Source: Cellulomonas flavigena DSM 20109 (GTDB lineage Bacteria > Actinomycetota > Actinomycetes > Actinomycetales > Cellulomonadaceae). From it: DNA of 64,000 bases. The position numbers were made by a program, and so were the translations under genes. The notes beneath the pieces are model-generated. The model made no database searches and was not told the origin of the DNA. It saw only the letters and a list, made by a program, of their open reading frames with translations. Numbering within the stretch: the stretch's first letter is position 1; the number at the start of each line of letters is the position of its first letter. Below, in pieces: positions 1-64,000 of this stretch. The stretch spans positions 2,418,001 through 2,482,000 of the forward strand of contig NC_014151.1 in assembly GCF_000092865.1 (NCBI RefSeq), read 5' to 3'.

Positions 1-541
1 TCGGGCGGCCGCTGGCGGGGCTGATCGGACCCTGCCCGTGGCGCCACGGGTACTTCACGGACGCGTCGAGGCTGGCCCGCGTGAGGTTGAGCCCCACGGA
101 GCGACCGTCGGGCGCGACGACCTTGGGGTCCAGGCGCGTCAGCAGGCGCAGCGTCTGCGCGTTGCCCTCGAACCCGCCGATGCCGCGCGCGATCTCCGCG
201 AGGGCGCGCTCGCCGTTGTGGCCGAACGGCGGGTGCCCGAGGTCGTGCGCGAGGCACGCGGAGTCGACGACGTCGGGGTCGCAGCCCAGCGCCTTGCCGA
301 TCTCGCGGCCGACCTGCGCGACCTCGAGCGTGTGCGTCAGGCGCGTGCGCACGAAGTCGTCCGACGAGGGGCCGAGCACCTGCGTCTTGGCGCCGAGGCG
401 CCGCAGCGCCGAGGAGTGCACGAGGCGCGCGCGGTCACGCTCGAACGGGGTCCGCTCGCGGGACTTCTCCCCCTCGGCCACCCACCGCTCGCGGTCGGCG
501 TCGGCGTACCCGTCGGCGCTGGTCACGGTGGGGGCGGTCAC
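1..541 (-). CDS. dgt: dGTP triphosphohydrolase, N-terminal part (truncated by window edge)
   Basis: The visible 180 residues match the N-terminal part of the HD-superfamily deoxyguanosinetriphosphate triphosphohydrolases, which hydrolyse dGTP to deoxyguanosine and triphosphate. The metal-binding HD segment [14 protein letters not shown] is present, preceded by the family stretches [12 protein letters not shown] and [10 protein letters not shown]. The rest of the gene lies beyond base 1. The GTG at 541 is chosen because the protein then starts about 45 residues before the first conserved block, and because a TACCCT hexamer (548-553, minus strand) sits 6 nt upstream with no Shine-Dalgarno sequence, which fits a leaderless transcript. 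The assignment to the family is firm; substrate specificity is inferred. Confidence 0.9.
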
Positions 542-565
542 GTGCCCAGGGTAGAGGCCGCCCGC

Positions 566-601
566 GACGTGCCGCGGTGCGGTTGCTCACACCGGCACGT
601 C
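566..601 (-). terminator. Hairpin after the mal operon
   Basis: Perfect 9-bp arms (566-574 and 593-601, GACGTGCCG with CGGCACGTC) enclose an 18-nt loop that can pair further. It lies just downstream of malG and upstream of dgt, so it probably ends the malEFG transcript. There is no U-tract, as is common in high-GC actinobacteria. Confidence 0.55.
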
Positions 602-619
602 ACGAGCGGCCCGACCTCG

Positions 620-1525
620 TCAGCCCTTGACCGCACCGGCGGTCAGGCCGCCCACGATGTACTTCTGCAGGAAGAGGAACAGCACGAGCACGGGCAGCGC
701 CGTGATGACGGCACCGGCGGCGAACAGGCCCCAGTTCGCCTCGAGCAGCGACGACACCCATCCGTACAGCCCCACGGCGACCGTCCAGTTGCGCTCCGAC
801 TGCAGGACCAGGCGGGCGATGATGAAGTCGGCGAAGGTGCTGATGAAGGACAGCAGCGCGACGACCGCGAGGATCGGGGTCACCAGCCGCAGGATGATCG
901 TCCAGTAGGTCTGCGCGTGCGTGGCGCCGTCGATCTTCGCGGCCTCGTCGAGCTCCTTGGGCACGGTGTTGAAGAACCCGTACATGAGGAACGTGTTCAC
1001 CCCGAGCGCGCCGCCCAGGTACACCGCGATCAGCGCGATCTTGCTGTTGAGACCGAGCGCCGGCACGACGTTGCCCAGCGAGATGAGCAGCAGGAAGATC
1101 GCGACGAACGCGAGCATCTGCGGGAACATCTGGACGATGAGCAGCGTCGTCAGGCCGACGCGGCGCCCCGTGAACCGGAAGCGCGAGAACGCGTAGGCCG
1201 CGGCCGCGCCCATGAGGACGGTGCCGATGCCGGTCGCGATCGCGATCTGCAGCGTGTTGCCGAGCCAGCGCCAGAACATCGTGCCGCCCAGCGCGTCGTA
1301 GTTGGCGGGGCTGAGCGACGAGAAGAGGCGGTTGGACCCGGTCAGCGTGCCGCCGTCGGCCAGCGACGCCGAGATGACGTAGACGATCGGGAAGGCCGCG
1401 TAGGCGACGGCGATGACGCCCACCAGGTGCCGCCAGCCGAGCTCGGCGAACCAGCGGTGGGGTCGCATGCGCGGCACTGCGGAGAACGACTTGCGGGTTG
1501 CGCGCGTGACGTCGGTGGTGGCCAT
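620..1525 (-). CDS. malG: Maltose/maltodextrin ABC transporter permease, MalG type
   Basis: A 301-residue inner-membrane permease with six predicted hydrophobic segments. The cytoplasmic EAA loop, EAAKIDGATHAQTYW, is near residues 190-210 and is where the ATPase docks. It forms the transmembrane channel with MalF for uptake of maltooligosaccharides delivered by the lipoprotein encoded at 3305-4537. The ATG lies one base after the malF stop, so translation is likely coupled. No ATPase gene is in the cluster; actinobacteria commonly use a shared MsiK-type ATPase encoded elsewhere (established for Streptomyces, inferred here). Substrate is inferred from the MalF insertion and the adjacent GH13 glucosidase. 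Confidence 0.9.
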   Translation of the reverse strand: MATTDVTRATRKSFSAVPRMRPHRWFAELGWRHLVGVIAVAYAAFPIVYVISASLADGGTLTGSNRLFSSLSPANYDALGGTMFWRWLGNTLQIAIATGIGTVLMGAAAAYAFSRFRFTGRRVGLTTLLIVQMFPQMLAFVAIFLLLISLGNVVPALGLNSKIALIAVYLGGALGVNTFLMYGFFNTVPKELDEAAKIDGATHAQTYWTIILRLVTPILAVVALLSFISTFADFIIARLVLQSERNWTVAVGLYGWVSSLLEANWGLFAAGAVITALPVLVLFLFLQKYIVGGLTAGAVKG

Positions 1526-1526
1526 G

Positions 1527-3167
1527 TCAGTTGATCTCCTCGAACTGCTTCGTCCGCTTGAACGTGATCGCGGAGATGGTCGCCACGATGAGGAAGATGA
1601 CGATCGACAGCGCGCTGGCCAGGCCGTAGTTCTTGGCCGCGGTGCCGTCGAGGCCGGACACCGAGTAGACCATCGAGATGAGGATGTCGGTGTGGCCGAG
1701 CGGGACCGACGCGTCGGCGAAGCGCGGGCCGCCGCCGGTGAGCATGTAGATGAGCGTGAAGTTGTTGAAGTTGAAGGCGAACGACGAGATGAGCAGCGGC
1801 GAGGTCGCGACGAGCAGCAGCGGCAGCGTCACCGACCGCCACGTCCGCCACGCGCTCGCACCGTCGACCTTGGCGGCCTCCAGCACGTCACCCGGCAACG
1901 ACTGCAGAGCACCGGTGCAGATGAGGAACATGTACGGGAAGCCGAGCCACAGGTTCACGCCGAGCACGGAGAGCTTGGCCAGCCAGGGGTCCGTGAGCCA
2001 CGGGATCGCGGCACCGCCGAGCAGCACCTGGTTGACGAAGCCGTAGGAGCGGTTGAGCATCCCGGACCACAGCAGCGCCGCGAGGAACCCGGGGATCGCG
2101 TACGGGAGGATCAGCAGCGTCCGGTAGGCCTTGCGTCCCCGCAGCCGCGTGTCGTTGAACGTGATCGCGAGGAACAGCCCGAGCAGGAACGTCGTGACGA
2201 CCGACAGGATCGCGAACGCGAACGTCCACACCAGGATCCGCAGGAACGGACCGGCGTAACGCTCGTCGGCGAACGCGGTGCGGAAGTTGTCGAGACCGAC
2301 CATGACGCGCCAGCCGACGTTGAGCCGCTGCCCGTCGTCCGACCGGAACCAGCCGTCGGAGGTCGCGCGGTAGACGGTGCCGGTGGTGACGTCGGTCATC
2401 GTGTCCGCGTCCGCGTCCCACTCCAGGGTCGGGACGGCGAGGAAGCCGGTGCGGGCGTCCTGCGTGCGCACCGAGCCGTCGTTCGGGTCGTCGGAGAAGG
2501 CGACCCGCAGGCTCGTCACCTCCGACTGCCGGGCGAGCACCTCGCCGCGATCCAGCACGGTGGCGCCCGGCACCTCGGTCACGCGTCCGTCCTCGGCGCG
2601 TGCGCCGGGCTCCACCGTCAGCGGCTGCTCGGCCGTCCCCACGAGGACGTCACCGCCGTCGATGATCGCGAAGCCCAGCTCGTCCCCGCGCTCGACGACG
2701 GCCAGCGGGTAGGTCGCGGAGCCCTCGACGCGGCGCTCGTTCTGGACCAGCAGCGCCTCGACGGCGTGCTCCTTCGTCGAGTTGTGACCGTCGCCGTAGT
2801 TGGTGAACGCGACCCAGCCCGTGTAGCCCACGACGTACACCTGGAAGACCAGCAGGAACGCGAGCCCCGGCAGGATGTACTTCAGCGGTGTCGTGCGGCG
2901 GGAGAAGTACACCCAGTCCGCGACGACGACGAGCACGACCATCGCGGCGAGGATGCCGAGGTGGCCCTCGCGCCAGGCGGCGAGGACGCCGAAGACGCCG
3001 AGGGCGTTGACGACGGCCATGAGCGCGATCTTGACGAGCGTGCCGGGGCGCACGGGTCCGCGCCCTGCACCGCTGCGCCCGCGCGACGGCGCGGGTGGGA
3101 CGTCGGTCGGGCCGCCGGCGGCGTCGGCGGGTCCGACGGGGCCGGCAAGGGTGGGCTGCGAGGACAT
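1527..3167 (-). CDS. malF: Maltose/maltodextrin ABC transporter permease, MalF type with large periplasmic loop
   Basis: At 546 residues this is much longer than ordinary sugar permeases (about 300). Residues roughly 120-270 form a hydrophilic, strand-rich insertion between early and late membrane segments, like the P2 loop of enterobacterial MalF that contacts the binding protein. The EAA motif EAAKVDGASAWRTW is near residue 430. The N-terminal 40 residues are Pro/Ala-rich and cytoplasmic. A GGAAGG ribosome-binding site precedes the ATG at 3167. Together with malG and malE it forms an importer operon. The P2-like loop supports maltose or maltodextrin over other sugars, though no specific residue proves the substrate. 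Confidence 0.9.
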   Translation of the reverse strand: MSSQPTLAGPVGPADAAGGPTDVPPAPSRGRSGAGRGPVRPGTLVKIALMAVVNALGVFGVLAAWREGHLGILAAMVVLVVVADWVYFSRRTTPLKYILPGLAFLLVFQVYVVGYTGWVAFTNYGDGHNSTKEHAVEALLVQNERRVEGSATYPLAVVERGDELGFAIIDGGDVLVGTAEQPLTVEPGARAEDGRVTEVPGATVLDRGEVLARQSEVTSLRVAFSDDPNDGSVRTQDARTGFLAVPTLEWDADADTMTDVTTGTVYRATSDGWFRSDDGQRLNVGWRVMVGLDNFRTAFADERYAGPFLRILVWTFAFAILSVVTTFLLGLFLAITFNDTRLRGRKAYRTLLILPYAIPGFLAALLWSGMLNRSYGFVNQVLLGGAAIPWLTDPWLAKLSVLGVNLWLGFPYMFLICTGALQSLPGDVLEAAKVDGASAWRTWRSVTLPLLLVATSPLLISSFAFNFNNFTLIYMLTGGGPRFADASVPLGHTDILISMVYSVSGLDGTAAKNYGLASALSIVIFLIVATISAITFKRTKQFEEIN

Positions 3168-3232
3168 CGCGGGACCTTCCGTGGGGTCGTGGGCGGCGCG
3201 TCGGTGCGCCGGGAAGGCGTCGCCCGTCAGGC

Positions 3233-3292
3233 ACGACGGGGGCGACGGGGGCGACGGGGGCGGCCGCGCCGCGGGTGGTCACCCGCGGCGCG
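3233..3292 (-). other. malE-malF intercistronic hairpin and G-rich tandem repeat
   Basis: The gap between malE and malF holds a near-perfect inverted repeat (3265-3277 with 3280-3292, core GCGCCGCGGGTG/CACCCGCGGCGC) preceded by three copies of a 9-bp GACGGGGGC unit (about 3233-3261). A stable hairpin directly after malE would protect the malE message or reduce read-through, giving more binding protein than permease, as known for malE-malF in enterobacteria. That role is inferred. Confidence 0.6.
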
Positions 3293-3304
3293 ACCTGCCA
3301 CGGG

Positions 3305-4537
3305 TCAGGACCCGATGGCTCCCTGGATGTCGGCCACCATCTTGTCCCAGGCGGCGACCGGCTCGGACGTGCCCGAGATGATGTTGGCCTCGGTGACGCC
3401 CCAGAACGCCCACACGGAGCCCATCTCGGGGATCGACGGCATCGGGACCGCGTCGGCGCCGACGGCCGCGAAGCCCGCCGTGATCGGGTCGGACGAGGCC
3501 GTCTCGGCCGCCGACTTCAGCGCCGGCGGGCGGCTGCCCGCCTCGTAGAGCGCGAGCTGCGCCTCGTCGGTCGCGACGTAGTTGACGAGGAAGTCGTTCG
3601 CGAGCAGCGCGTTGTCGCTCTGCGCCGAGACGTAGAAGCCCTGCACACCGACGAAGGGCTGCGCGGGCTGCCCGCCTGCCGACGGGATCGGGTCGATCGC
3701 CAGCTCGAGGTCGGCGAACTGCTCGAGCATCCACGGCCCGCCGACGATGAACGGCGACTCGCCGTTCTTGAAGGCCTCGACCGCGATGTCGTACGTGATG
3801 TCGGTCGACAGCGTGCCGGCCTGGCCCTGCGCCTGCAGCCACGTCGCGAACGCCTGGCCGGGGGCACCGCCCAGCGCGAGCTCGGCCGTGTAGGAGCCGT
3901 CGTCGTTCTGCACGAAGACGGGGGCGCCGAACGACGTCTGGAACGGGTAGTACGTGTACGGGTCACCCTCGGTGCCCGTCTGGATGAGGAACGGGTACGG
4001 GGTTCCCGCTGCGCGGCCGGCAGCGATGGCGTCGTCCCACGTCGCGGGAGCTGCGGACGCGAGCGCCGTGTTGCGGATGAGCGCGATGTTCTCGATCGCG
4101 TAGGGCAGGCCGTAGACCTGGCCGTCCTGCGTGAAGGCCTGGACCGCGACCTCCTGGAAGTCGCCGGCCTTGTCGCCCAGCTCGATGGGAGCCACGACGC
4201 CGTTGCTCGTCATCTCACCGAGCCAGTCGTGAGCCCCGACCGTGAGGTCCGGGCCCTCGCCGGTGGGCACCTGGGCGAGGAAGTCCGCCCGGATGTCCTC
4301 GAAGTTCTTGAGCACGAGCTCGACGTCGACGCCGTTCTCGTCCTCGAACGCCTTGGCCGCCGCCTCGACCGCGGCCTGCCGCGTCTCGTCGACCCAGACC
4401 ACGAGGCTGCCCTCCGCCGACCCGCTGGTCGGCTCCGCCGTCGTGTCGCCTGCCGTGTCCTCGCCGGCCCCGCCGCAAGCGGTCAGCGTCAGCGCCAGGC
4501 CGAGCGTGATCGCTCCGGCCGAGATGCCTCGTCGCAT
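3305..4537 (-). CDS. malE: Maltose/maltodextrin-binding lipoprotein, MalE type
   Basis: A 410-residue extracytoplasmic solute-binding protein (family 1). It begins with a lipoprotein signal peptide whose lipobox LTAC places the acylated cysteine at residue 21, followed by a Gly/Thr/Ser/Glu linker. The body contains SBP_bac family stretches such as LVVWVDETRQAAVEAAAKAFE and GLPYAIENIALIRNT. It captures sugar at the outer face and delivers it to MalFG. It is the first gene of a minus-strand operon. A GGAGAGA ribosome-binding site precedes the ATG. Its upstream region (4538-4714) is shared with the divergent LacI regulator and holds two palindromes that are likely operators. Confidence 0.92.
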   Translation of the reverse strand: MRRGISAGAITLGLALTLTACGGAGEDTAGDTTAEPTSGSAEGSLVVWVDETRQAAVEAAAKAFEDENGVDVELVLKNFEDIRADFLAQVPTGEGPDLTVGAHDWLGEMTSNGVVAPIELGDKAGDFQEVAVQAFTQDGQVYGLPYAIENIALIRNTALASAAPATWDDAIAAGRAAGTPYPFLIQTGTEGDPYTYYPFQTSFGAPVFVQNDDGSYTAELALGGAPGQAFATWLQAQGQAGTLSTDITYDIAVEAFKNGESPFIVGGPWMLEQFADLELAIDPIPSAGGQPAQPFVGVQGFYVSAQSDNALLANDFLVNYVATDEAQLALYEAGSRPPALKSAAETASSDPITAGFAAVGADAVPMPSIPEMGSVWAFWGVTEANIISGTSEPVAAWDKMVADIQGAIGS

Positions 4538-4620
4538 CGTTCTCTCTCCTGATCGTCGTCTCTGCTGTCCGACGAGTCAGCGCTTCGCCGCCGTCGGCTC
4601 GTGCCGTGACCGTAAGCGAG

Positions 4621-4649
4621 TTGAAGCCCCCCTTGCAAGTCGTTACAGT
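4621..4649 (+). promoter_or_regulatory. Promoter of the LacI-type regulator
   Basis: TTGAAG (4621-4626), a 17-nt spacer and TACAGT (4644-4649) make a good sigma-70-type promoter for the regulator starting at 4715. Its -10 overlaps the 4642-4652 palindrome, so binding there would repress the regulator's own gene. Confidence 0.6.
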
Positions 4650-4652
4650 AAC
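4632..4652. promoter_or_regulatory. Probable LacI-family operators in the malE/lacI divergent region
   Basis: Two palindromes lie side by side: CTTGCAAG (4632-4639) and GTTACAGTAAC (4642-4652). CTTGCA-type elements are typical of actinobacterial maltose repressors, and LacI-family proteins bind such short symmetric sites. Both sit between malE and the regulator gene, so one protein could control both directions. Confidence 0.6.
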
Positions 4653-4714
4653 TTTCTGACAACGCTGACAGGACGCACACCCCAGGTGCGCCGCGCGGAG
4701 GACGAGGAGGTCCG

Positions 4715-5764
4715 GTGACCCCGACTACGCTGCCGTCTGTGCGCACTCGTCTCACCGACCTGGCCGAGCAGGCCGGGGTCAGCACCGCGACCGTGTCGCG
4801 CGTGCTCAACGGGAAGCCGGGCGTCTCCGCACAGGCGCGACAGGCCGTGCTCACGGCCCTGGACATGCTCGGCTACGAGCGCCCCGAGAAGCTGCGCATG
4901 CGCTCGGCCGGGCTTGTCGGGCTGGTCGTCCCCGAGCTCACGAACCCCGTCTTCCCCGCGTTCGCCCAGGTCATCGAGACGATGCTGAGCGACCGCGGGT
5001 ACACCCCCCTGCTGTGCACCCAGTCCCCCGGCGGCACGACCGAGGACCAGTACGTCGACCTGCTCATGGAGCACAGCGTCGACGGCATCGTCTTCGTCTC
5101 GGGCCTGCACGCGGACACCACCGCGAGCAAGGACCGCTACCACCGCCTGCGCGGCCGGGGCGTGCCGCTCGTGCTCGTCAACGGCTTCGCCGAGGGCGTG
5201 GACGCCCCCGCGGTGTCCACGGACGACACCGCGGCCATGGACCAGGCGATGCGTCACCTGCACTCCCTCGGCCACCGCGAGATCGGGCTCGCCATCGGGC
5301 CCACGCGGTTCGTCCCCTCGCAGCGTAAGCGCGACGCGTTCACCGCGCTCCTCGAGAAGCAGGGCGTCACGTCGCCCGAGCAGCACGTCGTGTCCACGCT
5401 CTTCACGGTCGAGGGCGGGCACGCCGCCGCTGCCGAGCTGTTCCGCTCCGGGCACACGGCCGTGATCTGCGGCTCCGACCTCATGGCGCTCGGTGCGGTC
5501 CGCGCCGCCCGCACCCTCGGTCTGGGCGTGCCCGACGACGTGTCGGTGGTCGGGTTCGACGACTCGCCCCTCATCGCGTTCACCGACCCGCCCCTGACGA
5601 CGGTGCGCCAGCCCGTCGCCGCCATGGGGCACGCGGCGGTGTCCGCGCTCGTCTCCGAGATCACCGGCACCCCGGCGTCCCGCGCCGAGCTGCTGTTCCA
5701 CCCGGAGCTCGTCGTGCGGGGCTCCACCGGGACGGCCCCCGCACCCTCGTCCGCCAACCGCTGA
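4715..5764 (+). CDS. LacI/GalR-family transcriptional regulator of the maltose cluster
   Basis: A 349-residue protein with an N-terminal LacI helix-turn-helix ([20 protein letters not shown], about residues 11-30) and a periplasmic-binding-protein-like effector domain that includes VVGFDDSPL near residue 290. The GTG at 4715 follows a clear GGAGG. It is divergent from malE and precedes the alpha-glucosidase, the usual arrangement for a maltose-responsive repressor (MalR-like). The effector is inferred. The promoter and palindromes upstream suggest autoregulation as well as control of malEFG. Confidence 0.9.
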
Positions 5765-5928
5765 CGACCTCGCGCCCGCGACGGCGCCTGAGCGGCCGCG
5801 ACGCGCCGTGCCCCTCCCCCGCGCCCGTCCTCCCCACGCCCGTCCCCGCCGGCCCGTTCCCCTGCCCCAGCCCCTCCCACGTCGCGGCACGACCCATCGC
5901 CACGACGCCCCCACCAGGAAGGTTCGCC

Positions 5929-7632
5929 GTGTCCCTCGACGCCCTCACCACGACGCTGGTCCACCGCCCCGACACCGACACGCAGTGGTGGCGCACCGCC
6001 GTGATCTACCAGGTGTACCCCCGCTCGTTCGCGGACGCGTCGGGCGACGGCGTCGGGGACCTGCCGGGCGTGACCGCGCACCTCGAGCACCTCGTCGAGC
6101 TGGGCGTCGACGCCGTCTGGCTGTCGCCGTTCTACCGCTCGCCCCAGGCCGACGCGGGCTACGACGTCGCCGACTACCGCGACGTCGACCCGCTGTTCGG
6201 CACGCTCGCCGACGCCGACGCCCTCGTGGCGCGTGCGCACGAGCTCGGCCTGCGCGTGATCGTCGACCTCGTGCCGAACCACACGTCCGACGAGCACGTC
6301 TGGTTCCAGGCGGCGCTCGCGGCAGCACCCGGCTCCCCGGAGCGCGCCCGGTACCACTTCCGTGACGGCCGCGGCGAGCACGGCGAGCTGCCTCCCAACA
6401 ACTGGGGCTCGATCTTCGGCGGTCCCGCCTGGACCCGCACGACCGACGCCGACGGCTCGCCCGGGCAGTGGTACCTGCACCTGTTCGACTCCAAGCAGCC
6501 CGACCTCGACTGGGACAACCCCGAGGTCCGCGCGGAGTTCGAGGACGTGCTGCGGTTCTGGCTCGACCGCGGGGTCGACGGCTTCCGCGTCGACGTCGCG
6601 CACGGCATGGTCAAGGCCCCCGGCCTGCCCGACTGGGACGGGCACGTCGCGATGATCGACGGTGCCGACGACACCGAGCAGGTCAACGGGTCCGGCAACC
6701 AGGGGCCGATGTTCGACCAGGACGGGGTCCACGACATCTATCGCGCCTGGCGTCGCGTGCTCGACGAGTACGACGGCGAGCGCGCCATGGTCGCCGAGGC
6801 CTGGGTCGAGCCGCTGTCGCGCCTGGCGCGCTACGTGCGCCCGGACGAGATGCACCAGGCCTTCAACTTCGCGTTCCTCGCCGCCGGCTGGGACGCCGCG
6901 GCGCTGCGGCGCGTCATCGCCGCGTCGTTCGCGGCGAACGACGCGGTGGGGGCGCCGACGACGTGGGTGATGTCGAACCACGACGTCGTACGGCACGCGT
7001 CGCGCCTCGGGCTGTCCGACCCGACCCACCGGCCCAACGGCATCGGGCACGGCGACGAGCAGCCGGACGCCGCGCTCGGGCTGCACCGCGCCCGGGCCGC
7101 GACGCTCCTGATGCTCGGGCTGCCCGGCTCCGCATACGTCTACCAGGGCGAGGAGCTGGGCCTGCCGGACCACACGTCGCTCGACGACGACCTGCGCCAG
7201 GACCCGGCGTTCTTCCGCACCGGCGGCGTCGAGCGCGGGCGTGACGGCTGCCGCGTGCCGCTGCCGTGGGTGGGCGACGCGCCCGGGTTCGGTTTCTCCC
7301 CCACGGGTGCGACGTGGCTGCCGCAGCCGGCCGACTGGGCGGACCTCGCCGTCGACCGGCAGCGCGGACGCGAGGGGTCGACCTACGAGCTGTACCGCGC
7401 CGCGCTGCGCCTGCGCCGCGCCGAGGGGCTGGGCCCCGGCGGTCTGGAGTGGCTCGACGCTCCGGGTGGTCGGGACGTCGTCGCGTTCCGCAACGGCGAC
7501 GTCGACGTGGTCGCGAACCTGGGCGACGAGGACGTGCCGCTGCCCCGCGACGCGCACGCACTGCTCGCATCCGGCCCGCTGACCGACGGCACGCTTCCCG
7601 CGGGTACGACGGTCTGGCTCCGCACCCCCTGA
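5929..7632 (+). CDS. GH13 alpha-glucosidase / oligo-1,6-glucosidase
   Basis: A 567-residue cytoplasmic GH13 enzyme that releases glucose from imported maltooligosaccharides. The conserved regions are all present: [23 protein letters not shown] with the nucleophile Asp222; VAEAWVE with the acid/base Glu290; and NHDVVRH with the transition-state Asp352. There is no signal peptide, consistent with use after uptake. The GTG at 5929 follows AGGAAGG. It is 164 bp after the regulator and is probably co-transcribed with it through a C-rich leader. Linkage preference (alpha-1,4 versus alpha-1,6) cannot be settled by inspection. Confidence 0.92.
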
Positions 7633-7637
7633 CACTC

Positions 7638-7703
7638 CCCGCCGACCGGAACCCGGCTCACCGATCGAGACCCGAGACGGTGAGCGGTGTTCCGGTCGGC
7701 GGG
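7638..7703. terminator. Long bidirectional terminator between convergent genes
   Basis: Perfect 15-bp arms (7638-7652 and 7689-7703, CCCGCCGACCGGAAC with its complement) enclose a second 8-bp stem (GCTCACCG 7656-7663 with CGGTGAGC 7678-7685). It lies between the alpha-glucosidase stop and the end of the convergent ligase gene and can serve both. Confidence 0.8.
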
Positions 7704-7707
7704 CGGG

Positions 7708-8814
7708 TCACGCCAGCGTCGCCGCGGCGGCCCGCTCGACGACCGCGGGCAGGCCGCCCTCACGCGCCCACGCGCGCTGCTCGTCGGCGCCCGTGCCGCG
7801 CCGCCACAGCCCCGCCAGCAGCTCCTGCACCATCGGCAGGTCGCCGGTGTCGGTCAGCGCGGGGCGCACGTGGTCGAGCAGGTGCGCCACGGCGTCGGCG
7901 GCCGGCACCGGTGCCAGGGCGGGCGGCACGACGAGGTCGCCGGAGAGCCCGCTGCGCCCCGCGCGCCACGTCGCGGCCCGCAGCACCTCGTCCCGCTCCG
8001 TCACCGGCGGCACGCCGTCGGCGGCCTCACGGGCGGCGGTCTCGACGATCCCCCGCGTCAGGGCGGCGAGCAGCACGGCGTCGTCGGCGCGCAGGCAGAT
8101 GTCCGCCACGCGCACCTCGACCGTCGGGTACTTGGCCGAGAGCCGGGCGTCGAAGTAGATCATCCCCGGGTCGAGGGCGACGCCGGTCTCGATGAGGTCC
8201 GCGACGGTGGCGTGGTACGCCGCGGCGGAGCCGAAGGGCGCCGTGGGGCCGGCCGTGGGCCAGCGGGACCACATCTGTGAGCGGATGCTCGCGAAACCGG
8301 TGTCCTCGCCACGCCAGAAGGGCGAGTTGGTGCTCAGCGCGAGCAGCACGGGCAGCCAGCCGGCGATCCGGTCGAGGACCGCCACGCCCTCCTCGTCATC
8401 GGCCACCGACACGTGGACGTGGCAGCCGCTCGTGAGCATCTCGCGCACGGTCATCGCGTACTGCCGCGCCATCCGGTGGTAGCGGTCGCCCTCGCTGAGC
8501 GTCGGCTCGCCCGGCACCGGGGACGTGGCGAGGGCCGCGAGCCGCGCCCCCGCGTCCTGCGCCGCGCGGGCGGCACGACGACGGCCCGCGCGGACCTCCC
8601 CGACCAGGTCGCGCAGCTCGAGGCAGGGACGCGTGCCGGTCTCGAGCTGCTCCTGCTGCAGCTCGGGCTCGAGCCCGCCGCCCGGCTCCGGCCCGCCGTC
8701 CACGTCACCACTCGTGCGCTGCTCGTACGCGGCGAGCGCCGCCTCCGCCACACCCGTCGGTGCCCCGTCCGGGCCCACCAGCAGGTACTCCTCCTCGACG
8801 CCCACGGTCCGCAT
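7708..8814 (-). CDS. ybdK: Carboxylate-amine ligase, YbdK / glutamate-cysteine ligase type 2 family
   Basis: A 368-residue member of the GCS2 family. The start MRTVGVEEEYLLVG is the diagnostic N-terminus (the GVEEE acidic cluster binds metal-ATP), and later blocks such as SGCHVHVSV and STNSPFWRGEDTG are also typical. E. coli YbdK has weak glutamate-cysteine ligase activity; mycothiol-making actinobacteria carry several such paralogues of unclear substrate, so the physiological reaction is open. The ATG at 8814 is chosen because family members begin at this motif. Open frame continues upstream but is not conserved-looking. No Shine-Dalgarno is visible; an AGACTT hexamer lies 6 nt upstream, suggesting a leaderless start. 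Confidence 0.88.
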   Translation of the reverse strand: MRTVGVEEEYLLVGPDGAPTGVAEAALAAYEQRTSGDVDGGPEPGGGLEPELQQEQLETGTRPCLELRDLVGEVRAGRRRAARAAQDAGARLAALATSPVPGEPTLSEGDRYHRMARQYAMTVREMLTSGCHVHVSVADDEEGVAVLDRIAGWLPVLLALSTNSPFWRGEDTGFASIRSQMWSRWPTAGPTAPFGSAAAYHATVADLIETGVALDPGMIYFDARLSAKYPTVEVRVADICLRADDAVLLAALTRGIVETAAREAADGVPPVTERDEVLRAATWRAGRSGLSGDLVVPPALAPVPAADAVAHLLDHVRPALTDTGDLPMVQELLAGLWRRGTGADEQRAWAREGGLPAVVERAAAATLA

Positions 8815-8947
8815 GGCGAGAAGTCTGCGGGCCGCGGGCCCGTCGCGCGCGTCGAGAGCGGCGAGGTACAGCTGGGCGGGGCCCGGGCGGTCCGGTCCTG
8901 CCGCGCGAGGCGGTCGAGCCCGTCGAGCACCAGATCGAGCCCGAACT

Positions 8948-9085
8948 CGCCCCGTCATCGACCGGACCCTCCCCGTCGAGGAGATCGTCGAGGCGCACCG
9001 GTACGTCGACACCGGCCGCAAGCGCGGTGCGGTGGTGCTGCGCGTCCGCCCCGAGGACGGCCCCGGGGACGCCGGCCGGGCCTAG
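8948..9085 (+). pseudogene. C-terminal remnant of a zinc-type alcohol dehydrogenase (MDR family)
   Basis: The last 45 codons before the TAG at 9083 read RPVIDRTLPVEEIVEAHRYV followed by DTGRKRGAVVLRV. This is the characteristic C-terminus of medium-chain NAD(P)-dependent dehydrogenases and quinone oxidoreductases. No dehydrogenase catalytic or Rossmann domain precedes it; upstream bases belong to the ligase start region and an unassigned GC-rich stretch (8815-8947) in which nothing else is recognised. It is best read as the stub of a deleted gene, after which about 22 extra residues continue to the stop. Confidence 0.65.
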
Positions 9086-9088
9086 TCT
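9083..9088 (+). promoter_or_regulatory. -10 element for the sigma-factor unit
   Basis: TAGTCT lies 6 nt before the ATG at 9095, the spacing expected for a leaderless transcript whose first base is the start codon. No convincing -35 hexamer is visible. Confidence 0.45.
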
Positions 9089-9094
9089 CGCGCC

Positions 9095-9172
9095 ATGACC
9101 AGTCGTGGCGGGGCGACCGACGACGGGAGAGACGCAACCTCGCGGCCTGCTCGTGCGTCGTCCAGGACGTGA
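9095..9172 (+). CDS. Leaderless upstream ORF coupled to the sigma factor
   Basis: A 25-codon frame (MTSRGGATDDGRDATSRPAR, then five more residues) starts 6 nt after the TAGTCT hexamer. It ends in a TGA that overlaps the GTG at 9169 of the sigma gene in a GTGA. The sigma gene has no good Shine-Dalgarno sequence, so translation of this short frame could deliver ribosomes to it. The peptide resembles nothing recognisable. This reading rests on start-site logic only. Confidence 0.4.
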   Translation: MTSRGGATDDGRDATSRPARASSRT

Positions 9173-9750
9173 CGAGCATGCAGCTGCGCCCGCCGCCCGA
9201 CCCGGCCCTGCCCGCGGAGACCGTCCCGGTCACCGCGCGCGCCTCGTCCCGCGCGGGCCGTGACGAGGAGTTCACCGCGTTCATGACGCAGGCCGCACCG
9301 GCCTTGCTGCGCACCGCGTGGCTGCTCGTCGGTGACGCCCACCGCGCCGAGGACCTCACGCAGCAGGCGCTCGTGCGCACCTACACCGCGTGGCCGCGCG
9401 TCCGCGACGGCAACCCGACGGCGTACGCGCGCCGCGTGCTGGTCAACCTGCGCACCGACACGTGGCGTCGGCGGCGGCGCGAGGTCCTCTCCCCACCCGA
9501 CGAGCTCCCCGACCTCGCCGCCCCGCAGGACACCACCACCGAGGACCGCGACCAGCTGGACCGGGCCCTGCAGCGACTCACCCCGCGGCAGCGCCGCGTC
9601 GTGGTGCTGCGCTACCTCGTGGGCCTGTCCGAGCGGGAGGTCGCCGACGACCTGCACGTCAGCGTGGGCACCGTGAAGTCCACCGCGTCACGCGCGCTCG
9701 CCTCGCTGCGCGACTCACTGACCGACCCGAGCACCGGGAGCACCTCATGA
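9169..9750 (+). CDS. ECF RNA polymerase sigma factor, SigE family
   Basis: A 193-residue sigma-70-family protein of the actinobacterial SigE-like group. Region 2 is EEFTAFMTQAAPALLRTAWL through TYTAWPRVR (about residues 25-75). Region 4 is LTPRQRRVVVLRYLVGLSER plus the helix-turn-helix DDLHVSVGTVKSTASRA (about residues 130-180). It would direct RNA polymerase to a small regulon. The start is GTG 9169 (coupled to the upstream short frame) or ATG 9178; both lie ahead of region 2. The stop overlaps the next gene's ATG (ATGA), a strong sign that the two act together. Confidence 0.88.
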   Translation: MTSMQLRPPPDPALPAETVPVTARASSRAGRDEEFTAFMTQAAPALLRTAWLLVGDAHRAEDLTQQALVRTYTAWPRVRDGNPTAYARRVLVNLRTDTWRRRRREVLSPPDELPDLAAPQDTTTEDRDQLDRALQRLTPRQRRVVVLRYLVGLSEREVADDLHVSVGTVKSTASRALASLRDSLTDPSTGSTS

Positions 9751-10748
9751 ATCCCGTCGACGAGCAGGTCCTCGACGCTCTGCGGCGGCACGCCGACGCC
9801 GCACCGCCCATGACCGTCGACGTCCGCACGACGGTCGCCGCCGGACGTCGCCGCCGCGCCCGCACGACGGCGGGAGTCGCCGCCGCGGCGGCGACGCTCC
9901 CCGTGGCGGTCGCCCTCGCGCTGGGCGCCGGGCTGGGCGACCGGGGCACCGCGCTGCCCGCGGTCACGGAGCCGTCGCCGCCCACCGCCTCCGCCGTGCC
10001 CGCGGTACCGCCCGGGACCGACGCGCCCGCACCCCCGCCGGTCGAGCCCGCCCCCGGTCTCCGGGCGGCGAGCGGGCTCGGACAGCGGACGCTGCCGGAC
10101 GGGACGGTGGTGTGGGACACCGGACTCACCGACCGCTCCGGGCAGTCGTCGCTCGCGTTCTGGCCCCGCGGACAGGCCACCGACGGGACGGTCCGCGTCG
10201 GGTTCGGCGAGCTGCTCGCCGGACACGTGCTCGACCACCAGGACCTCGTCGGGGACCCGCGCGCCACCCTCGCGGACCACGGGAGCGACGTCGGCTACGG
10301 CGAGCAGTACGACATCACCATCGGCGACCGCGGCGACCTCGCCGACCACATCCCCGCCTGGGAGACGGGCACCTACGTCGAGGCCTCGGTGGGCGTCGTG
10401 CCCGCGTGGATGCCCGGTGCCCGGGTCGCGCTCGGGCTGTGGCACGGGGCCGAGCTGCCGGGCGGCGGCCGGCTCCACCTCGTCGAGCTGCCGACCTTCA
10501 CCCTCGACCCGTCGCCGGGCCCGGAGCTGTACGCGTACACCATGGACCCGAGCCTGCTGCTCGACGCGCAGCACGGACCGCACGGCCCCGAGGTCCAGGG
10601 CCCGCCGCTCGTCGTGTTCGTCGGCACGGACGGTGCGACCTACGTCAACGGCGTCCCGGTCACGCCGCAGTGGATCGGGTCGTGGGTGCCGGCCGAGCAC
10701 GTCGACACGGTCGTCGCGGAGCTGCGCGCGATGGGTGCCACCCTCTGA
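9747..10748 (+). CDS. Membrane partner of the ECF sigma factor (putative anti-sigma factor)
   Basis: A 333-residue protein of unrecognised family. Residues 1-50 are cytoplasmic and include an Arg-rich patch (GRRRRAR). One membrane segment (about 52-75, AAAAATLPVAVALALGAGLG) is followed by a Pro/Ala-rich linker and a roughly 220-residue outer domain with Trp- and Gly-rich strands. The topology and the ATGA overlap with the sigma gene suggest an anti-sigma or signal-sensing partner. It lacks an obvious zinc-binding HxxxCxxC motif, so it is not a classical ZAS anti-sigma protein. The function is inferred from topology and linkage only. Confidence 0.6.
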   Translation: MNPVDEQVLDALRRHADAAPPMTVDVRTTVAAGRRRRARTTAGVAAAAATLPVAVALALGAGLGDRGTALPAVTEPSPPTASAVPAVPPGTDAPAPPPVEPAPGLRAASGLGQRTLPDGTVVWDTGLTDRSGQSSLAFWPRGQATDGTVRVGFGELLAGHVLDHQDLVGDPRATLADHGSDVGYGEQYDITIGDRGDLADHIPAWETGTYVEASVGVVPAWMPGARVALGLWHGAELPGGGRLHLVELPTFTLDPSPGPELYAYTMDPSLLLDAQHGPHGPEVQGPPLVVFVGTDGATYVNGVPVTPQWIGSWVPAEHVDTVVAELRAMGATL

Positions 10749-10760
10749 GCGCAGCGCTCA
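10746..10760. terminator. Palindrome carrying both stop codons of convergent genes
   Basis: TGAGCGC-A-GCGCTCA is a perfect 7-bp inverted repeat. Its left TGA is the stop of the sigma partner and its right end is the stop of dusB on the other strand. With a one-base centre it is too tight for a strong RNA hairpin, so terminator activity is doubtful. Confidence 0.35.
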
Positions 10761-11957
10761 GCCGCCGGAGACCGACAGCTCCGCCTCGTGCAGGTCGCGC
10801 CGGAACTCCTCGGACAGCTCGCGGGAGTCGAGCCATCCGTACGGCAGGATCGGCCGCTTCGGCGAGCCCGCGCGCCCGCGGGGCCCCTCGGCGCCCTCGC
10901 CGGGGTACGGCTGGTCGAGGTCCAGGCGTGCGAGCAGGTCGTCCAGCTCGGCCAGCGACGACACGAGGCCGAGCTGGGCGCGCAGCTCACCGCCGACGAC
11001 GTAGCCCTTGAAGTACCAGGCCATGTGCTTGCGCATCTCGCGCAACGCCTTGTTCTCGTCGTCGAAGTGGTCGACCATCAGCTCGGCGTGCCGGCGCACG
11101 ACGTGCGCGACGTCCCGCAGACCGGGCCGGATGCGCACGTCGGACCCGGCGAACGCCGCCGCGAGGTCGGCGAAGAGCCACGGCCGCCCCTGGCAGCCGC
11201 GGCCGACGACCACGCCGTCGCAGCGGGTGTGCGCGACCATCGCCAGGGCGTCCTCGGCCGACCAGATGTCACCGTTGCCGAGCACGGGGATGTCGGTGAC
11301 CGCCTCCTTGAGCGTCGCGATCGCGTCCCAGTCGGCGGTGCCGGAGTAGTAGTCGGCCGCGGTCCGCCCGTGCAGAGCGACGGCCGCGACGCCCGCGTCC
11401 TGCGCGGTGAGCCCCGCCTCGACGTAGGTCAGGTGGTCCTCGTCGATGCCCTTGCGCATCTTCACCGTCACCGGCACGCCGTGCGGGCGCGCGGCGTCGA
11501 CGGCCGCGCGCACGATCGATGCGAACAGCTCGCGCTTCCAGGGCAGCACGGCACCGCCGCCACGGCGCGTCACCTTGGGCACGGGGCAGCCGAAGTTGAG
11601 GTCGACGTGGTCGGCGCGGTCCTCCTCGACGAGCAGCCGCACCGCCGCGCCCACGGTCGCGGGGTCGACGCCGTAGACCTGCACCGAGCGCGGCACCTCG
11701 TCCGGCTCGAAGGCGATGATCCGGAACGACTCGGGGCTGCGCTCGACGAGCGCGCGGCTCGTGAGCATCTCGGCCACGTACAGCCCGGCGCCGGACTCGC
11801 GGCACAGCCGGCGGAACGCCGCGTTGGTCACGCCCGCCATCGGCGCGAGCACGACCGGGGTGTCCACGGTGATCGGGCCGATGCGCAGCGGCGGCAGGAC
11901 CGGGCGGACGTCGGGGCCGGTCGGGGTCACGTCGGAGGCGTCGGTCGGTGGGAGCAC
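10758..11957 (-). CDS. dusB: tRNA-dihydrouridine synthase, DusB type
   Basis: A 399-residue FMN-dependent enzyme that reduces uridines to dihydrouridine in the tRNA D-loop. Family motifs: VVLAPMAGVTNAAFRRLC near residue 35, the active-site cysteine in NFGCPVPKVTRRGGGA, TVKMRKG, ALHGRTAADYYSG, and GNGDIWSAEDA for the flavin phosphate. The C-terminal helical tail HMAWYFKGY is typical. GTG 11957 is chosen: a GACAAT hexamer sits 6 nt upstream with no Shine-Dalgarno, the same start module as recO. An open frame extends further upstream but has no family-like sequence. Confidence 0.93.
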   Translation of the reverse strand: MLPPTDASDVTPTGPDVRPVLPPLRIGPITVDTPVVLAPMAGVTNAAFRRLCRESGAGLYVAEMLTSRALVERSPESFRIIAFEPDEVPRSVQVYGVDPATVGAAVRLLVEEDRADHVDLNFGCPVPKVTRRGGGAVLPWKRELFASIVRAAVDAARPHGVPVTVKMRKGIDEDHLTYVEAGLTAQDAGVAAVALHGRTAADYYSGTADWDAIATLKEAVTDIPVLGNGDIWSAEDALAMVAHTRCDGVVVGRGCQGRPWLFADLAAAFAGSDVRIRPGLRDVAHVVRRHAELMVDHFDDENKALREMRKHMAWYFKGYVVGGELRAQLGLVSSLAELDDLLARLDLDQPYPGEGAEGPRGRAGSPKRPILPYGWLDSRELSEEFRRDLHEAELSVSGG

Positions 11958-11963
11958 CGGCCC

Positions 11964-11969
11964 ATTGTC
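11964..11969 (-). promoter_or_regulatory. -10 element of dusB (leaderless)
   Basis: GACAAT on the minus strand, 6 nt before the GTG at 11957. The surrounding GGGGACAATGGGCCGGTG is almost identical to the start region of recO. Confidence 0.5.
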
Positions 11970-12245
11970 CCCTGCAGAGCCCCCGAGCCGCTCCACCACG
12001 GTGGTGCCACGGACCAGCCCAGGGTCCACGAGCGCCGGGACGAAGCTCAGGTCCTTCTCCCGCCGGCGCACAGCTCGGCGACACACAGGTCCTCGGCGTC
12101 GAGGCACCATCCCGTGAACCGGGCTCACCCCACCTGCAGCCATCTGCACGATCGCGCAGCAGCTCGCCAGGCCGTCGTCACGCGCACCCCGCGGCCGGGT
12201 ACCGCACCGGGGGCGCACAGGAGAGCGACAGCGGTCAGGGGCGGC
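11970..12245. other. Intergenic region between dusB and glyS
   Basis: About 280 bp upstream of dusB and beyond the glyS terminator. A minus-strand frame is open through it but shows no domain or family pattern. I see no RNA gene, repeat or clear promoter -35 here. Confidence 0.5.
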
Positions 12246-12280
12246 GGTGGGTGCGGGACGTCGCGGGTCCCGCACCCACC
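12246..12280 (-). terminator. glyS terminator
   Basis: Perfect 13-bp arms GGTGGGTGCGGGA (12246-12258) and TCCCGCACCCACC (12268-12280) with a 9-nt loop, 10 nt after the glyS stop. Confidence 0.85.
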
Positions 12281-12289
12281 CCGAGGATC

Positions 12290-13678
12290 TCAGGCGCCGA
12301 CGAGGCGCTGCGCGAGGTACCCGGTGACCTGGTCGAGGGCGACGCGCTGCTGCGACATGTCGTCGCGGTGGCGGATCGTCACGGCCTGGTCGTCGAGCGT
12401 GTCGAAGTCCACCGTGATGCAGAACGGCGTGCCGATCTCGTCCTGGCGGCGGTAGCGGCGACCGATGGCGCCGGCGTCGTCGAAGTCGACGTTCCAGCTC
12501 CGGCGCAGCTCGGCGGCCAGGTCGCGCGCCTTGGGGCTGAGCTGCTCGTTGCGCGAGAGCGGCAGCACAGCGGCCTTGACGGGCGCGAGGCGCGGGTCGA
12601 GCTTGAGCACGGTCCGCTTGTCGACGCCGCCCTTGGTGTTGGGCGCCTCGTCCTCGCTGTACGACTCGACGAGGAACGCCATGAGCGAGCGGGTCAGGCC
12701 TGCGGCGGGCTCGATGACGTACGGCACGTAGCGCTCGTTCTTGGCCTGGTCGAAGAACGACAGGTCCTGGCCGGAGTGCTCCGAGTGCGTGCCGAGGTCG
12801 AAGTCCGTGCGGTTCGCGATGCCCTCGAGCTCGCCCCACTCGCTCCCCGAGAAGCCGAACTTGTACTCGATGTCGACCGTGCGCTTCGAGTAGTGCGACA
12901 GCTTCTCGGCCGGGTGCTCGTAGTGGCGCAGGTTCTCGCGCGCGATGCCGAGGTCGACGTACCAGTCGGTGCGCGTGTCGATCCAGTACTGGTGCCACGT
13001 CTCGTCGGTGCCGGGCTCGACGAAGAACTCCATCTCCATCTGCTCGAACTCGCGCGTGCGGAAGATGAAGTTGCCGGGCGTGATCTCGTTGCGGAACGAC
13101 TTGCCGATCTGCCCGATGCCGAACGGGGGCTTCATGCGCGCGGCGGTGTAGACGTTCTTGAAGTTCACGAAGATGCCCTGCGCGGTCTCCGGGCGCAGGT
13201 AGTGCAGCCCGGACTCGTCCTCGACGGGGCCGAGGTACGTCTTGAGCATCATGTTGAAGTCACGGGGCTCGGTCCACTGTCCGCGCGTGCCGCAGTTGGG
13301 GCACGCGATCTCGGCCAGGCCGGTCTCGGGCGCGCGGCCCTTCTTGGCCTCGAAGTCCTCCAGCAGGTGGTCCTCGCGGAACCGCTTGTGGCAGGACAGG
13401 CACTCGGTCAGGGGGTCGGTGAAGACGCCGACGTGCCCCGAGGCGACCCACACCTGACGAGGCAGGATGACGGACGAGTCGAGGCCGACGATGTCGTCAC
13501 GGCTCGTGACCATCGCGCGCCACCACTGACGCTTGATGTTCTCCTTCAGCTCGACGCCGAGCGGCCCGTAGTCCCACGCGGAGCGGGTGCCGCCGTAGAT
13601 CTCGCCGCTGGGGAAGACGAACCCCCGGCGCTTGGCGAGCGAGACGACGGAGTCGAGACGGGAGGGTGCGGCAGCCAC
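12290..13678 (-). CDS. glyS: Glycyl-tRNA synthetase (class II, homodimeric type)
   Basis: A 462-residue enzyme that charges tRNA-Gly. The N-terminal block [20 protein letters not shown] is diagnostic for the alpha2-type bacterial/eukaryotic enzyme. Class II motifs follow (motif 2 [19 protein letters not shown]; motif 3 [10 protein letters not shown] region), and the C-terminal anticodon-binding domain covers about residues 350-462. Two CxxC-type pairs (CLSCHK and CPNCGT) fall within residues 90-140. GTG 13678 follows AGGAG. The 5' region holds a GC-rich hairpin (13702-13722) and a TAGCCT -10 (13736-13741), giving a leader of about 50 nt. Confidence 0.95.
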
Positions 13679-13701
13679 GAGGTTTCTCCTGGTCGAGGAA
13701 G

Positions 13702-13722
13702 TCCGCGGCTGGGTGCCGCGGA
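13702..13722 (-). other. Hairpin in the glyS 5' leader
   Basis: TCCGCGGC (13702-13709) pairs with GCCGCGGA (13715-13722) over a 5-nt loop, about 25 nt before the start codon. It is not a T-box (no specifier or antiterminator region is visible). A role in translation is possible but untested. Confidence 0.5.
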
Positions 13723-13780
13723 GGACAACCGCCCCAGGCTATCGGTCCACGGGCGGGGCCCCGGACAGCCCCCCTTCGTT

Positions 13781-13818
13781 TTGACAACGGTTCTCGTCCA
13801 GGTTGAGAATCGGTCTCA
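13781..13818 (+). promoter_or_regulatory. znuABC promoter with two Zur-like boxes
   Basis: TTGACA (13781-13786), an 18-nt spacer and GAGAAT (13805-13810) put the transcription start at or next to the ATG at 13818. Two imperfect palindromes overlap the two promoter elements: TGACAACGGTTCTCG (13782-13796) and TGAGAATCGGTCTCA (13804-13818). They resemble actinobacterial Zur boxes (TGAnAAnnnTTnTCA). Zinc-bound Zur would block polymerase directly. Confidence 0.7.
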
Positions 13819-14753
13819 TGTCCAGGTCCCCGCTGCCACCCGCGCTCGTCGTCGCCCCCGCCCTCGCGGTGCTCGCCCTCGCCGGCTGCGCGCCGGGCTC
13901 CGCCGGCACCGGGAGCCCTGCGGCGAGCGGCGGGACCGTCGAGGTGCTCGCGTCCTTCTACCCGCTGCAGATGGTGGCGCAGGAAGTGGGCGGCGACCGG
14001 GTGACCACCGGCTCGCTCACCCCGCCGGGAGCGGAGCCGCACGACGTCGAGCTCTCCCCCGCCCAGGTCGCGTCCGTCAGCGCGTCCCAGCTCGTCGTGT
14101 ACCTCTCGGGGTTCCAGCCCGCCGTGGACGACGCCGTCGAGCAGGCCGGGCCCCGGCACGTCGTCGACGCTGCCGACGTCGCCGACCTCGTGGCCACCGA
14201 GGACGAGCACACCGAGGACGAGCACGCCGACCACGGTGACCTCGACCCGCACTTCTGGCTCGACCCGACACGCGTGCCGCCGGTCGCCGACGCCGTCGCC
14301 GACGCGCTCTCCGAGATCGACCCCGAGGGCGCCGACACCTACCGCGCGAACGCCGAGGCACTCGCAGCCCGCCTGACCGCGCTGGACGAGGAGCTCACCT
14401 CCGGGCTCGCCACCTGCGAGCGCCGCGTGGTCGTCACCTCGCACGAGGCGTTCGGCTACCTCGCCGCGCGCTACGACCTCGAGCAGGTCGGGATCTCCGG
14501 TGTCGACCCGGAGACCGAGCCGTCCCCCGCGCGACTGCGCGAGGTCGGCGACGTCGTCCGGTCCGAGGGCGTCACGACCGTCTTCTTCGAGACCCTCGCC
14601 TCGCCGAAGGTCGCCCGGACGCTCGCCGCCGACCTGGGCGTCGAGACCGCCGTCCTGGACCCCCTGGAGGGGCTGCGCGACGACACTGACGACTACTTCT
14701 CCGTCTCTCGTGACAACCTCGAGGCGCTGCGCGTGGCATTGTCCTGCTCGTGA
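13818..14753 (+). CDS. znuA: Zinc ABC transporter substrate-binding lipoprotein
   Basis: A 311-residue cluster A-I metal-binding protein. A lipoprotein signal peptide ends in LAGC (acylated Cys24). The start of the mature domain is VEVLASFYPLQMVAQEVGGD. An acidic His-rich loop EDEHTEDEHADHGDLDPHFW holds likely zinc ligands, with further ligands around GAEPHDVELSP and VVTSHEAFGYLA. It captures Zn2+ for ZnuBC. ATG 13818 is chosen because it sits at the predicted transcription start (leaderless), whereas an in-frame TTG further upstream lies inside the promoter. The stop overlaps znuC. Confidence 0.93.
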   Translation: MSRSPLPPALVVAPALAVLALAGCAPGSAGTGSPAASGGTVEVLASFYPLQMVAQEVGGDRVTTGSLTPPGAEPHDVELSPAQVASVSASQLVVYLSGFQPAVDDAVEQAGPRHVVDAADVADLVATEDEHTEDEHADHGDLDPHFWLDPTRVPPVADAVADALSEIDPEGADTYRANAEALAARLTALDEELTSGLATCERRVVVTSHEAFGYLAARYDLEQVGISGVDPETEPSPARLREVGDVVRSEGVTTVFFETLASPKVARTLAADLGVETAVLDPLEGLRDDTDDYFSVSRDNLEALRVALSCS

Positions 14754-15520
14754 ACGCGATCGAGGCCACCGGCGTCCAGGTGACGCTCGGCGGCCGTCCC
14801 ATCGTCCGCGAGGTCGACCTCACCGTCCCCACGGGGCAGGTCCTCGCCCTGCTCGGCACCAACGGCTCGGGCAAGTCGACGCTGGTCCGGGCACTGCTCG
14901 GCGTGGTGCCGACCGTCGCGGGGGACGTGCGCCTCCTCGGCGCACCGCTCGGGCGTGCCGTGCCGTGGGAGCGCGTCGGGTACGTGCCGCAGCGCGTGGG
15001 CGCGCCGGGCGGGGTGCCGGCGACCGCGCTCGAGGTGGTCGTCTCCGGGCTCCTCCACGGCCGGCGGCTGCGCCCGCCGAGGGACCGCCGTGCGCGGGCC
15101 CTCGCGGCGCTCGACGCCCTGGGCGTCGGCCACCTGCAGGACCGCCGCGTGCAGGAGCTGTCGGGCGGGCAGCAGCAGCGCGTGCTCATCGCTCGGGCGC
15201 TCGTCCGACGCCCCGCGCTGCTCGTGCTCGACGAGCCGACGTCCGGCATCGACCTGCCGACGCAGGAGTCGTTCGTCACCGCGCTGTCCGAGCTGCGTGA
15301 CGCCGGCACCACGGTGGTGGTGATCCTCCACGAGATCGGCCCCTTCGCGCCGCTCGTCGACCGCGCCGTCGTGCTGCGCCACGGGCGTGTCGTGCACGAC
15401 GGTCCCCCACCGCCCGCGCGCGGCGAGCACGGGGCCGTCGACCACGACCACACGCACCCCCACACCGACCCTGCCGCGCCGTCGGACGGCCCGGACCTCA
15501 CGCTGGAGGTGACCCCGTGA
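14750..15520 (+). CDS. znuC: Zinc ABC transporter ATP-binding protein
   Basis: A 256-residue ABC ATPase: Walker A GTNGSGKST (about residues 36-44), signature LSGGQQQR, Walker B LLVLDEPTSGID and H-loop ILHEIG. The last 40 residues form a His/Pro/Asp-rich tail (DHDHTHPHTD) that could bind metal. GTG 14750 overlaps the znuA stop by 4 bp. It drives ZnuB-mediated zinc import. Confidence 0.94.
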   Translation: MNAIEATGVQVTLGGRPIVREVDLTVPTGQVLALLGTNGSGKSTLVRALLGVVPTVAGDVRLLGAPLGRAVPWERVGYVPQRVGAPGGVPATALEVVVSGLLHGRRLRPPRDRRARALAALDALGVGHLQDRRVQELSGGQQQRVLIARALVRRPALLVLDEPTSGIDLPTQESFVTALSELRDAGTTVVVILHEIGPFAPLVDRAVVLRHGRVVHDGPPPPARGEHGAVDHDHTHPHTDPAAPSDGPDLTLEVTP

Positions 15521-16482
15521 CCGGCTGGGAGCAGGTGCTCACGCTGCTCGGCTCGCCGCTCATGCAGCGCGCGCTGCTCGCGGCCGTGCTGGTCGGGGCC
15601 GCCGCCCCCGTCGTCGGGACGTTCCTCGTGCAGCGCCGCATGGCGCTCATGGGCGACGGGATCGGCCACGTCGCGCTCACCGGCGTGGCCGTGGGCTGGC
15701 TCGTCGGCAGCTGGGCCGCCGCGTCCCCGGCGGACGCGCTCGCCGTGCCGGGGGCCGTCGTCGCCGCCGTCGTCGGCTCCGTCGTCATCGAGGTCGTGCG
15801 CGAGCGCGGCCGCACCAGCGGTGACCTCGCCCTGGCGATCATGTTCTACGGCGGGATCGCCGGTGGCGTGCTGCTCATCAAGGTCGCCGGGGGCACCAAC
15901 GCCAACCTCATGGGGTACCTGTTCGGCTCGATCTCGACCGTCTCGACACCCGACCTGTGGTGGACCGCGGGCCTGGCCGTGCTCGTGCTGACCGTCGGCG
16001 TCGGCCTGCGCTGGGCGCTGTTCACCGTGAGCCACGACGAGGAGTTCGCGCGCGCCAGCGGGCTGCCGGTGCGCGTGCTGTCGATGCTCGTCGCGACCCT
16101 CGCCGCGCTCACGGTGACCATCGCGATGCGCGTCGTCGGCCTGCTCCTCGTCAGCGCGCTGATGATCGTCCCGGTCGCGGTCGCGCAGGTCGTCGCGCGG
16201 TCGTTCGGGCGGACCATGGCGCTCGCCAGCGCGACGGGGGTCGCCGTGAGCGTCGCAGGGCTGCTCGTCACCTACTGGAACGACGTCCCGCCCGGTGCCA
16301 CCATCGTCGTCCTCGCGATCGCGGTGTACGCCGCCACCGCCGCGCTCCACCCGCTGCTCGCACGGCGGCGCACGGAGCACGACCCGCACCCCGACCTGTC
16401 GGACGACGTCCTCGTGCCGGCCACCGACCCCCGGTGCGACGACGACGCGCCGGCCGCCCCGGCGGGACCCCCGACCAGGTAG
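15517..16482 (+). CDS. znuB: Zinc ABC transporter permease
   Basis: A 321-residue membrane protein of the ABC-3 permease family with about eight hydrophobic segments. Hallmarks are MALMGDGIGHVALTGVAVGW near the N-terminus and ALMIVPVAVAQVVARSFG. The C-terminal 45 residues are hydrophilic (Arg/Asp/Pro-rich). GTG 15517 overlaps the znuC stop by 4 bp, completing the znuABC operon under the Zur-like boxes upstream of znuA. Confidence 0.93.
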   Translation: MTGWEQVLTLLGSPLMQRALLAAVLVGAAAPVVGTFLVQRRMALMGDGIGHVALTGVAVGWLVGSWAAASPADALAVPGAVVAAVVGSVVIEVVRERGRTSGDLALAIMFYGGIAGGVLLIKVAGGTNANLMGYLFGSISTVSTPDLWWTAGLAVLVLTVGVGLRWALFTVSHDEEFARASGLPVRVLSMLVATLAALTVTIAMRVVGLLLVSALMIVPVAVAQVVARSFGRTMALASATGVAVSVAGLLVTYWNDVPPGATIVVLAIAVYAATAALHPLLARRRTEHDPHPDLSDDVLVPATDPRCDDDAPAAPAGPPTR

Positions 16483-16500
16483 GAGCGACCGCCAGCCACG

Positions 16501-16506
16501 TACGAT
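16501..16506 (+). promoter_or_regulatory. -10 element of the DedA-like gene (leaderless)
   Basis: TACGAT 6 nt before GTG 16513; no Shine-Dalgarno sequence is present. This suggests an independent transcript after znuB. Confidence 0.5.
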
Positions 16507-16512
16507 CGAGCC

Positions 16513-17118
16513 GTGACGTCGACGCAGGTGCTCGCGGGGTACGGCCTCGACGGGCTCCCCGTCGTCGTCGCGCTCGCGTGCCTCTTCGGCATCGTCATGG
16601 CCCGCTCGCACCTCACCTACTGGGCGGGCCGCGGCGTGGCGCGCGGCGCTCGTCGCGAGGGGGAGCAGCGGCGTGGGCCACGCGGGTGGCAGCGGGTGGT
16701 CGACCGCACGGCACGGCTCTCCGCCACCCCGTCCGCGCGTCGCGGCGTCGCGATCGTGCACCGCTGGGGGCCGGTCGCGGTCACGCTGGCCTACCTGACG
16801 GTCGGCGTGCAGACGACCGTGTTCGCCGGTGCCGGCCTGCTGCGCATGCCCTACCTGCGGTTCACGCTCGCGTCGGTGCCGGGTGCGCTCGCCTGGGCCG
16901 TGGTGTGGGGCACGGTCGGCATCGGCGCGGTCTGGGGTGCGCTCGCGCTCGCCGCGGGCTCACCCGCCGGCCTCGCGGCTCTCGTCGTCGTGGTCGCGGT
17001 GGTCGTGACGACGATCGTCACGCTCACCCGCCGGCGGCGGCGCGGCGAGCCGCGGCTGGCAGTCGGCCCGCCCGCGGGTCCCCGCGCGGCGCCGGGCGGC
17101 GCCGAGGTCGACCGCTGA
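16513..17118 (+). CDS. DedA / VTT-domain membrane protein
   Basis: A 201-residue protein with four to five hydrophobic segments and the DedA-like stretch MPYLRFTLASVPGALAWAVV, plus an Arg-rich loop after the first helix. DedA-family proteins act in membrane homeostasis; some flip undecaprenyl phosphate or polyprenyl lipids. The family is recognised but the substrate is unknown. uppS lies nearby, which is suggestive but not evidence. The C-terminus is Arg/Gly/Pro-rich and cytoplasmic. Confidence 0.7.
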   Translation: MTSTQVLAGYGLDGLPVVVALACLFGIVMARSHLTYWAGRGVARGARREGEQRRGPRGWQRVVDRTARLSATPSARRGVAIVHRWGPVAVTLAYLTVGVQTTVFAGAGLLRMPYLRFTLASVPGALAWAVVWGTVGIGAVWGALALAAGSPAGLAALVVVVAVVVTTIVTLTRRRRRGEPRLAVGPPAGPRAAPGGAEVDR

Positions 17119-17130
17119 CGGTCCCCGCGC

Positions 17131-17487
17131 TCAGTCGGTGTGCGCCGCCGACACGCAGAACTGGTTCCCGTGCGGGTCGGCGAGGACGGTCCACGCGAAT
17201 CCGTCCGGCATCGTGTGGTCCGCCACCCGCGTCGCCCCGGCCGCCAGGAACCCGTCCACCGCGGCCGCCGCGTCCTGCGCCCCGAGGTCGATGTGCGCGC
17301 GGTTCTTGCCGGGCGTGACGTCGGCGATGTGCTGGAACCCCAGCGCAGGTCGGCCTGCCGCGGGCAGCAGCAGGACGAACTCGTCGCTCTCCGCCACGAC
17401 CTGGGCGTCGAGGCGCTCGCGCCACCAGCCCGCTAGCTCGCGGGGGTCGTGCGTGTCGAAGGTCACCATGTCCACGGTCACGCGCAT
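17131..17487 (-). CDS. VOC-family (glyoxalase/bleomycin-resistance-like) protein
   Basis: A 118-residue single-module VOC protein: MVTFDTHDPRELAGWWRERL at the N-terminus and VLADPHGNQFCV at the C-terminus are the two typical edges of the fold. Such proteins act as metal-dependent isomerases or dioxygenases, or as binding proteins; the substrate cannot be inferred. ATG 17487 is preceded by TACGGT at a 7-nt distance (leaderless type). It ends 12 bp from the convergent DedA-like gene and follows uppS on the same strand. Confidence 0.8.
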   Translation of the reverse strand: MRVTVDMVTFDTHDPRELAGWWRERLDAQVVAESDEFVLLLPAAGRPALGFQHIADVTPGKNRAHIDLGAQDAAAAVDGFLAAGATRVADHTMPDGFAWTVLADPHGNQFCVSAAHTD

Positions 17488-17518
17488 GGCGGTCACCGTA
17501 CCGGTTGCCACCGACAGC

Positions 17519-18304
17519 TCAGGAGGTCGCCGGGGCGTCGACCGCACCACCGTAGCGCCGGTCGCGGCGCGCGTACGTCTCGACCGCGCGCCACAGGTGC
17601 CGACGGTCCACGTCGGGCCACGGCTCGTCGAGGAACACCATCTCGGCGTAGGCCGACTGCCACAGCATGAAGTTGGAGATCCGCTGCTCGCCCGACGACC
17701 GCACGAAGAGGTCGACGTCCGGCAGGTCGGGCTCGTCGAGGTGCCTCTGCACGGTCCTCTCGGTGACCTTCTCCGGGTCGAGGCGCCCGGCGGCGACCTC
17801 CCGCGCGATCTGCTTCGCGGCGTCGGCGATCTCGGCGCGGCCGCCGTAGTTGACGCACATCGTCAGCGTGCAGGTCGTGTTGTGGCGGGTCAGCCGCTCG
17901 GCCTCCTCCAGCTCGGCGACGACCGACCGCCACAGCCGCGGCCGGCGCCCCGCCCACCGCACGCGCACCCCCCAGGAGTGCATGAGGTCGCGGCGGCGGC
18001 GCAGCACGTCACGGTTGAACCCCATGAGGAAGCGCACCTCGTCGGGCGAGCGCTTCCAGTTCTCCGTGGAGAACGCGTAGGCCGAGACGTGCTGCACCCC
18101 GACCTCGATCGCGCCGGCGACGACGTCGAGCAGCGAGGACTCACCGGCCCGGTGGCCCTCGACCCGCGGCAGTCCGCGGGCGTTGGCCCAGCGGCCGTTG
18201 CCGTCCATGACGACCGCGACGTGCTTCGGCACCAGCTCCCGGGGGACCTGCGGCGGTCGGGCGCCGGACGGGTGCGGGAAGGGCGGGACGATCTCGTGGG
18301 GCAC
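17519..18304 (-). CDS. uppS: Isoprenyl transferase (undecaprenyl/decaprenyl diphosphate synthase)
   Basis: A 261-residue cis-prenyltransferase that makes the polyprenyl diphosphate carrier for cell-wall synthesis. The catalytic motif [13 protein letters not shown] contains Asp34. [26 protein letters not shown] and [20 protein letters not shown] are the other conserved regions. GTG 18304 is preceded by CACGAT at 6 nt. It follows recO on the same strand with a 44-bp gap, the common actinobacterial order. Chain length of the product is not determined here. Confidence 0.95.
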
Positions 18305-18348
18305 GCGGACATCGTGCCATCCGCCGGGCTCACGTCGTCGTGCGCGGC

Positions 18349-19080
18349 TCAGACCCGCTCGACCATCGGCAGCGACCGCAGGCGCCGTTCGAGGTGGAAC
18401 TGGCAGAACACCGCGACGAGGCCGTTGCCCTCGGCACGGTGCCGCTCGGCGCTCGCGTCCGCGACCTCCCAGTCGCCCGAGAGCAGGGCCGCGAGCAGCG
18501 CGAACGTCTCCGGCGCAGGCGCGGCGGCACCCGGCGGCCGGCACGTGAGGCACACCGCGCCGCCCACGGCGGGCGCGAACGCGTGATGAGGCCCCGGCTC
18601 GCCGCAGCGCGCGCAGTCGGTGAAGCTCGGCGCCCAGCCCGCGACCGCGAGCGCGCGCAGCAGGTACGAGTCGAGGACGAGCCCGGGCGCGTGCGCGCGG
18701 GTCGCGAGCGCCCGCACGGCGCCGACGAGCAGCCGGTACTGCTGCACCGCCGGTTCACGCTCGGCCTCGACCAGCCGCTCGGCCGTCTCCAGCATCGCCG
18801 TGCCGACCGTGTACAGCGCGTAGTCCTCGCTGATGTGCCGCCCGTACGGGCCGAGCGTCTCGACCTGCGTGACGACGTCGAGGTTGCGCCCGGTGCTCAG
18901 CTGCACGTCGACGTGCATGAACGGCTCGAGCCGCGAGCCGAAGCGCGAGGTGGTGCGGCGCACGCCCTTGCCGACGGCTCGCACCTTGCCGTGCTCGCGC
19001 GTCAGGAGGGTGACGATGCGGTCGGCCTCCCCCAGCTTGTGGGTGCGCAGCACGATCGCCTCGTCGCGGTAGAGGTTCAC
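18349..19080 (-). CDS. recO: DNA repair protein RecO
   Basis: A 243-residue RecF-pathway mediator that helps load RecA and anneals SSB-coated DNA. It has an N-terminal OB fold ([20 protein letters not shown]) and a helical domain with a zinc finger (CARCGEPG and CLTCRPPG, about residues 160-190). GTG 19080 has no Shine-Dalgarno; GACAAT (19087-19092) lies 6 nt upstream in a module nearly identical to that of dusB. It lies between leuA and uppS. Confidence 0.95.
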
Positions 19081-19086
19081 CGGGCC

Positions 19087-19092
19087 ATTGTC
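19087..19092 (-). promoter_or_regulatory. -10 element of recO (leaderless)
   Basis: GACAAT 6 nt before GTG 19080, within GGGGGACAATGGCCCGGTG. It matches the dusB start module at all but one of 18 aligned positions. Confidence 0.5.
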
Positions 19093-19159
19093 CCCCGGGC
19101 CACCGACACGCGCGGCCGCGGCGCACCGCGAGGTGCACCGCGACCGCGTCGGTGCCTGC

Positions 19160-21045
<1,886 letters not shown>

Positions 21046-21070
21046 GCAGCGAGCGTGCGCGCACGGGACG

Positions 21071-21101
21071 ACCATACCCCCGGACGCACGCCCCCTGGCA
21101 A
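21071..21101 (-). promoter_or_regulatory. leuA promoter
   Basis: TTGCCA (21096-21101), a 19-nt spacer and TATGGT (21071-21076) on the minus strand. The predicted start is at the leader-peptide GTG, making the leader leaderless. The spacer is longer than ideal. Confidence 0.55.
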
Positions 21102-21141
21102 CCACGCGGGCCCGACGGCGCGCTGCGGCGGGACGGCGCCG

Positions 21142-22605
21142 TCACGCCAGGACGACGACCTCGGTCGGGGTCGTCACCACGACCAGGCCCGCGAGGGCCG
21201 TCAGCCGCACCAACCCGTCCGGCAGCTCGACCCGCCACGACTCGACGCCGTCACGCAGACCACGGGCGACCAGCGCGTGCCCGCCGTCCTCCTCGGGCTC
21301 GGGGGCGAGCACGTGCAGGCCGTCGGTCAGCGGCGCCGTGCGCTGCTCGGCGAGCAGCTCCTGCTCCCACAGCAGCCGCCCGGTGGCGCCCTCGACGGCG
21401 CCGACGGAGGTCGCGCCCGCCAGCACGGCGACGCCGTCCGCGACGGCGACGGGGGTCATGGCCGACGGCAGCCGCCAGACGACGGACCCGTCGGACGCCC
21501 GCACACCCAGGACGCGGTTGCCGATGTCCATGAGCAGCAGGTCGACCGACGTGTCGCCGACGAGCCGCGCGGGCAGCCCGGGAACGCGGGCACGCACGGC
21601 GCCGTCGGGCTCGCGCAGCGTCCCGCCGAAGGCCGACTCCCACGTCGCGAACCCCCCGTCGGGCAGCGGCGCGACGATGATCTGCCGGCCTGGCGGCCCC
21701 TCCTCGACGACGTCGCCGGAGGTCGCGTCGAGCAGGGTCGTCGTCATCGCCACGAGCGCGACGACGTCACCGGCGACCGTGAGCGCGGGCGCCGCGCGCA
21801 GCCCGCCGTCGTCGACGAGCGCGATGGGCGACGTCCACGACCACAGCACCTCACCGTCGGCGCCCGCGCGCCGCTCGACGACCACGTGGCGGTCCGGCGT
21901 GCCGGTGGCGACGAGGAGGTCGTCCGCGTGCCGCTGGACGCCCAGGACGCGCCCCTCGACCTGCCACGCGTCGCGCTGCGCACCGTCGCTCACGCCCAGC
22001 ACCAGCACGCGCGTCGGTGGCTGGTAGGGCGTCGACTCCCCCGCGCTGCCGTACACGACGTTCGGCTCGGTCCACACGCACAGCAGGTCGGCGGCCGTGG
22101 CGTCCCCGGCCAGGCACCGGACGGCGGTCGACTCGAAGCCCGAGCCCGCCTCGTCCACGACCGGCGTCTCCCAGCGCACGTCGCCGGTGGCCGGGTCGGA
22201 CGCGCGCACGGACCACCGCCCCTGCGCGCCGGACACCGTGACGACCGCGCCACCCGCGGCGAGCACGGGCGTGGGACCGTCGGCGACGACCCGCCAGCGC
22301 TCGACCGGGGCCTTGTCGAGCGTGCGCACGACGCCGGGCAGCGCGGCGAAGGCGTCCGCCCGGGCACGCGCCGCCCGCTCGGTGACGCCGGAGGCGATCG
22401 CCGCCACCCCGACGACCACGGCGAGCACGGCGACGACCCAGAGGCGCCGACGCCGCTCGTCGGCCGCGGTACCGGGTGACGCCGGTGCGCCCGGACCCCG
22501 CACGCCCTCGTCGTCGCGCGCCGACGGCACGCCCGCCCACGGGCGTTCGTCGTCGTCGACGAGCTCGACCGGCCGCATCCGCGGGGCCGGGCGCACGGCT
22601 CCCAT
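21142..22605 (-). CDS. Membrane-anchored PQQ-like beta-propeller protein
   Basis: A 487-residue protein with a roughly 50-residue cytoplasmic N-terminus, one membrane segment (about 52-72, LWVVAVLAVVVGVAAIASGV), and an outer domain of repeated strands with the PQQ/BamB-like pattern (for example DPATGDVRWETPVV, ATGRLLWEQELL). The fold is a probable seven- or eight-bladed propeller used for binding; enzymatic PQQ use is not implied. The start ATG 22605 is preceded by TAGTCT at 6 nt with no Shine-Dalgarno. Function is unknown, and neighbours give no clue. Confidence 0.7.
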   Translation of the reverse strand: MGAVRPAPRMRPVELVDDDERPWAGVPSARDDEGVRGPGAPASPGTAADERRRRLWVVAVLAVVVGVAAIASGVTERAARARADAFAALPGVVRTLDKAPVERWRVVADGPTPVLAAGGAVVTVSGAQGRWSVRASDPATGDVRWETPVVDEAGSGFESTAVRCLAGDATAADLLCVWTEPNVVYGSAGESTPYQPPTRVLVLGVSDGAQRDAWQVEGRVLGVQRHADDLLVATGTPDRHVVVERRAGADGEVLWSWTSPIALVDDGGLRAAPALTVAGDVVALVAMTTTLLDATSGDVVEEGPPGRQIIVAPLPDGGFATWESAFGGTLREPDGAVRARVPGLPARLVGDTSVDLLLMDIGNRVLGVRASDGSVVWRLPSAMTPVAVADGVAVLAGATSVGAVEGATGRLLWEQELLAEQRTAPLTDGLHVLAPEPEEDGGHALVARGLRDGVESWRVELPDGLVRLTALAGLVVVTTPTEVVVLA

Positions 22606-22649
22606 GGCCTGAGACTAGGCCACGCGCGCGGCGCCCGGCAGGTGCGGCG

Positions 22650-23027
22650 TCACACCCACTGGACGAGCTGCCAGACGATGCCGTTCGGGTCCTGGAACTG
22701 GCAGTAGCGCTCACCCCAGGGCTCGGTCTCGGGCGACGTGACGACCTGGGCGCCGGCCGCCGCGATGCGCGCGAACTCGGCGTCCAGGTCGTCGACCACG
22801 AAGGCGAGAAGGAGCCCTTGCCCCGCCGGACCGGCGATGTGCGCGGGCCGGAAGCTCGCCAGCCCGACCCGCAGGAACGTGAGGTTGACCGCGAGGTCGG
22901 GGTGCGTGAGTGCGACGAAGCCGTCGGCGGACATGGTCTCGGTGAACCCGAGGTGCGCCCGGGCGAACTCGGCGGACGCCGCGACGTCCGGGACGTTGAG
23001 GGAGACTGCGGATCCGGTGATGCGCAT
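22650..23027 (-). CDS. VOC-family protein divergent from a TetR regulator
   Basis: A 125-residue glyoxalase/dioxygenase-superfamily protein. The strand-helix start is SAVSLNVPDVAASAEFARAH and the C-terminal edge is YCQFQDPNGIVWQLVQWV. The ATG at 23027 has a GGAAGGA ribosome-binding site. It shares a 77-bp intergenic region with the TetR gene at 23105, which probably represses it. The substrate is unknown; a role in detoxifying a small electrophile or antibiotic is possible. Confidence 0.82.
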   Translation of the reverse strand: MRITGSAVSLNVPDVAASAEFARAHLGFTETMSADGFVALTHPDLAVNLTFLRVGLASFRPAHIAGPAGQGLLLAFVVDDLDAEFARIAAAGAQVVTSPETEPWGERYCQFQDPNGIVWQLVQWV

Positions 23028-23056
23028 GCGTGGTCCTTCCGTCGAAGCTACCTTGA

Positions 23057-23076
23057 CCACTGTACAAAGTATGTGG
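23057..23076. promoter_or_regulatory. Possible TetR operator
   Basis: CCAC-TGTACA-AAGTAT-GTGG has outer inverted arms (23057-23060 and 23073-23076) and a self-complementary TGTACA (23061-23066). It lies between the divergent VOC and TetR genes, where such an operator is expected. Confidence 0.4.
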
Positions 23077-23104
23077 ACGCCGCGATCATTCCCCGGGAGG
23101 ACGG

Positions 23105-23836
23105 ATGGCACGCGAGCTCGTCGACCTGCTCTGGCGCGACCACCCCGCCGCGCCGTCGGGGGGCGGCCGCGGACCGCGCGCCAAGGTGTCGACGACGCGC
23201 ACCGTCGAGGAGGCCGTCGCCCTCGCCGACGCCGAAGGGCTGGACGGGCTGACCGTGCGGCGGCTCGCCGCACGGCTCGGCGTGGCCGCGAACGCCGTGT
23301 ACACGCACGTCGGCTCGCGCGACGACCTGCTCGTGCTCATGGCCGACCTCGTGCGCACGCGCCGGCGGCGCCGCCCGTCCGCGCACGACGACTGGCGCAG
23401 CCGGGTCCGGGAGCTCGCCGAGGCCGAGCTGGCACTGCACGCCGCGCACCCGTGGCTCGTCGACGTCACCGACCAGCGCACCGCCTTCGGGCCCGGCACC
23501 ATCGCCGACTACGACCACCAGCTCCACGCGCTGGACGGCACCGGCCTCGACGACGTCGACCGGGACGCCGCCCTGACGTTCGTCACGGACTTCGTGCGTG
23601 CGTCCGCACGGGCACGACGGCCCGCCGCGTACGACGACCGGATGGCCACCGTGTGGGCGTCGTGGAGCGAGCGCCTGGCGACGTACGTCGGTGACACGCA
23701 CCCGCTCGCGCGTCGCGTGGGTGCGGCTGCGGGAGCCGCCATGCAGGCCCCGGCGAGCGCGGAGCACGCGTGGTGCTTCGGCCTCGAGCGCGTGCTCGAC
23801 GCGATCGAGGCGCTCGTCCGCGCGAACGGACGCTAG
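23105..23836 (+). CDS. TetR/AcrR-family transcriptional regulator
   Basis: A 243-residue regulator. The helix-turn-helix lies at residues about 35-80 (GLTVRRLAARLGVAANAVYT then HVGSRDDLLV), after an unusual 30-residue N-terminal extension (VDLLWRDHPAAPSGGGRGPR). The C-terminal domain resembles the TetR_C group whose members sense drugs or metabolites. ATG 23105 follows GGGAGGACGG. Its stop overlaps the stop of the convergent RDD-FHA gene in a shared CTAG. Confidence 0.88.
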   Translation: MARELVDLLWRDHPAAPSGGGRGPRAKVSTTRTVEEAVALADAEGLDGLTVRRLAARLGVAANAVYTHVGSRDDLLVLMADLVRTRRRRRPSAHDDWRSRVRELAEAELALHAAHPWLVDVTDQRTAFGPGTIADYDHQLHALDGTGLDDVDRDAALTFVTDFVRASARARRPAAYDDRMATVWASWSERLATYVGDTHPLARRVGAAAGAAMQAPASAEHAWCFGLERVLDAIEALVRANGR

Positions 23837-25026
23837 CGGGGGCCGCGCGCCTCGGGCGTCGCGAGGACCCGCAGCGACCGGTCGCCGAACGCCACCCGGG
23901 CGCCCACCCGCAGCCGCACCGGGTGGTCGACCGGGCACACCACCTGCGCCCCGTCGGGCAGCGTCACGAGCGTGCCGTTGGTGGAGCCGCGGTCGACCAC
24001 CCACGCGCCGCCGGCGCTGTCGACGGCGAGCTGCAGGTGCGTCTTGGAGACGGACCGCGACGGGTCGACCACCCGCACCACCTGCACGTCCGGCGCCGGC
24101 GAGGGGTTGCGGCCCACGAGTGCGAGCCGATCGACGGTGAGGACACGGCCGTCGTCGAAGGTCACCCGCAGACCCGTCGAGGTGCCCGGGCGCGGGTCCG
24201 GGACCACGTCGGTCCGTGGCCGCGCGGGTCGGGTCATCTCCAGCTCGGGCGCCAGGCCGAAGGCGAGGGTGGGGGTCGCCCGCACCGCCGGGATCGCGCG
24301 CGTGTCCAGGTCGGGCGCCGCGCGCTGCGGGTGCAGCGGCGCGAGGACCAGCCCGCCGCCCGGCGTCGCGGGCGCGGCAGGCGGCGGGGCGTCCGAGCGG
24401 TCGGCGGGGGACGCCGACGCCGCCGCCGCGACCGGTCGCGGCGTGGCGACCGGCGCCGCGTCGACCGGGGTCGGACCGGGCGCCGGGGCGGGCACCACCC
24501 GAGCGTGGTCGCGCCCGGGCACGGTGCGGCGCCCTGCGGGCGTCGCCGCCCGCAGCACCTCCGCGTCGACCGCGCGGTCGTGCCAGCCCCGCAGGCGCCC
24601 CGTGCGGTCGAGCAGCGGGGACAGCAGGACGACGTACTGGCCGACGCCGACGACGAGCGAGCCCGCCGCCACCACGCACCCCCGCAGCAGCACGCGGCCT
24701 GCGCCGATCGGCCGGCGGCTGTGCACGTCGACGGTCCGCACCCCCAGCAGGAGGCGGCCGAGCGTCCACCCGAACCGTCCGTGCAGCACCCACTGCACGA
24801 CAGCGACCACCGTGGCCAGCACCGCACCGGCGACCACGAGTCCTGCGGGGACACCGCCGGACGGCACCACTCCCGTGCGCAGTGCCGCCGCGGTGCGCAG
24901 CATCCCCACCAGCACCAGCCCACCGCCGAGCGCGAGCACGACGAGCTGGTCGACGAGCACCGCGACGCACCGTCGGCCCAGGCTCGCGGGGCGGTCGTCC
25001 ACGGCGGTCGCTGGTCGGGTGGTCAT
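23833..25026 (-). CDS. RDD membrane domain fused to a C-terminal FHA domain
   Basis: A 397-residue fusion. Residues 15-160 are an RDD domain (GRRCVAVLVDQLVVLALGGG, LGRLLLGVRTVDV, RGWHDRAVD) with three to four membrane segments. Residues 165-300 are a Pro/Ala-rich linker. Residues about 305-395 are an FHA domain with the phosphothreonine-binding marks GRNPSP, SVSKTHLQL and DRGSTNGT. It should be a membrane-bound reader of Thr phosphorylation. It is the last gene of the eight-gene array, and its ATG overlaps the stop of the transglutaminase-fold gene by 4 bp. The likely writer is the kinase at 35687-37255. Confidence 0.88.
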   Translation of the reverse strand: MTTRPATAVDDRPASLGRRCVAVLVDQLVVLALGGGLVLVGMLRTAAALRTGVVPSGGVPAGLVVAGAVLATVVAVVQWVLHGRFGWTLGRLLLGVRTVDVHSRRPIGAGRVLLRGCVVAAGSLVVGVGQYVVLLSPLLDRTGRLRGWHDRAVDAEVLRAATPAGRRTVPGRDHARVVPAPAPGPTPVDAAPVATPRPVAAAASASPADRSDAPPPAAPATPGGGLVLAPLHPQRAAPDLDTRAIPAVRATPTLAFGLAPELEMTRPARPRTDVVPDPRPGTSTGLRVTFDDGRVLTVDRLALVGRNPSPAPDVQVVRVVDPSRSVSKTHLQLAVDSAGGAWVVDRGSTNGTLVTLPDGAQVVCPVDHPVRLRVGARVAFGDRSLRVLATPEARGPR

Positions 25027-27395
25027 CGCTCACCTCGGCGTGCTCGGCGGGTCGTCGGTGGGGCGGGCGGCGCCGTGGGTGCCGGCTGCCGACGGGGCTC
25101 GCGGGGACGCGCGGCCGACGGGCGGCGCAGCGAGGTGAGCGCCGCCCGCGTGCGCACCCGGCGACGCCAGGGCAGGGTCCGGCGCAGCGCACTCACGGTC
25201 GCGTCGACGTCCGCCCAGTACGCCTCGACGTCGGAGCGGTCCGGCACACCCGGTGCGAACACCGCACGGTCCGCGCGGCGCGCGAGAGCGTCGACGCGCG
25301 CGGCCACCGCGGGGTGCCGCTCCACGAGCGTGCGCCCCCACAGCCGCGCGGTCTCGCGTCGCGTGCCGCCCGCCGGGGGCTCGCCGCCCATGTCGCGGGC
25401 GGTGTCGACGACCTCGTCCCAACCTCCGGCGACACGTCGCACGGGGTCCGCCGCGCGGCGCCGCCGCCGGCGCCGGCGCGCCTTGAGCGCGACGACGACG
25501 AGCAGCGGCGACAGCAGCACGAGGACACCCGCGAGACCGACGCCCGCCCAGGCGGCGATCCGCAGCCACAGCGCGAGCCCGGAGTCGTCCGCGGGCGGGT
25601 CCTCCGTCTGCGGCTGCTCGGTGTCGTCCTCGGGCGGCGTGACCCGGTCCGGCGGCAGGGCGGGCGGCTGCACCACCTGCGGCTGCGGGTCGGTGTCCGT
25701 CTCCTCCTGCTCCTGCTCGGGGGTCCGCGAGCGCGGCGGCGTCACGTCGAACGGCACCCAGCCGTGCCCGGCGAAGGCCACCTCGACCCACGCCTGGACG
25801 TCGCGGCCGCGGATCTCGACGGCACCGTCCTCGTCGGTCGGCGGGGGCACGTCCCCGGTCCCGTCCTCGTCGTCGCCCGACCCGGGGACGAACCCGAGGA
25901 CGACCCGCGCCGGCAGACCCCTCGCCTGGATCATCAGCGCGGCCGCAGCGGCGTACTGCTCGCCGTCACCGACCATGATCTCGCCCGCGAGGAGCTCGGC
26001 GACGCGCGCGGCGCCGTGGCCCGACAGGGACGGGTGGTCGCCCGCGTCGGTCAGGCCGTGGCTGAAGTAGCCGTCCTCGGACAGGTACCGGGAGATCGCA
26101 CGTGCGACCTGGACGGGCGACCCGGCGTCGCGTGCGACGTCGGACGCCGCGGCGTCGACGACCTGCAGACGGGCGGACGTCGGCGGCGAGACGGCGGCCG
26201 CGGACGCGCGGCCGACCTCGTCGTCGTCCGGCCGGTCCGGCACGACGACCTCCATCGTGTACGTCATGCCGGGGCGCACGCCGGACGTGACGACGGCCGC
26301 TCCCGTGACGTCGTTGTAGCGCAGGTCGGAGGCCTGCCGCCCCAGGTCGACGGACCGTGCGTACCCGACGGTCGGCAGCCACACGCCCTGCAGGTCCCCG
26401 ACCGTCACCTCGACGCGGGCCGGCGTGCCGCGCACGGGGACGTCGATCTCGTCGCCCACCCGGCGGAACTCCCCCGACGCCTGCGCGGAGCCGTCCCCCG
26501 CCACGTTGAACACGACACCGTCGTACCGGTCGAACGTCGCGAGCCGCACACGCGCCCCGGCGGGCAGGCCGTCGACCGTCATCAGCACCGTGTCGTCGAG
26601 CTTCACCAGGCGTCGGAACGACGCGAGGGGGCTCGGGTAGTCACGCGGGTCGAACGGCGGCACGATCTCGTCGCGGACCACGAGGCGCGGCTCGTCCGCG
26701 ACGACGAGCGGACCACCGAGCAGGCCACCGGTCGCCGCGACGGCCGCGAGCGCCGCGGTCGCCACCACGCGGCGGGGCCGCCAGGAGCCGACCCGCCACG
26801 CGGCCCAGACCAGGCACGTCGCGACGAGCACCGTCCCGGCGACGGCGGGCGGCACGGGCGGCTGCCGCGTGCCGAGCACGATCGACCCGACGAGCACGGC
26901 GAGCGGGACGACCGCCGCCAGCGCGGCCACGGCCGGACGACGGACCCGCAGGGTCAGCGACAACGCGACCGCCGTGCCGACGAGCGCGAGCAGCAGCGCC
27001 GCCACGAGCAGCGTGCCGCCGGTGCCGACCGGCGGCTGCAGGGTCAGCACCTGCTTCCACGTCGACGCGGCACCGCGCGCGAGCGCGACGAGCGTCGCGG
27101 GCGTCGGCACCACGCCGGCGACCGTCGTCGTCGGGGCGGCCAGCGCGCCGCCCGCGAGCGCGTACGCACCGAGCAGGGACGCGACGACCACCAGCGCGGA
27201 CGAGCGCCGCACGGCCGTGACGACCACGACGCCACCGCCCAGGACGACGCCGCCCAGGAGCGCCGGCAGCACCGCGGCCGTGCCGTAGGCCGGCAGGAGC
27301 GGCGTCAGCGCCAGCCCCGTCGCGAGGACGAGCACGACCACGTCGCGCACGGCGTCCGCGGGCTCGCGCACGCCGACCCGCTGCCCGGGCCTCAT
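25023..27395 (-). CDS. TgpA-like membrane protein with degenerate transglutaminase core
   Basis: A 790-residue protein with at least six N-terminal membrane segments (about residues 10-250), an outer region carrying a transglutaminase-like core (about 380-555), a Glu/Gln/Thr-rich linker, one more membrane segment (about 610-630), and a basic cytoplasmic tail. The layout matches TgpA/DUF3488 proteins that accompany MoxR and DUF58. The usual GxCEQFA motif reads GDGEQYA, with Gly478 in place of the catalytic Cys. The usual RDAHAWVEV reads RDVQAWVEV, with Gln534 in place of His; only Asp550 (PFDVTPP) remains. Transglutaminase or protease chemistry is therefore unlikely. Its ATG overlaps the DUF58 stop. 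Confidence 0.85.
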   Translation of the reverse strand: MRPGQRVGVREPADAVRDVVVLVLATGLALTPLLPAYGTAAVLPALLGGVVLGGGVVVVTAVRRSSALVVVASLLGAYALAGGALAAPTTTVAGVVPTPATLVALARGAASTWKQVLTLQPPVGTGGTLLVAALLLALVGTAVALSLTLRVRRPAVAALAAVVPLAVLVGSIVLGTRQPPVPPAVAGTVLVATCLVWAAWRVGSWRPRRVVATAALAAVAATGGLLGGPLVVADEPRLVVRDEIVPPFDPRDYPSPLASFRRLVKLDDTVLMTVDGLPAGARVRLATFDRYDGVVFNVAGDGSAQASGEFRRVGDEIDVPVRGTPARVEVTVGDLQGVWLPTVGYARSVDLGRQASDLRYNDVTGAAVVTSGVRPGMTYTMEVVVPDRPDDDEVGRASAAAVSPPTSARLQVVDAAASDVARDAGSPVQVARAISRYLSEDGYFSHGLTDAGDHPSLSGHGAARVAELLAGEIMVGDGEQYAAAAALMIQARGLPARVVLGFVPGSGDDEDGTGDVPPPTDEDGAVEIRGRDVQAWVEVAFAGHGWVPFDVTPPRSRTPEQEQEETDTDPQPQVVQPPALPPDRVTPPEDDTEQPQTEDPPADDSGLALWLRIAAWAGVGLAGVLVLLSPLLVVVALKARRRRRRRRAADPVRRVAGGWDEVVDTARDMGGEPPAGGTRRETARLWGRTLVERHPAVAARVDALARRADRAVFAPGVPDRSDVEAYWADVDATVSALRRTLPWRRRVRTRAALTSLRRPSAARPREPRRQPAPTAPPAPPTTRRARRGER

Positions 27396-28540
27396 CCCAC
27401 CACCCGGCGCAGTGCGCGCGGCAGGTCGTCGAGCCGGCCGAGCGTGCCCAGCGTGAGCGAGCCCTGCGTGCGCACCGCGACGTCCTCGCCGAGCGCGCAC
27501 CGCAGGACGACGGCGCGCGTGCCGGCGGGCAGTGCGCGCGCACCCAGACGCAGGTCGGCGTCGGTGGGCGCGCCGCCCGTGACGAGGAAGGCCACCGACG
27601 CGTCCGGTGTCTCGCGCACCACGCGGCGGCCCAGCAGGACGACACCGGGCCCCGTGGGCGACCACGACAGCCGCGAGCAGTCGTCGAGGAGCAGCGGGGG
27701 CGTGGCGGTCCGCAGGTGGCCCGCCCCGGCGAGCACCTCGACGTCGCGCTCGTCGCGGATCGCCTGCACCGCGATCGACGCGGCGACCGACACCGCCAGC
27801 TCGAGCTCGTCGGGGTGCGCGTAGTCGCCGACCGCGGTCGCGAGCGCGATGGACGTCAGCGTGCGCCGCGTGTCCTCGAACTGCTTGACCATGAGGCGGC
27901 CACGGCGCGCGGTCGTGCGCCAGTGGATGTAGCGGCGGTCGTCGCCGGCGACGTAGTCGCGCAGCGCGTGGAAGTTGAGGTCCGAGTCCGACAGGTCACG
28001 CGTCGCCTGCCCCTCGAGGTCGCGCAGCAGGCCGGCGTTGGCGCCGCCCAGGCCGATCACCTCGGGGTGCACGAAGAGCTCGGCGGGCTCGGTCCAGCGC
28101 AGACGGCGCTGCAGCAGTCCGAAGGGGTCGCCCCGCCGCGACACCACGGGGCCCACGACGATCACGGCACGCCGCTCCGTCGGCACCGCGAACAGGTCGT
28201 CGTGCGTGCCGCCGGGCGGCAGGCTCGGGACCGACAGCTCGACGACCCGCTCCCCGACGGGCAGGTCGACCTGCGAGGGCAGGGAGCGGCGCCTGGCGGC
28301 GTTGCGGACGTCGACGCGCCCCACGGCCCGCTGGCCGATGCGCACGCGGTGGTCCGCCAGGTCGAGCACGACGCGGTAGCGGGTGCGCCCGACCGTCATG
28401 AGGAGGGCGACCACGAGGACGGCCAGCAGCGCGACGCCGAGCGCCGCGAGCTCGCCCCAGCCCAGCACGCGTCCCGCCGCCGTGGCGAAGACGGCCACGA
28501 CCGCGGTCCCCCACCCCAGGGGCGCGACGCGCAGACCCAC
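27392..28540 (-). CDS. DUF58 domain protein
   Basis: A 382-residue protein with two N-terminal membrane segments (about 10-50) and a DUF58 domain. The signature region is RDYVAGDDRRYIHWRTTARR followed by GRLMVKQFE. DUF58 proteins are consistently encoded with MoxR ATPases and have a vWA-like fold thought to interact with them. Start GTG 28540 lies 3 nt after the moxR stop; the stop overlaps the next gene by 4 bp. A role as adaptor between MoxR and the membrane module is inferred from this linkage. Confidence 0.9.
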   Translation of the reverse strand: MGLRVAPLGWGTAVVAVFATAAGRVLGWGELAALGVALLAVLVVALLMTVGRTRYRVVLDLADHRVRIGQRAVGRVDVRNAARRRSLPSQVDLPVGERVVELSVPSLPPGGTHDDLFAVPTERRAVIVVGPVVSRRGDPFGLLQRRLRWTEPAELFVHPEVIGLGGANAGLLRDLEGQATRDLSDSDLNFHALRDYVAGDDRRYIHWRTTARRGRLMVKQFEDTRRTLTSIALATAVGDYAHPDELELAVSVAASIAVQAIRDERDVEVLAGAGHLRTATPPLLLDDCSRLSWSPTGPGVVLLGRRVVRETPDASVAFLVTGGAPTDADLRLGARALPAGTRAVVLRCALGEDVAVRTQGSLTLGTLGRLDDLPRALRRVVG

Positions 28541-28543
28541 GGC

Positions 28544-29500
<957 letters not shown>

Positions 29501-29546
29501 CGGTGGGGGCTCCAGTCGGTGGGGGTGGGCTGCGGTGCGGGCGGGG

Positions 29547-32500
29547 TCACCCGTCACCTTCCGGTGCGGCGGGCTCGGGCACGGTCCAGGTGGCGGACGC
29601 GGGATCGCCGCGGCCGCTGGCGTTCTCGGCACGCACCGTGACCGTGACGACCGTGCCGGGCGGCACGTCGCCGACCTCGTTCGTGTGCTGGAGCGTGCCG
29701 GGTCCGGTGTTCTCGACGCGGTCGCGCCGCCCGGGGATCGTCCAGGTCACCTGGTAGCGCTCGATGTCGCTGCCGCCGTTGACCGCGGGGGCCGTCCAGC
29801 TGGCGGTCAGCGCGGTGCCGTCCACCACGAGGGTCGGCGTGCCGGGAGCCGAGGGCGGTGATCCCCAGCGGCCGACGGATGCGGTGCGCGCGCCCGACGA
29901 GCCGTCGAGCCGCTGCCCGGACACGGTCGTGTGCGGCCACACCGTGACGGTGACATCGCCACCGCCCACCGGGAAGCGCCAGCCGCTGACGTCGACGGTC
30001 GCCGACGTCGCGGTGGTCGACAGTCGCTGGGTGCTGCCCCAGTTGCTGGTGACCTGGTACTCGTACGAGACCGTCGAGGGTCGTCCCTCGGCGTCCAGCG
30101 CGTTCGCGGACACCGCACTCCACGAGACCAGCAGCTGTGTGGCGCGCCCGAAGTCACCCGTGGCGGACACCACGGGGGCCTCGACCGTGGGCGTACCTGG
30201 CGGTGTCGAGGCCTGCACGGTCGCCGCCGCCGACGCCGGGCCCTCGCCCTGGGCGTTCACGGCGGTGACGGTGAACGTGTAGGACGACCCTCCGGTGAGC
30301 CCGGTGACGGTGGTCGACGTGCCGCTCACGTCGAGGCGTCGGCCGTCCGACACCGTCACGACGTACCGCTCGATGGGCGCGCCGTTGCCGTCGGCGTCGG
30401 CCCACGTGAGCCGCGCGGCGCCCTGGCCGACGAGCGCCTCCGCGCTCGGCGCCCCGGGGGCGCCCGGCTGGCCGTACGTCGACGCGTCCGTGCTCGCCGC
30501 GCTCCCCCACCCGGCCTTGTTCCGGGCGCGCAGCGAGAACGTGTACGTCTCGCCGTTCCTCGCCTGGGCGAACGCGTAGGAGCGCGCGTCGGCGTTGAGG
30601 GGGAAGGTGCCGCCGTTGCTGCCGCCGACGACGAGCTCGTAGCCCTGGATCGCGTCGCCGTTCGGGGCCGTGTCGCCCCAGGTGACGGTGATCTGGCCGC
30701 CGTAGGGCACGTCGACGCGCGTGGCCGCCAGTCCCGTCGGCGCGCCGGGCGGGCCGGCGGGGATCTCCGTACCCGACCACAGGCTCCACGCGCTCGGCTC
30801 GGGTGCCTTGTTGTGGGCCCGGACACGGACGGTGTAGGCGACGCCGTTGCGCAGCCGGTCGAACGTGTAGCTCGTCGACGTCGTCGTGCGCGTCGCCGCG
30901 CCCGAGTCCGGCGCCGGGCTGATCTCCAACGAGTAGCTGGTGATCGGCGAGCCCTTGGAGACCGGTGCGTCCCACGTGGCCGTGACCGAGCCGTCACCGA
31001 ACACGAGCCGCGGGGCGCCGGGAGCGTCCGGCACCGCGTCGGGGCGCGCGGGGGCGGACGCCGGCGACGGCTCCGACCAGCCGACGCGGTTGCGCGCCTC
31101 GACGGTGAACGTGTACTCGACGTCGTTCGTCAGGTTGTCGATCGTGCACGTGGTGCTCGCGCACGAGCGCGTCGCGCCGCCGGGCTGCGCGGTCACGCGG
31201 TACTCCGTGATCGGCTCGCCGCGGTTGTCCGGCGCCGTCCACGACAGCACGACGGTGCGGTCGCGCACCTCGCCGATGCGCGGCGGGACGGGGGCGAGCG
31301 GGACGCCGCTGACGCGGACGGTCACACGGCCCTCGACTTCACGCCCGGGGTCGCTCGTGACGTCCCGCACACGGAAGCGCACGACCATCAGGCCGATGAA
31401 GTCGTCGCCGGGACGCACCGTGACGCTGCTCGACGACGCCGACGCCGTGCCCGCCCCGACGGTCTCGACGACCGCGCCGACGACCTTCAGCGGCCCGGTG
31501 TCGGGGAACGGGTTGAACGCCCCCTCGAGCACGTCCACGGTCGACTCCCGGCCCTGGGCGCCGTCGTCGACCGTGAAGTTCTGGACGGTCGCGGTGCGCC
31601 GCTTGCTCGCCACGACGCGCAGGTCGACCGCGATCTCCATGGCACCGCTGCGCCCGTAGGTGAGCCGCAGGTCGAGGCGCCCCGTCGTGCCCTTCGGGGT
31701 CGTCGGGTCGGCCGACACCCACAGCTCGGAGCCTTCGGAGTCCACCACGAACCCGGCGGGCACGACGGACGTCAGCGAGTAGCCGTAGCGGTCGGCGGAC
31801 GCCACGGCGCCGTCGGCCTGCTCCGGGCCGTGCGTCAGCGCGAGCAGGTCGATACGCGTGGGTGCCTCGCCGGGCTCCACCTCGATGGTCGCGCCGTCGA
31901 ACGTCGGTGCGACGTCGTCGACCGCGTAGACCGTGATCTGCAGCGTGAGCAGCGCGGTGCGCGCGGTGGTGTCGGACGGACCCGTGGCGTCGGTGACGGG
32001 CACCGTGACCGACGCCGGCCCCGCGTACCCCTCGGCGGACGTGAACACGATCGTCGAGGGGTCCTTGACGAGCTCGGCGCCGTTCGAGCGCGGCGCGCTC
32101 ACCTGCGTGGGGTCCGCGATGGTGGGCTTGCGGCCGGGAGCGACCTGGACGTGCTCGGCCAACGGGATCTCGATCTGCTCCCCGCTGGCCACCCGTAGCT
32201 CGGGCGCGCGTGGGCGCAGCTGGGGCGGGAAGAACCCGAGCGCGGGCACGGTGATGAACGCGTACGCGTCGGCGGTCGGCTCGGTGGTGTTCACCAGCCG
32301 GTACGGCACCGTCTGCGCGTGGTCGACCAGGGTGACGACCACGTCGCCCTCCTCGGTGACGCGCGCGACGTCGGCGTGGGACGCGGGCACCGACACCTCG
32401 AGGTCGGACAGCGGACCCGAGGGGTTCTGTGCGACCGCGAGCACGTCGACCGACACCTCGGTCTTGCCCAGCGTGTCGATCGCCGGCACGAGGACGTCGC

Positions 32501-35500
32501 GCGCACGCGGCGGCTGCACGGGTGCGTCCGGCGTGACGGTGACCGTGAGCACGCCGTAGTCGCTGCCGCCCCCGTCGTTCGTCGCGAGGTACGGGATCTG
32601 CACGACGCCCGGGGCGGGCGGGGCCGTCACGACGATCCGCCGGCCCTGGATCTGCGCGTCGAGGCCCTCGGGCGGCTCGATCGCCTCGAGGCTCAGCTCA
32701 CGCCCGGTCGAGTCGATGTCGTTCGCCAGGACGCGCACCTCCACGCGCTGGCCGGGCCGGAGCGTCACCGCGTCGTCGACCGCGACGAGCCCCGCGGCAC
32801 CGGAGGGACGGGGCGCGATGCCCACGCGCACGGACGCGACCGCCCGCTGGCCCACCCAGTCCTCGACGGCGTACGTGAACTTCTCGGTGCCGCGCGAGCC
32901 GCGGTCCGCCTCGTACTCCAGCCAGTCGGGGCCGACCTCGGTGATGCGTCCCAGGGCCGGCGCCGACGCGGGACCGAGCAGGGTCACGCCGTCCCCGTCG
33001 TCGTCGATGCCGACGAGCGGCACGGGGATGCGCACGACGTCGCCCTCGAAGACGCGCGCCTCGACGTCCTTCGGCCGCGGCGGCGACTTCGTCTGCGGGT
33101 CGGACTCGTGGACGCGCACGGTCACGGTGGCCCCCGTGACGTTCCCCGCGGTGTCCTGCACCTGGAAGGTCGCACGCGCCGTGAGCGCCCGGTTCGGCGC
33201 CTGGTAGCGCAGCACGTCGCCCGAGACGAACAGCAGGCCGTCGCCCTCCGGCAGCGGCTCCGACAGCTCGCGCAGCACGGTCAGCGGGTCGCCGTCCGGG
33301 TCGGAGGCCCCGGCCAGCACCGGGATCGTCACGACGCCGCCGGCGCGCACGCTCGCCTCCACGGGCGGTACGACAGGCGCCTGCGACGACGCGGACGGCG
33401 GGATGGGGTGCACGACGATCTCGCCGCGCGCCGACGCCGAGCCGTTCGAGACCTCGTACACGAGCGGTACCGGCCCGTCCGGCGTCCGCTCGGCGCGGAT
33501 CCGCACGTACCGGTGGTCGATGACGGCGACCTGCAGCCCCGATCCCTCGGGCGCGGTGACGGTCTGGAGCACGAGCACGTTGTCGGCGGGGTCCTCGTCG
33601 TTGGCGAGCGGGTCGACGGTGACCTCGCCACCCGCCGGGAGCAACGCGAGGTCACGCACCGCGATCGGCGGCTGGGCCTGCTCCGGCCACTCCCGCACGT
33701 CGATCCGCGCGAGGCCGGTCGCCTGCTGCGGGGCCGCGGTGACGACGAACTGCACGTAGTACACCTGGGCCCGCGGCGCCTTGAACGTGAACGTCCCGGC
33801 ACGCAGGTCGGGGACGATCGTCGCGCCCACCACGTCGGACACCGCGGCCAGGCGCGGCGGCTCGCTGGACGCCGAGCGGACCGCGTCGAGCGGGCTGACC
33901 ACGACCTCCTGCCCGACGTAGGTCACCGCGTGCACGGGGTCGATCTGCGGCGCGACGGAGCCCGCGGCGCGCACGTCCACGACGACCTCGCCGTCGACGA
34001 CGTTCGTGCCGTCGGAGACCTGCACCTGCACGGTCGTGCGGCCGAGCCCGCCACCGTCGGCGGTGAACGTCAGCACGCCGTCCTGCCGGAACCGGGCGGT
34101 CCCCACCGAGGGGTCCGCGGTCGCACCGACGAGCAGCAGGTCGTCGCCGTCGGCGTCGTGGAAGTCCGCGAGGACGCCGTGCTCGAGCTGTCCGCCGGTC
34201 TCGACCGTCAGGGTCGACGTGCGCGCCTGGGTCGGCGCGGTGTCGCCGTCGCTCACCGTGAGGGTCACCACGCCCGTCGCGGGAGCGTTCACGCCGCCAC
34301 CGTCGTTGACGGAGTACTTGAACTGGACCGAGCCGCTCGCGCCCTCCGCCACGTGCACCTGCAGCGCGCGGCCGCCGCGCACGGGCTCCACGGTGCCGAA
34401 CTCCGGCGGCGGGGCGTCGACCTGCGTGATCACCAGGATCTTGCAGTCCGCCGACGAGTCGTTGTCGATCACCGGCAGCAGGCGCGTGCGTCCGGCGCGC
34501 ACGCCGAACGCGTCGTCGGCGGCGACCGGCGGCGCGCCCTGGTCGCTGCACTCGGTGACCGGCTCCTGCATGACCTCGCCGCTGTCGGAGTCCTCCTCGG
34601 ACTCCTCCGGCTCCTCCTCGGGCACGATGTCGTCCCAGTTCGGGACGCGCACCTCGGTGTCCTCCTGCGGCAGCCAGACCCGGCCCCCGACCGTGTCGTT
34701 GAGGACGACGAGACCGCGGTTGACGCGGAACTCCAGCTGGTCGCCCGTGCTCAGCCCCTCGAGGTCCTTGACCACCGCGTCCCGGCCGGCGCACAGCTCG
34801 AGGTATCCGCCGACGGACGAGGACCACGCGGCGTACGCGCAGTCCCCCACACGCACGGGCTTCGCGGGCCTGCCGGAGCCCGTCGTGGGGTGCTCCCGCG
34901 GTGCGCCGCCGTCGAGCGGCACCTCCCACAGCGCCGATCGCCCGGCGACCAGCACGCTCGAGGCCGCCGGTCCCGGCTGCTGCAGCACCAGGTCGTCGTC
35001 GTCGACCTCCACCGTGCCCGCGAGGGTCCGCACCGTGCTGCCCGACAGCACGACCAGCTCGTCGCCCACGGTCGTCGCGGCATCCGCCTCGACGGCCCCG
35101 AGCCGGCCGACCTCCTCCGGCGCGACCGGCTCCTGTGCGGGTGCGCGGGTGACCGTCCCGGTCTCCGGCGCCAGCGCGAGCACCGCGCCGCTGCGCGCCA
35201 CGACCGCCACCCCGCCCGCACCGAGCCGGAGGTCGGGCGTGTCCTGCGTGAGGTCGAGCGTGTCGAGCGCGGCGACCTGGCGGACCCACGCGTCGCCGTC
35301 ACTGTCGACGAACGCGACGCGCCCCGCGGCCATGGACACCTCGGTGCCCGGCGTCGCCAGCTGGGTCGTCGTCGCCACGCTCGCCGGGTCGACGACCGAC
35401 ACGGTGCTCTGCTCCCGCAGCAGCACCCAGCCCTCGTCCTGCAGCACGTCGAACGTGCCGCCGGTGGTGACCAGGCCACCGTCGAGCTCCTCGACGGGCA

Positions 35501-35690
35501 CGTTGTAGCGCCCCAGGCTCATCTTGCTCGTGGCCGTGAGCCACACGCCACCGTCGTTCAGGTCGACGCGGGCCAGCGGGAAGCCCTGGTCGAGGAGCGC
35601 GAGCGACAGCACGACCGCAGGAACCGTCACGATCGCGGCCGCCCTGCTCGCCGGCCCTCGGCGCCAGGTGCGCGCGTCCCACCAGGTCAC
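29547..35690 (-). CDS. Giant membrane-anchored Ig-like / fibronectin type III protein
   Basis: A 2047-residue protein. One membrane anchor near residues 14-35 (SRAAAIVTVPAVVLSLALLD) is followed by a roughly 320-residue strand-rich region that may be a beta-propeller. An acidic linker (EEEPEESEEDSDSGE, about 357-372) leads to about ten Ig/cadherin-like repeats to residue 1465, marked by Asp/Asn-rich turns such as GASDPDGDPLTV and VLANDIDSTGRELS. Six Fn3 domains (about 1465-2040) end the protein. There is no LPxTG, signal cleavage site or C-terminal anchor, so it is a type II surface or wall-spanning protein. GTG 35690 overlaps the kinase stop by 4 bp. Ca2+-like DxD sites in the repeats are suggestive. 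No family function is known to me. Confidence 0.85.
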   Translation of the reverse strand: MTWWDARTWRRGPASRAAAIVTVPAVVLSLALLDQGFPLARVDLNDGGVWLTATSKMSLGRYNVPVEELDGGLVTTGGTFDVLQDEGWVLLREQSTVSVVDPASVATTTQLATPGTEVSMAAGRVAFVDSDGDAWVRQVAALDTLDLTQDTPDLRLGAGGVAVVARSGAVLALAPETGTVTRAPAQEPVAPEEVGRLGAVEADAATTVGDELVVLSGSTVRTLAGTVEVDDDDLVLQQPGPAASSVLVAGRSALWEVPLDGGAPREHPTTGSGRPAKPVRVGDCAYAAWSSSVGGYLELCAGRDAVVKDLEGLSTGDQLEFRVNRGLVVLNDTVGGRVWLPQEDTEVRVPNWDDIVPEEEPEESEEDSDSGEVMQEPVTECSDQGAPPVAADDAFGVRAGRTRLLPVIDNDSSADCKILVITQVDAPPPEFGTVEPVRGGRALQVHVAEGASGSVQFKYSVNDGGGVNAPATGVVTLTVSDGDTAPTQARTSTLTVETGGQLEHGVLADFHDADGDDLLLVGATADPSVGTARFRQDGVLTFTADGGGLGRTTVQVQVSDGTNVVDGEVVVDVRAAGSVAPQIDPVHAVTYVGQEVVVSPLDAVRSASSEPPRLAAVSDVVGATIVPDLRAGTFTFKAPRAQVYYVQFVVTAAPQQATGLARIDVREWPEQAQPPIAVRDLALLPAGGEVTVDPLANDEDPADNVLVLQTVTAPEGSGLQVAVIDHRYVRIRAERTPDGPVPLVYEVSNGSASARGEIVVHPIPPSASSQAPVVPPVEASVRAGGVVTIPVLAGASDPDGDPLTVLRELSEPLPEGDGLLFVSGDVLRYQAPNRALTARATFQVQDTAGNVTGATVTVRVHESDPQTKSPPRPKDVEARVFEGDVVRIPVPLVGIDDDGDGVTLLGPASAPALGRITEVGPDWLEYEADRGSRGTEKFTYAVEDWVGQRAVASVRVGIAPRPSGAAGLVAVDDAVTLRPGQRVEVRVLANDIDSTGRELSLEAIEPPEGLDAQIQGRRIVVTAPPAPGVVQIPYLATNDGGGSDYGVLTVTVTPDAPVQPPRARDVLVPAIDTLGKTEVSVDVLAVAQNPSGPLSDLEVSVPASHADVARVTEEGDVVVTLVDHAQTVPYRLVNTTEPTADAYAFITVPALGFFPPQLRPRAPELRVASGEQIEIPLAEHVQVAPGRKPTIADPTQVSAPRSNGAELVKDPSTIVFTSAEGYAGPASVTVPVTDATGPSDTTARTALLTLQITVYAVDDVAPTFDGATIEVEPGEAPTRIDLLALTHGPEQADGAVASADRYGYSLTSVVPAGFVVDSEGSELWVSADPTTPKGTTGRLDLRLTYGRSGAMEIAVDLRVVASKRRTATVQNFTVDDGAQGRESTVDVLEGAFNPFPDTGPLKVVGAVVETVGAGTASASSSSVTVRPGDDFIGLMVVRFRVRDVTSDPGREVEGRVTVRVSGVPLAPVPPRIGEVRDRTVVLSWTAPDNRGEPITEYRVTAQPGGATRSCASTTCTIDNLTNDVEYTFTVEARNRVGWSEPSPASAPARPDAVPDAPGAPRLVFGDGSVTATWDAPVSKGSPITSYSLEISPAPDSGAATRTTTSTSYTFDRLRNGVAYTVRVRAHNKAPEPSAWSLWSGTEIPAGPPGAPTGLAATRVDVPYGGQITVTWGDTAPNGDAIQGYELVVGGSNGGTFPLNADARSYAFAQARNGETYTFSLRARNKAGWGSAASTDASTYGQPGAPGAPSAEALVGQGAARLTWADADGNGAPIERYVVTVSDGRRLDVSGTSTTVTGLTGGSSYTFTVTAVNAQGEGPASAAATVQASTPPGTPTVEAPVVSATGDFGRATQLLVSWSAVSANALDAEGRPSTVSYEYQVTSNWGSTQRLSTTATSATVDVSGWRFPVGGGDVTVTVWPHTTVSGQRLDGSSGARTASVGRWGSPPSAPGTPTLVVDGTALTASWTAPAVNGGSDIERYQVTWTIPGRRDRVENTGPGTLQHTNEVGDVPPGTVVTVTVRAENASGRGDPASATWTVPEPAAPEGDG

Positions 35691-37255
35691 GGCGTGCACC
35701 CCTCCGCCGGGAGCGCCGACCTGCTGCGGTCCGCCCGCACGATGGACACCTCGATGCACACCTCACCCGTCGCCTGGTCGGCGGGGACCGTCACGCGTTC
35801 GGCGTCGACGAGCTCGTACGTCGGCTCACCGGTGGCCGTGAGCACGCCCCAGAGGTACCGGTCCCCGTCCTGCGGGTCGGGATTCTGCCACGTGAACGTG
35901 ACGGAGCCGTCGTCGGCGCGCGTGCCGGCGAGCGAGTGCGGCGCGGGCACGGGGCCCGCCGCCGGACCGGTCTGCGGCGGGGCGAACGTCTCGCTGGGCA
36001 CCGGTGGCTCCGGCTCGTCGCCGGTCACGGTCGCGACGAGCACACCGACCACCGCGGCCAGCACGACGCCGCCGGCCACGAGTGCGGCGACGCGCGCGCC
36101 ACGCCTGCCGACGGGTGCGTCGGGCACCCCGACGGGCGGCGCGGCCTGCGGGGGCGCGGGAGCCACGAGCACGGGTCGGCCGACGACGACGGCCCGGGCG
36201 CGGGTCGCGTCCTCGTCGAGGCCCGGCGGCACGGCGGGGCCCGGCGTCGCGACCCCCCGCAGACGCGTCGCGTCCTCGTCGAGGACGTCCGCCCCGGCAC
36301 GCGCGACGACCGGCGGTGGCCCGAAGGGTGAGGCCGCCGCCCCCGGCGCGGTGCCTGACGTGACGCCGTGCGGGACCGGTGACGGGTCGTCGGGCAGGTC
36401 GAGGGGCGTCACCGGCAGCCGCAGCGCCGCCTCGACCTCCTGCAGCGCGCGGGCGACCGCGACAGCGGACTCGAAACGGCGGGACGGGTGCTTGGCCATC
36501 GCGCGCTCGAGGACGGCCTGCAGCTGCGGGGGCACGTCCTCGCGTCCGACGGACGGCAGCGGCGAGCGCTCGATGCGGGCCACCAGCTGCTGCGCGCTGT
36601 TGTTGCCGCCGGGCAGCTCGAACGGCGAGCGTCCGGCCAGCAGCGAGTAGACGGTCGCGGCGAGCGCGTAGACGTCCGAACGCTCGTCGCCCGTGGGGTG
36701 CTCGGCGAGCAGCTCGGGCGGCGACCACGGGATCGACATGCCCATGGTCTGGACCGCCGGCCCCGTCGTCGCGGCGATGCCGAAGTCCGTCAGCGCAGGC
36801 CAGCCGAAGTCGGTCGTCAGGACGTTGGCCGGCTTGATGTCGCGGTGCAGGATGCCGGCGCGGTGCGCCGTCTCGACGGCCGAGGCCAGCCGCACCCCGA
36901 TCCGCAGGACCTCGGGCACGGGGATGCGCTCTACGCGGTACCGCTCGGCGAGCCCGGTGCGCGAGCAGTACTCCATGACGAGGTAGGGCCGCCCGTCCGG
37001 CGCGATCGCCGCGTGGTGGATCGTGACGATCGAGGGGTGGTGCGAGAGCTGGGCCATGAGGTTGGCCTCCGTCTGGAACCGCTCACGGACGTCGTCGTCG
37101 AGGCTGCCCGCGAGCAGCACCTTGACCGCGACGTCACGCCGCGGCAGGTGCTGGCGGTACAGGAACACGTCGGCGAACCCGCCGAGCCCGAGCACGCGGA
37201 CGTACTCGTACCCCGGCAGGTCCGGCGGCGCGGACGCCTCACGACGAGCGGTCAC
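35687..37255 (-). CDS. Transmembrane Ser/Thr protein kinase with Fn3-like outer domain
   Basis: A 522-residue PASTA-less PknB-type kinase. Kinase domain: Gly-rich loop LGLGGFADV (residues 22-30), Lys45, helix-C Glu63, HRDIKPANV with Asp139, and DFG at 157-159. The activation segment is GMSIPWSPPE rather than the usual GTxxYxxPE. An Ala/Pro-rich juxtamembrane linker precedes one membrane segment (about 388-410). The outer 110 residues (SVTFTWQNPDPQDGDRYLWG through CIEVSIVRADRSRS) look like a single Fn3-type domain. GTG 37255 overlaps the FHA gene stop. It is the presumed writer for the two FHA proteins and is opposed by the PP2C. Confidence 0.92.
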   Translation of the reverse strand: MTARREASAPPDLPGYEYVRVLGLGGFADVFLYRQHLPRRDVAVKVLLAGSLDDDVRERFQTEANLMAQLSHHPSIVTIHHAAIAPDGRPYLVMEYCSRTGLAERYRVERIPVPEVLRIGVRLASAVETAHRAGILHRDIKPANVLTTDFGWPALTDFGIAATTGPAVQTMGMSIPWSPPELLAEHPTGDERSDVYALAATVYSLLAGRSPFELPGGNNSAQQLVARIERSPLPSVGREDVPPQLQAVLERAMAKHPSRRFESAVAVARALQEVEAALRLPVTPLDLPDDPSPVPHGVTSGTAPGAAASPFGPPPVVARAGADVLDEDATRLRGVATPGPAVPPGLDEDATRARAVVVGRPVLVAPAPPQAAPPVGVPDAPVGRRGARVAALVAGGVVLAAVVGVLVATVTGDEPEPPVPSETFAPPQTGPAAGPVPAPHSLAGTRADDGSVTFTWQNPDPQDGDRYLWGVLTATGEPTYELVDAERVTVPADQATGEVCIEVSIVRADRSRSALPAEGCTP

Positions 37256-39009
37256 GACGCGCTGCGCTCCACGGTGAACGTGACGCCGTCGCCCAGGTCG
37301 ACGACCTCGTCGGGCCCCACGACGCTCGGTTCGCCGGGGTGCAGCCGCCGCACGCCCTCGCCGGGCCGCGACACGTGCACCCCGTTGGTGGAGTCGAGGT
37401 CGGTGACGATGACGTGGTCGCCCTCGACGCGCACCTCGGCGTGCGTCCGCGAGATGTCCTGGTTGGGGCTCGGCACCGTCACCAGGCGCGGCAGCTCACG
37501 GTTGGACACGCGCGCGACCTGCGGCGCGCGTCCCAGCAGGACGGCGCGGTCGAGCGCGACCACGAGTCCCGTCGAGAGCACCATGCGCGCGGCCAGCGGC
37601 GCGGGCTGCGGCACGGGGAACGGCCCGGGCTCGGCGTCCTGCGACCAGGCCGGGAGACGGTCGCGCAGCCGCGCGAGGTCGGAGGACAGGATCGTCATGC
37701 CGTCGTGGTCGTCGGACCCCGCCGTCTCGTCGGCGACCGCCGCGGGGGCGGTCACCGGCGCGAACGGGGGCGGGGCGGGCGTGGACGCGGGCGCGGCGGG
37801 GGTCGGCGCGGGCTCGGCGGTCCCCGCGTCGCCCAGCGGCCACCAGGGGATCTCGGGCTCGCGCTCCGGGGCTGGTGCCAGTTCCGGTGCCGGCGCCGGC
37901 GTGTCCGCGGGCCCCGCCGCCGACCACGCCACCGCCTCCGCGCCGGACCATGCGGGCGGGCCGGCCGCCTCGAGCAGCTCCTCGGGCGAGAGCCGCTCGG
38001 TGGGCACGTCGGGCTCGACGGGTGCCGCCGGCAGCGCGGCTGCGACCGGCGCGGGCGCCCACGGGTCGACCTCCACCTGCTCGACCGGCGCGGCGGGCGC
38101 CGGCTCGAGCGGCTCGGGCAGGCCGAGCTCGGGTGCCGGCAGCGTCGCCACGTCGGGCTCGACCACGCCCGCGGGATCGGCGGGGACGGCGGCCTCGACC
38201 GGCGCGGCCACGGTGGGGCCCGCAGGCTCGGGCGCCGCCTCCGGCTCGGACCCTGCGGGCGGCTCGGTCTCCCCCGACGGCCCCGTCTCCGCCGACGACT
38301 CGGTCTCCGCCGCCGGCTCGCTCTCCTCCGCCGGCTCGCTCTCCTCCGCCGACTCGGTCTCCGCCGACGGCTCGATCTCCGCCCCGGACGGCCGCGGCGG
38401 CTCCGCCGCGGCGACCGCGCCGCCCGGCACCGAGCCGCCCGGCACCGCGGCGACGTCGACCACCACGGGGTGCTCCGGCACCGCGTCGCCGGCGGGCTCC
38501 GGCACGATCGGCTGCTCGTGCGTCGCGGTGTCCGGCAGCGCCACGGGCACCACCGTGGCGGCGTCCGGCACCTCACCGGTCCGCAGACCGCCGGACCGCA
38601 CGACACCGCCGGTCAGCGGCCACCAGGTCGCGTCGGGCACCGCGTCGACAGCGAGCTCGAGGCCGAGCACGCCCAACGCACGGTGCTCGGTCCACACGGC
38701 CCCGTCACCGGCCGTGACCTCCTGGGTGCCGTCCACGCCGTGCAGGCGGAGCCGCACCGCACCACGCAGCACCGCGTGCACGGCACCGTCGCCGTCGGCG
38801 CGCAGCACCGCGAACCCGGGCAGGGCAGCGAACCCGTCGGCCGCGACCACGCCGAGGGCGCCCAGCACGTCGCCGCCCTCGCTGGCCACCCGCCACAGGC
38901 CGTCGACGAGGCGCCACGGCGCGTCCGGCTCGACCAGCGCGAGGAACCCGTCGGACACGACGGCCGTCCAGGGTCCGTCCTGGTACTCGTGGTGCGTGCG
39001 GTCGCTCAT
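37252..39009 (-). CDS. FHA-domain protein with long Pro/Ala/Glu-rich spacer
   Basis: A 585-residue cytoplasmic protein. Residues 1-140 form a globular, Trp- and Gly-rich domain of unrecognised type (for example YQDGPWTAVVSDGFLALVEP). Residues about 150-440 are low complexity, including Ser/Glu/Pro/Ala repeats. Residues about 475-585 are a C-terminal FHA domain: LLGRAPQ, DISRTHAEVRV and DLDSTNGVHV carry the phosphothreonine-binding Arg, Ser, His and Asn positions. It probably docks to phosphorylated kinase or substrate. Its ATG overlaps the PP2C stop and its own stop overlaps the kinase start. Confidence 0.88.
   Translation of the reverse strand: MSDRTHHEYQDGPWTAVVSDGFLALVEPDAPWRLVDGLWRVASEGGDVLGALGVVAADGFAALPGFAVLRADGDGAVHAVLRGAVRLRLHGVDGTQEVTAGDGAVWTEHRALGVLGLELAVDAVPDATWWPLTGGVVRSGGLRTGEVPDAATVVPVALPDTATHEQPIVPEPAGDAVPEHPVVVDVAAVPGGSVPGGAVAAAEPPRPSGAEIEPSAETESAEESEPAEESEPAAETESSAETGPSGETEPPAGSEPEAAPEPAGPTVAAPVEAAVPADPAGVVEPDVATLPAPELGLPEPLEPAPAAPVEQVEVDPWAPAPVAAALPAAPVEPDVPTERLSPEELLEAAGPPAWSGAEAVAWSAAGPADTPAPAPELAPAPEREPEIPWWPLGDAGTAEPAPTPAAPASTPAPPPFAPVTAPAAVADETAGSDDHDGMTILSSDLARLRDRLPAWSQDAEPGPFPVPQPAPLAARMVLSTGLVVALDRAVLLGRAPQVARVSNRELPRLVTVPSPNQDISRTHAEVRVEGDHVIVTDLDSTNGVHVSRPGEGVRRLHPGEPSVVGPDEVVDLGDGVTFTVERSAS
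38262..38383 (-). repeat. Tandem repeats in the FHA protein linker
   Basis: Imperfect 18-bp units (consensus close to CTCGGTCTCCGCCGACGG on the plus strand) repeat about six times, encoding alternating Glu-Ser/Thr-Ala/Pro hexapeptides such as AEESEP and AETESS. Copy number is likely to vary between strains. Confidence 0.7.
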
Positions 39010-39896
39010 GCGGGGTCCTCCTGGGCCTCGGCCGGCGCCGCCGGCGGGACGGGCGTGGGCGTGTCGGCCGGCGCCGGGACGGCCGACCGGGGGACGGTCG
39101 CGCCGTTGAGCATCTCGTCCCACAGGTGCGGGCCGAGGTCGGGAGCCGAGCGCGGCAGCGTCGTGGGCGTCGGCTCGGGGGTCGTGGTGCTCGCGACGTC
39201 GACGACGACGGCGCTCACGTTGTCCCGGCCGCCCCGGTCGAGGGCGTCCTGGACGAGGCGCGCCGAGGCCTCCTGCGGGTCGTCCACCGACGCGAGGACG
39301 TGCGCGATCTCGTCGTCCGCCAGCTCGCGCGTGAGCCCGTCGGTGCAGATCAGCAGGCGGTCGTCGGCGCCCGCCGGGAGCAGCCAGTAGTCGGGCTCCG
39401 GCGGCTCACCGGTGCCGAGCGCGCGCGTCAGCACGTGCCGCTCGGGGTGCTTGCGCGCGGCCGTCGGGGTGATCTCGCCGGACTCCAGGAGCTCCTGGAC
39501 CACCGAGTGGTCGACGCTGACCTGCGTGAGCGCGCCCTCGGACCAGCGGTAGACGCGCGAGTCACCCACGTTGAAGACCAGCCAGTACCAGCCGCCGTCG
39601 TGCTCGGTCACGGCGACGCCCGCGACGGTCGTGCCGCCCTGGCGCCCCCCGGTGAACTCGGTGCGGATGCGCGTGGACGTGCGCGAGAAGCACGCGTGCA
39701 CGTCGTCGGACGACGCCGACGACTGCCCCGCGAGCTGCGCGAACTCCTCGACGGCGATCCGGCTCGCGAGGTCGCCGGCGTCGTGCCCACCCATGCCGTC
39801 CGCCACGAGGAAGACCGGCGGGTACGCCAGCAGCGCGTCCTCGTTCACCTCACGGACGCGTCCGCGGTCCGTCGCCGAACCCCACGACGTGCGCAC
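39006..39896 (-). CDS. PP2C-type protein phosphatase (PstP-like)
   Basis: A 296-residue metal-dependent phosphatase: SWGSATDRGRVREVNEDALL, the metal Asp in VADGMGGHDAG, GDSRVYRW, TDGLTREL and GGRDNVSAVVVD. The C-terminal 60 residues are Pro/Thr-rich with no membrane segment, unlike membrane-anchored PstP. GTG 39896 is chosen because typical homologues begin at RTSWGSATD; an in-frame GTG 87 bp upstream would add an unlike extension. It is the first gene of the array and probably reverses phosphorylation by the kinase two genes downstream. Confidence 0.9.
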   Translation of the reverse strand: MRTSWGSATDRGRVREVNEDALLAYPPVFLVADGMGGHDAGDLASRIAVEEFAQLAGQSSASSDDVHACFSRTSTRIRTEFTGGRQGGTTVAGVAVTEHDGGWYWLVFNVGDSRVYRWSEGALTQVSVDHSVVQELLESGEITPTAARKHPERHVLTRALGTGEPPEPDYWLLPAGADDRLLICTDGLTRELADDEIAHVLASVDDPQEASARLVQDALDRGGRDNVSAVVVDVASTTTPEPTPTTLPRSAPDLGPHLWDEMLNGATVPRSAVPAPADTPTPVPPAAPAEAQEDPA

Positions 39897-39985
39897 TGCA
39901 CCACCGTCCCGTCCTCGTCGCGCCACCGGCGCACATGGTGCCTCACGCGGGGCGTACGCTTCACGTGCATCCGTCCAGTTCACCC

Positions 39986-41572
39986 TCAGATGTTCAGCTG
40001 GTAGACGCCCCAGTACGCCAGGACGACCAGCAGGACCGCTGATCCTGCCAGGACTGCGAGCGCCGCGGAACGCCGGACGGCCCCCGGCGCGAGCGGCACG
40101 CCCGCGTCCCGGGCGTCGTGCGCCCGCCGCGCCAGCAGGACCGCCGTCAGGACCGCGCTGATGCCCAGGACGCGGACACCGACCCAGCCGCCCTGCACCA
40201 CCCAGGCGTTGCGCTGGTAGTCCATCGCGAGGCGTGCGACCGCCAGCAGGTACCAGACGAGTGCGCCGACGGTGGCCACGGTCGTGCCGCCGAGCGCGGC
40301 CAGGCGCCACGCGATGCCGGGTGCGAAGCGGCGCGGCAGGCGCTCCGGGTCACGACGGGCCCGCGAGCCGCCCGCCGGTCGCGCGACGCGCGCCACGCCG
40401 ACCGCGACGGCGCCCAGGAGCATGAGCGCGGGCGCGCCCACGACGAGGACGAGCAGCGCGGTGCCGTCGCGCAGCCACCGCGGCTGCGGCACGGGTCCGG
40501 CGAGATAGGTCTGGGTGGGTTCGGCGCCCGCCACGCGGGGCGCGGCGTCACCCGTGCCCGGCAGCCCGCGGACCCAGCCGGCCAGGTCGCGCAGGAACTC
40601 GGGCGTGGGGCGCCCGCCGACGCGGATGCCGTGGTCGGCACCCTCGTAGTAGCGGATCGTGACGGCGTCGTTGCCGGCCCGGGCGGCGTCGGCACGCACC
40701 TGCAGCGCGCCCTGCACGACCGGCATCGACGCGTCCGCCGTGCCGTACACCACCAGGACGGGCGCCGTGACCCGCTGCTGCCAGCGCGTCACGTCGAAGT
40801 CGGCGTACTCGAAGCCGCCGCCCGGCATCGTCATGCCCACGGCCCGTGGGATCGCGCGGAACACCGCGTGCGGCACACCGGTGTTGCGCAGGTAGGAGTC
40901 GACCGCGAACGCCGCCTGCTGGCGCGGCGGCACCACCGGTGACGACACCAGCACGAGACCCGCGAGGTCACGGTCCTCGGCCGCCATCACGGGGGCGATC
41001 CACCCGCCCTCGCTCTCGGCGTAGACGACGACCCGGTCCGGGTCGACCTCGGGACGGTCCCGCAGCAGCTCGAGCGAACGTCCGTAGTCCGCCGCCATCG
41101 CGACGTAGTCGCGGTGCCGCGTCGTGTACGTGTCCAGGCGCTTGTCGGGCACCATCGCCACGACGCCGGCCTCGGCGAGCGCCTGCGCCTGGCGGCGGAA
41201 CGCCTGGGTCGACCTGCCGGTCCCGGCGCCGTGCACGAACAGCACAGCGGGGGCGGGCTCGTCGAGGTCGAGCGGCAGGGACAGGCGCGCGCCGACGCTC
41301 GCGCCGTCGAGCGGCACCGAGACGTCGACGACCCGCACCTCGTGCGACGGCAGCTGCCGGGCACTGCCGATCGCCGTGTCGGGCGTCGCGACCTCGATGC
41401 CCTCCTCGAGCGGGGGCGGGTCCCAGTGGGGCCCCGTGACAGCGCCGACGACCGCGAGCAGGAGCGACCCCAGCGCGACGCTCGCGACCAGCCGGTACAG
41501 CGAGGAGGCGCGCGCGTTCCGCGGGCGTGCGCCGCCCGGCCGCGCGGGGCGCGCGCGTGCCGTCAGGTCCAC
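39986..41572 (-). CDS. Membrane-anchored alpha/beta hydrolase
   Basis: A 528-residue protein with an N-terminal membrane segment (about 30-50), an alpha/beta hydrolase domain (about 90-340) and five C-terminal membrane segments (about 365-528). The domain shows the oxyanion HGAGTGRS, the nucleophile elbow YAESEGGW, acid VYGTADASMP and His in GADHGIRVGG. The hydrolase face is probably outside. GTG 41572 lies one base after the era stop, so it belongs to the phoH-ybeY-CBS-era operon. The substrate is unknown; the dienelactone hydrolase/peptidase-like group is closest in style. Confidence 0.82.
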   Translation of the reverse strand: MDLTARARPARPGGARPRNARASSLYRLVASVALGSLLLAVVGAVTGPHWDPPPLEEGIEVATPDTAIGSARQLPSHEVRVVDVSVPLDGASVGARLSLPLDLDEPAPAVLFVHGAGTGRSTQAFRRQAQALAEAGVVAMVPDKRLDTYTTRHRDYVAMAADYGRSLELLRDRPEVDPDRVVVYAESEGGWIAPVMAAEDRDLAGLVLVSSPVVPPRQQAAFAVDSYLRNTGVPHAVFRAIPRAVGMTMPGGGFEYADFDVTRWQQRVTAPVLVVYGTADASMPVVQGALQVRADAARAGNDAVTIRYYEGADHGIRVGGRPTPEFLRDLAGWVRGLPGTGDAAPRVAGAEPTQTYLAGPVPQPRWLRDGTALLVLVVGAPALMLLGAVAVGVARVARPAGGSRARRDPERLPRRFAPGIAWRLAALGGTTVATVGALVWYLLAVARLAMDYQRNAWVVQGGWVGVRVLGISAVLTAVLLARRAHDARDAGVPLAPGAVRRSAALAVLAGSAVLLVVLAYWGVYQLNI

Positions 41573-41573
41573 C

Positions 41574-42494
41574 TCAGAAGCCCAGCCGGCCGAGCTGCTT
41601 GGGGTCACGCTGCCAGTCCTTCGCGACCTTCACGTGCAGGTCGAGGAAGACACGGGCACCCAGCAGCGCCTCGATCTGGGTGCGGGCGCGCGTACCGACG
41701 TCGCGCAGGCGCGCGCCACCACGGCCGATGACGATGGCCTTCTGGCTGTCACGCTCGACGAACAGGTGCACGCGGACGTCCAGCAGCGGGCGGCCGTCGG
41801 TGCCCGGGCGCTGCTCGCGCGGCACGATCTCGTCGACGACCACGGCCAGGGAGTGCGGCAGCTCGTCACGTACGCCCTCGAGGGCGGCCTCGCGGACGAG
41901 CTCGGCGACCATGACGTGCTCGGGCTCGTCGGTGAGCTCGCCCTCGGGGTACAGGGCTGGGCCCTCCGGCAGGTGCGCCACCAGCACGTCGGCGAGCGTG
42001 TCGACCTGGTAGCCGGCCTGCGAGGACACCGGCACGATGTCGGCCCAGTCCCCCAGCTGGTCGACCGCGAGCAGCTGCTCGGCGAGGCGGGCGCGCGGCA
42101 CCGTGTCGGTCTTGGTGACGATCGCGACGACGGGCGTGCCGGAGCCCCCGGGCGGCGCCAGGCGGGCCAGCTGCTCGGCGATGAACCGGTCGCCGGGCCC
42201 GATCTTCTCGTCGGCAGGCAGGCAGAAGCCGATGACGTCGACCTCGGTGAGCGTGTCGCGCACGAGGTCGTTGAGCCGCTCGCCGAGGAGCGTGCGGGGG
42301 CGGTGCAGACCGGGGGTGTCGACGAGCACGAGCTGCGCGTCCTCGCGGTGCACGATGCCGCGCACGACGTGCCGCGTGGTCTGCGGGCGGCCCGACGTGA
42401 TCGCGACCTTCTGCCCGACGAGCGCGTTGGTCAGTGTCGACTTGCCGGTGTTGGGCCGCCCGACGAGGCACGCGAAGCCGGAACGGTGGGTCAT
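41574..42494 (-). CDS. era: GTPase Era
   Basis: A 306-residue ribosome-assembly GTPase that binds 16S rRNA near its 3' end. G1 GRPNTGKST, G3 DTPGLHRPR and G4 TKTD are present; the C-terminal KH domain is marked by AIVIGRGGARLRDVG. Its ATG overlaps the stop of the CBS protein by 4 bp. It sits in the conserved order phoH-ybeY-CBS protein-era. Confidence 0.97.
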   Translation of the reverse strand: MTHRSGFACLVGRPNTGKSTLTNALVGQKVAITSGRPQTTRHVVRGIVHREDAQLVLVDTPGLHRPRTLLGERLNDLVRDTLTEVDVIGFCLPADEKIGPGDRFIAEQLARLAPPGGSGTPVVAIVTKTDTVPRARLAEQLLAVDQLGDWADIVPVSSQAGYQVDTLADVLVAHLPEGPALYPEGELTDEPEHVMVAELVREAALEGVRDELPHSLAVVVDEIVPREQRPGTDGRPLLDVRVHLFVERDSQKAIVIGRGGARLRDVGTRARTQIEALLGARVFLDLHVKVAKDWQRDPKQLGRLGF

Positions 42495-43861
42495 CGGGCG
42501 GCCTCCGAGCCGTGGTCCCGCACGGTGGGGGTGCCGCGCGACGGGGTTCCCGCGGCATGGGTGCCGCGGGCAGGTGTAGCGGGGGCGGCGTCCTCCGTGG
42601 CCTCCTCGGCCCGGTGCACGAGCACGGTCGCCAGGCGCTTGCGGCGGCCCTCGACACGTTCGGCCTCGAGCCGCAGACCGTGGATCTCACCGACGGCACC
42701 CGGGAGGGGCACCTTGCCGAGCGCCTTGGCGAGCAGACCGGCCGCGGTGTCGACGTCCTCGTCCTCGACCTCGAGGCCGAACAGGTCGCCGAGCTCGTCG
42801 CGACCCAGGCGCGCCGGGACGCGGTAGCCGCCGTCCTCGAGCTCCTCGACGACGGGCGCGCTGGCGTCGTGCTCGTCGGTGAGCTCGCCGACGATCTCCT
42901 CGAGCGCGTCCTCGATGGTCACGAGCCCGGCGATGCCGCCGTACTCGTCCACGACGAGCGCGATGTGGCTGGACCCGTCGCGCAGCTCCAGGAGCAGCTC
43001 GTCGACGGGCTTGGACTCCGGCACGTAGACCGCGGGACGCGCGAGGGACGCCGCGGGCGCGTCGAGCGGGTCGCCGTCGCCGTTGCCGTGGCCGTGACCG
43101 TGGGCGGGGATGCGGCGCACGACGTCCTTGAGGTAGAGCACCCCGACCACGTCGTCGACCGACTCCCCCACCACGGGCACGCGCGAGAAGCCGGAGCGCA
43201 GCAGCAGCGCCAGCACCTTGTGCAGGGGCGTGTCCGCCTGCGTCGTGATCATGTCCGTGCGGGGCACCATGACCTCGCGCGTGAGGGTGTCCCCGAGCTC
43301 GAGCACCGAGCGGAACATCTCGCGCTCGTTCTCCTCGATCGCGTCGGACTCGCTGACGCGCTCGACCATGTCGCGCAGCTCGGCGTCGTCCTGCTCGCTC
43401 GTGGTGGTCGCGGCCTCGCCACCGCGGCCCACGCCGCCCGCGAGCGCGGTGACGGCGAGCAGCAGACGCGACAGGTTCGCGAGCACGCCGACGGGGTGGC
43501 GCCGGCCCATGCTGCGCGGGCTGACGCGCACGAGCAGGAACGCGACGACGGCGCACGCGGCGATCGCGAGCAGCGCCGTGGCCCACCACGACAGGCTGCC
43601 GGCGCTGATGGCGAGCGTGAGGCACACGGTGGCCGTCATCTCGCCGAGGAGCCGCACGAACGACGCCGCGGCCGTGACGCGTGCCGGGTCGTCGACGAGC
43701 CGGCGCACCCGCGCGGCCGCACCGGGACGCTCGGCCTCGAGCTCGGTGACGCGGGCGCGCGTGACGCGCAGCACCGCGACCTCGCCCGCGGACAGCGCCG
43801 CGGCCAGCAGGATCCCGACGACGGCGACGGCGACGAGCAGCCCGACGGGGACGCCGCTCAT
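42491..43861 (-). CDS. Hemolysin/CorC-like membrane protein with CBS pair
   Basis: A 456-residue protein with a DUF21/CNNM-like N-terminus of three to four membrane segments, a CBS pair ([20 protein letters not shown] and [20 protein letters not shown]) and a CorC/HlyC C-terminal domain. Proteins of this type are linked to Mg2+/Co2+ homeostasis. A His/Gly/Asp-rich insertion ([12 protein letters not shown], about residue 255) lies between the CBS motifs and could bind metal. The C-terminal 35 residues are Ala/Thr/Gly-rich and unstructured. The ATG overlaps the ybeY stop. Confidence 0.9.
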
Positions 43862-44310
43862 CGACCGGCCAGGAACGTCAGGAGCAGGCGACGCTGCAGC
43901 GCGAACATCTCCTTCTCCTCGTCGGGCTCGACGTGGTCGTAGCCGAGCAGGTGGAGGATGCCGTGCGTCGTCAGCAGCAGCATCTCCTCGGCCGTCGAGT
44001 GGCCCGCGGCGCGCGCCTGGGTCGCGGCGACCTCGGGGCACAGCACGACGTCGCCGAGCACACCGGGGCCGGCGGGGTCGCCCTCGCGTCCGGGTGTGAG
44101 CTCGTCCATGGGGAACGACAGGACGTCCGTGGGACCCGGCTCGTCCATCCAGCGCACGTGCAGGTCCGTCATCGTCGCCGTGTCGACCAGCCGCACGAAC
44201 AGGTCGGCCTGCGGGTGCACGTGCATCGCGTCGAGCACGTACCGCCCCAGCGCCGCGAACTCGGCCTCGTCGACCTCGACGCCCGACTCGTTGCTCACCT
44301 CGACGCTCAT
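43858..44310 (-). CDS. ybeY: Endoribonuclease YbeY (16S rRNA maturation)
   Basis: A 150-residue zinc-dependent endoribonuclease with the diagnostic motif [11 protein letters not shown] near the C-terminus and [18 protein letters not shown] earlier. It processes 16S rRNA and acts in ribosome quality control. It overlaps phoH and the CBS gene by 4 bp on each side. Confidence 0.97.
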
Positions 44311-45308
44311 GACCTGTCCCACCTCGCGTACGCGTCGATGATCTCCCCGACCAGCCGGTGCCTCACGACGTCCGACGACGTGAGGCGGCAGAACTCCACG
44401 TCGTCGACCCCGGACAGGATCTTCTCGACGACCCGCAGGCCCGACGTCGTGCTGCTCGGCAGGTCGACCTGCGTGACGTCCCCCGTCACGACGACCTTGG
44501 AGCCGAAGCCCAGGCGCGTGAGGAACATCTTCATCTGCTCGACCGACGTGTTCTGCGCCTCGTCGAGGATGATGAACGCGTCGTTGAGGGTGCGGCCGCG
44601 CATGTACGCCAGCGGCGCCACCTCGATCGTCCCGGCCTCCATGAGCCGCGGGATCGACTCCGGGTCGACCATGTCGTGCAGCGCGTCGTACAGCGGGCGC
44701 AGGTACGGGTCGATCTTGTCGGTGAGCGAGCCGGGCAGGAAGCCCAGGCGCTCGCCCGCCTCGACCGCGGGACGCGTGAGCACGATCCGGTTGACCTTGC
44801 GGGCCTGCAGCGCCTGCACGGCCATCGCCATCGCGAGGTACGTCTTGCCGGTGCCGGCCGGGCCGATCCCGAACGTCACGGTGTTCCGCTCGATCGCCTC
44901 GACGTACTCCTTCTGCCCCGCGGTCTTGGCACGGATGGTCCGTCCGCGCGACGACAGGATGTTGAACGTCAGCACGTCGGCGGGCCGCGGCGCGGCCTGC
45001 GCGCTGAGCATCACCACCGACCGGGCGACGACCTCCGGGCTCAGCGGCGTGCCGGCGGCCGCCATCTCCACGAGCTCGTCGACGAGTCGCGTCACGAGGG
45101 CGACGTCGCCGGCCGCGCCGGCGAGGGTGACCTCGTTGCCGCGCACGTGCACGTCGACGCTCGGGAAGCCGCTCTCGATGCTGCGCAGCACCTCGTCGCG
45201 CAGCCCGAGCAGCTCGACCATCGACACGTCCGACGGGACGGTGATGCGGTGCTCGATGCGTGCGTGCCGGGGTTCGGGGACGCTGGGGGCGGGGCTGGGC
45301 TCGGCCAT
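44307..45308 (-). CDS. phoH: PhoH-family ATPase
   Basis: A 333-residue P-loop protein: an N-terminal KH-like region (about residues 15-90), then Walker [12 protein letters not shown] and Walker [13 protein letters not shown]. PhoH proteins bind RNA or phosphate-stress targets, and the family is linked to YbeY. ATG 45308 is about 60 nt downstream of a TAGGAT -10 (45371-45376, minus strand). It is the first gene of phoH-ybeY-CBS-era-hydrolase. Confidence 0.95.
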
Positions 45309-45492
45309 GTGCTCGGCGGGTGCCGTGCGCTCCTTCTCTCGACGCGTGTGCCCTCCTGCGGGCTCTGCCCATCCTACGGCTCCCGCGCGCGGGCACCCGG
45401 GGCACGGTGCCCGACCCGCCCGCCGGGGGGCGTCACGTGGGCCCTTCGTCACAGAGCACACCCCTCGGTGCAGCGGAACACTGGTGCGAGGA

Positions 45493-45516
45493 CGCCGTGG
45501 CAACGGAGCCACGGCG
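45493..45516 (+). other. Hairpin in the ppdK leader
   Basis: CGCCGTGGC (45493-45501) pairs with GCCACGGCG (45508-45516) over a 6-nt loop, ending about 15 nt before the GGAGG of ppdK. The rest of the 45309-45540 gap holds the divergent phoH promoter; nothing else is recognised. Confidence 0.55.
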
Positions 45517-45540
45517 GCTGCGTGCGACGGAGGAAGCCAC

Positions 45541-48255
45541 ATGGCCCGCTACGTCAAGGACTTCAGCGAGGGCGACAAGGACCAGAAGGACCTGCTCGGC
45601 GGCAAGGGCGCGAACCTGGCCGAGATGACCCGGCTCGGGCTGCCCGTGCCCCCCGGTTTCACCATCACCACGGAGGCGTGCCGCGCGTACATGCGCACCG
45701 GCGAGGTACCGCCCGAGCTGCGCGTCGAGGTCACCATGGCGGTACGCCACCTCGAGGACACGCTCGGGCGCCGCCTCGGCGACTTCCACGAACCCCTGCT
45801 GGTCTCTGTGCGCTCGGGCGCGAAGTTCTCGATGCCCGGGATGATGGAGACGGTGCTCAACGTCGGTCTCAACGACGCGTCCGTGCAGGGCCTGTCGGCG
45901 CTGTCGGGCGACGAGCGCTTCGCGTGGGACTCGTACCGCCGGCTCATCCAGATGTTCGGCCGCACGGTGCTGGACATCGACGGCGACCTGTTCGCCGACG
46001 CGCTGGACAAGGCGAAGGCCGCCCGGGGCGTCACCGCGGACGTCGACCTCGACGCCGGCGACCTGCGCGCGCTGGTCGACACGTACAAGCAGATCGTGCG
46101 CGAGGAGTCCGGACGCGAGTTCCCTCAGCACCCCCGTGAGCAGCTGGACCTGGCCATCGTGGCCGTCTTCGACTCCTGGGGCACCGACCGGGCACGGCTC
46201 TACCGCCGCAAGGAGCGCATCCCGGACGACCTGGGCACCGCGGTCAACGTGTGCTCGATGGTGTTCGGCAACCTGGGTCCGACGTCGGGCACGGGCGTCG
46301 CCTTCACGCGCGACCCCAGCAACGGCCGGCTCGGCGACTACGGGGACTACCTCGTCAACGCCCAGGGCGAGGACGTGGTCGCGGGCATCCGCAACACGCT
46401 GTCCCTGGCCGACCTGGAGGACGTCGACCCGGCCGCGTACTCCGAGCTGCGGCAGGCGATGCGCCGCCTCGAGACCCACTACCGCGACCTGTGCGACATC
46501 GAGTTCACGATCGAGCGCGGCAAGCTGTGGATGCTGCAGACCCGCGTCGGCAAGCGCACCGCACCCGCAGCCTTCCGCATCGCGTGCCAGCTCGTCGACG
46601 AGCACCTCATCACGATGGACGAGGCCCTGTCCCGGGTCACGGGCGCGCAGCTCTCGCAGCTGCAGTTCCCGCAGTTCGCCGCCGACGGCGCGGACCGGGT
46701 GCTGCTCACGAGGGCCATGCCCGCCTCACCCGGCGCGGCCGTGGGCATGGCGGTGTTCGACCCGGAGACGGCCGAGCAGTGGGCCGCCGAGGGCAAGGAC
46801 GTCATCCTGGTGCGTCGTGAGACGAACCCCGACGACCTCGGCGGCATGATCGCCGCCGTCGGCGTCCTCACGGCCCGTGGCGGCAAGACGTCGCACGCGG
46901 CGGTCGTGGCCCGCGGCATGGGCCGCACGTGCGTCGTCGGCGCCGAGGAGCTGGTCGTCGACTCGGCGGCACGCACGATGCGGACCCGCAGCGGCCGCAC
47001 GGTGGCCGAGGGTGACGTCATCGCGATCGACGGCACGAGCGGCGAGGTCTTCCTCGGCGACGTCCCCGTCGTCCCCTCGCCGGTGCAGCGCTACCTCGAG
47101 GACGGTCTCGACGTCGCCCTGGCGGAGGCGCCCGACGAGGAGACCGCCGAGCTCGTCGTGGCGGTCCACCGCATCCTCGAGCACGCCGACGAGTCCCGCC
47201 GGCTGCGCGTGCACGCCAACGCCGACACCGCCGAGGACGCCGCACGCGCCCGGAGCCTGGGCGCGCAGGGCATCGGGCTGTGCCGCACGGAGCACATGTT
47301 CCTCGGCGAACGCCGCGTGCTCGTCGAGCGCGTGGTCCTCGCGGAGGACGACGACGAGCGGCAGGCGGCGCTCGACGCGCTGCTGCCGATGCAGCGGCAG
47401 GACTTCACGGACCTGCTCGCGGCGATGGACGGGCTGCCCACGACGATCCGGCTCATCGACCCGCCGCTGCACGAGTTCCTGCCCGACCTGACGGAGCTCT
47501 CGGTGAAGGTGGCCCTGGCCGCCGAGCGGGGCAAGGTCGACGAGCACGACGTCACGCTGCTGGCGGCCGTGCGTCGCATGCACGAGGCCAACCCGATGCT
47601 CGGTCTGCGCGGCGTGCGGCTGGGGCTCGTCGTGCCCGGCCTGTTCGACCTGCAGATCCGGGCCGTGTCGGAGGCCGTGGCGGCGCGCCTCGCGGACGGC
47701 GGGCACCCGCACGCGGAGATCATGGTCCCGCTGGTCGCCTCCGTGCAGGAGCTGCGGCTCGTGCGCGACCGGGCGACGGCGATCATGGCCGAGGTGAGCG
47801 CCGAGCAGGGCGTGACGGTCGACCTGCCCGTCGGTTGCATGATCGAGCTGCCGCGTGCGGCGCTCACGGCGGACCGGCTCGCCTCGGAGGCGCAGTTCTT
47901 CTCGTTCGGCACGAACGACCTCACCCAGACGACGTGGGGCTTCAGCCGCGACGACGTCGAGGGCGCGTTCTTCCCGCAGTACACCGCGAACGGTGTGCTG
48001 TCGGTGTCGCCGTTCGAGACGATCGACGTCCGGGGTGTCGGGTCGCTCGTGCAGACCGCGGTCGAGCTCGGGCGGGCGACCCGACCCGACATCACGCTCG
48101 GCGTGTGCGGCGAGCACGGGGGCGACCCGGAGTCCATCAAGTTCTTCGACGCGATCGGGCTGAACTACGTGTCCTGCTCCCCGTTCCGCGTGCCGATCGC
48201 CCGTCTGGAGGCCGGGCGCGCAGCGGTCGAGCACGACGGCGCCGACTCGCGCTGA
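45541..48255 (+). CDS. ppdK: Pyruvate, phosphate dikinase
   Basis: A 904-residue three-domain enzyme interconverting pyruvate + ATP + Pi and PEP + AMP + PPi. The N-terminal ATP-grasp begins GGKGANLAEMTRLGLPVPPG. The phospho-histidine domain has GGKTSHAAVVARGMG with His452. The C-terminal PEP barrel includes GLCRTEHMF, FFSFGTNDLTQTTWG and LGVCGEHGGDP (catalytic Cys). ATG 45541 has a strong GGAGG; the open frame continues upstream but is not part of the protein. In actinobacteria it serves PEP-pyruvate balance, possibly with PPi-based glycolysis. Confidence 0.96.
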   Translation: MARYVKDFSEGDKDQKDLLGGKGANLAEMTRLGLPVPPGFTITTEACRAYMRTGEVPPELRVEVTMAVRHLEDTLGRRLGDFHEPLLVSVRSGAKFSMPGMMETVLNVGLNDASVQGLSALSGDERFAWDSYRRLIQMFGRTVLDIDGDLFADALDKAKAARGVTADVDLDAGDLRALVDTYKQIVREESGREFPQHPREQLDLAIVAVFDSWGTDRARLYRRKERIPDDLGTAVNVCSMVFGNLGPTSGTGVAFTRDPSNGRLGDYGDYLVNAQGEDVVAGIRNTLSLADLEDVDPAAYSELRQAMRRLETHYRDLCDIEFTIERGKLWMLQTRVGKRTAPAAFRIACQLVDEHLITMDEALSRVTGAQLSQLQFPQFAADGADRVLLTRAMPASPGAAVGMAVFDPETAEQWAAEGKDVILVRRETNPDDLGGMIAAVGVLTARGGKTSHAAVVARGMGRTCVVGAEELVVDSAARTMRTRSGRTVAEGDVIAIDGTSGEVFLGDVPVVPSPVQRYLEDGLDVALAEAPDEETAELVVAVHRILEHADESRRLRVHANADTAEDAARARSLGAQGIGLCRTEHMFLGERRVLVERVVLAEDDDERQAALDALLPMQRQDFTDLLAAMDGLPTTIRLIDPPLHEFLPDLTELSVKVALAAERGKVDEHDVTLLAAVRRMHEANPMLGLRGVRLGLVVPGLFDLQIRAVSEAVAARLADGGHPHAEIMVPLVASVQELRLVRDRATAIMAEVSAEQGVTVDLPVGCMIELPRAALTADRLASEAQFFSFGTNDLTQTTWGFSRDDVEGAFFPQYTANGVLSVSPFETIDVRGVGSLVQTAVELGRATRPDITLGVCGEHGGDPESIKFFDAIGLNYVSCSPFRVPIARLEAGRAAVEHDGADSR

Positions 48256-48263
48256 CCAGACCC

Positions 48264-48343
48264 GTGGGACGGCGGCGTACCCTCCCCGTCACGCCGCCGC
48301 TCCCACGTGCCCGTCCCCGTCCGGCTCCGGCCGGGCGGGGACG
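48264..48343. terminator. Two consecutive hairpins between ppdK and rsmE
   Basis: Hairpin one: GTGGG (48264-48268) and GGCGGCGT (48271-48278) pair with ACGCCGCC (48291-48298) and CCCAC (48302-48306). Hairpin two: CGTCCCCG (48312-48319) with CGGGGACG (48336-48343). They separate the convergent ppdK and rsmE and can work in both directions. Confidence 0.75.
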
Positions 48344-48351
48344 TCGTGCGT

Positions 48352-49110
48352 TCAGGCCCAGCGACCCAGGCGGTCGGCGAGCACCGCGAGCGCGACCGGC
48401 CCGGCGGTCGACGTGCGCAGCACGTGCGGCCCGAGGCGCGCGACGGCCGCACCGGCCGCGGTGAGCGCCGCGACCTCGCGGTCGCTGATGCCCCCCTCGG
48501 GCCCGACGACGACGAGCACCTCGCCGCCCGCGGGCAGCGCGATGTCGCGCAGCGGGGTCGCCGCGGTCTCGTGCAGCACGACCGCCACGCCACCGGCGGC
48601 GACGACGGCACCGACGCGCGCCACGAGCGCCGCGTGGTCGAGCGCGTGCTCGACCTGCGGCATCCGCGCGCGGCGTGCCTGCTTGGTCGCGGTACGGACC
48701 GTGCCGATCCAGCGCGCCCGGCTCTTCTGCGCGCGCTCACCGCGCCACACGACGATCGAGCGCTCGGCCTGCCACGGCACGACGACGTCGACGCCCACCT
48801 CGGTGGCCGCCTCGATCGCCATCTCGTCGCGGTCGCCCTTCGCCAGGGCCTGGACGAGCACGAGCCGCGGCTCGGGCGCAGGCTCGACGACCACCTCGTC
48901 GACGTCGAGGCGGACGCCCTCCGGCCCGACCGCGCGCACGCGTGCCACGAGACGCACGCCCGCGCCGTCGACGACGTCGACACGCTCCCCCGGCCCGCGA
49001 CGCTGCACGACGCCGGCGTGGCGGCCCTCGCTGCCGTCGAGCAGGTACTCCCCGCCGGCACGGACGTCGGCGAGCAGGCCCGGCTCGACGACGAAGACCG
49101 GTGCGCTCAC
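48352..49110 (-). CDS. rsmE: 16S rRNA (uracil-1498-N3)-methyltransferase RsmE
   Basis: A 252-residue SPOUT methyltransferase with an N-terminal PUA-like domain (DGSEGRHAGVVQRRGPGERV) and the knot motif VGPEGGISDREV followed by RLGPHVLRTSTAG. GTG 49110 overlaps the dnaJ stop by 4 bp. It forms the hrcA-dnaJ-rsmE group found in many Gram-positives. Confidence 0.95.
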   Translation of the reverse strand: MSAPVFVVEPGLLADVRAGGEYLLDGSEGRHAGVVQRRGPGERVDVVDGAGVRLVARVRAVGPEGVRLDVDEVVVEPAPEPRLVLVQALAKGDRDEMAIEAATEVGVDVVVPWQAERSIVVWRGERAQKSRARWIGTVRTATKQARRARMPQVEHALDHAALVARVGAVVAAGGVAVVLHETAATPLRDIALPAGGEVLVVVGPEGGISDREVAALTAAGAAVARLGPHVLRTSTAGPVALAVLADRLGRWA

Positions 49111-50231
49111 CGGCCCGAGAGCTTGTCGCGCAGCTTGGCGAACATCCCCGGGTTGGCGGCCGCGAGCCGCGCCTCGGGACGCTCCTCGCCTCGCAGCACC
49201 GCCAGGCGCCGCAGCAGCTCCGCCTGCTCGTCGTCGGCCGGGGTCGGCACCTGGACCTCGACGTGGACGTGCAGGTCGCCGCGGCCTCCCACGTGCAGGT
49301 GGCCGATGCCCAGGCCGCGCAGCGTGACGACCTGACCCGGCTGCGTGCCGGGACGCAGGTCGACCTCCTGCGGTCCGTCGAGCGTCTCGAGGGTGACGAC
49401 GGTGCCCAGCGCCGCCGCCGTCATCGGCACCTGGAGCGTCGCGTGCAGGTCGTCCCCGCGGCGCACGAACGTGTCGTGCTTGCGCTCGCGCACCTCGAGG
49501 TAGACGTCGCCCGCGGGTCCGCCGGCCGGGCCGACCTCGCCCTGGCCGGTGAGCTTGATGCGCGTCCCGGTGTCGACACCCGCGGGGACGTCGACGGACA
49601 GCGTGCGGCGCGAGCGCACGCGCCCCTCGCCGGCGCACTCCGTGCACGGCTCGGGGATGACGGTGCCGAACCCGTGGCACGCGGCGCACGGCTGCGTGGT
49701 CATCACCTGGCCGAGGAAGGACCGCGCGACCCGCTGCACCGACCCGCGCCCGCCGCACACCTCGCACGTGCGCGGCGAGGTGCCGGGGCGGCAGCAGGTG
49801 CCGCCGCACGTGGGGCACAGCACGGCGGTGTCGACCTGCACCTCCTTGTGGACGCCGAACGCAGCCTCCGCGAGGTCGAGGTCGAGCCGCACGAGGGCGT
49901 CCTGGCCGCGGCGCGCGCGCGGCGCCGGGCCGCGGGGCTGGCCGCCGGCGGTCGCACCGAAGAACGTCTCGAAGATGTCCTGGAAGCCGAAGCCGCCGCC
50001 CATGCCGCCACCGGGCGAGGACGGGTCCGCGCCCATGTCGTACGCACGGCGCTTCTCGGCGTTGCCGAGCACGTCGTACGCGCGCGACACGTCCTTGAAC
50101 CGCTCCTCGGTGGCGGGGTCGGCTCCTGCGACGTCCGGGTGCAGCTCGCGGGCCAGGCGACGGTAGGCCTTCTTGATCTGCTCGGGGGTCGCGTCGCGCT
50201 GGACGCCGAGGATCTCGTAGTAGTCGGTCAC
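49107..50231 (-). CDS. dnaJ: Chaperone DnaJ (actinobacterial DnaJ2)
   Basis: A 374-residue type I J-protein: J-domain with HPD (ARELHPDVAGADP), a Gly/Phe region (GGGMGGGFGF), a zinc domain (CPTCGGTCCRPG, CEVCGGRG, CAACHGFG, CTECAGEG), and C-terminal substrate domains. The first zinc repeat is the CxxCxGxCCxPG variant common in actinobacterial DnaJ2. It delivers clients to DnaK. It lies downstream of hrcA and is presumably under the same CIRCE control, with rsmE coupled behind it. Confidence 0.96.
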   Translation of the reverse strand: MTDYYEILGVQRDATPEQIKKAYRRLARELHPDVAGADPATEERFKDVSRAYDVLGNAEKRRAYDMGADPSSPGGGMGGGFGFQDIFETFFGATAGGQPRGPAPRARRGQDALVRLDLDLAEAAFGVHKEVQVDTAVLCPTCGGTCCRPGTSPRTCEVCGGRGSVQRVARSFLGQVMTTQPCAACHGFGTVIPEPCTECAGEGRVRSRRTLSVDVPAGVDTGTRIKLTGQGEVGPAGGPAGDVYLEVRERKHDTFVRRGDDLHATLQVPMTAAALGTVVTLETLDGPQEVDLRPGTQPGQVVTLRGLGIGHLHVGGRGDLHVHVEVQVPTPADDEQAELLRRLAVLRGEERPEARLAAANPGMFAKLRDKLSGR

Positions 50232-50318
50232 GTGGCGTGCAGCTCGCTTCCTGCTCGTGCGTGGGGTGCCCGGGGCCGCGGGGACGCTGTCGAGCGGCTC
50301 CGGCGACGGGGGCCGCGG

Positions 50319-51341
50319 TCAGCCTGCAAGGATCCGGGTGAGGTACCGGGCGACGGCCCGCACCGCCGCCATGGTCTGGGGGTAGTCCATCCGCAGCGGG
50401 CCGACGGCCCCCAGGACGGCCACCGACGAGTTCTCGCCGCCGTACCCGCTGGTGACGATGCTCGTCTCGGCCAGGCCCTCGTGCCGCGTCTCGCTGCCGA
50501 TGCGCACCGCGACTCCCGCGGAGTCCTCGGCCATCTCCGACAGCAGGCGCAGCAGGACGACCTGTTCCTCGAGAGCCTCGAGCACGGGACCGATGGTGTG
50601 CGGGAAGTCGGCGCCCGCGCTGCGCGCGAGGTGCGACGCGCCGGCGACGACGACACGCTCCTCGCGCTCCTGCGCGAGGGTCTCGGCCACGACGTCGACG
50701 ACCGCGCGCGCGACGTCGGCGCCGTCGGGGGCGAACTCGTCGACGAGCGCGTCGAGCGCGACGTCGAGCTCGGCCAGGCGCAGGCCCGCGGCGGCGACGT
50801 TGAGCCGGAGCCGCAGCCGCTGCACGAGCTGCTCCTCGAGGTCGGCCGTGAGCTCGACCGTGCGCTGCTCCACCCGGCCCGTGGTGGTGATGATGACGAC
50901 GAGGAGGTGCCGTGCACCGACGGGCACGAGCTCGACGTGGCGCAACGCCGAGCGCCGCAGCGACGGGTACTGCACGACCGCCACCTGCTGGGTCAGCTGG
51001 GCGATGAGCCGCACCGCTCGGTCCATGACGTCGTCGAGGTCCACGGCCTGCTCGAGCAGGGTGCCGATCGCGCGCCTCTCGGCGGCCGACAGCGCGCGGA
51101 CGCCGGACAGGCGGTCGACGAACTCGCGGTAGCCCTGCTCGGTGGGGACCCGGCCCGCGGAGGTGTGCGGCTGGACGATGAGCCCGGCGTCCTCGAGGGC
51201 GGCCATGTCGTTGCGGATGGTCGCGGGCGACACGCCGAGCGCGTGCCGCTCGGTCAGCGCACGGGACCCGACCGGCTCGCGGGTCGCGACGTAGTCCTCG
51301 ACGATGGCGCGCAGCACGTCGAGCCGACGTTCCTCGCTCAT
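50319..51341 (-). CDS. hrcA: Heat-inducible transcription repressor HrcA
   Basis: A 340-residue winged-helix repressor: [20 protein letters not shown] and [20 protein letters not shown] form the DNA-binding part, followed by a GAF-like dimer domain. It represses chaperone genes through CIRCE. A CIRCE element lies 74-100 bp upstream (51415-51441), so it represses its own operon with dnaJ. A TAGAAT -10 directly adjoins the operator. Confidence 0.97.
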
Positions 51342-51414
51342 GTCGCTCCCTCTCGTCCGCGGTCCGCACGTGACGTGCGTCGTGGTCGGCGAGGGCTCAC
51401 CGACGGGGCACCCG

Positions 51415-51441
51415 TCAGCACTCGCCGCGACCGAGTGCCAA
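51415..51441 (-). promoter_or_regulatory. CIRCE operator of hrcA-dnaJ
   Basis: On the minus strand: TTGGCACTC, 9 nt, GAGTGCTGA. This differs from the canonical TTAGCACTC-N9-GAGTGCTAA at only one base in each arm. Confidence 0.93.
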
Positions 51442-51446
51442 TTCTA
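51441..51446 (-). promoter_or_regulatory. -10 element of hrcA
   Basis: TAGAAT on the minus strand directly abuts the CIRCE box, so HrcA binding would cover the transcription start. No clear -35 is visible. Confidence 0.6.
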
Positions 51447-51513
51447 CGCGGTCCCGCGCGGCGAGCACGGGGCCGGCCGCGCGTCGCGGCAGCGGGCGCG
51501 GTGCAGGACCTCC

Positions 51514-51519
51514 TAGAGT
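51514..51519 (+). promoter_or_regulatory. -10 element of the DUF3097 gene (leaderless)
   Basis: TAGAGT 7 nt before GTG 51527, without a nearby Shine-Dalgarno sequence. Confidence 0.45.
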
Positions 51520-51526
51520 GCGGCGC

Positions 51527-52396
51527 GTGACCAGCGACCGCTACGGCTCCGACGTGCTCGCGGGCGGCCGGGACGCCGCGCGCCCGTCCCACCACCGTCC
51601 CACCCGCACCTCGCGCGCGCAGCCCGCCGAGCCGGGCCTCGTCGTCGAGGACGTCGAGACGGGCTGGGTCGGCGCGGTCGTGCGCGTCGAGAAGTCGGGC
51701 GGTCTGCACGTCGTGGTGCTCGAGGACCGTCGCGGACGGACGCGCACGTTCCGCCTCGGCCCGGGCTTCTGGGTCGAGGGCGAGCCCGTCACCCTCACCG
51801 CACCCGTGACGACGCGTGCGCCGCAGCGTCCCACGCGCACGGCCTCGGGCTCCCTCGCGGTGCCCGATGCGCCGGCGCGCGTCGCGCGCGGCTCGCGCAT
51901 CTGGGTCGAGGGACGGCACGACGCCGAGCTCGTCGAGAAGGTGTGGGGCGACGACCTGCGGGTCGAGGGCGTCGTGGTCGAGCTGCTCGACGGCGTCGAC
52001 CACCTGGCGGACGCGTTGCGCGACTTCCGCCCGACCGCCGACCGCCGTGTCGGGGTCCTCGTCGACCACCTCGTCCCGGGGTCCAAGGAGAGCCGCCTGG
52101 CGGCCGAGGCTGTGCGCGTCGCGCCCGCCGGTACGGTGCTCGTGCTCGGGCACCCCTACGTCGACGTGTGGCAGGCCGTGCGCCCGGAGCGCGTGGGGCT
52201 CGACGCGTGGCCGACGATCGAGCGCGGCACCGAGTGGAAGCGCGGGATCCTGCGCGAGCTCGGGTGGCCGGCGGACGACCAGGCCGACGTGGCCCGGGCC
52301 TGGCAGCGCATCTTGCGCTCGGTCCGCTCGTACGCCGATCTCGAGCCGAGCCTGCTGGGGCGCGTCGAGGAGCTCATCGACTTCGTCACGGCCTGA
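51527..52396 (+). CDS. DUF3097 family protein
   Basis: A 289-residue protein of an actinobacterial family of unknown function. It begins with a basic tail, then a small strand-rich domain (GLVVEDVETGWVGAVVRVEK), then a longer alpha/beta domain with SRIWVEGRHDAELVEKVWGD and GVLVDHLVPGSKESRLA. The last stretch resembles Toprim-like acidic motifs (E at GRHDAELV; DHLVPG), so nucleic acid or nucleotide binding is possible. GTG 51527 is preferred over GTG 51518 because of the TAGAGT hexamer 7 nt upstream. It is divergent from hrcA. Confidence 0.8.
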   Translation: MTSDRYGSDVLAGGRDAARPSHHRPTRTSRAQPAEPGLVVEDVETGWVGAVVRVEKSGGLHVVVLEDRRGRTRTFRLGPGFWVEGEPVTLTAPVTTRAPQRPTRTASGSLAVPDAPARVARGSRIWVEGRHDAELVEKVWGDDLRVEGVVVELLDGVDHLADALRDFRPTADRRVGVLVDHLVPGSKESRLAAEAVRVAPAGTVLVLGHPYVDVWQAVRPERVGLDAWPTIERGTEWKRGILRELGWPADDQADVARAWQRILRSVRSYADLEPSLLGRVEELIDFVTA

Positions 52397-52425
52397 CCGC
52401 CGGGCCCCGGGCCCGTCTCGCGACG

Positions 52426-52459
52426 ACGCGGGGCCCGCCCGTCCGGACGGGCCCCGCGT
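52426..52459. terminator. Terminator between convergent DUF3097 and membrane-protein genes
   Basis: Perfect 12-bp arms ACGCGGGGCCCG (52426-52437) and CGGGCCCCGCGT (52448-52459) with a loop that contains a further CCGTCCGGACGG palindrome. It can act in both directions. Confidence 0.85.
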
Positions 52460-52480
52460 GGCGTGCGTGCGCGAGAGAGG

Positions 52481-53416
52481 TCAGGCGGCGATCTGGCCGC
52501 CCGTCAGGCGCCGGTACGCGTACACCGTGAGCAACGCGCCCACGGGCAGCGAGACGAGCACGCCGACACCGCAGACCAGGCTGCCGACCCAGCTCACGAG
52601 GCCGACGACGACGTACACCAGGATGCCGGTGCCGAGGTCACGGGTCTGCAGCGAGAAGCTCGTCCGGATGGCGTCGATCGCGCCCAGGTTGCGGTCGATG
52701 ATCGACACCACCGCGTAGAACGCGAAGAAGCCGACAGCGATCAGCGCGATCTGACCGATGAAGGGGATGAGGCTCGCGACCAGGCCCGCGGCGCCGTAGA
52801 GCAGCGCGAGGACCACGAGCTGGCCGGCGTGCGACGTGTCGAACAGGTCGCCCACCGAGATCGGGCGGCCGTCGGCGACCTTGAGCGCCGCCTTGACGAA
52901 CGCCGCGCTGAACAGCACGAGCAGCAGCAGGATGATCGCGAAGAACACCGCCAGGCCGAGCGTCGCGCCGAAGCCGCCGGCCGAGCTGTCGCCCGTCAGC
53001 GCCGCAGCCCCACCGACGATGCCCAGGCCGATCGCGAAGACGACGGCGATGACGGCGAACCACGCGAGCCCGCCGAGGACGAACGCGGCCCAGTGCTGCC
53101 CGAACTTCGAGAACGCCCACGAGAAGCCCGCGCCGATGTCGACCTGGCCGGCCGGCGGCGTGTACGGCTGCCCGTAGGGCTGACCGGGCTGCCCGTACGG
53201 CTGACCGGGCTGACCGTACGGCGACGCAGGCGGCGGGTAGGCCCCGCCGGACGGATCCGCGGGCGTGCCGTACGCGGGGGGCGGGTACGCACCGCTCCCG
53301 GGCGGCGGCGGCGTCGGCGGCACGCCCCCGGCGGGCTGACCGTAGGCCGGCGGGGGCGGGGGGACGCTCGGGTCGTCGTCACGCGGCGGCGTCGGACCGC
53401 CGGGGTTCTCGCTCAT
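52481..53416 (-). CDS. Integral membrane protein with proline-rich N-terminus
   Basis: A 311-residue protein. Residues 1-95 are Pro/Gly/Tyr-rich with PYGQPGQ repeats and are cytoplasmic. Residues 95-311 hold about five to six hydrophobic segments around conserved-looking stretches (GAGFSWAFSKFGQHWAAFV, SLIPFIGQIALIAVGFFAFY). It resembles actinobacterial membrane proteins with Pro-rich heads of unknown function. The second of two adjacent ATGs is chosen for its better distance from AGGAGG. Confidence 0.75.
   Translation of the reverse strand: MSENPGGPTPPRDDDPSVPPPPPAYGQPAGGVPPTPPPPGSGAYPPPAYGTPADPSGGAYPPPASPYGQPGQPYGQPGQPYGQPYTPPAGQVDIGAGFSWAFSKFGQHWAAFVLGGLAWFAVIAVVFAIGLGIVGGAAALTGDSSAGGFGATLGLAVFFAIILLLLVLFSAAFVKAALKVADGRPISVGDLFDTSHAGQLVVLALLYGAAGLVASLIPFIGQIALIAVGFFAFYAVVSIIDRNLGAIDAIRTSFSLQTRDLGTGILVYVVVGLVSWVGSLVCGVGVLVSLPVGALLTVYAYRRLTGGQIAA
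53156..53227 (-). repeat. Tandem repeat encoding PYGQPGQ units
   Basis: About three imperfect 21-24-bp copies built on GTACGGCTGACCGGGCTG encode Pro-Tyr-Gly-Gln repeats in the N-terminal tail of the membrane protein. Confidence 0.65.
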
Positions 53417-53619
53417 CATGCCTCCTGGGCGTGGCGGGACGTGGGCACGCCCCGGGGGTCAGCGAACCGAAACGGCACAGAACGTGTCAAGGCACCTCGC
53501 CGGGGCACGCAGCGTCTCCACCCGGTCGCACGGGTACGCTGCCTGCGACGTCGGCCCGGACGGCCGACGCCCGCCGTGGCGGCCCCGCCACCGCGACCAG
53601 GACGACCCCGGAGACCTCC

Positions 53620-53997
53620 GTGACCGACGACCCGCGGGCCACCCCGCCCGCCCGCGCCGTGCCCGGCACCACGCTCGCGATGCTCGCGCACCTCGGCGGC
53701 GTGCTCACGTACGTCTTCCTCGGATGGGTCACGTCCCTCGTCGTCTGGCTGGTCGTGCGCGAGCAGGACCCGGCCACCGAGCGCGAGGCGCGCTCGGCGC
53801 TGAACTTCCAGCTCACGGCCCTGATCGCGATGCTCGTGCTGCAGGTCGTCGAGGCGTTCCCCGTCATCGGCGTCGTCGGCGCGCTGGGCAAGATCGCCGT
53901 CGGCGTGGCCGCGCTCGTGCTGTCGCTGCTCGCCGCCGCTGCCGCCTACCGCGGCGGGTCGTACCGCTACCCGTTCACCCTGGAGCTCGTCCGGTGA
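53620..53997 (+). CDS. DUF4870 membrane protein, copy 1
   Basis: A 125-residue protein with three hydrophobic segments and the DUF4870 core: MLAHLGGVLTYVFLGWVTSL then REARSALNFQLTALIAMLVL. GTG 53620 follows a GGAG. Its stop overlaps the start of the next gene by 4 bp. The function of the family is unknown. The 200 bp upstream share space with the divergent membrane-protein gene and show no clear promoter. Confidence 0.8.
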   Translation: MTDDPRATPPARAVPGTTLAMLAHLGGVLTYVFLGWVTSLVVWLVVREQDPATEREARSALNFQLTALIAMLVLQVVEAFPVIGVVGALGKIAVGVAALVLSLLAAAAAYRGGSYRYPFTLELVR

Positions 53998-54371
53998 GCC
54001 AGCCGCCGCACTGGGGTCCCCCGCCCCCGCTCCCGCCGCTGCGGCAGGACGAGGAGCGCACGTGGGCCGTCCTCGTGCACGTGCTGCCCCTGCTGGGTCC
54101 CGGGTTCGTCGTGCCGCTCGTCGTCTGGCTCGTGTTCCGCGGCCGCGGCGCGTTCCTCGAGCACCACGCCCGCGAGGCGCTCAACTTCCAGCTGACCGCG
54201 CTGATCGCGTTCGTGGTGGCGACGGTGCTCGTGCTCGTCACGCTCGGTGCGGCCGCGGTCGTGCTCACCGGCGTCGTGCTGGCATGGATCGTGCTGGGGG
54301 TGCTGGCGGCCGTCGCGGCGAGCCGTTGGGAGTGGTACCGCTACCCCGCCACGCTGCGCATGGTCCCCTGA
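53994..54371 (+). CDS. DUF4870 membrane protein, copy 2
   Basis: A 125-residue paralogue of the preceding gene, with a Pro-rich head (SQPPHWGPPPPLPPLRQDEE) and the core HHAREALNFQLTALIAFVVA. It shares the LNFQLTALIA segment exactly with copy 1 and has the same length. The pair overlaps (GTGA) and probably encodes subunits of one membrane complex. It ends 10 bp from convergent hemW. Confidence 0.8.
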   Translation: MSQPPHWGPPPPLPPLRQDEERTWAVLVHVLPLLGPGFVVPLVVWLVFRGRGAFLEHHAREALNFQLTALIAFVVATVLVLVTLGAAAVVLTGVVLAWIVLGVLAAVAASRWEWYRYPATLRMVP

Positions 54372-54381
54372 CCCACGGTCG

Positions 54382-55620
54382 TCAGCCGACGAGCGCCCGC
54401 ACGACCGCGTCCGCGAGCAGACGCCCGCGCCGTGTGAGCACCACGCGGCGCGGCCCGTCGGCGCCGAGCGCCGCGGGACCGTCGACGAGCCCGTCCGCGA
54501 CGAGCCCCGCCACAGCAGGTCGGCTCCCCGCGGGCACGTCCGCGAGCGGCAGACCCTCGGCGATCCGCACGCCCAGCATCACGCGCTCGAGCGCCGCCGT
54601 CCCGCCCGTGACGACCTCGCGCCCAGCCGCCGGGCTGCGACCCGCTGCCAGCCGGTCCGCGTAGGCCCGCGGGTGCTTGACGTTCCACCACCGCACACCG
54701 CCGACGTGGCTGTGCGCGCCCGGCCCGACGCCCCACCAGTCGTCGCCGCGCCAGTACCCCAGGTTGTGGCGTGAGGCGTCGTCGGGCGTCCGGGCCCAGT
54801 TGCTCACCTCGTACCAGTGCAGGCCGGCCGCGCTCAGCAGGTCGTCCGCGAGCTCGTACTTGGTCGCCTGGTCGTCCTCGTCCGGCAGCGTGAGCTCACC
54901 GCGGCGCACCTGGACGGCCATGCGTGTGCCCGGCTCCACGACGAGCGCGTAGGCGCTGACGTGGTCGACGCCCGTCATGAGTGCGGTCTCCACCGAGAGG
55001 CGCCAGTCGTCGAGCGACTCCCCCGGCGTACCGTAGATGAGGTCGAGCGACACCCGCAGGCCCGCGTCGCGCGCCCACCGCACCACGTCGGGGACCCGGG
55101 CGGGGTCGTGCGTGCGGTCCAGCGTGCGCAGCACGTGCGGCACGGCGGACTGCATGCCGAACGAGACGCGCGTGACGCCCGCGGCCGCCAGGCGCGCGAG
55201 TCCCTCGGGCGTCACCGAGTCGGGGTTCGCCTCGGTCGTCACCTCTGCGCCGGCGGCGATCCCCCAGGTCGTGCGCACGCCGTCGAGCAGCCTCACGAGG
55301 TCGTCGACGGGCAGCAGCGTGGGCGTGCCGCCCCCGACGAACACCGTCGAGACGGGACGTGCGGGCACGCCCGCGCGGCGCAGCACCCGGTCCGCGAGCG
55401 CGACCTCGCCGAGCGCCGTGCGAGCGTACGACGCGAGGCTCGCACCCCCGCCGAGCTCGGTCGCGGTGTAGGTGTTGAAGTCGCAGTACCCGCACCGCAC
55501 GGCGCAGAACGGCACGTGCAGGTACACACCGAACGCGCGGCCGTCGGCTCCGTGCGCCGCCGAGGCCGGCAGGGCGCCGTCAGCGGGTGCGGGGTCGCCG
55601 TCCGGCAGGGCCGGGCTCAC
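54382..55620 (-). CDS. hemW: Radical SAM protein HemW (heme chaperone)
   Basis: A 412-residue radical SAM protein of the HemN-like family. The cluster motif CAVRCGYC is near residue 40, then VFVGGGTPTLLP and FGMQSAVPHVLRTL. The sequence is of the HemW (heme-trafficking) type rather than true coproporphyrinogen oxidase, based on the single Cys after CxxxCxxC and genomic position after lepA. GTG 55620 is 31 bp after the lepA stop; lepA-hemW is a common pair. Confidence 0.9.
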   Translation of the reverse strand: MSPALPDGDPAPADGALPASAAHGADGRAFGVYLHVPFCAVRCGYCDFNTYTATELGGGASLASYARTALGEVALADRVLRRAGVPARPVSTVFVGGGTPTLLPVDDLVRLLDGVRTTWGIAAGAEVTTEANPDSVTPEGLARLAAAGVTRVSFGMQSAVPHVLRTLDRTHDPARVPDVVRWARDAGLRVSLDLIYGTPGESLDDWRLSVETALMTGVDHVSAYALVVEPGTRMAVQVRRGELTLPDEDDQATKYELADDLLSAAGLHWYEVSNWARTPDDASRHNLGYWRGDDWWGVGPGAHSHVGGVRWWNVKHPRAYADRLAAGRSPAAGREVVTGGTAALERVMLGVRIAEGLPLADVPAGSRPAVAGLVADGLVDGPAALGADGPRRVVLTRRGRLLADAVVRALVG

Positions 55621-55651
55621 CGGTCCCCGCCCGTCGCCGGGTGGGGCCGCG

Positions 55652-57544
55652 TCACTTCTTCTTCGCGTCCTTGGCGTCCTTGGCACCCCCGCCGTCGGAG
55701 GACAGCGCGGCGATGAAGGCCTCCTGCGGCACGTCGACCCGGCCGATGGTCTTCATCCGCTTCTTGCCCTCCTTCTGCTTCTCGAGCAGCTTGCGCTTGC
55801 GGGAGATGTCACCGCCGTAGCACTTGGCGAGGACGTCCTTGCGCATGGCGCGGATCGTCTCGCGCGCGATGATGCGCGAGCCGATCGCCGCCTGGATCGG
55901 CACCTCGAACTGCTGGCGCGGGATGAGGTCCTTGAGCTTGGCGGTCATCTGCACGCCGTACGCGTACGCCTTGTCCTTGTGCACGATCGCGCTGAACGCG
56001 TCGACCTGCTCGCCCTGCAGCAGGATGTCGACCTTGACGAGGTCCGCCGCCTGGTCGCCCGTCGTGTCGTAGTCGAGGCTCGCGTACCCGCGCGTGCGGG
56101 ACTTCAGGTGGTCGAAGAAGTCGAAGACGATCTCGGCGAGCGGCAGCACGTAGCGCATCTCGACGCGCTCCTCGGAGAGGTAGTCCATGCCCTGCAGCTC
56201 GCCACGCCGGTTCTGGCACAGCTCCATGATCGTGCCGACGAACTCGCTCGGCGTGAGGATGGTGGCCTTGACGACCGGCTCGCGGACCTCACGGATCTTG
56301 CCCGCGGGGAACTCGCTGGGGTTGGTGACGACGACCTCGCTGCGGTCCTCGAGCGTCACGTCGTAGATGACGTTCGGCGCGGTCGAGATGAGGTCGAGGT
56401 CGAACTCGCGCTCGAGCCGCTCCCGCACGATCTCGAGGTGCAGCAGGCCGAGGAACCCGACGCGGAACCCGAACCCGAGCGCGACGGACGTCTCGGGCTC
56501 GTAGTTGAGCGCGGCGTCGTTGAGCTTGAGCTTGTCGAGCGCGTCGCGCAGGGCCGGGTAGTCGGACCCGTCGATCGGGTACAGGCCGGAGAACACCATC
56601 GGCTTGGGGTCGGAGTAGCCGCCGAGGGCCTCGGCGGCCGGCTTGGCCGCGTTGGTGACGGTGTCGCCGACCTTCGACTGGCGCACGTCCTTCACGCCCG
56701 TGATGAGGTAACCGACCTCGCCCACGCCGAGGCCCTTGGTCGGCACCGGCTCCGGGGAGCTCACGCCGATCTCGAGCAGCTCGTGGGTGGCGCGCGTCGA
56801 CATCATGACGATCTTCTCGCGCGGGTCGAGCCGACCGTCGACGACCCGCACGTAGGTCACGACGCCGCGGTACGTGTCGTACACCGAGTCGAAGATCATG
56901 GCGCGCGCCGGGGCGGTCGCGTTCCCGACCGGCGGCGGCACGAGCTCGACGATCCGGTCGAGCAGCGCCTCGACCCCGGCACCGGTCTTGCCGGAGACCT
57001 TGAGGACGTCCGCAGGGTCGCCGCCGACGAGGTTCGCGAGCTCCTCGGCGTACTTCTCGGGCTGCGCCGCGGGCAGGTCGATCTTGTTGAGGACCGGGAT
57101 GATCTGGAGGTCGTTCTCCATCGCGAGGTACAGGTTGGCGAGCGTCTGCGCCTCGATGCCCTGCGCGGCGTCGACGAGGAGCACGGCACCCTCGCACGCG
57201 GCGAGCGACCGGGACACCTCGTACGTGAAGTCGACGTGCCCGGGTGTGTCGATCATGTTGAGCGCGTACGGCTGCACCGTGCCCGACGCGTCGGCGACGC
57301 CCCAGGGCATGCGCACCGCCTGGGACTTGATCGTGATCCCGCGCTCGCGCTCGATGTCCATGCGGTCCAGGTACTGCGCGCGCATGGCGCGGGCGTCGAC
57401 GACGCCGGTGAGCTGGAGCATCCGGTCGGCGAGCGTCGACTTGCCGTGGTCGATGTGCGCGATGATGCAGAAGTTGCGCAGCAGCTCGGGAGCGGTCGCC
57501 GCGGGGCGGATCCGCTCGGCGGCGGTGGCGGACGGGATCGGCAA
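55652..57544 (-). CDS. lepA: Elongation factor 4 (LepA)
   Basis: A 630-residue translational GTPase that acts on stalled or initiating ribosomes. G1 [10 protein letters not shown]2 RERGITIK, G3 DTPGHVDF, G4 NKIDL; domain V and the LepA-specific C-terminal domain follow, ending in Lys-rich [12 protein letters not shown] 57544 is chosen: GGAG lies about 9 nt upstream and the protein then starts 20 residues before the conserved [14 protein letters not shown], as is usual. An in-frame GTG at 57625 is an alternative. Confidence 0.94.
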
Positions 57545-57703
57545 CTCGGCGTTCTCCGGCTTCTGGACGTTCGGTTCGACGGTCGGGCGACCGCGGGGGC
57601 GACCGCACCGGGGACGTGGACGCACCCGGCGTCGGCGGGATCCCGACGCCCGGTGGCCGTCCCGACCCTGTCGGGTGTCGGTGGCGGGCGCCACCATGGT
57701 CCC

Positions 57704-58462
57704 ATGAAGCGCGACATGGGCGCCCCCACCGCGGTCGTCGGCACCGCCGTCGGCACCGCCGTCGGCACGGAGCCGGACCTCGCCACGCTCGGCGCGCTCC
57801 AGGGCGACTTCCTCGCGGGCATCGGGACCGTCGACCCCGGCACACCCGTGCCGTGGTGCGGGCGGTGGCGGGTGCGGAACCTCGTGGTGCACCTCGGACG
57901 CATCCACCACTGGGCGGCCGGCCAGGCGCGCCGTCGGCAGGAGACGCCGCTGGGCCGGGGGCCGTTCGTGCTCGACACGTTCTACGCGCAGCAGGCCGCC
58001 GAGCTGCGCGACACGCTCGCCGCTCTCGACCCGGACGCGCCGGCGTGGACGCTCGACGACAGCGGCGTCGTGCGGTTCTGGCACCGGCGCCAGGTCCACG
58101 AGACGCTCGTGCACCTGTGGGACCTGCGCACGGCCGGCGGCCTGCCGCTCGACGTGCCGCCCGCCCTGTGGGCGGACACGGTCGACGAGGTGGTGACGGT
58201 CATGCACCCACGGCAGGTGCGGATGGGGCGCACGGCACCGCTGCCGGGCCGGATCGCGCTGCACGCGCAGGACGCCGGACGCTCGTGGCGCACGCACGCC
58301 GACGACGACGCCCCCGCCGCCCCGGTCGTCGAGGTGCACGGCCCCGCGCGCTCGCTCGCGCTGCTGCTGTGGGGCCGCCTGGACGCCGCCGACCCGACGC
58401 TCGCCGTCACCGGCGACCGTGCAGCGCTGACGTCGGCCCTGGGCGCGCGGCTGACGCCCTGA
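57704..58462 (+). CDS. Maleylpyruvate isomerase-like (DinB/MDMPI, mycothiol-type) protein
   Basis: A 252-residue protein of the actinobacterial maleylpyruvate isomerase N-terminal (DinB-like four-helix) family. Metal-binding histidines appear in [15 protein letters not shown] and [14 protein letters not shown]. Many members use mycothiol as cofactor; the substrate is unknown. The N-terminus carries a short VGTA repeat from a 12-bp tandem repeat. It is divergent from lepA. A CCCGAC-CCT-GTCGGG hairpin (57661-57675) sits in the region upstream. Confidence 0.82.
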
Positions 58463-58504
58463 ATTCCCTGGGCGAACGCCGGAGGTGCGGCTAGCGTCCG
58501 CCGG

Positions 58505-59389
58505 GTGGACGACGACTACCTGGCCATCAACCGCGCCAACTGGGACGCGCGCGTCCCCGTCCACCTCGCCGGCGGCTACGGGACGGACGAGCTCCTCGCG
58601 GAGCCGACAGCACTCTCGGGGGTCGTGCGGTTCGACCTGCCCCGCCTCGGTGACGTCGCCGGGCTGGACGTCGTGCACCTGCAGTGCCACCTCGGCACCG
58701 ACACGTTGAGCCTCGCCCGCCTGGGGGCGCGGGTCACCGGTCTCGACCTGTCGGGCGACGCCGTCGCGGCGGCGGCCGACCTCGCGGCACGAGCGGAGGT
58801 CGACGTCGAGTACGTCCGCGCGGACGTGTACAGCGCTGTCGACGCGCTCGGCGCCGAGCGGTTCGACCTGGTCTACACCGGGATCGGCGCGCTGTGCTGG
58901 TTGCCGGACATCCGGCGGTGGGCGCAGACCGTCGCACGTCTGCTGCGGCCGGGCGGGCGCCTGTTCGTGCGGGACGCGCATCCCGTGCTGCTGTCCGCGC
59001 TCGGCGTGGTGGTCGGCGCGGAGCACCCGGACCGCGCCCAGCAGCCCTGGATCACCGCTCCGGGCACCGCGTCCCCGGCCCTCGAGCTGCCCTACTTCGA
59101 GCAGGCCGAGCCCCTGCGGTGGCGCGACACCACCACGTACGCGGGCGACGGGGAGGTGAGCGCTCCCCTCTCCGTCGAGTGGAACCACGGCCTGGGCGAG
59201 ATCGTCACCGCCGTGCTCGAGGCGGGCATGGAGCTGACCTCGCTGCACGAGCACGACAGCGTGCCGTGGGACGCGCTGCCCGGACTGATGACCTACGACG
59301 CCGCGACGGGCGAGTGCCGGCTGACCGACCGTCCCGAGCGCCTGCCGGCCTCGTTCACGCTGACCGCCCGGCTCACGCCTCGCGCGTGA
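58505..59389 (+). CDS. Class I SAM-dependent methyltransferase
   Basis: A 294-residue protein with motif [21 protein letters not shown] (about residues 60-80), an acidic LDLSGDAV loop and post-motif [17 protein letters not shown]. The Cys/His in the SAM loop (LQCHLGTDT) is the pattern of a recognised small actinobacterial methyltransferase group of unknown substrate. TAGCGT lies 7 nt before GTG 58505 (leaderless type). Its 3' end overlaps the convergent transglutaminase by 17 bp. Confidence 0.85.
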
Positions 59390-60212
59390 TCCGCACCTGC
59401 ACGACGAGGTCCTGCGTCTGCGGCCCGGCGTAGATGCCGCGCAACGGCGGCACGTCGTCGTAGCTGCGTCCGCGACCCAGGACGACGTGGTGGTCGCCGG
59501 CCCGCACCCGGTTGGTGGGGTCGTAGCCGTACCACTCCCCCGTCCACCACTCGATCCACGCGTGCGACTCGCCCGTCACGGTCGTCCCCACCTCGGCCGA
59601 CGCGTCGGGGTGCAGGTACCCCGACACGTACCGCGCCGGGATCCCGATCGCGCGCAGCGCGCCGAGCGCGAGGTGCGCCATGTCCTGGCAGACGCCCGTG
59701 CGCTTCGCCCACGCCTCGGCGGCCGGCGTGTGGACCGTGGTCACGCCCGGGATGTACTCGACCGCGTCGCGCAGGGCGTGGCAGACGGCCTCGGCCGCCT
59801 CCGCGGGAGCCAGACCGTCGGCCGCGCGACGCGCGAGCTCGACGACCTCGTCCGGCACCTCGGTGGTCGCGGTGTCCGCGAGCTGCTCGGACAACCGGTC
59901 GCGCACCTCGGCTCCGTGCAGGACGTCCCAGCCCACCGACGTCAGCGGCGCGGGCCGCTCCACGACCTCGACGACGTGCTCCGCCGTCAGCAGCAGCGAC
60001 TGGTGCGGCGCCAGCACCTCGAACGCCGTGACCTGCGTACCCCAGTAGTCGCGGTAGTCGTGCGACCACGTGTGCGGGTGCAGGTCGAGCCGCGACTCGA
60101 GCACCGACTGCCCCGGCTGGGCCAGCGGCGTCATGCGCGCCTCGTTGTACGACGCGACCACCGGCGATGCGTACCGGAACGACGACGTGTGGACGATCCG
60201 CAGCCTGCTCAC
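59373..60212 (-). CDS. Transglutaminase-family protein (cysteine protease fold)
   Basis: A 279-residue protein with N-terminal strand domain [20 protein letters not shown] and an intact transglutaminase core: Cys in [19 protein letters not shown], His in [10 protein letters not shown] and Asp in YGYDPTN. It belongs to the cluster with CP-ATP-grasp and alpha-E proteins and may be a peptidase or amide-forming enzyme acting on a peptide-like product. GTG 60212 overlaps the alpha-E stop by 4 bp. Unlike the TgpA-like protein of the eight-gene array, the catalytic triad is complete. Confidence 0.9.
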
Positions 60213-61138
60213 AGCGCCTCCCCGACCCACGTCAGCTCTGCTCCGGACGGGAAGTACCGGGCGCGGATCGCATCCGACGCGGCCGAGCACGCCCGCTGCA
60301 CGAGCTCCATCTCGTGCGGGAGGTCGTCGATGATCTCCAGCAGCGGCCGGTACTCCAGGGTGGTCCGCACGAGGCCGATGTGGCGGCGCGCGTCGTCGAC
60401 GGAGGTGCGGTCGGCCACCGGTTCGAGCGCCGCCAGGCACGCCTCGGCCTGGTGCAGCGAGTGCACGATCGAGCGCGGGAACAGGCGGTCGAGCAGCAGG
60501 AAGCCGGCCGCCCGCTCGTCGGACGTGTTGCCGCGGTACGTCCGCAGGAACGCCTCGTGCGCGCCGCACGAGCGCAGCAGCGTCGCCCAGCCCGGTCCCG
60601 CCGAACCCGCCAGCGCGCGCGTCGTCAGCAGCCGGGCCGTCATGTCGGCGCGCTCGATCGAGCGCCCGAGCACCATGAAGTGCCACGTGTCGTCGCGGGA
60701 CGTCGTCGACTCGACGAGGCCCGTGACGATGGCGGCGCGCTCGCGCACCCACGTGAAGTAGTCGTGCGGACGGGCCGGGCGCATCTGCGAGGGCAGCTGG
60801 TTCCAGGTCGTGTTGAGGCACTCCCACAGCTCGGTCGAGACGATCTCCCGGGCGCGGCGGGCGTTCTCGCGCGCCGCCACGAGCGCCCCGGCGATCGACG
60901 ACGGCGAGAGCCTGTCGTACCCGAGGACGTCGAGCACGTGCTCACGCCCGACGTCGAGGTCGGGCGGCGGTGCGGGCCGGTCCATGACGGACAGCAGCGA
61001 GCGACAGGCGAGGTCCTCCTCCGCCCAGGGGTCCTCGAGCAGGATCTGCACGTGCACGTCGAGCAGGCGTGCCGTGTCGTCGGCCCGCTCGACGTACCGC
61101 CCGATCCAGAAGAGCGACTCCGCGATGCGGCTCAGCAC
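60209..61138 (-). CDS. Alpha-E domain protein
   Basis: A 309-residue all-helical protein with the signature VLSRIAESLFWIGRYVERAD at the N-terminus and repeated R-ER-AD helices (GRSIERADMTARLL). Alpha-E proteins are found with circularly permuted ATP-grasp and transglutaminase genes in a predicted peptide-modifying system. GTG 61138 overlaps the ATP-grasp stop by 7 bp. Confidence 0.9.
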   Translation of the reverse strand: MLSRIAESLFWIGRYVERADDTARLLDVHVQILLEDPWAEEDLACRSLLSVMDRPAPPPDLDVGREHVLDVLGYDRLSPSSIAGALVAARENARRAREIVSTELWECLNTTWNQLPSQMRPARPHDYFTWVRERAAIVTGLVESTTSRDDTWHFMVLGRSIERADMTARLLTTRALAGSAGPGWATLLRSCGAHEAFLRTYRGNTSDERAAGFLLLDRLFPRSIVHSLHQAEACLAALEPVADRTSVDDARRHIGLVRTTLEYRPLLEIIDDLPHEMELVQRACSAASDAIRARYFPSGAELTWVGEAL

Positions 61139-62712
61139 GTCGCGCCCCCCGCCGTCCGCTGCTGCTGCTGCTGCATGACCTGCGCGCGCCGGTCCGAGGG
61201 GTGGGAGTCGATCGGCACCGACGCGTCCTTCGGCACCGCCTGCGGCAGCGACTGGCTCTGCGACTGCGCGCGCCGCGGGACGCGACCCCCGAGGACCCAC
61301 GTGTCCTTGGACCCGCCGCCCTGCGAGGAGTTGACGACCAGCTGGCCCTCGGGCAGCGCGACGCGGGTGAGACCGCCGGGCAGCACGTAGACGGACTCGC
61401 CGTCGTTGACGGCGAACGGGCGCAGGTCGACGTGCCGCGGCCGCAGACCGTCCTCGACGAGGGTCGGCACGGTGGACAGCTGGACGACCGGCTGGGCGAT
61501 CCAGCCGCGCGGGTCCTCACGCAGCCGTGACCGCAGCTCGTCGAGCTCGGCGCGCGTCGCCCGCGGTCCCACGACCAGACCCTTGCCGCCCGACCCGTCG
61601 ACCGGCTTGACGACCAGCTCGTCGAGCCGGTCGAGCACCTCCGCGAGCGCGCCGGGGTCCTCGAGGCGCCACGTGTCGACGTTGGGGAGGATCGGCTCCT
61701 CGCCCAGGTGGTAGCGGATGAGGTCCGGCACGTAGGTGTAGAGCAGCTTGTCGTCGGCCACGCCGTTGCCGATGGCGTTGGCGATGGTGACGGTGCCGAG
61801 CCGCGCGCACGTCATGAGGCCCGGGCAGCCGAGCAGCGAGTCCGAGCGGAACGTCACCGGGTCGAGGAACTCGTCGTCGACGCGCCGGTAGATGACGTCG
61901 ACGCGCCGTCGGCCCTGGGTGGTGCGCATCCAGACCCGGCCACCGGAGACGTAGAGGTCGCGGCCCTCGACGAGCTCCACACCCATGGTGCGTGCCAGCA
62001 GGCTGTGCTCGAAGTAGGCCGAGTTGAAGACGCCCGGAGTGAGCACCACGACCGTCGGGTCGTCGACGCCCTGGGGCGCCGCGGCGGTCAGTGCCGCCAG
62101 CAGGCGCCGGGGGTAGTCGACGACGGGGCGGATGCGCAGCGCGGCGAACAGCTCCGGGAAGGTCTGGGCCATGGCCCGGCGGTTCGACAGCACGTAGCTG
62201 ACGCCGGACGGCACGCGCACGTTGTCCTCCAGGACGCGCCAGCCGCCGAGGGAGTCGCGCACCAGGTCGATGCCCGAGACGTGCACCCGCACGCCGTTGG
62301 GCGGCTCGACGCCACGCGCGGCACGGTGGAAGTGCGTCGACGACACCACGACCGACCGCGGCACGACACCGTCGGCGATCGACTTCTGCGGGCCGTACAC
62401 GTCGGCGAGGAACGCCTCGAGCGCCCGCACGCGCTGCGCGACTCCGGGCGCGACGTGGTCCCACTCCTCGCCCGCCAGTGCGCGCGGCACGACGTCGAGC
62501 GGGAAGGGTCGCTCCTCGCCCGCGAAGTCGAACGTCACGCCCTGCTTGAGGTAGGAGCGCGCGAGCGTGTCGGCGCGGGCGCGCAGCTCGCCGGCCGAGA
62601 GCTGCGCCAGGGCCGCGTGCACGTGCCGGTAGGCGCCGCTCACCTCGCCGTCGGGACCGAGCATCTCGTCCCAGGCGGCCCCCGCCGGGTAGTCGTCGAA
62701 GAGGTCCGCCAT
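61132..62712 (-). CDS. Circularly permuted ATP-grasp type 2 protein
   Basis: A 526-residue enzyme with the CP_ATPgrasp pattern: DFAGEERPFPLDVVPRAL, LEDNVRVPSGVSYVLSNRRA, LTPGVFNSAYFEHSLLARTMG, VVKPVDGSGGKGLVVGP and LVVNSSQGGGSKDTWVL. It should join a carboxylate to an amine with ATP. The C-terminus ends in a Gln-rich tail (MQQQQQR). ATG 62712 lies 6 nt after a TACATT hexamer (62719-62724) without a Shine-Dalgarno, so it is probably leaderless. It is the first gene of the trio. Confidence 0.93.
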   Translation of the reverse strand: MADLFDDYPAGAAWDEMLGPDGEVSGAYRHVHAALAQLSAGELRARADTLARSYLKQGVTFDFAGEERPFPLDVVPRALAGEEWDHVAPGVAQRVRALEAFLADVYGPQKSIADGVVPRSVVVSSTHFHRAARGVEPPNGVRVHVSGIDLVRDSLGGWRVLEDNVRVPSGVSYVLSNRRAMAQTFPELFAALRIRPVVDYPRRLLAALTAAAPQGVDDPTVVVLTPGVFNSAYFEHSLLARTMGVELVEGRDLYVSGGRVWMRTTQGRRRVDVIYRRVDDEFLDPVTFRSDSLLGCPGLMTCARLGTVTIANAIGNGVADDKLLYTYVPDLIRYHLGEEPILPNVDTWRLEDPGALAEVLDRLDELVVKPVDGSGGKGLVVGPRATRAELDELRSRLREDPRGWIAQPVVQLSTVPTLVEDGLRPRHVDLRPFAVNDGESVYVLPGGLTRVALPEGQLVVNSSQGGGSKDTWVLGGRVPRRAQSQSQSLPQAVPKDASVPIDSHPSDRRAQVMQQQQQRTAGGATC

Positions 62713-62718
62713 GGCGCG

Positions 62719-62724
62719 AATGTA
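62719..62724 (-). promoter_or_regulatory. -10 element of the ATP-grasp trio (leaderless)
   Basis: TACATT on the minus strand, 6 nt before ATG 62712. No typical -35 at the right distance. Confidence 0.5.
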
Positions 62725-62842
62725 GTCCTGTCGTGTCAACGTCGCGTTACGTGGGGTGCGGGGCACCGCGTGGGCCGCGGCGGTCGCGTGGCAGGTCCGT
62801 GGCGCGCCGGTCGCGGTCCCCCGGGCGCTAGGCTCGTCGGCT

Positions 62843-63373
62843 GTGGACCGACGACTCCTGGCCGCCGCCGTGCTGGGTGCCGCCCGCCGGCTGCTGACGA
62901 CGTCCCGCCCCGGCTCGGCGAGCGGGCGGACGCGACCCGCGCGGCAGCGCGACACCACACCCCGGGGTGGTGACGACGGCACGACCGGCGCGGTGCGCCC
63001 GTCCTACGCGCCGAGCCCGGACGGGCTGCCCGACCCGGGCGAGGTCGTCTGGACGTGGGTGCCGTACGAGGACGACCCGGCACAGGGCAAGGACCGGCCT
63101 GTGCTGGTCCTCGCCGTCGAGGGACCGACGCTGGTCGGCCTGATGCTGACGAGCAAGGACCACGACCGTGACGCGGCCGACGAGGCACGGCACGGGCGCC
63201 GGTGGATGGACGTGGGCACCGGCGGCTGGGACGCGCAGCGCCGCCCGAGCGAGGTCCGCCTCGACCGTGTGCTGCGGCTGTCGGCGCGTGACGTGCGCCG
63301 CGAGGGGGCTGCGCTCGACCGCGCCCGCTACGACGCGGTCGCGACGGCGGCCTCGCGTCTGCACGGCTGGTAG
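62843..63373 (+). CDS. PemK/MazF-like type II toxin-family protein
   Basis: A 176-residue protein with a 65-residue basic N-terminal extension and then a PemK-like fold: GLPDPGEVVWTWVPYEDDPA and KDRPVLVLAVEG, with LTSKDHDR after it. MazF-type proteins cut RNA, but no small antitoxin gene is adjacent: the upstream gene is divergent and unrelated and rpsT follows. It may be a stand-alone member, common in actinobacteria, whose activity is uncertain. GTG 62843 is chosen by position after a TAGGCT hexamer (62829-62834), 8 nt away. Confidence 0.75.
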   Translation: MDRRLLAAAVLGAARRLLTTSRPGSASGRTRPARQRDTTPRGGDDGTTGAVRPSYAPSPDGLPDPGEVVWTWVPYEDDPAQGKDRPVLVLAVEGPTLVGLMLTSKDHDRDAADEARHGRRWMDVGTGGWDAQRRPSEVRLDRVLRLSARDVRREGAALDRARYDAVATAASRLHGW

Positions 63374-63385
63374 GATGTCGAACTG

Positions 63386-63411
63386 CGTGCCCGCCTGGGT
63401 CGGCGGGCACG
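63386..63411 (+). terminator. Hairpin between the PemK-like gene and rpsT
   Basis: Perfect 10-bp arms CGTGCCCGCC (63386-63395) and GGCGGGCACG (63402-63411) with a 6-nt loop. It may end the upstream transcript or, if rpsT starts at the TAGGAT (63371-63376), form part of the S20 leader. Confidence 0.6.
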
Positions 63412-63517
63412 AGCGCAGGCCTTTCCCGCGGGTGTCCCCACGCCCCAGTCCTGGCGCTGCGCATGCCCTCGACGACCTGTCAGATCGCTTCGGCGACCTA
63501 TCCAAGAGAGTCCACAC

Positions 63518-63778
63518 GTGGCGAACATCAAGTCCCAGATCAAGCGCATCGGTACGAACGAGAAGGCTCGGCTGCGCAACAAGGCGGTCAAGTCGGAGCT
63601 CAAGACGTACGTCCGGCGCGTCCGCGAGGCTGTCGCCGGTGGCGACAAGGAGGCTGCGAGCACCGCGCTCGTCGCCGCCGCGCGCAAGCTCGACAAGGCG
63701 GTCTCGAAGGGCGTCATCCACGCCAACCAGGCTGCGAACCGCAAGTCGGCGCTGTCGAAGGCCGTCAACGGCCTGTAG
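63518..63778 (+). CDS. rpsT: 30S ribosomal protein S20
   Basis: An 86-residue Lys/Ala-rich helical protein, [20 protein letters not shown] onward, typical of S20, which binds 16S rRNA early in assembly. GTG 63518 follows AAGAGAG. Position next to lepA/hemW-type genes on the far side of a few accessory genes is common in actinobacteria. A leader of up to 140 nt with a strong hairpin lies upstream. Confidence 0.97.
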
Positions 63779-63787
63779 TGGTCGCTC

Positions 63788-63834
63788 GCGCAGCTTCCAC
63801 CTGCGCACCGACCGCGCAGCGTCCACCTGCGCAC
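63788..63834. repeat. Two 21-bp direct repeats downstream of rpsT
   Basis: GCGCAGCTTCCACCTGCGCAC (63788-63808) and GCGCAGCGTCCACCTGCGCAC (63814-63834) differ at one base and are offset by 26 bp, just before the rpsT terminator. Each contains GTGCGCAGG-like inverted ends. No function is assigned. Confidence 0.75.
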
Positions 63835-63840
63835 GAACGC

Positions 63841-63877
63841 CGGAAGGGCGGCACCCCCGAGGGGTGCCGCCCTTCCG
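63841..63877. terminator. rpsT terminator
   Basis: A perfect stem of about 17 bp (arms 63841-63857 and 63861-63877, CGGAAGGGCGGCACCCC and complement) closes a 3-nt loop. It separates rpsT from a convergent gene and can end both. Confidence 0.92.
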
Positions 63878-63900
63878 CTGTCCGGTCCGGGTGACCTCGC

Positions 63901-64000
63901 TCAGCCGCCGAGCGACCACGTCTCCCGCGGCGCACCCGTCGGGACCGACGGCTGGAAGCCGGCCTCGCGCAGCGCGCGGTCGAAGGCACGGGCAGCTGCG
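63901..64000 (-). CDS. C-terminal end of an unidentified protein (truncated by window edge)
   Basis: The final 32 codons before a TGA at 63901 read AAARAFDRALREAGFQPSVP and then TGAPRETWSLGG. The frame and the terminator between it and rpsT indicate a real convergent gene. The sequence does not look like the usual HolA C-terminus that often neighbours rpsT, and I cannot name it. Confidence 0.5.
   Translation of the reverse strand, partial: AAARAFDRALREAGFQPSVPTGAPRETWSLGG

Follow-up and report, generated by a model that had tools for sequence, protein, structure and literature searches.

A PFNA-type operon in Cellulomonas, its relatives in other actinobacteria, and a possible connection with type VII secretion

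INTRODUCTION

What brings genes for signalling proteins—a kinase, a phosphatase and two FHA proteins—together with genes for a MoxR ATPase, a DUF58 protein, a transglutaminase-like membrane protein and a surface protein of 2047 aa? The question is raised by eight genes in the window, a stretch of 64 000 nucleotides from the genome of Cellulomonas flavigena DSM 20109, where the DNA around the cluster is 75% GC. We describe the genes and their relatives, and ask what the proteins might be doing in one another's company.

THE EIGHT GENES

All eight lie on the minus strand and are transcribed from high coordinates to low. First comes a PrpC-like Ser/Thr phosphatase of the PP2C type (296 aa; 39006..39896, start at 39896), which matches PF13672 at 47.3 bits, scores 196 of 230 bits with the Stp1 model, and has all of the motifs DGMGG, GDSR, DGL and GRDN. 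An FHA protein follows (585 aa; 37252..39009; PF00498, 30.2 bits), comprising an N-terminal domain of ~135 aa common to relatives, in which the profile made from it (fhaN) finds matches, a Pro/Ala-rich middle, and the FHA domain at the C-terminus. Next are a Pkb2-like Ser/Thr kinase (522 aa; 35687..37255; PF00069, 131.8 bits; HRDIKPAN and DFG) with one transmembrane (TM) helix at residues 389–407, and the giant surface protein (2047 aa; 29547..35690), in which Pfam finds six Big_9 stretches. The remainder are a MoxR AAA+ ATPase (318 aa; 28544..29500, ATG at 29500; PF07726, 210 bits; PF17863, 80 bits), a DUF58 protein with one hydrophobic segment over threshold (382 aa; 27392..28540; PF01882, 45.5 bits), a TgpA-like membrane protein (790 aa; 25023..27395; PF11992, 35 bits; PF01841, 50.5 bits), and a protein with an RDD membrane domain and a C-terminal FHA domain (397 aa; 23833..25026; PF06271, 58.6 bits; PF00498, 36.2 bits).

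From phosphatase to RDD-FHA, the junctions are three overlaps of 4 bp, gaps of 46 and 3 bp, and two further overlaps of 4 bp, sizes that depend on start codons picked by position. Re-derivation returned exactly the coordinates, and the six close junctions of seven, given by the sequence-only reading of this DNA, and Pfam backs the domain name it gave to each gene. A sigma-70 and terminator scan of 22500–41700, a weak test at 75% GC, found no promoter-like sites, and one plus-strand terminator-like site, a count not above that in shuffled sequences. A MoxR-vWA-propeller conflict system seems a less likely identity: the MoxR protein (P0004) scores 40 bits against bpMoxR and 210 bits against AAA_3.

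RELATIONSHIP TO PFNA

Judged by sequence, the set is a PFNA-type operon, and so, where it had been supposed that the combination had no experimental description, one has been published. In Bifidobacterium, PFNA comprises pkb2-fn3-aaa-atp-duf58-tgm together with prpC, a hypothetical gene and fha. In B. longum eight genes are co-transcribed, and the Pkb2 kinase phosphorylates MoxR (PMC8430577); the phosphorylation link between products that the sequence-only reading had looked for is thus on record for homologues. The window retains the order kinase-giant-MoxR-DUF58-TgpA on one strand, with MoxR in the same place, a single-TM kinase with an ectodomain, a Cys-less TgpA-like protein (Tgm in PFNA), and a giant of ~2000 aa homologous to bifidobacterial FN3, N-terminal domain included. 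Accessory prpC and fha genes are present but placed differently: the phosphatase and FHA genes precede the kinase in the window, whereas in Bifidobacterium they come after tgm, and RDD-FHA stands in place of the hypothetical gene and fha. Pfam finds five Fn3 stretches in the window's giant, against two given for B. longum (PMC10688814). The host organism differs, too, from that of PFNA as published, being a Cellulomonas.

DISTRIBUTION OF THE GENE SET

PFNA-type sets are not confined to bifidobacteria, a finding new here. They occur in Cellulomonas, Microbacterium, Georgenia and others, and the published restriction to Bifidobacterium fails in 42 of 80 named loci, which by title lie outside Bifidobacteriaceae. 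Across the order, 257 of the 396 genomes were found to have the giant's N-terminal domain, in a survey that scored at most four candidates per genome and so can miss giants; weak matches in f87, f88 and f90 may be to the Ig domain only, and one of these, G438, failed at 1e-20. The profile of this domain (A1) matches all 14 f78 genomes tested, and named Bifidobacterium loci carry the domain. At six of the 80 named loci a giant was not seen; most of these are on short contigs, though L159 (Sinomonas) was long enough.

When 56 loci of 20 kb were selected by the giant alone, giant-MoxR-DUF58-TgpA proved to be kept in 50, a recurrence that rules out a chance neighbourhood. The kinase is on the same strand in 40 of the 56, PP2C in 42 and FHA in 41; these go unseen in 16, 14 and 15, respectively, some of the loci being cut by the flank. 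The core is also present at four of five loci fetched from outside the class (L035, L036, L038 and L074), which disposes of an artefact of close relatives; at the fifth, L075, MoxR-DUF58-TgpA is on the opposite strand. L029 has a giant without the remaining genes. Because the families co-occur so far beyond close relatives, the narrow confinement that the sequence-only reading had named as fatal to it was not what we found. Its order of eight families survives in part: the core recurs, but the full order is not fixed, for the PP2C-FHA-kinase block moves, lying ahead of the core in some relatives and behind it in others, and the exact order of the window was seen at four other loci, all of the same genus (L076, L079, L080 and L081).

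In the gene tree, Bifidobacterium rows are nested among those of other genera. This tree and the EssC tree below are quick searches under a simple model, with many rows flagged for skewed composition. Named and unnamed loci share genes (L138/L077, L092/L043, L134/L057 and L130/L067), and hence the 130 giants and 104 kinases counted below include duplicates.

THE PROTEINS OUTSIDE THE MEMBRANE

As sequence and model have it, the giant is anchored by a single N-terminal helix, after which come a beta-propeller (approximately 34626..35555) and a long stalk of Ig/cadherin-like and then Fn3 repeats. The AlphaFold2 model of helix, propeller and Ig domain has a pLDDT of 89.4, and Foldseek matches to this part in the PDB are mostly propellers; a PDB sequence search gave weak matches, designed propellers among them. 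Neither a C-terminal TM helix nor an LPXTG/sortase motif was found in the sequence. Lengths are narrowly distributed, with a median of 2031 aa and quartiles of 2002.5 and 2081.75 (130 frames, duplicates included). The propeller, the fold of the kinase's outer domain, and the secretion genes beside relatives' clusters had not been mentioned by the sequence-only reading.

The kinase ectodomain (35696..35956; ~85 aa with two Cys; alignment A4) has no Pfam match. It is described in publications as highly variable; on our modeling it is, to the contrary, a conserved Fn3-fold domain, which is new here. Profile comparison makes it Fn3-like at 84.5%, versus 1.0% with a reversed profile, and the model (pLDDT 95.7) leads Foldseek to Fn3. 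By alignment, its conservation spans genera and is not host-specific: the domains of B. saguini and the window are 44% identical, and of 104 kinase frames, 91 have a TM helix followed by at least 60 aa, 87 passed our filter, and all 87 have the second Cys, the independent one since the filter itself requires the first. Kinase frames of L061, L074, L122 and L137 were left out, and two f91 kinases seem catalytically degenerate. PASTA kinases (PknB/Stk1) share the single TM helix, and PknB_PASTA_kin is the best NCBIfam model, but its 172 bits fall far under the cut-off of 450, and the outer fold is Fn3, not PASTA.

The TgpA-like protein has seven hydrophobic segments, an outer core and one late TM helix. 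TgpA_N and the transglutaminase-like core (25746..26150) recall TgpA of Pseudomonas aeruginosa and the MoxR-DUF58-transglutaminase loci. In P. aeruginosa, however, TgpA is active and its triad is conserved (PMC3507681), whereas the window protein reads GDGEQY where the Cys would be expected and DVQAW where the His would be. Among 55 such proteins, Bifidobacterium included, Cys occurs at its position in none and His in 14. These come from the window and from 54 of the 56 giant-selected loci, L029 and L063 having no TgpA frame; the named set (L090–L169) was left out because the pattern by which it was fetched, VGD[SGA]EQYA, contains the Cys-less motif. No PDB sequence match was found. The residues argue against an active transglutaminase; as a new observation, the protein retains the fold family and membrane segments without the catalytic Cys.

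THE TYPE VII SECRETION CONNECTION

All eight large FHA frames scanned beside the operon are FHA-FtsK proteins, and an EssC-like gene adjoins it at 12 loci (in L057 and L134, the same gene). Twenty downstream stretches were examined, five of them picked because EssC had already been seen; the other 15 were fetched before it was sought there, and six have it. At L035 and L061 there is a 4-bp overlap between the TgpA stop and the EssC frame; in Microbacterium, Agreia, Herbiconiux and Sinomonas the EssC frame comes after PP2C-FHA-kinase. Thus in several families an EssC-like gene follows the operon, in some cases with WXG100 genes nearby, which is also new here. The main EssC clade does not include the EssC-like genes that adjoin L033, L034 and L180. 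No FHA-FtsK ATPase or WXG100 gene is in the window's own cluster. The matching EssC of this genome, from the same clade as the linked ones, sits at a separate locus, 1571808, with WXG100 directly after it (1576364). Using a limit of 1300 bits, chosen after we saw a gap from 1358 to 881, linked-type EssC is present in 10 of the 29 giant-bearing genomes and in 1 of the 20 that lack the giant (Fisher p 0.017, related genomes). By lineage it is present in 10 of 15 Cellulomonas, all giant-bearing, and in none of 14 bifidobacteria, figures that we count against a strict link.

Among the matches listed in the literature searched, PFNA and EssC/T7SS are not joined. One of the closest described systems is T7SSd (TsdA, TsdC, TsdD, TsdH and TsdI; Garrett, Higginson and Palmer 2024, PMC11217815). 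It, too, combines a Ser/Thr kinase that extends outside the membrane with a large envelope protein of Ig type, here of 1654 aa; its FHA-ATPase and WXG100 have counterparts in relatives of the window's cluster, but not in that cluster itself. TsdD's outer part is described as helical, whereas the window's is modeled as Fn3, and MoxR-DUF58-TgpA is not described for T7SSd, nor is MoxR in the main text of that paper.

WHAT THE PROTEINS MIGHT DO

Our preferred reading, to which we give a probability of roughly one-half, is that the operon encodes a phosphorylation-controlled machine for building and monitoring the membrane-anchored giant, one that in some lineages joins type VII secretion. Outside the membrane, the kinase ectodomain would sense what state the giant, or the TgpA-like core, is in. 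Phosphorylation would act as a switch on MoxR-DUF58, which would remodel the TgpA-like protein and the membrane-held giant; phosphorylated partners would dock on the two FHA proteins; and PP2C would reset the circuit. Since EssC-like FHA-ATPases and WXG100 genes are attached to the operon in several lineages, this machine may be able to serve as a secretion platform in the envelope.

A more elaborate version, which we put forward tentatively, treats PFNA as one half, the envelope part, of an actinobacterial T7SS subtype not yet described. The giant would be the outer scaffold or conduit, held by the Cys-less transglutaminase fold and assembled by MoxR-DUF58; the Fn3-tipped kinase, PP2C and the FHA readers would gate EssC through its FHA domain; and in bifidobacteria and some Cellulomonas the scaffold would have outlasted the loss or exchange of the motor. 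That the operon is such a secretion system proper, with the giant as envelope-spanning component—as proposed for TsdI/EsaA—and itself the object gated by kinase, PP2C and FHA, we find doubtful. The adjoining EssC genes, the WXG100 genes, the skew toward giant-bearing genomes and the make-up of T7SSd argue for it; the bare cluster of the window and the giants that occur without linked-type EssC, in all 14 bifidobacteria and in 5 of the 15 Cellulomonas, argue against, as does anchorage, for TsdI has a signal peptide and a C-terminal TM helix and the window's giant only the N-terminal one.

Might the giant have nothing to do with secretion, and be a strain gauge or wall spacer that the kinase reads to sense envelope stress? 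Its narrow range of lengths, anchor, propeller and long stalk are what one might expect of such a device, and so is an Fn3-fold ectodomain on the kinase, but a giant with no sortase motif fits poorly, repeated EssC linkage is left unexplained, and we consider the idea unlikely.

Least probable is the role published for bifidobacteria, that of a host-immunity receptor and adhesin, in which FN3 binds cytokines and the kinase senses host ligands: B. longum FN3 fragments bind TNF-alpha, which raises PFNA expression (PMC8430577 and PMC10688814), but the set is present in other genera with Bifidobacterium nested among them, the kinase ectodomain is conserved across them, and the WSxxS 'cytokine receptor motif' occurs both in the window and among giants from outside Bifidobacteriaceae (64 of 86). 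The same nesting and motif leave the acquisition of these genes by bifidobacteria from their hosts unsupported.

IMPLICATIONS

The literature treats PFNA as a receptor through which bifidobacteria perceive human cytokines, and has considered it in connection with drug design. That soil actinobacteria have it as well, along with its motifs, argues that its first job is a bacterial one; the host role may be a secondary one in gut species. The missing Cys speaks against tgm being an enzyme, insofar as inactivity can be predicted from residues. And the link to EssC joins two literatures, and would make the role of MoxR-DUF58 testable by a secretion readout.

The cluster and the published PFNA operon

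Eight genes follow one another on the window's minus strand, from 39896 to 23833: PP2C, FHA, a Pkb2-like kinase, a giant surface protein of 2047 aa, MoxR, DUF58, a TgpA-like protein and RDD-FHA. The gene layout and junction spacings of the sequence-only reading are borne out by the coordinates, and Pfam backs all eight of its family names. Its remark that the combination lacked an experimental description is refuted, for the PFNA operon of Bifidobacterium is published. That operon—pkb2-fn3-MoxR-duf58-tgm, with prpC, a hypothetical gene and fha—is described, in passages of PMC8430577, PMC6803598, PMC10688814, PMC12607495 and PMC12067865, as co-transcribed in B. longum GT15, with a MoxR that is phosphorylated by Pkb2 and FN3 fragments that bind TNF-alpha. 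The cluster is a PFNA-type operon whose setting and arrangement are new and whose list of parts is corrected. Its mechanism we infer; the one step published, kinase to MoxR, was described for a homologue.

The Bifidobacterium ‘hypothetical’ gene lies between PP2C and FHA in three fetched loci (L090, L092, L108) and begins MVDYDAAVAAVQDP; fhaN, a profile of the FHA protein's N-terminal domain, gives no match to it there. A record named Bifidobacterium pullorum subsp. saeculare (L122) has kinase-giant-MoxR-DUF58-TgpA, whereas Table 1 of PMC8430577 enters the pullorum subsp. saeculare group as without PFNA.

Upstream of the cluster, also on the minus strand, are an alpha/beta hydrolase gene (39986–41608), the end of which lies 89 bp ahead of the PP2C start, and genes assigned by match to a KH-domain (Era-like) GTPase and a CNNM/CorC protein. 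Downstream, a TetR-type gene on the plus strand ends at 23836, convergent with RDD-FHA. The genome is a single contig of 4.12 Mb; at ~3005–3008 kb (L174:3305-5720) a PP2C gene adjoins another RDD-FHA gene.

Range, gene order and descent

A profile built from 15 rows of the giant's N-terminal part (A1) matches 257 of 396 genomes of the order (E<=1e-8) and, in a phylum-wide sample at 1e-20, 14 of 396, six of them from outside the class. When 39 chosen genomes were rechecked, 38 were positive, including all 14 from the bifidobacteria, which have one giant copy apiece. A scan with the TgpA-like protein as query retained the best 80 of 448 relatives; 38 of these 80 are named Bifidobacteriaceae, and the remainder are chiefly Cellulomonas, Actinotalea, Sanguibacter and Microbacterium, with Jonesia, Georgenia, Agreia, Herbiconiux, Cryobacterium, Sinomonas, Arthrobacter and MAGs also included. 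Because PFNA-type loci occur in many organisms outside Bifidobacteriaceae, the statement in PMC10688814 that PFNA occurs in bifidobacteria only fails. A passage in PMC12067865 notes the likeness between the mycobacterial moxR operon and PFNA. Microbacterium-like TgpA, RDD-FHA and PP2C also stand on a contig of 4848 bp (L157) that bears the label Stenotrophomonas maltophilia P13; this contig is probably contamination.

Gene order was counted in 56 loci picked by the giant alone, with genes sought within 20 kb. MoxR directly follows the giant in 52, MoxR-DUF58 in 52 and MoxR-DUF58-TgpA in 50, and on the same strand a kinase is present in 40, PP2C in 42 and an FHA protein in 41. The PP2C-FHA-kinase block lies ahead of the core (giant-MoxR-DUF58-TgpA) in the window, Georgenia and others, and behind it in Microbacterium, Agreia, Arthrobacter and Herbiconiux; in Bifidobacterium the kinase is ahead, and PP2C and FHA behind. 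Four loci of the same genus agree exactly with the window in gene order. In a tree of MoxR, DUF58 and TgpA (50 rows), Bifidobacterium is nested, its sister being family f91 and then a Cellulomonadaceae group: the pattern that vertical descent would give. Many genomes of families f2 and f5 have two giant genes in tandem, ~6 kb apart, ahead of MoxR, as at L063 and at places including genomes G552, G774, G713, G470, G554, G592, G430, G704 and G731.

The giant, the TgpA-like protein and the kinase

Giant frames vary little in length: across 130 of them, duplicates counted, the median is 2031 aa and the quartiles are 2002.5 and 2081.75. By Pfam the window protein has six Big_9 stretches and five of fn3; a C-terminal TM and an LPXTG were both sought in it, and neither is present. 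AlphaFold2, given window:34254-35660 and 57 relatives, models its N-terminal part (pLDDT 89.4) as a helix (3–23), a beta-propeller—so named from the strand pattern and from Foldseek, the best matches being mostly propellers—a disordered linker and an Ig-like domain. The ‘cytokine receptor motif’ WSxxS is present in the window giant's first Fn3 as WSEPS. Outside Bifidobacteriaceae, 64 of 86 giants have it (window counted), as do 44 of 45 inside.

We take GYC to be catalytic in TgpA-like proteins. Of 55 proteins compared, from the window and 54 giant-selected loci, none has Cys at the Cys position (D 24, S 10, G 9, E 6, A 6), and 14 retain the His of the core. At the Cys position all nine bifidobacterial proteins carry Ser; at the His position six of them carry Thr. 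Two MoxR-linked paralogues occur in the same genome: one (L082) retains GYC and AHAW at the aligned columns and the other (L085) has no Cys, so Cys loss extends beyond PFNA. Passages of PMC3507681 give P. aeruginosa TgpA as having the triad and being active in vitro, and PMC8430577 terms tgm an enzyme.

The window kinase has a single domain of ~85 aa after its TM, with 44% identity to that of B. saguini, 38% to B. asteroides, 48% to Microbacterium salsuginis, and 24–34% in remoter families. A passage in PMC8430577 terms the kinase's C-terminal region highly variable. The ectodomain matches nothing in Pfam up to E=10; its profile aligns to the giants' Fn3 domains with 84.5% probability (reversed profile, 1.0%), and its model (pLDDT 95.7) is a seven-strand sandwich for which Foldseek returns mostly Fn3 domains, including cytokine-receptor pairs. 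It is not universal, since the kinases of L039–L041, L052–L054 and L070 stop <=8 residues past the TM. Two f91 kinases (L060, HRGVAP/VGFGAA; L071, VHGGVRP/IGFAAA) are degenerate in their catalytic motifs, and from these sequences might possibly be pseudokinases within the PFNA cluster. The motif names HRD and DFG, and WXG below, are used in their customary sense.

Type VII secretion neighbours

Large FHA frames adjoin some clusters, and all eight scanned combine FHA with FtsK/SpoIIIE (L057 and L134 being one and the same gene), which is the composition of EssC, the ATPase of type VII secretion. The EssC frame and the TgpA stop overlap by 4 bp at two loci, L035 and L061; EssC lies behind the PP2C-FHA-kinase block in Microbacterium, Agreia, Herbiconiux and Sinomonas. 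None was seen in other Microbacterium loci, L144, L146 and L160 among them, where several kb remained after the kinase. Among 15 downstream stretches, fetched before any EssC search there, six (L182–L185, L187, L188) have a same-strand EssC of >1600 bits and one (L180) has a distant EssC and two WXG100-like genes. WXG100 exceeds the Pfam cut-off in L177 and falls below it in L184 and L185, yet W-x-G is visible; a purpose-built profile matches in L038, L180, L183 and L187. The strong EssC matches form one clade of 19 rows, outside which fall the EssC-like genes of L033, L034, L180, L194, L131 and L141. A conserved protein of 234–236 aa directly precedes EssC at L182:3958-4662, L184:5249-5959 and L185:13601-14311; Pfam gives no match to it.

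The Cellulomonas flavigena genome itself has EssC-like genes at 1282720 (L171), 1571808 (L195) and 3767625; a further match, at 2684190, is weaker. The gene at 1571808 falls in the 19-row clade, next to Georgenia, and is directly followed by a WXG100 at 1576364. Behind the EssC-like gene of L171 (1279000–1298900) come frames bearing Fn3, MoxR, DUF58 and the Cys-less L085, and a kinase lies on the opposite strand; this is a second, diverged version of the arrangement.

Among the papers listed by searches of open-licence PMC, none links PFNA with type VII secretion in its title, abstract start or counted terms. PMC11217815, which describes T7SSd, mentions Bifidobacterium in its abstract, and the terms MoxR and PFNA are absent from its main text. 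EssC of the linked type occurs in 10 of the 15 giant-positive Cellulomonas genomes, in 0 of the 14 giant-positive bifidobacteria and in 1 of 20 genomes that gave no giant match, which speaks against a strict link. Because EssC of this type is rarely found without PFNA, and PFNA is often found without EssC, PFNA looks like the platform, and EssC its client.
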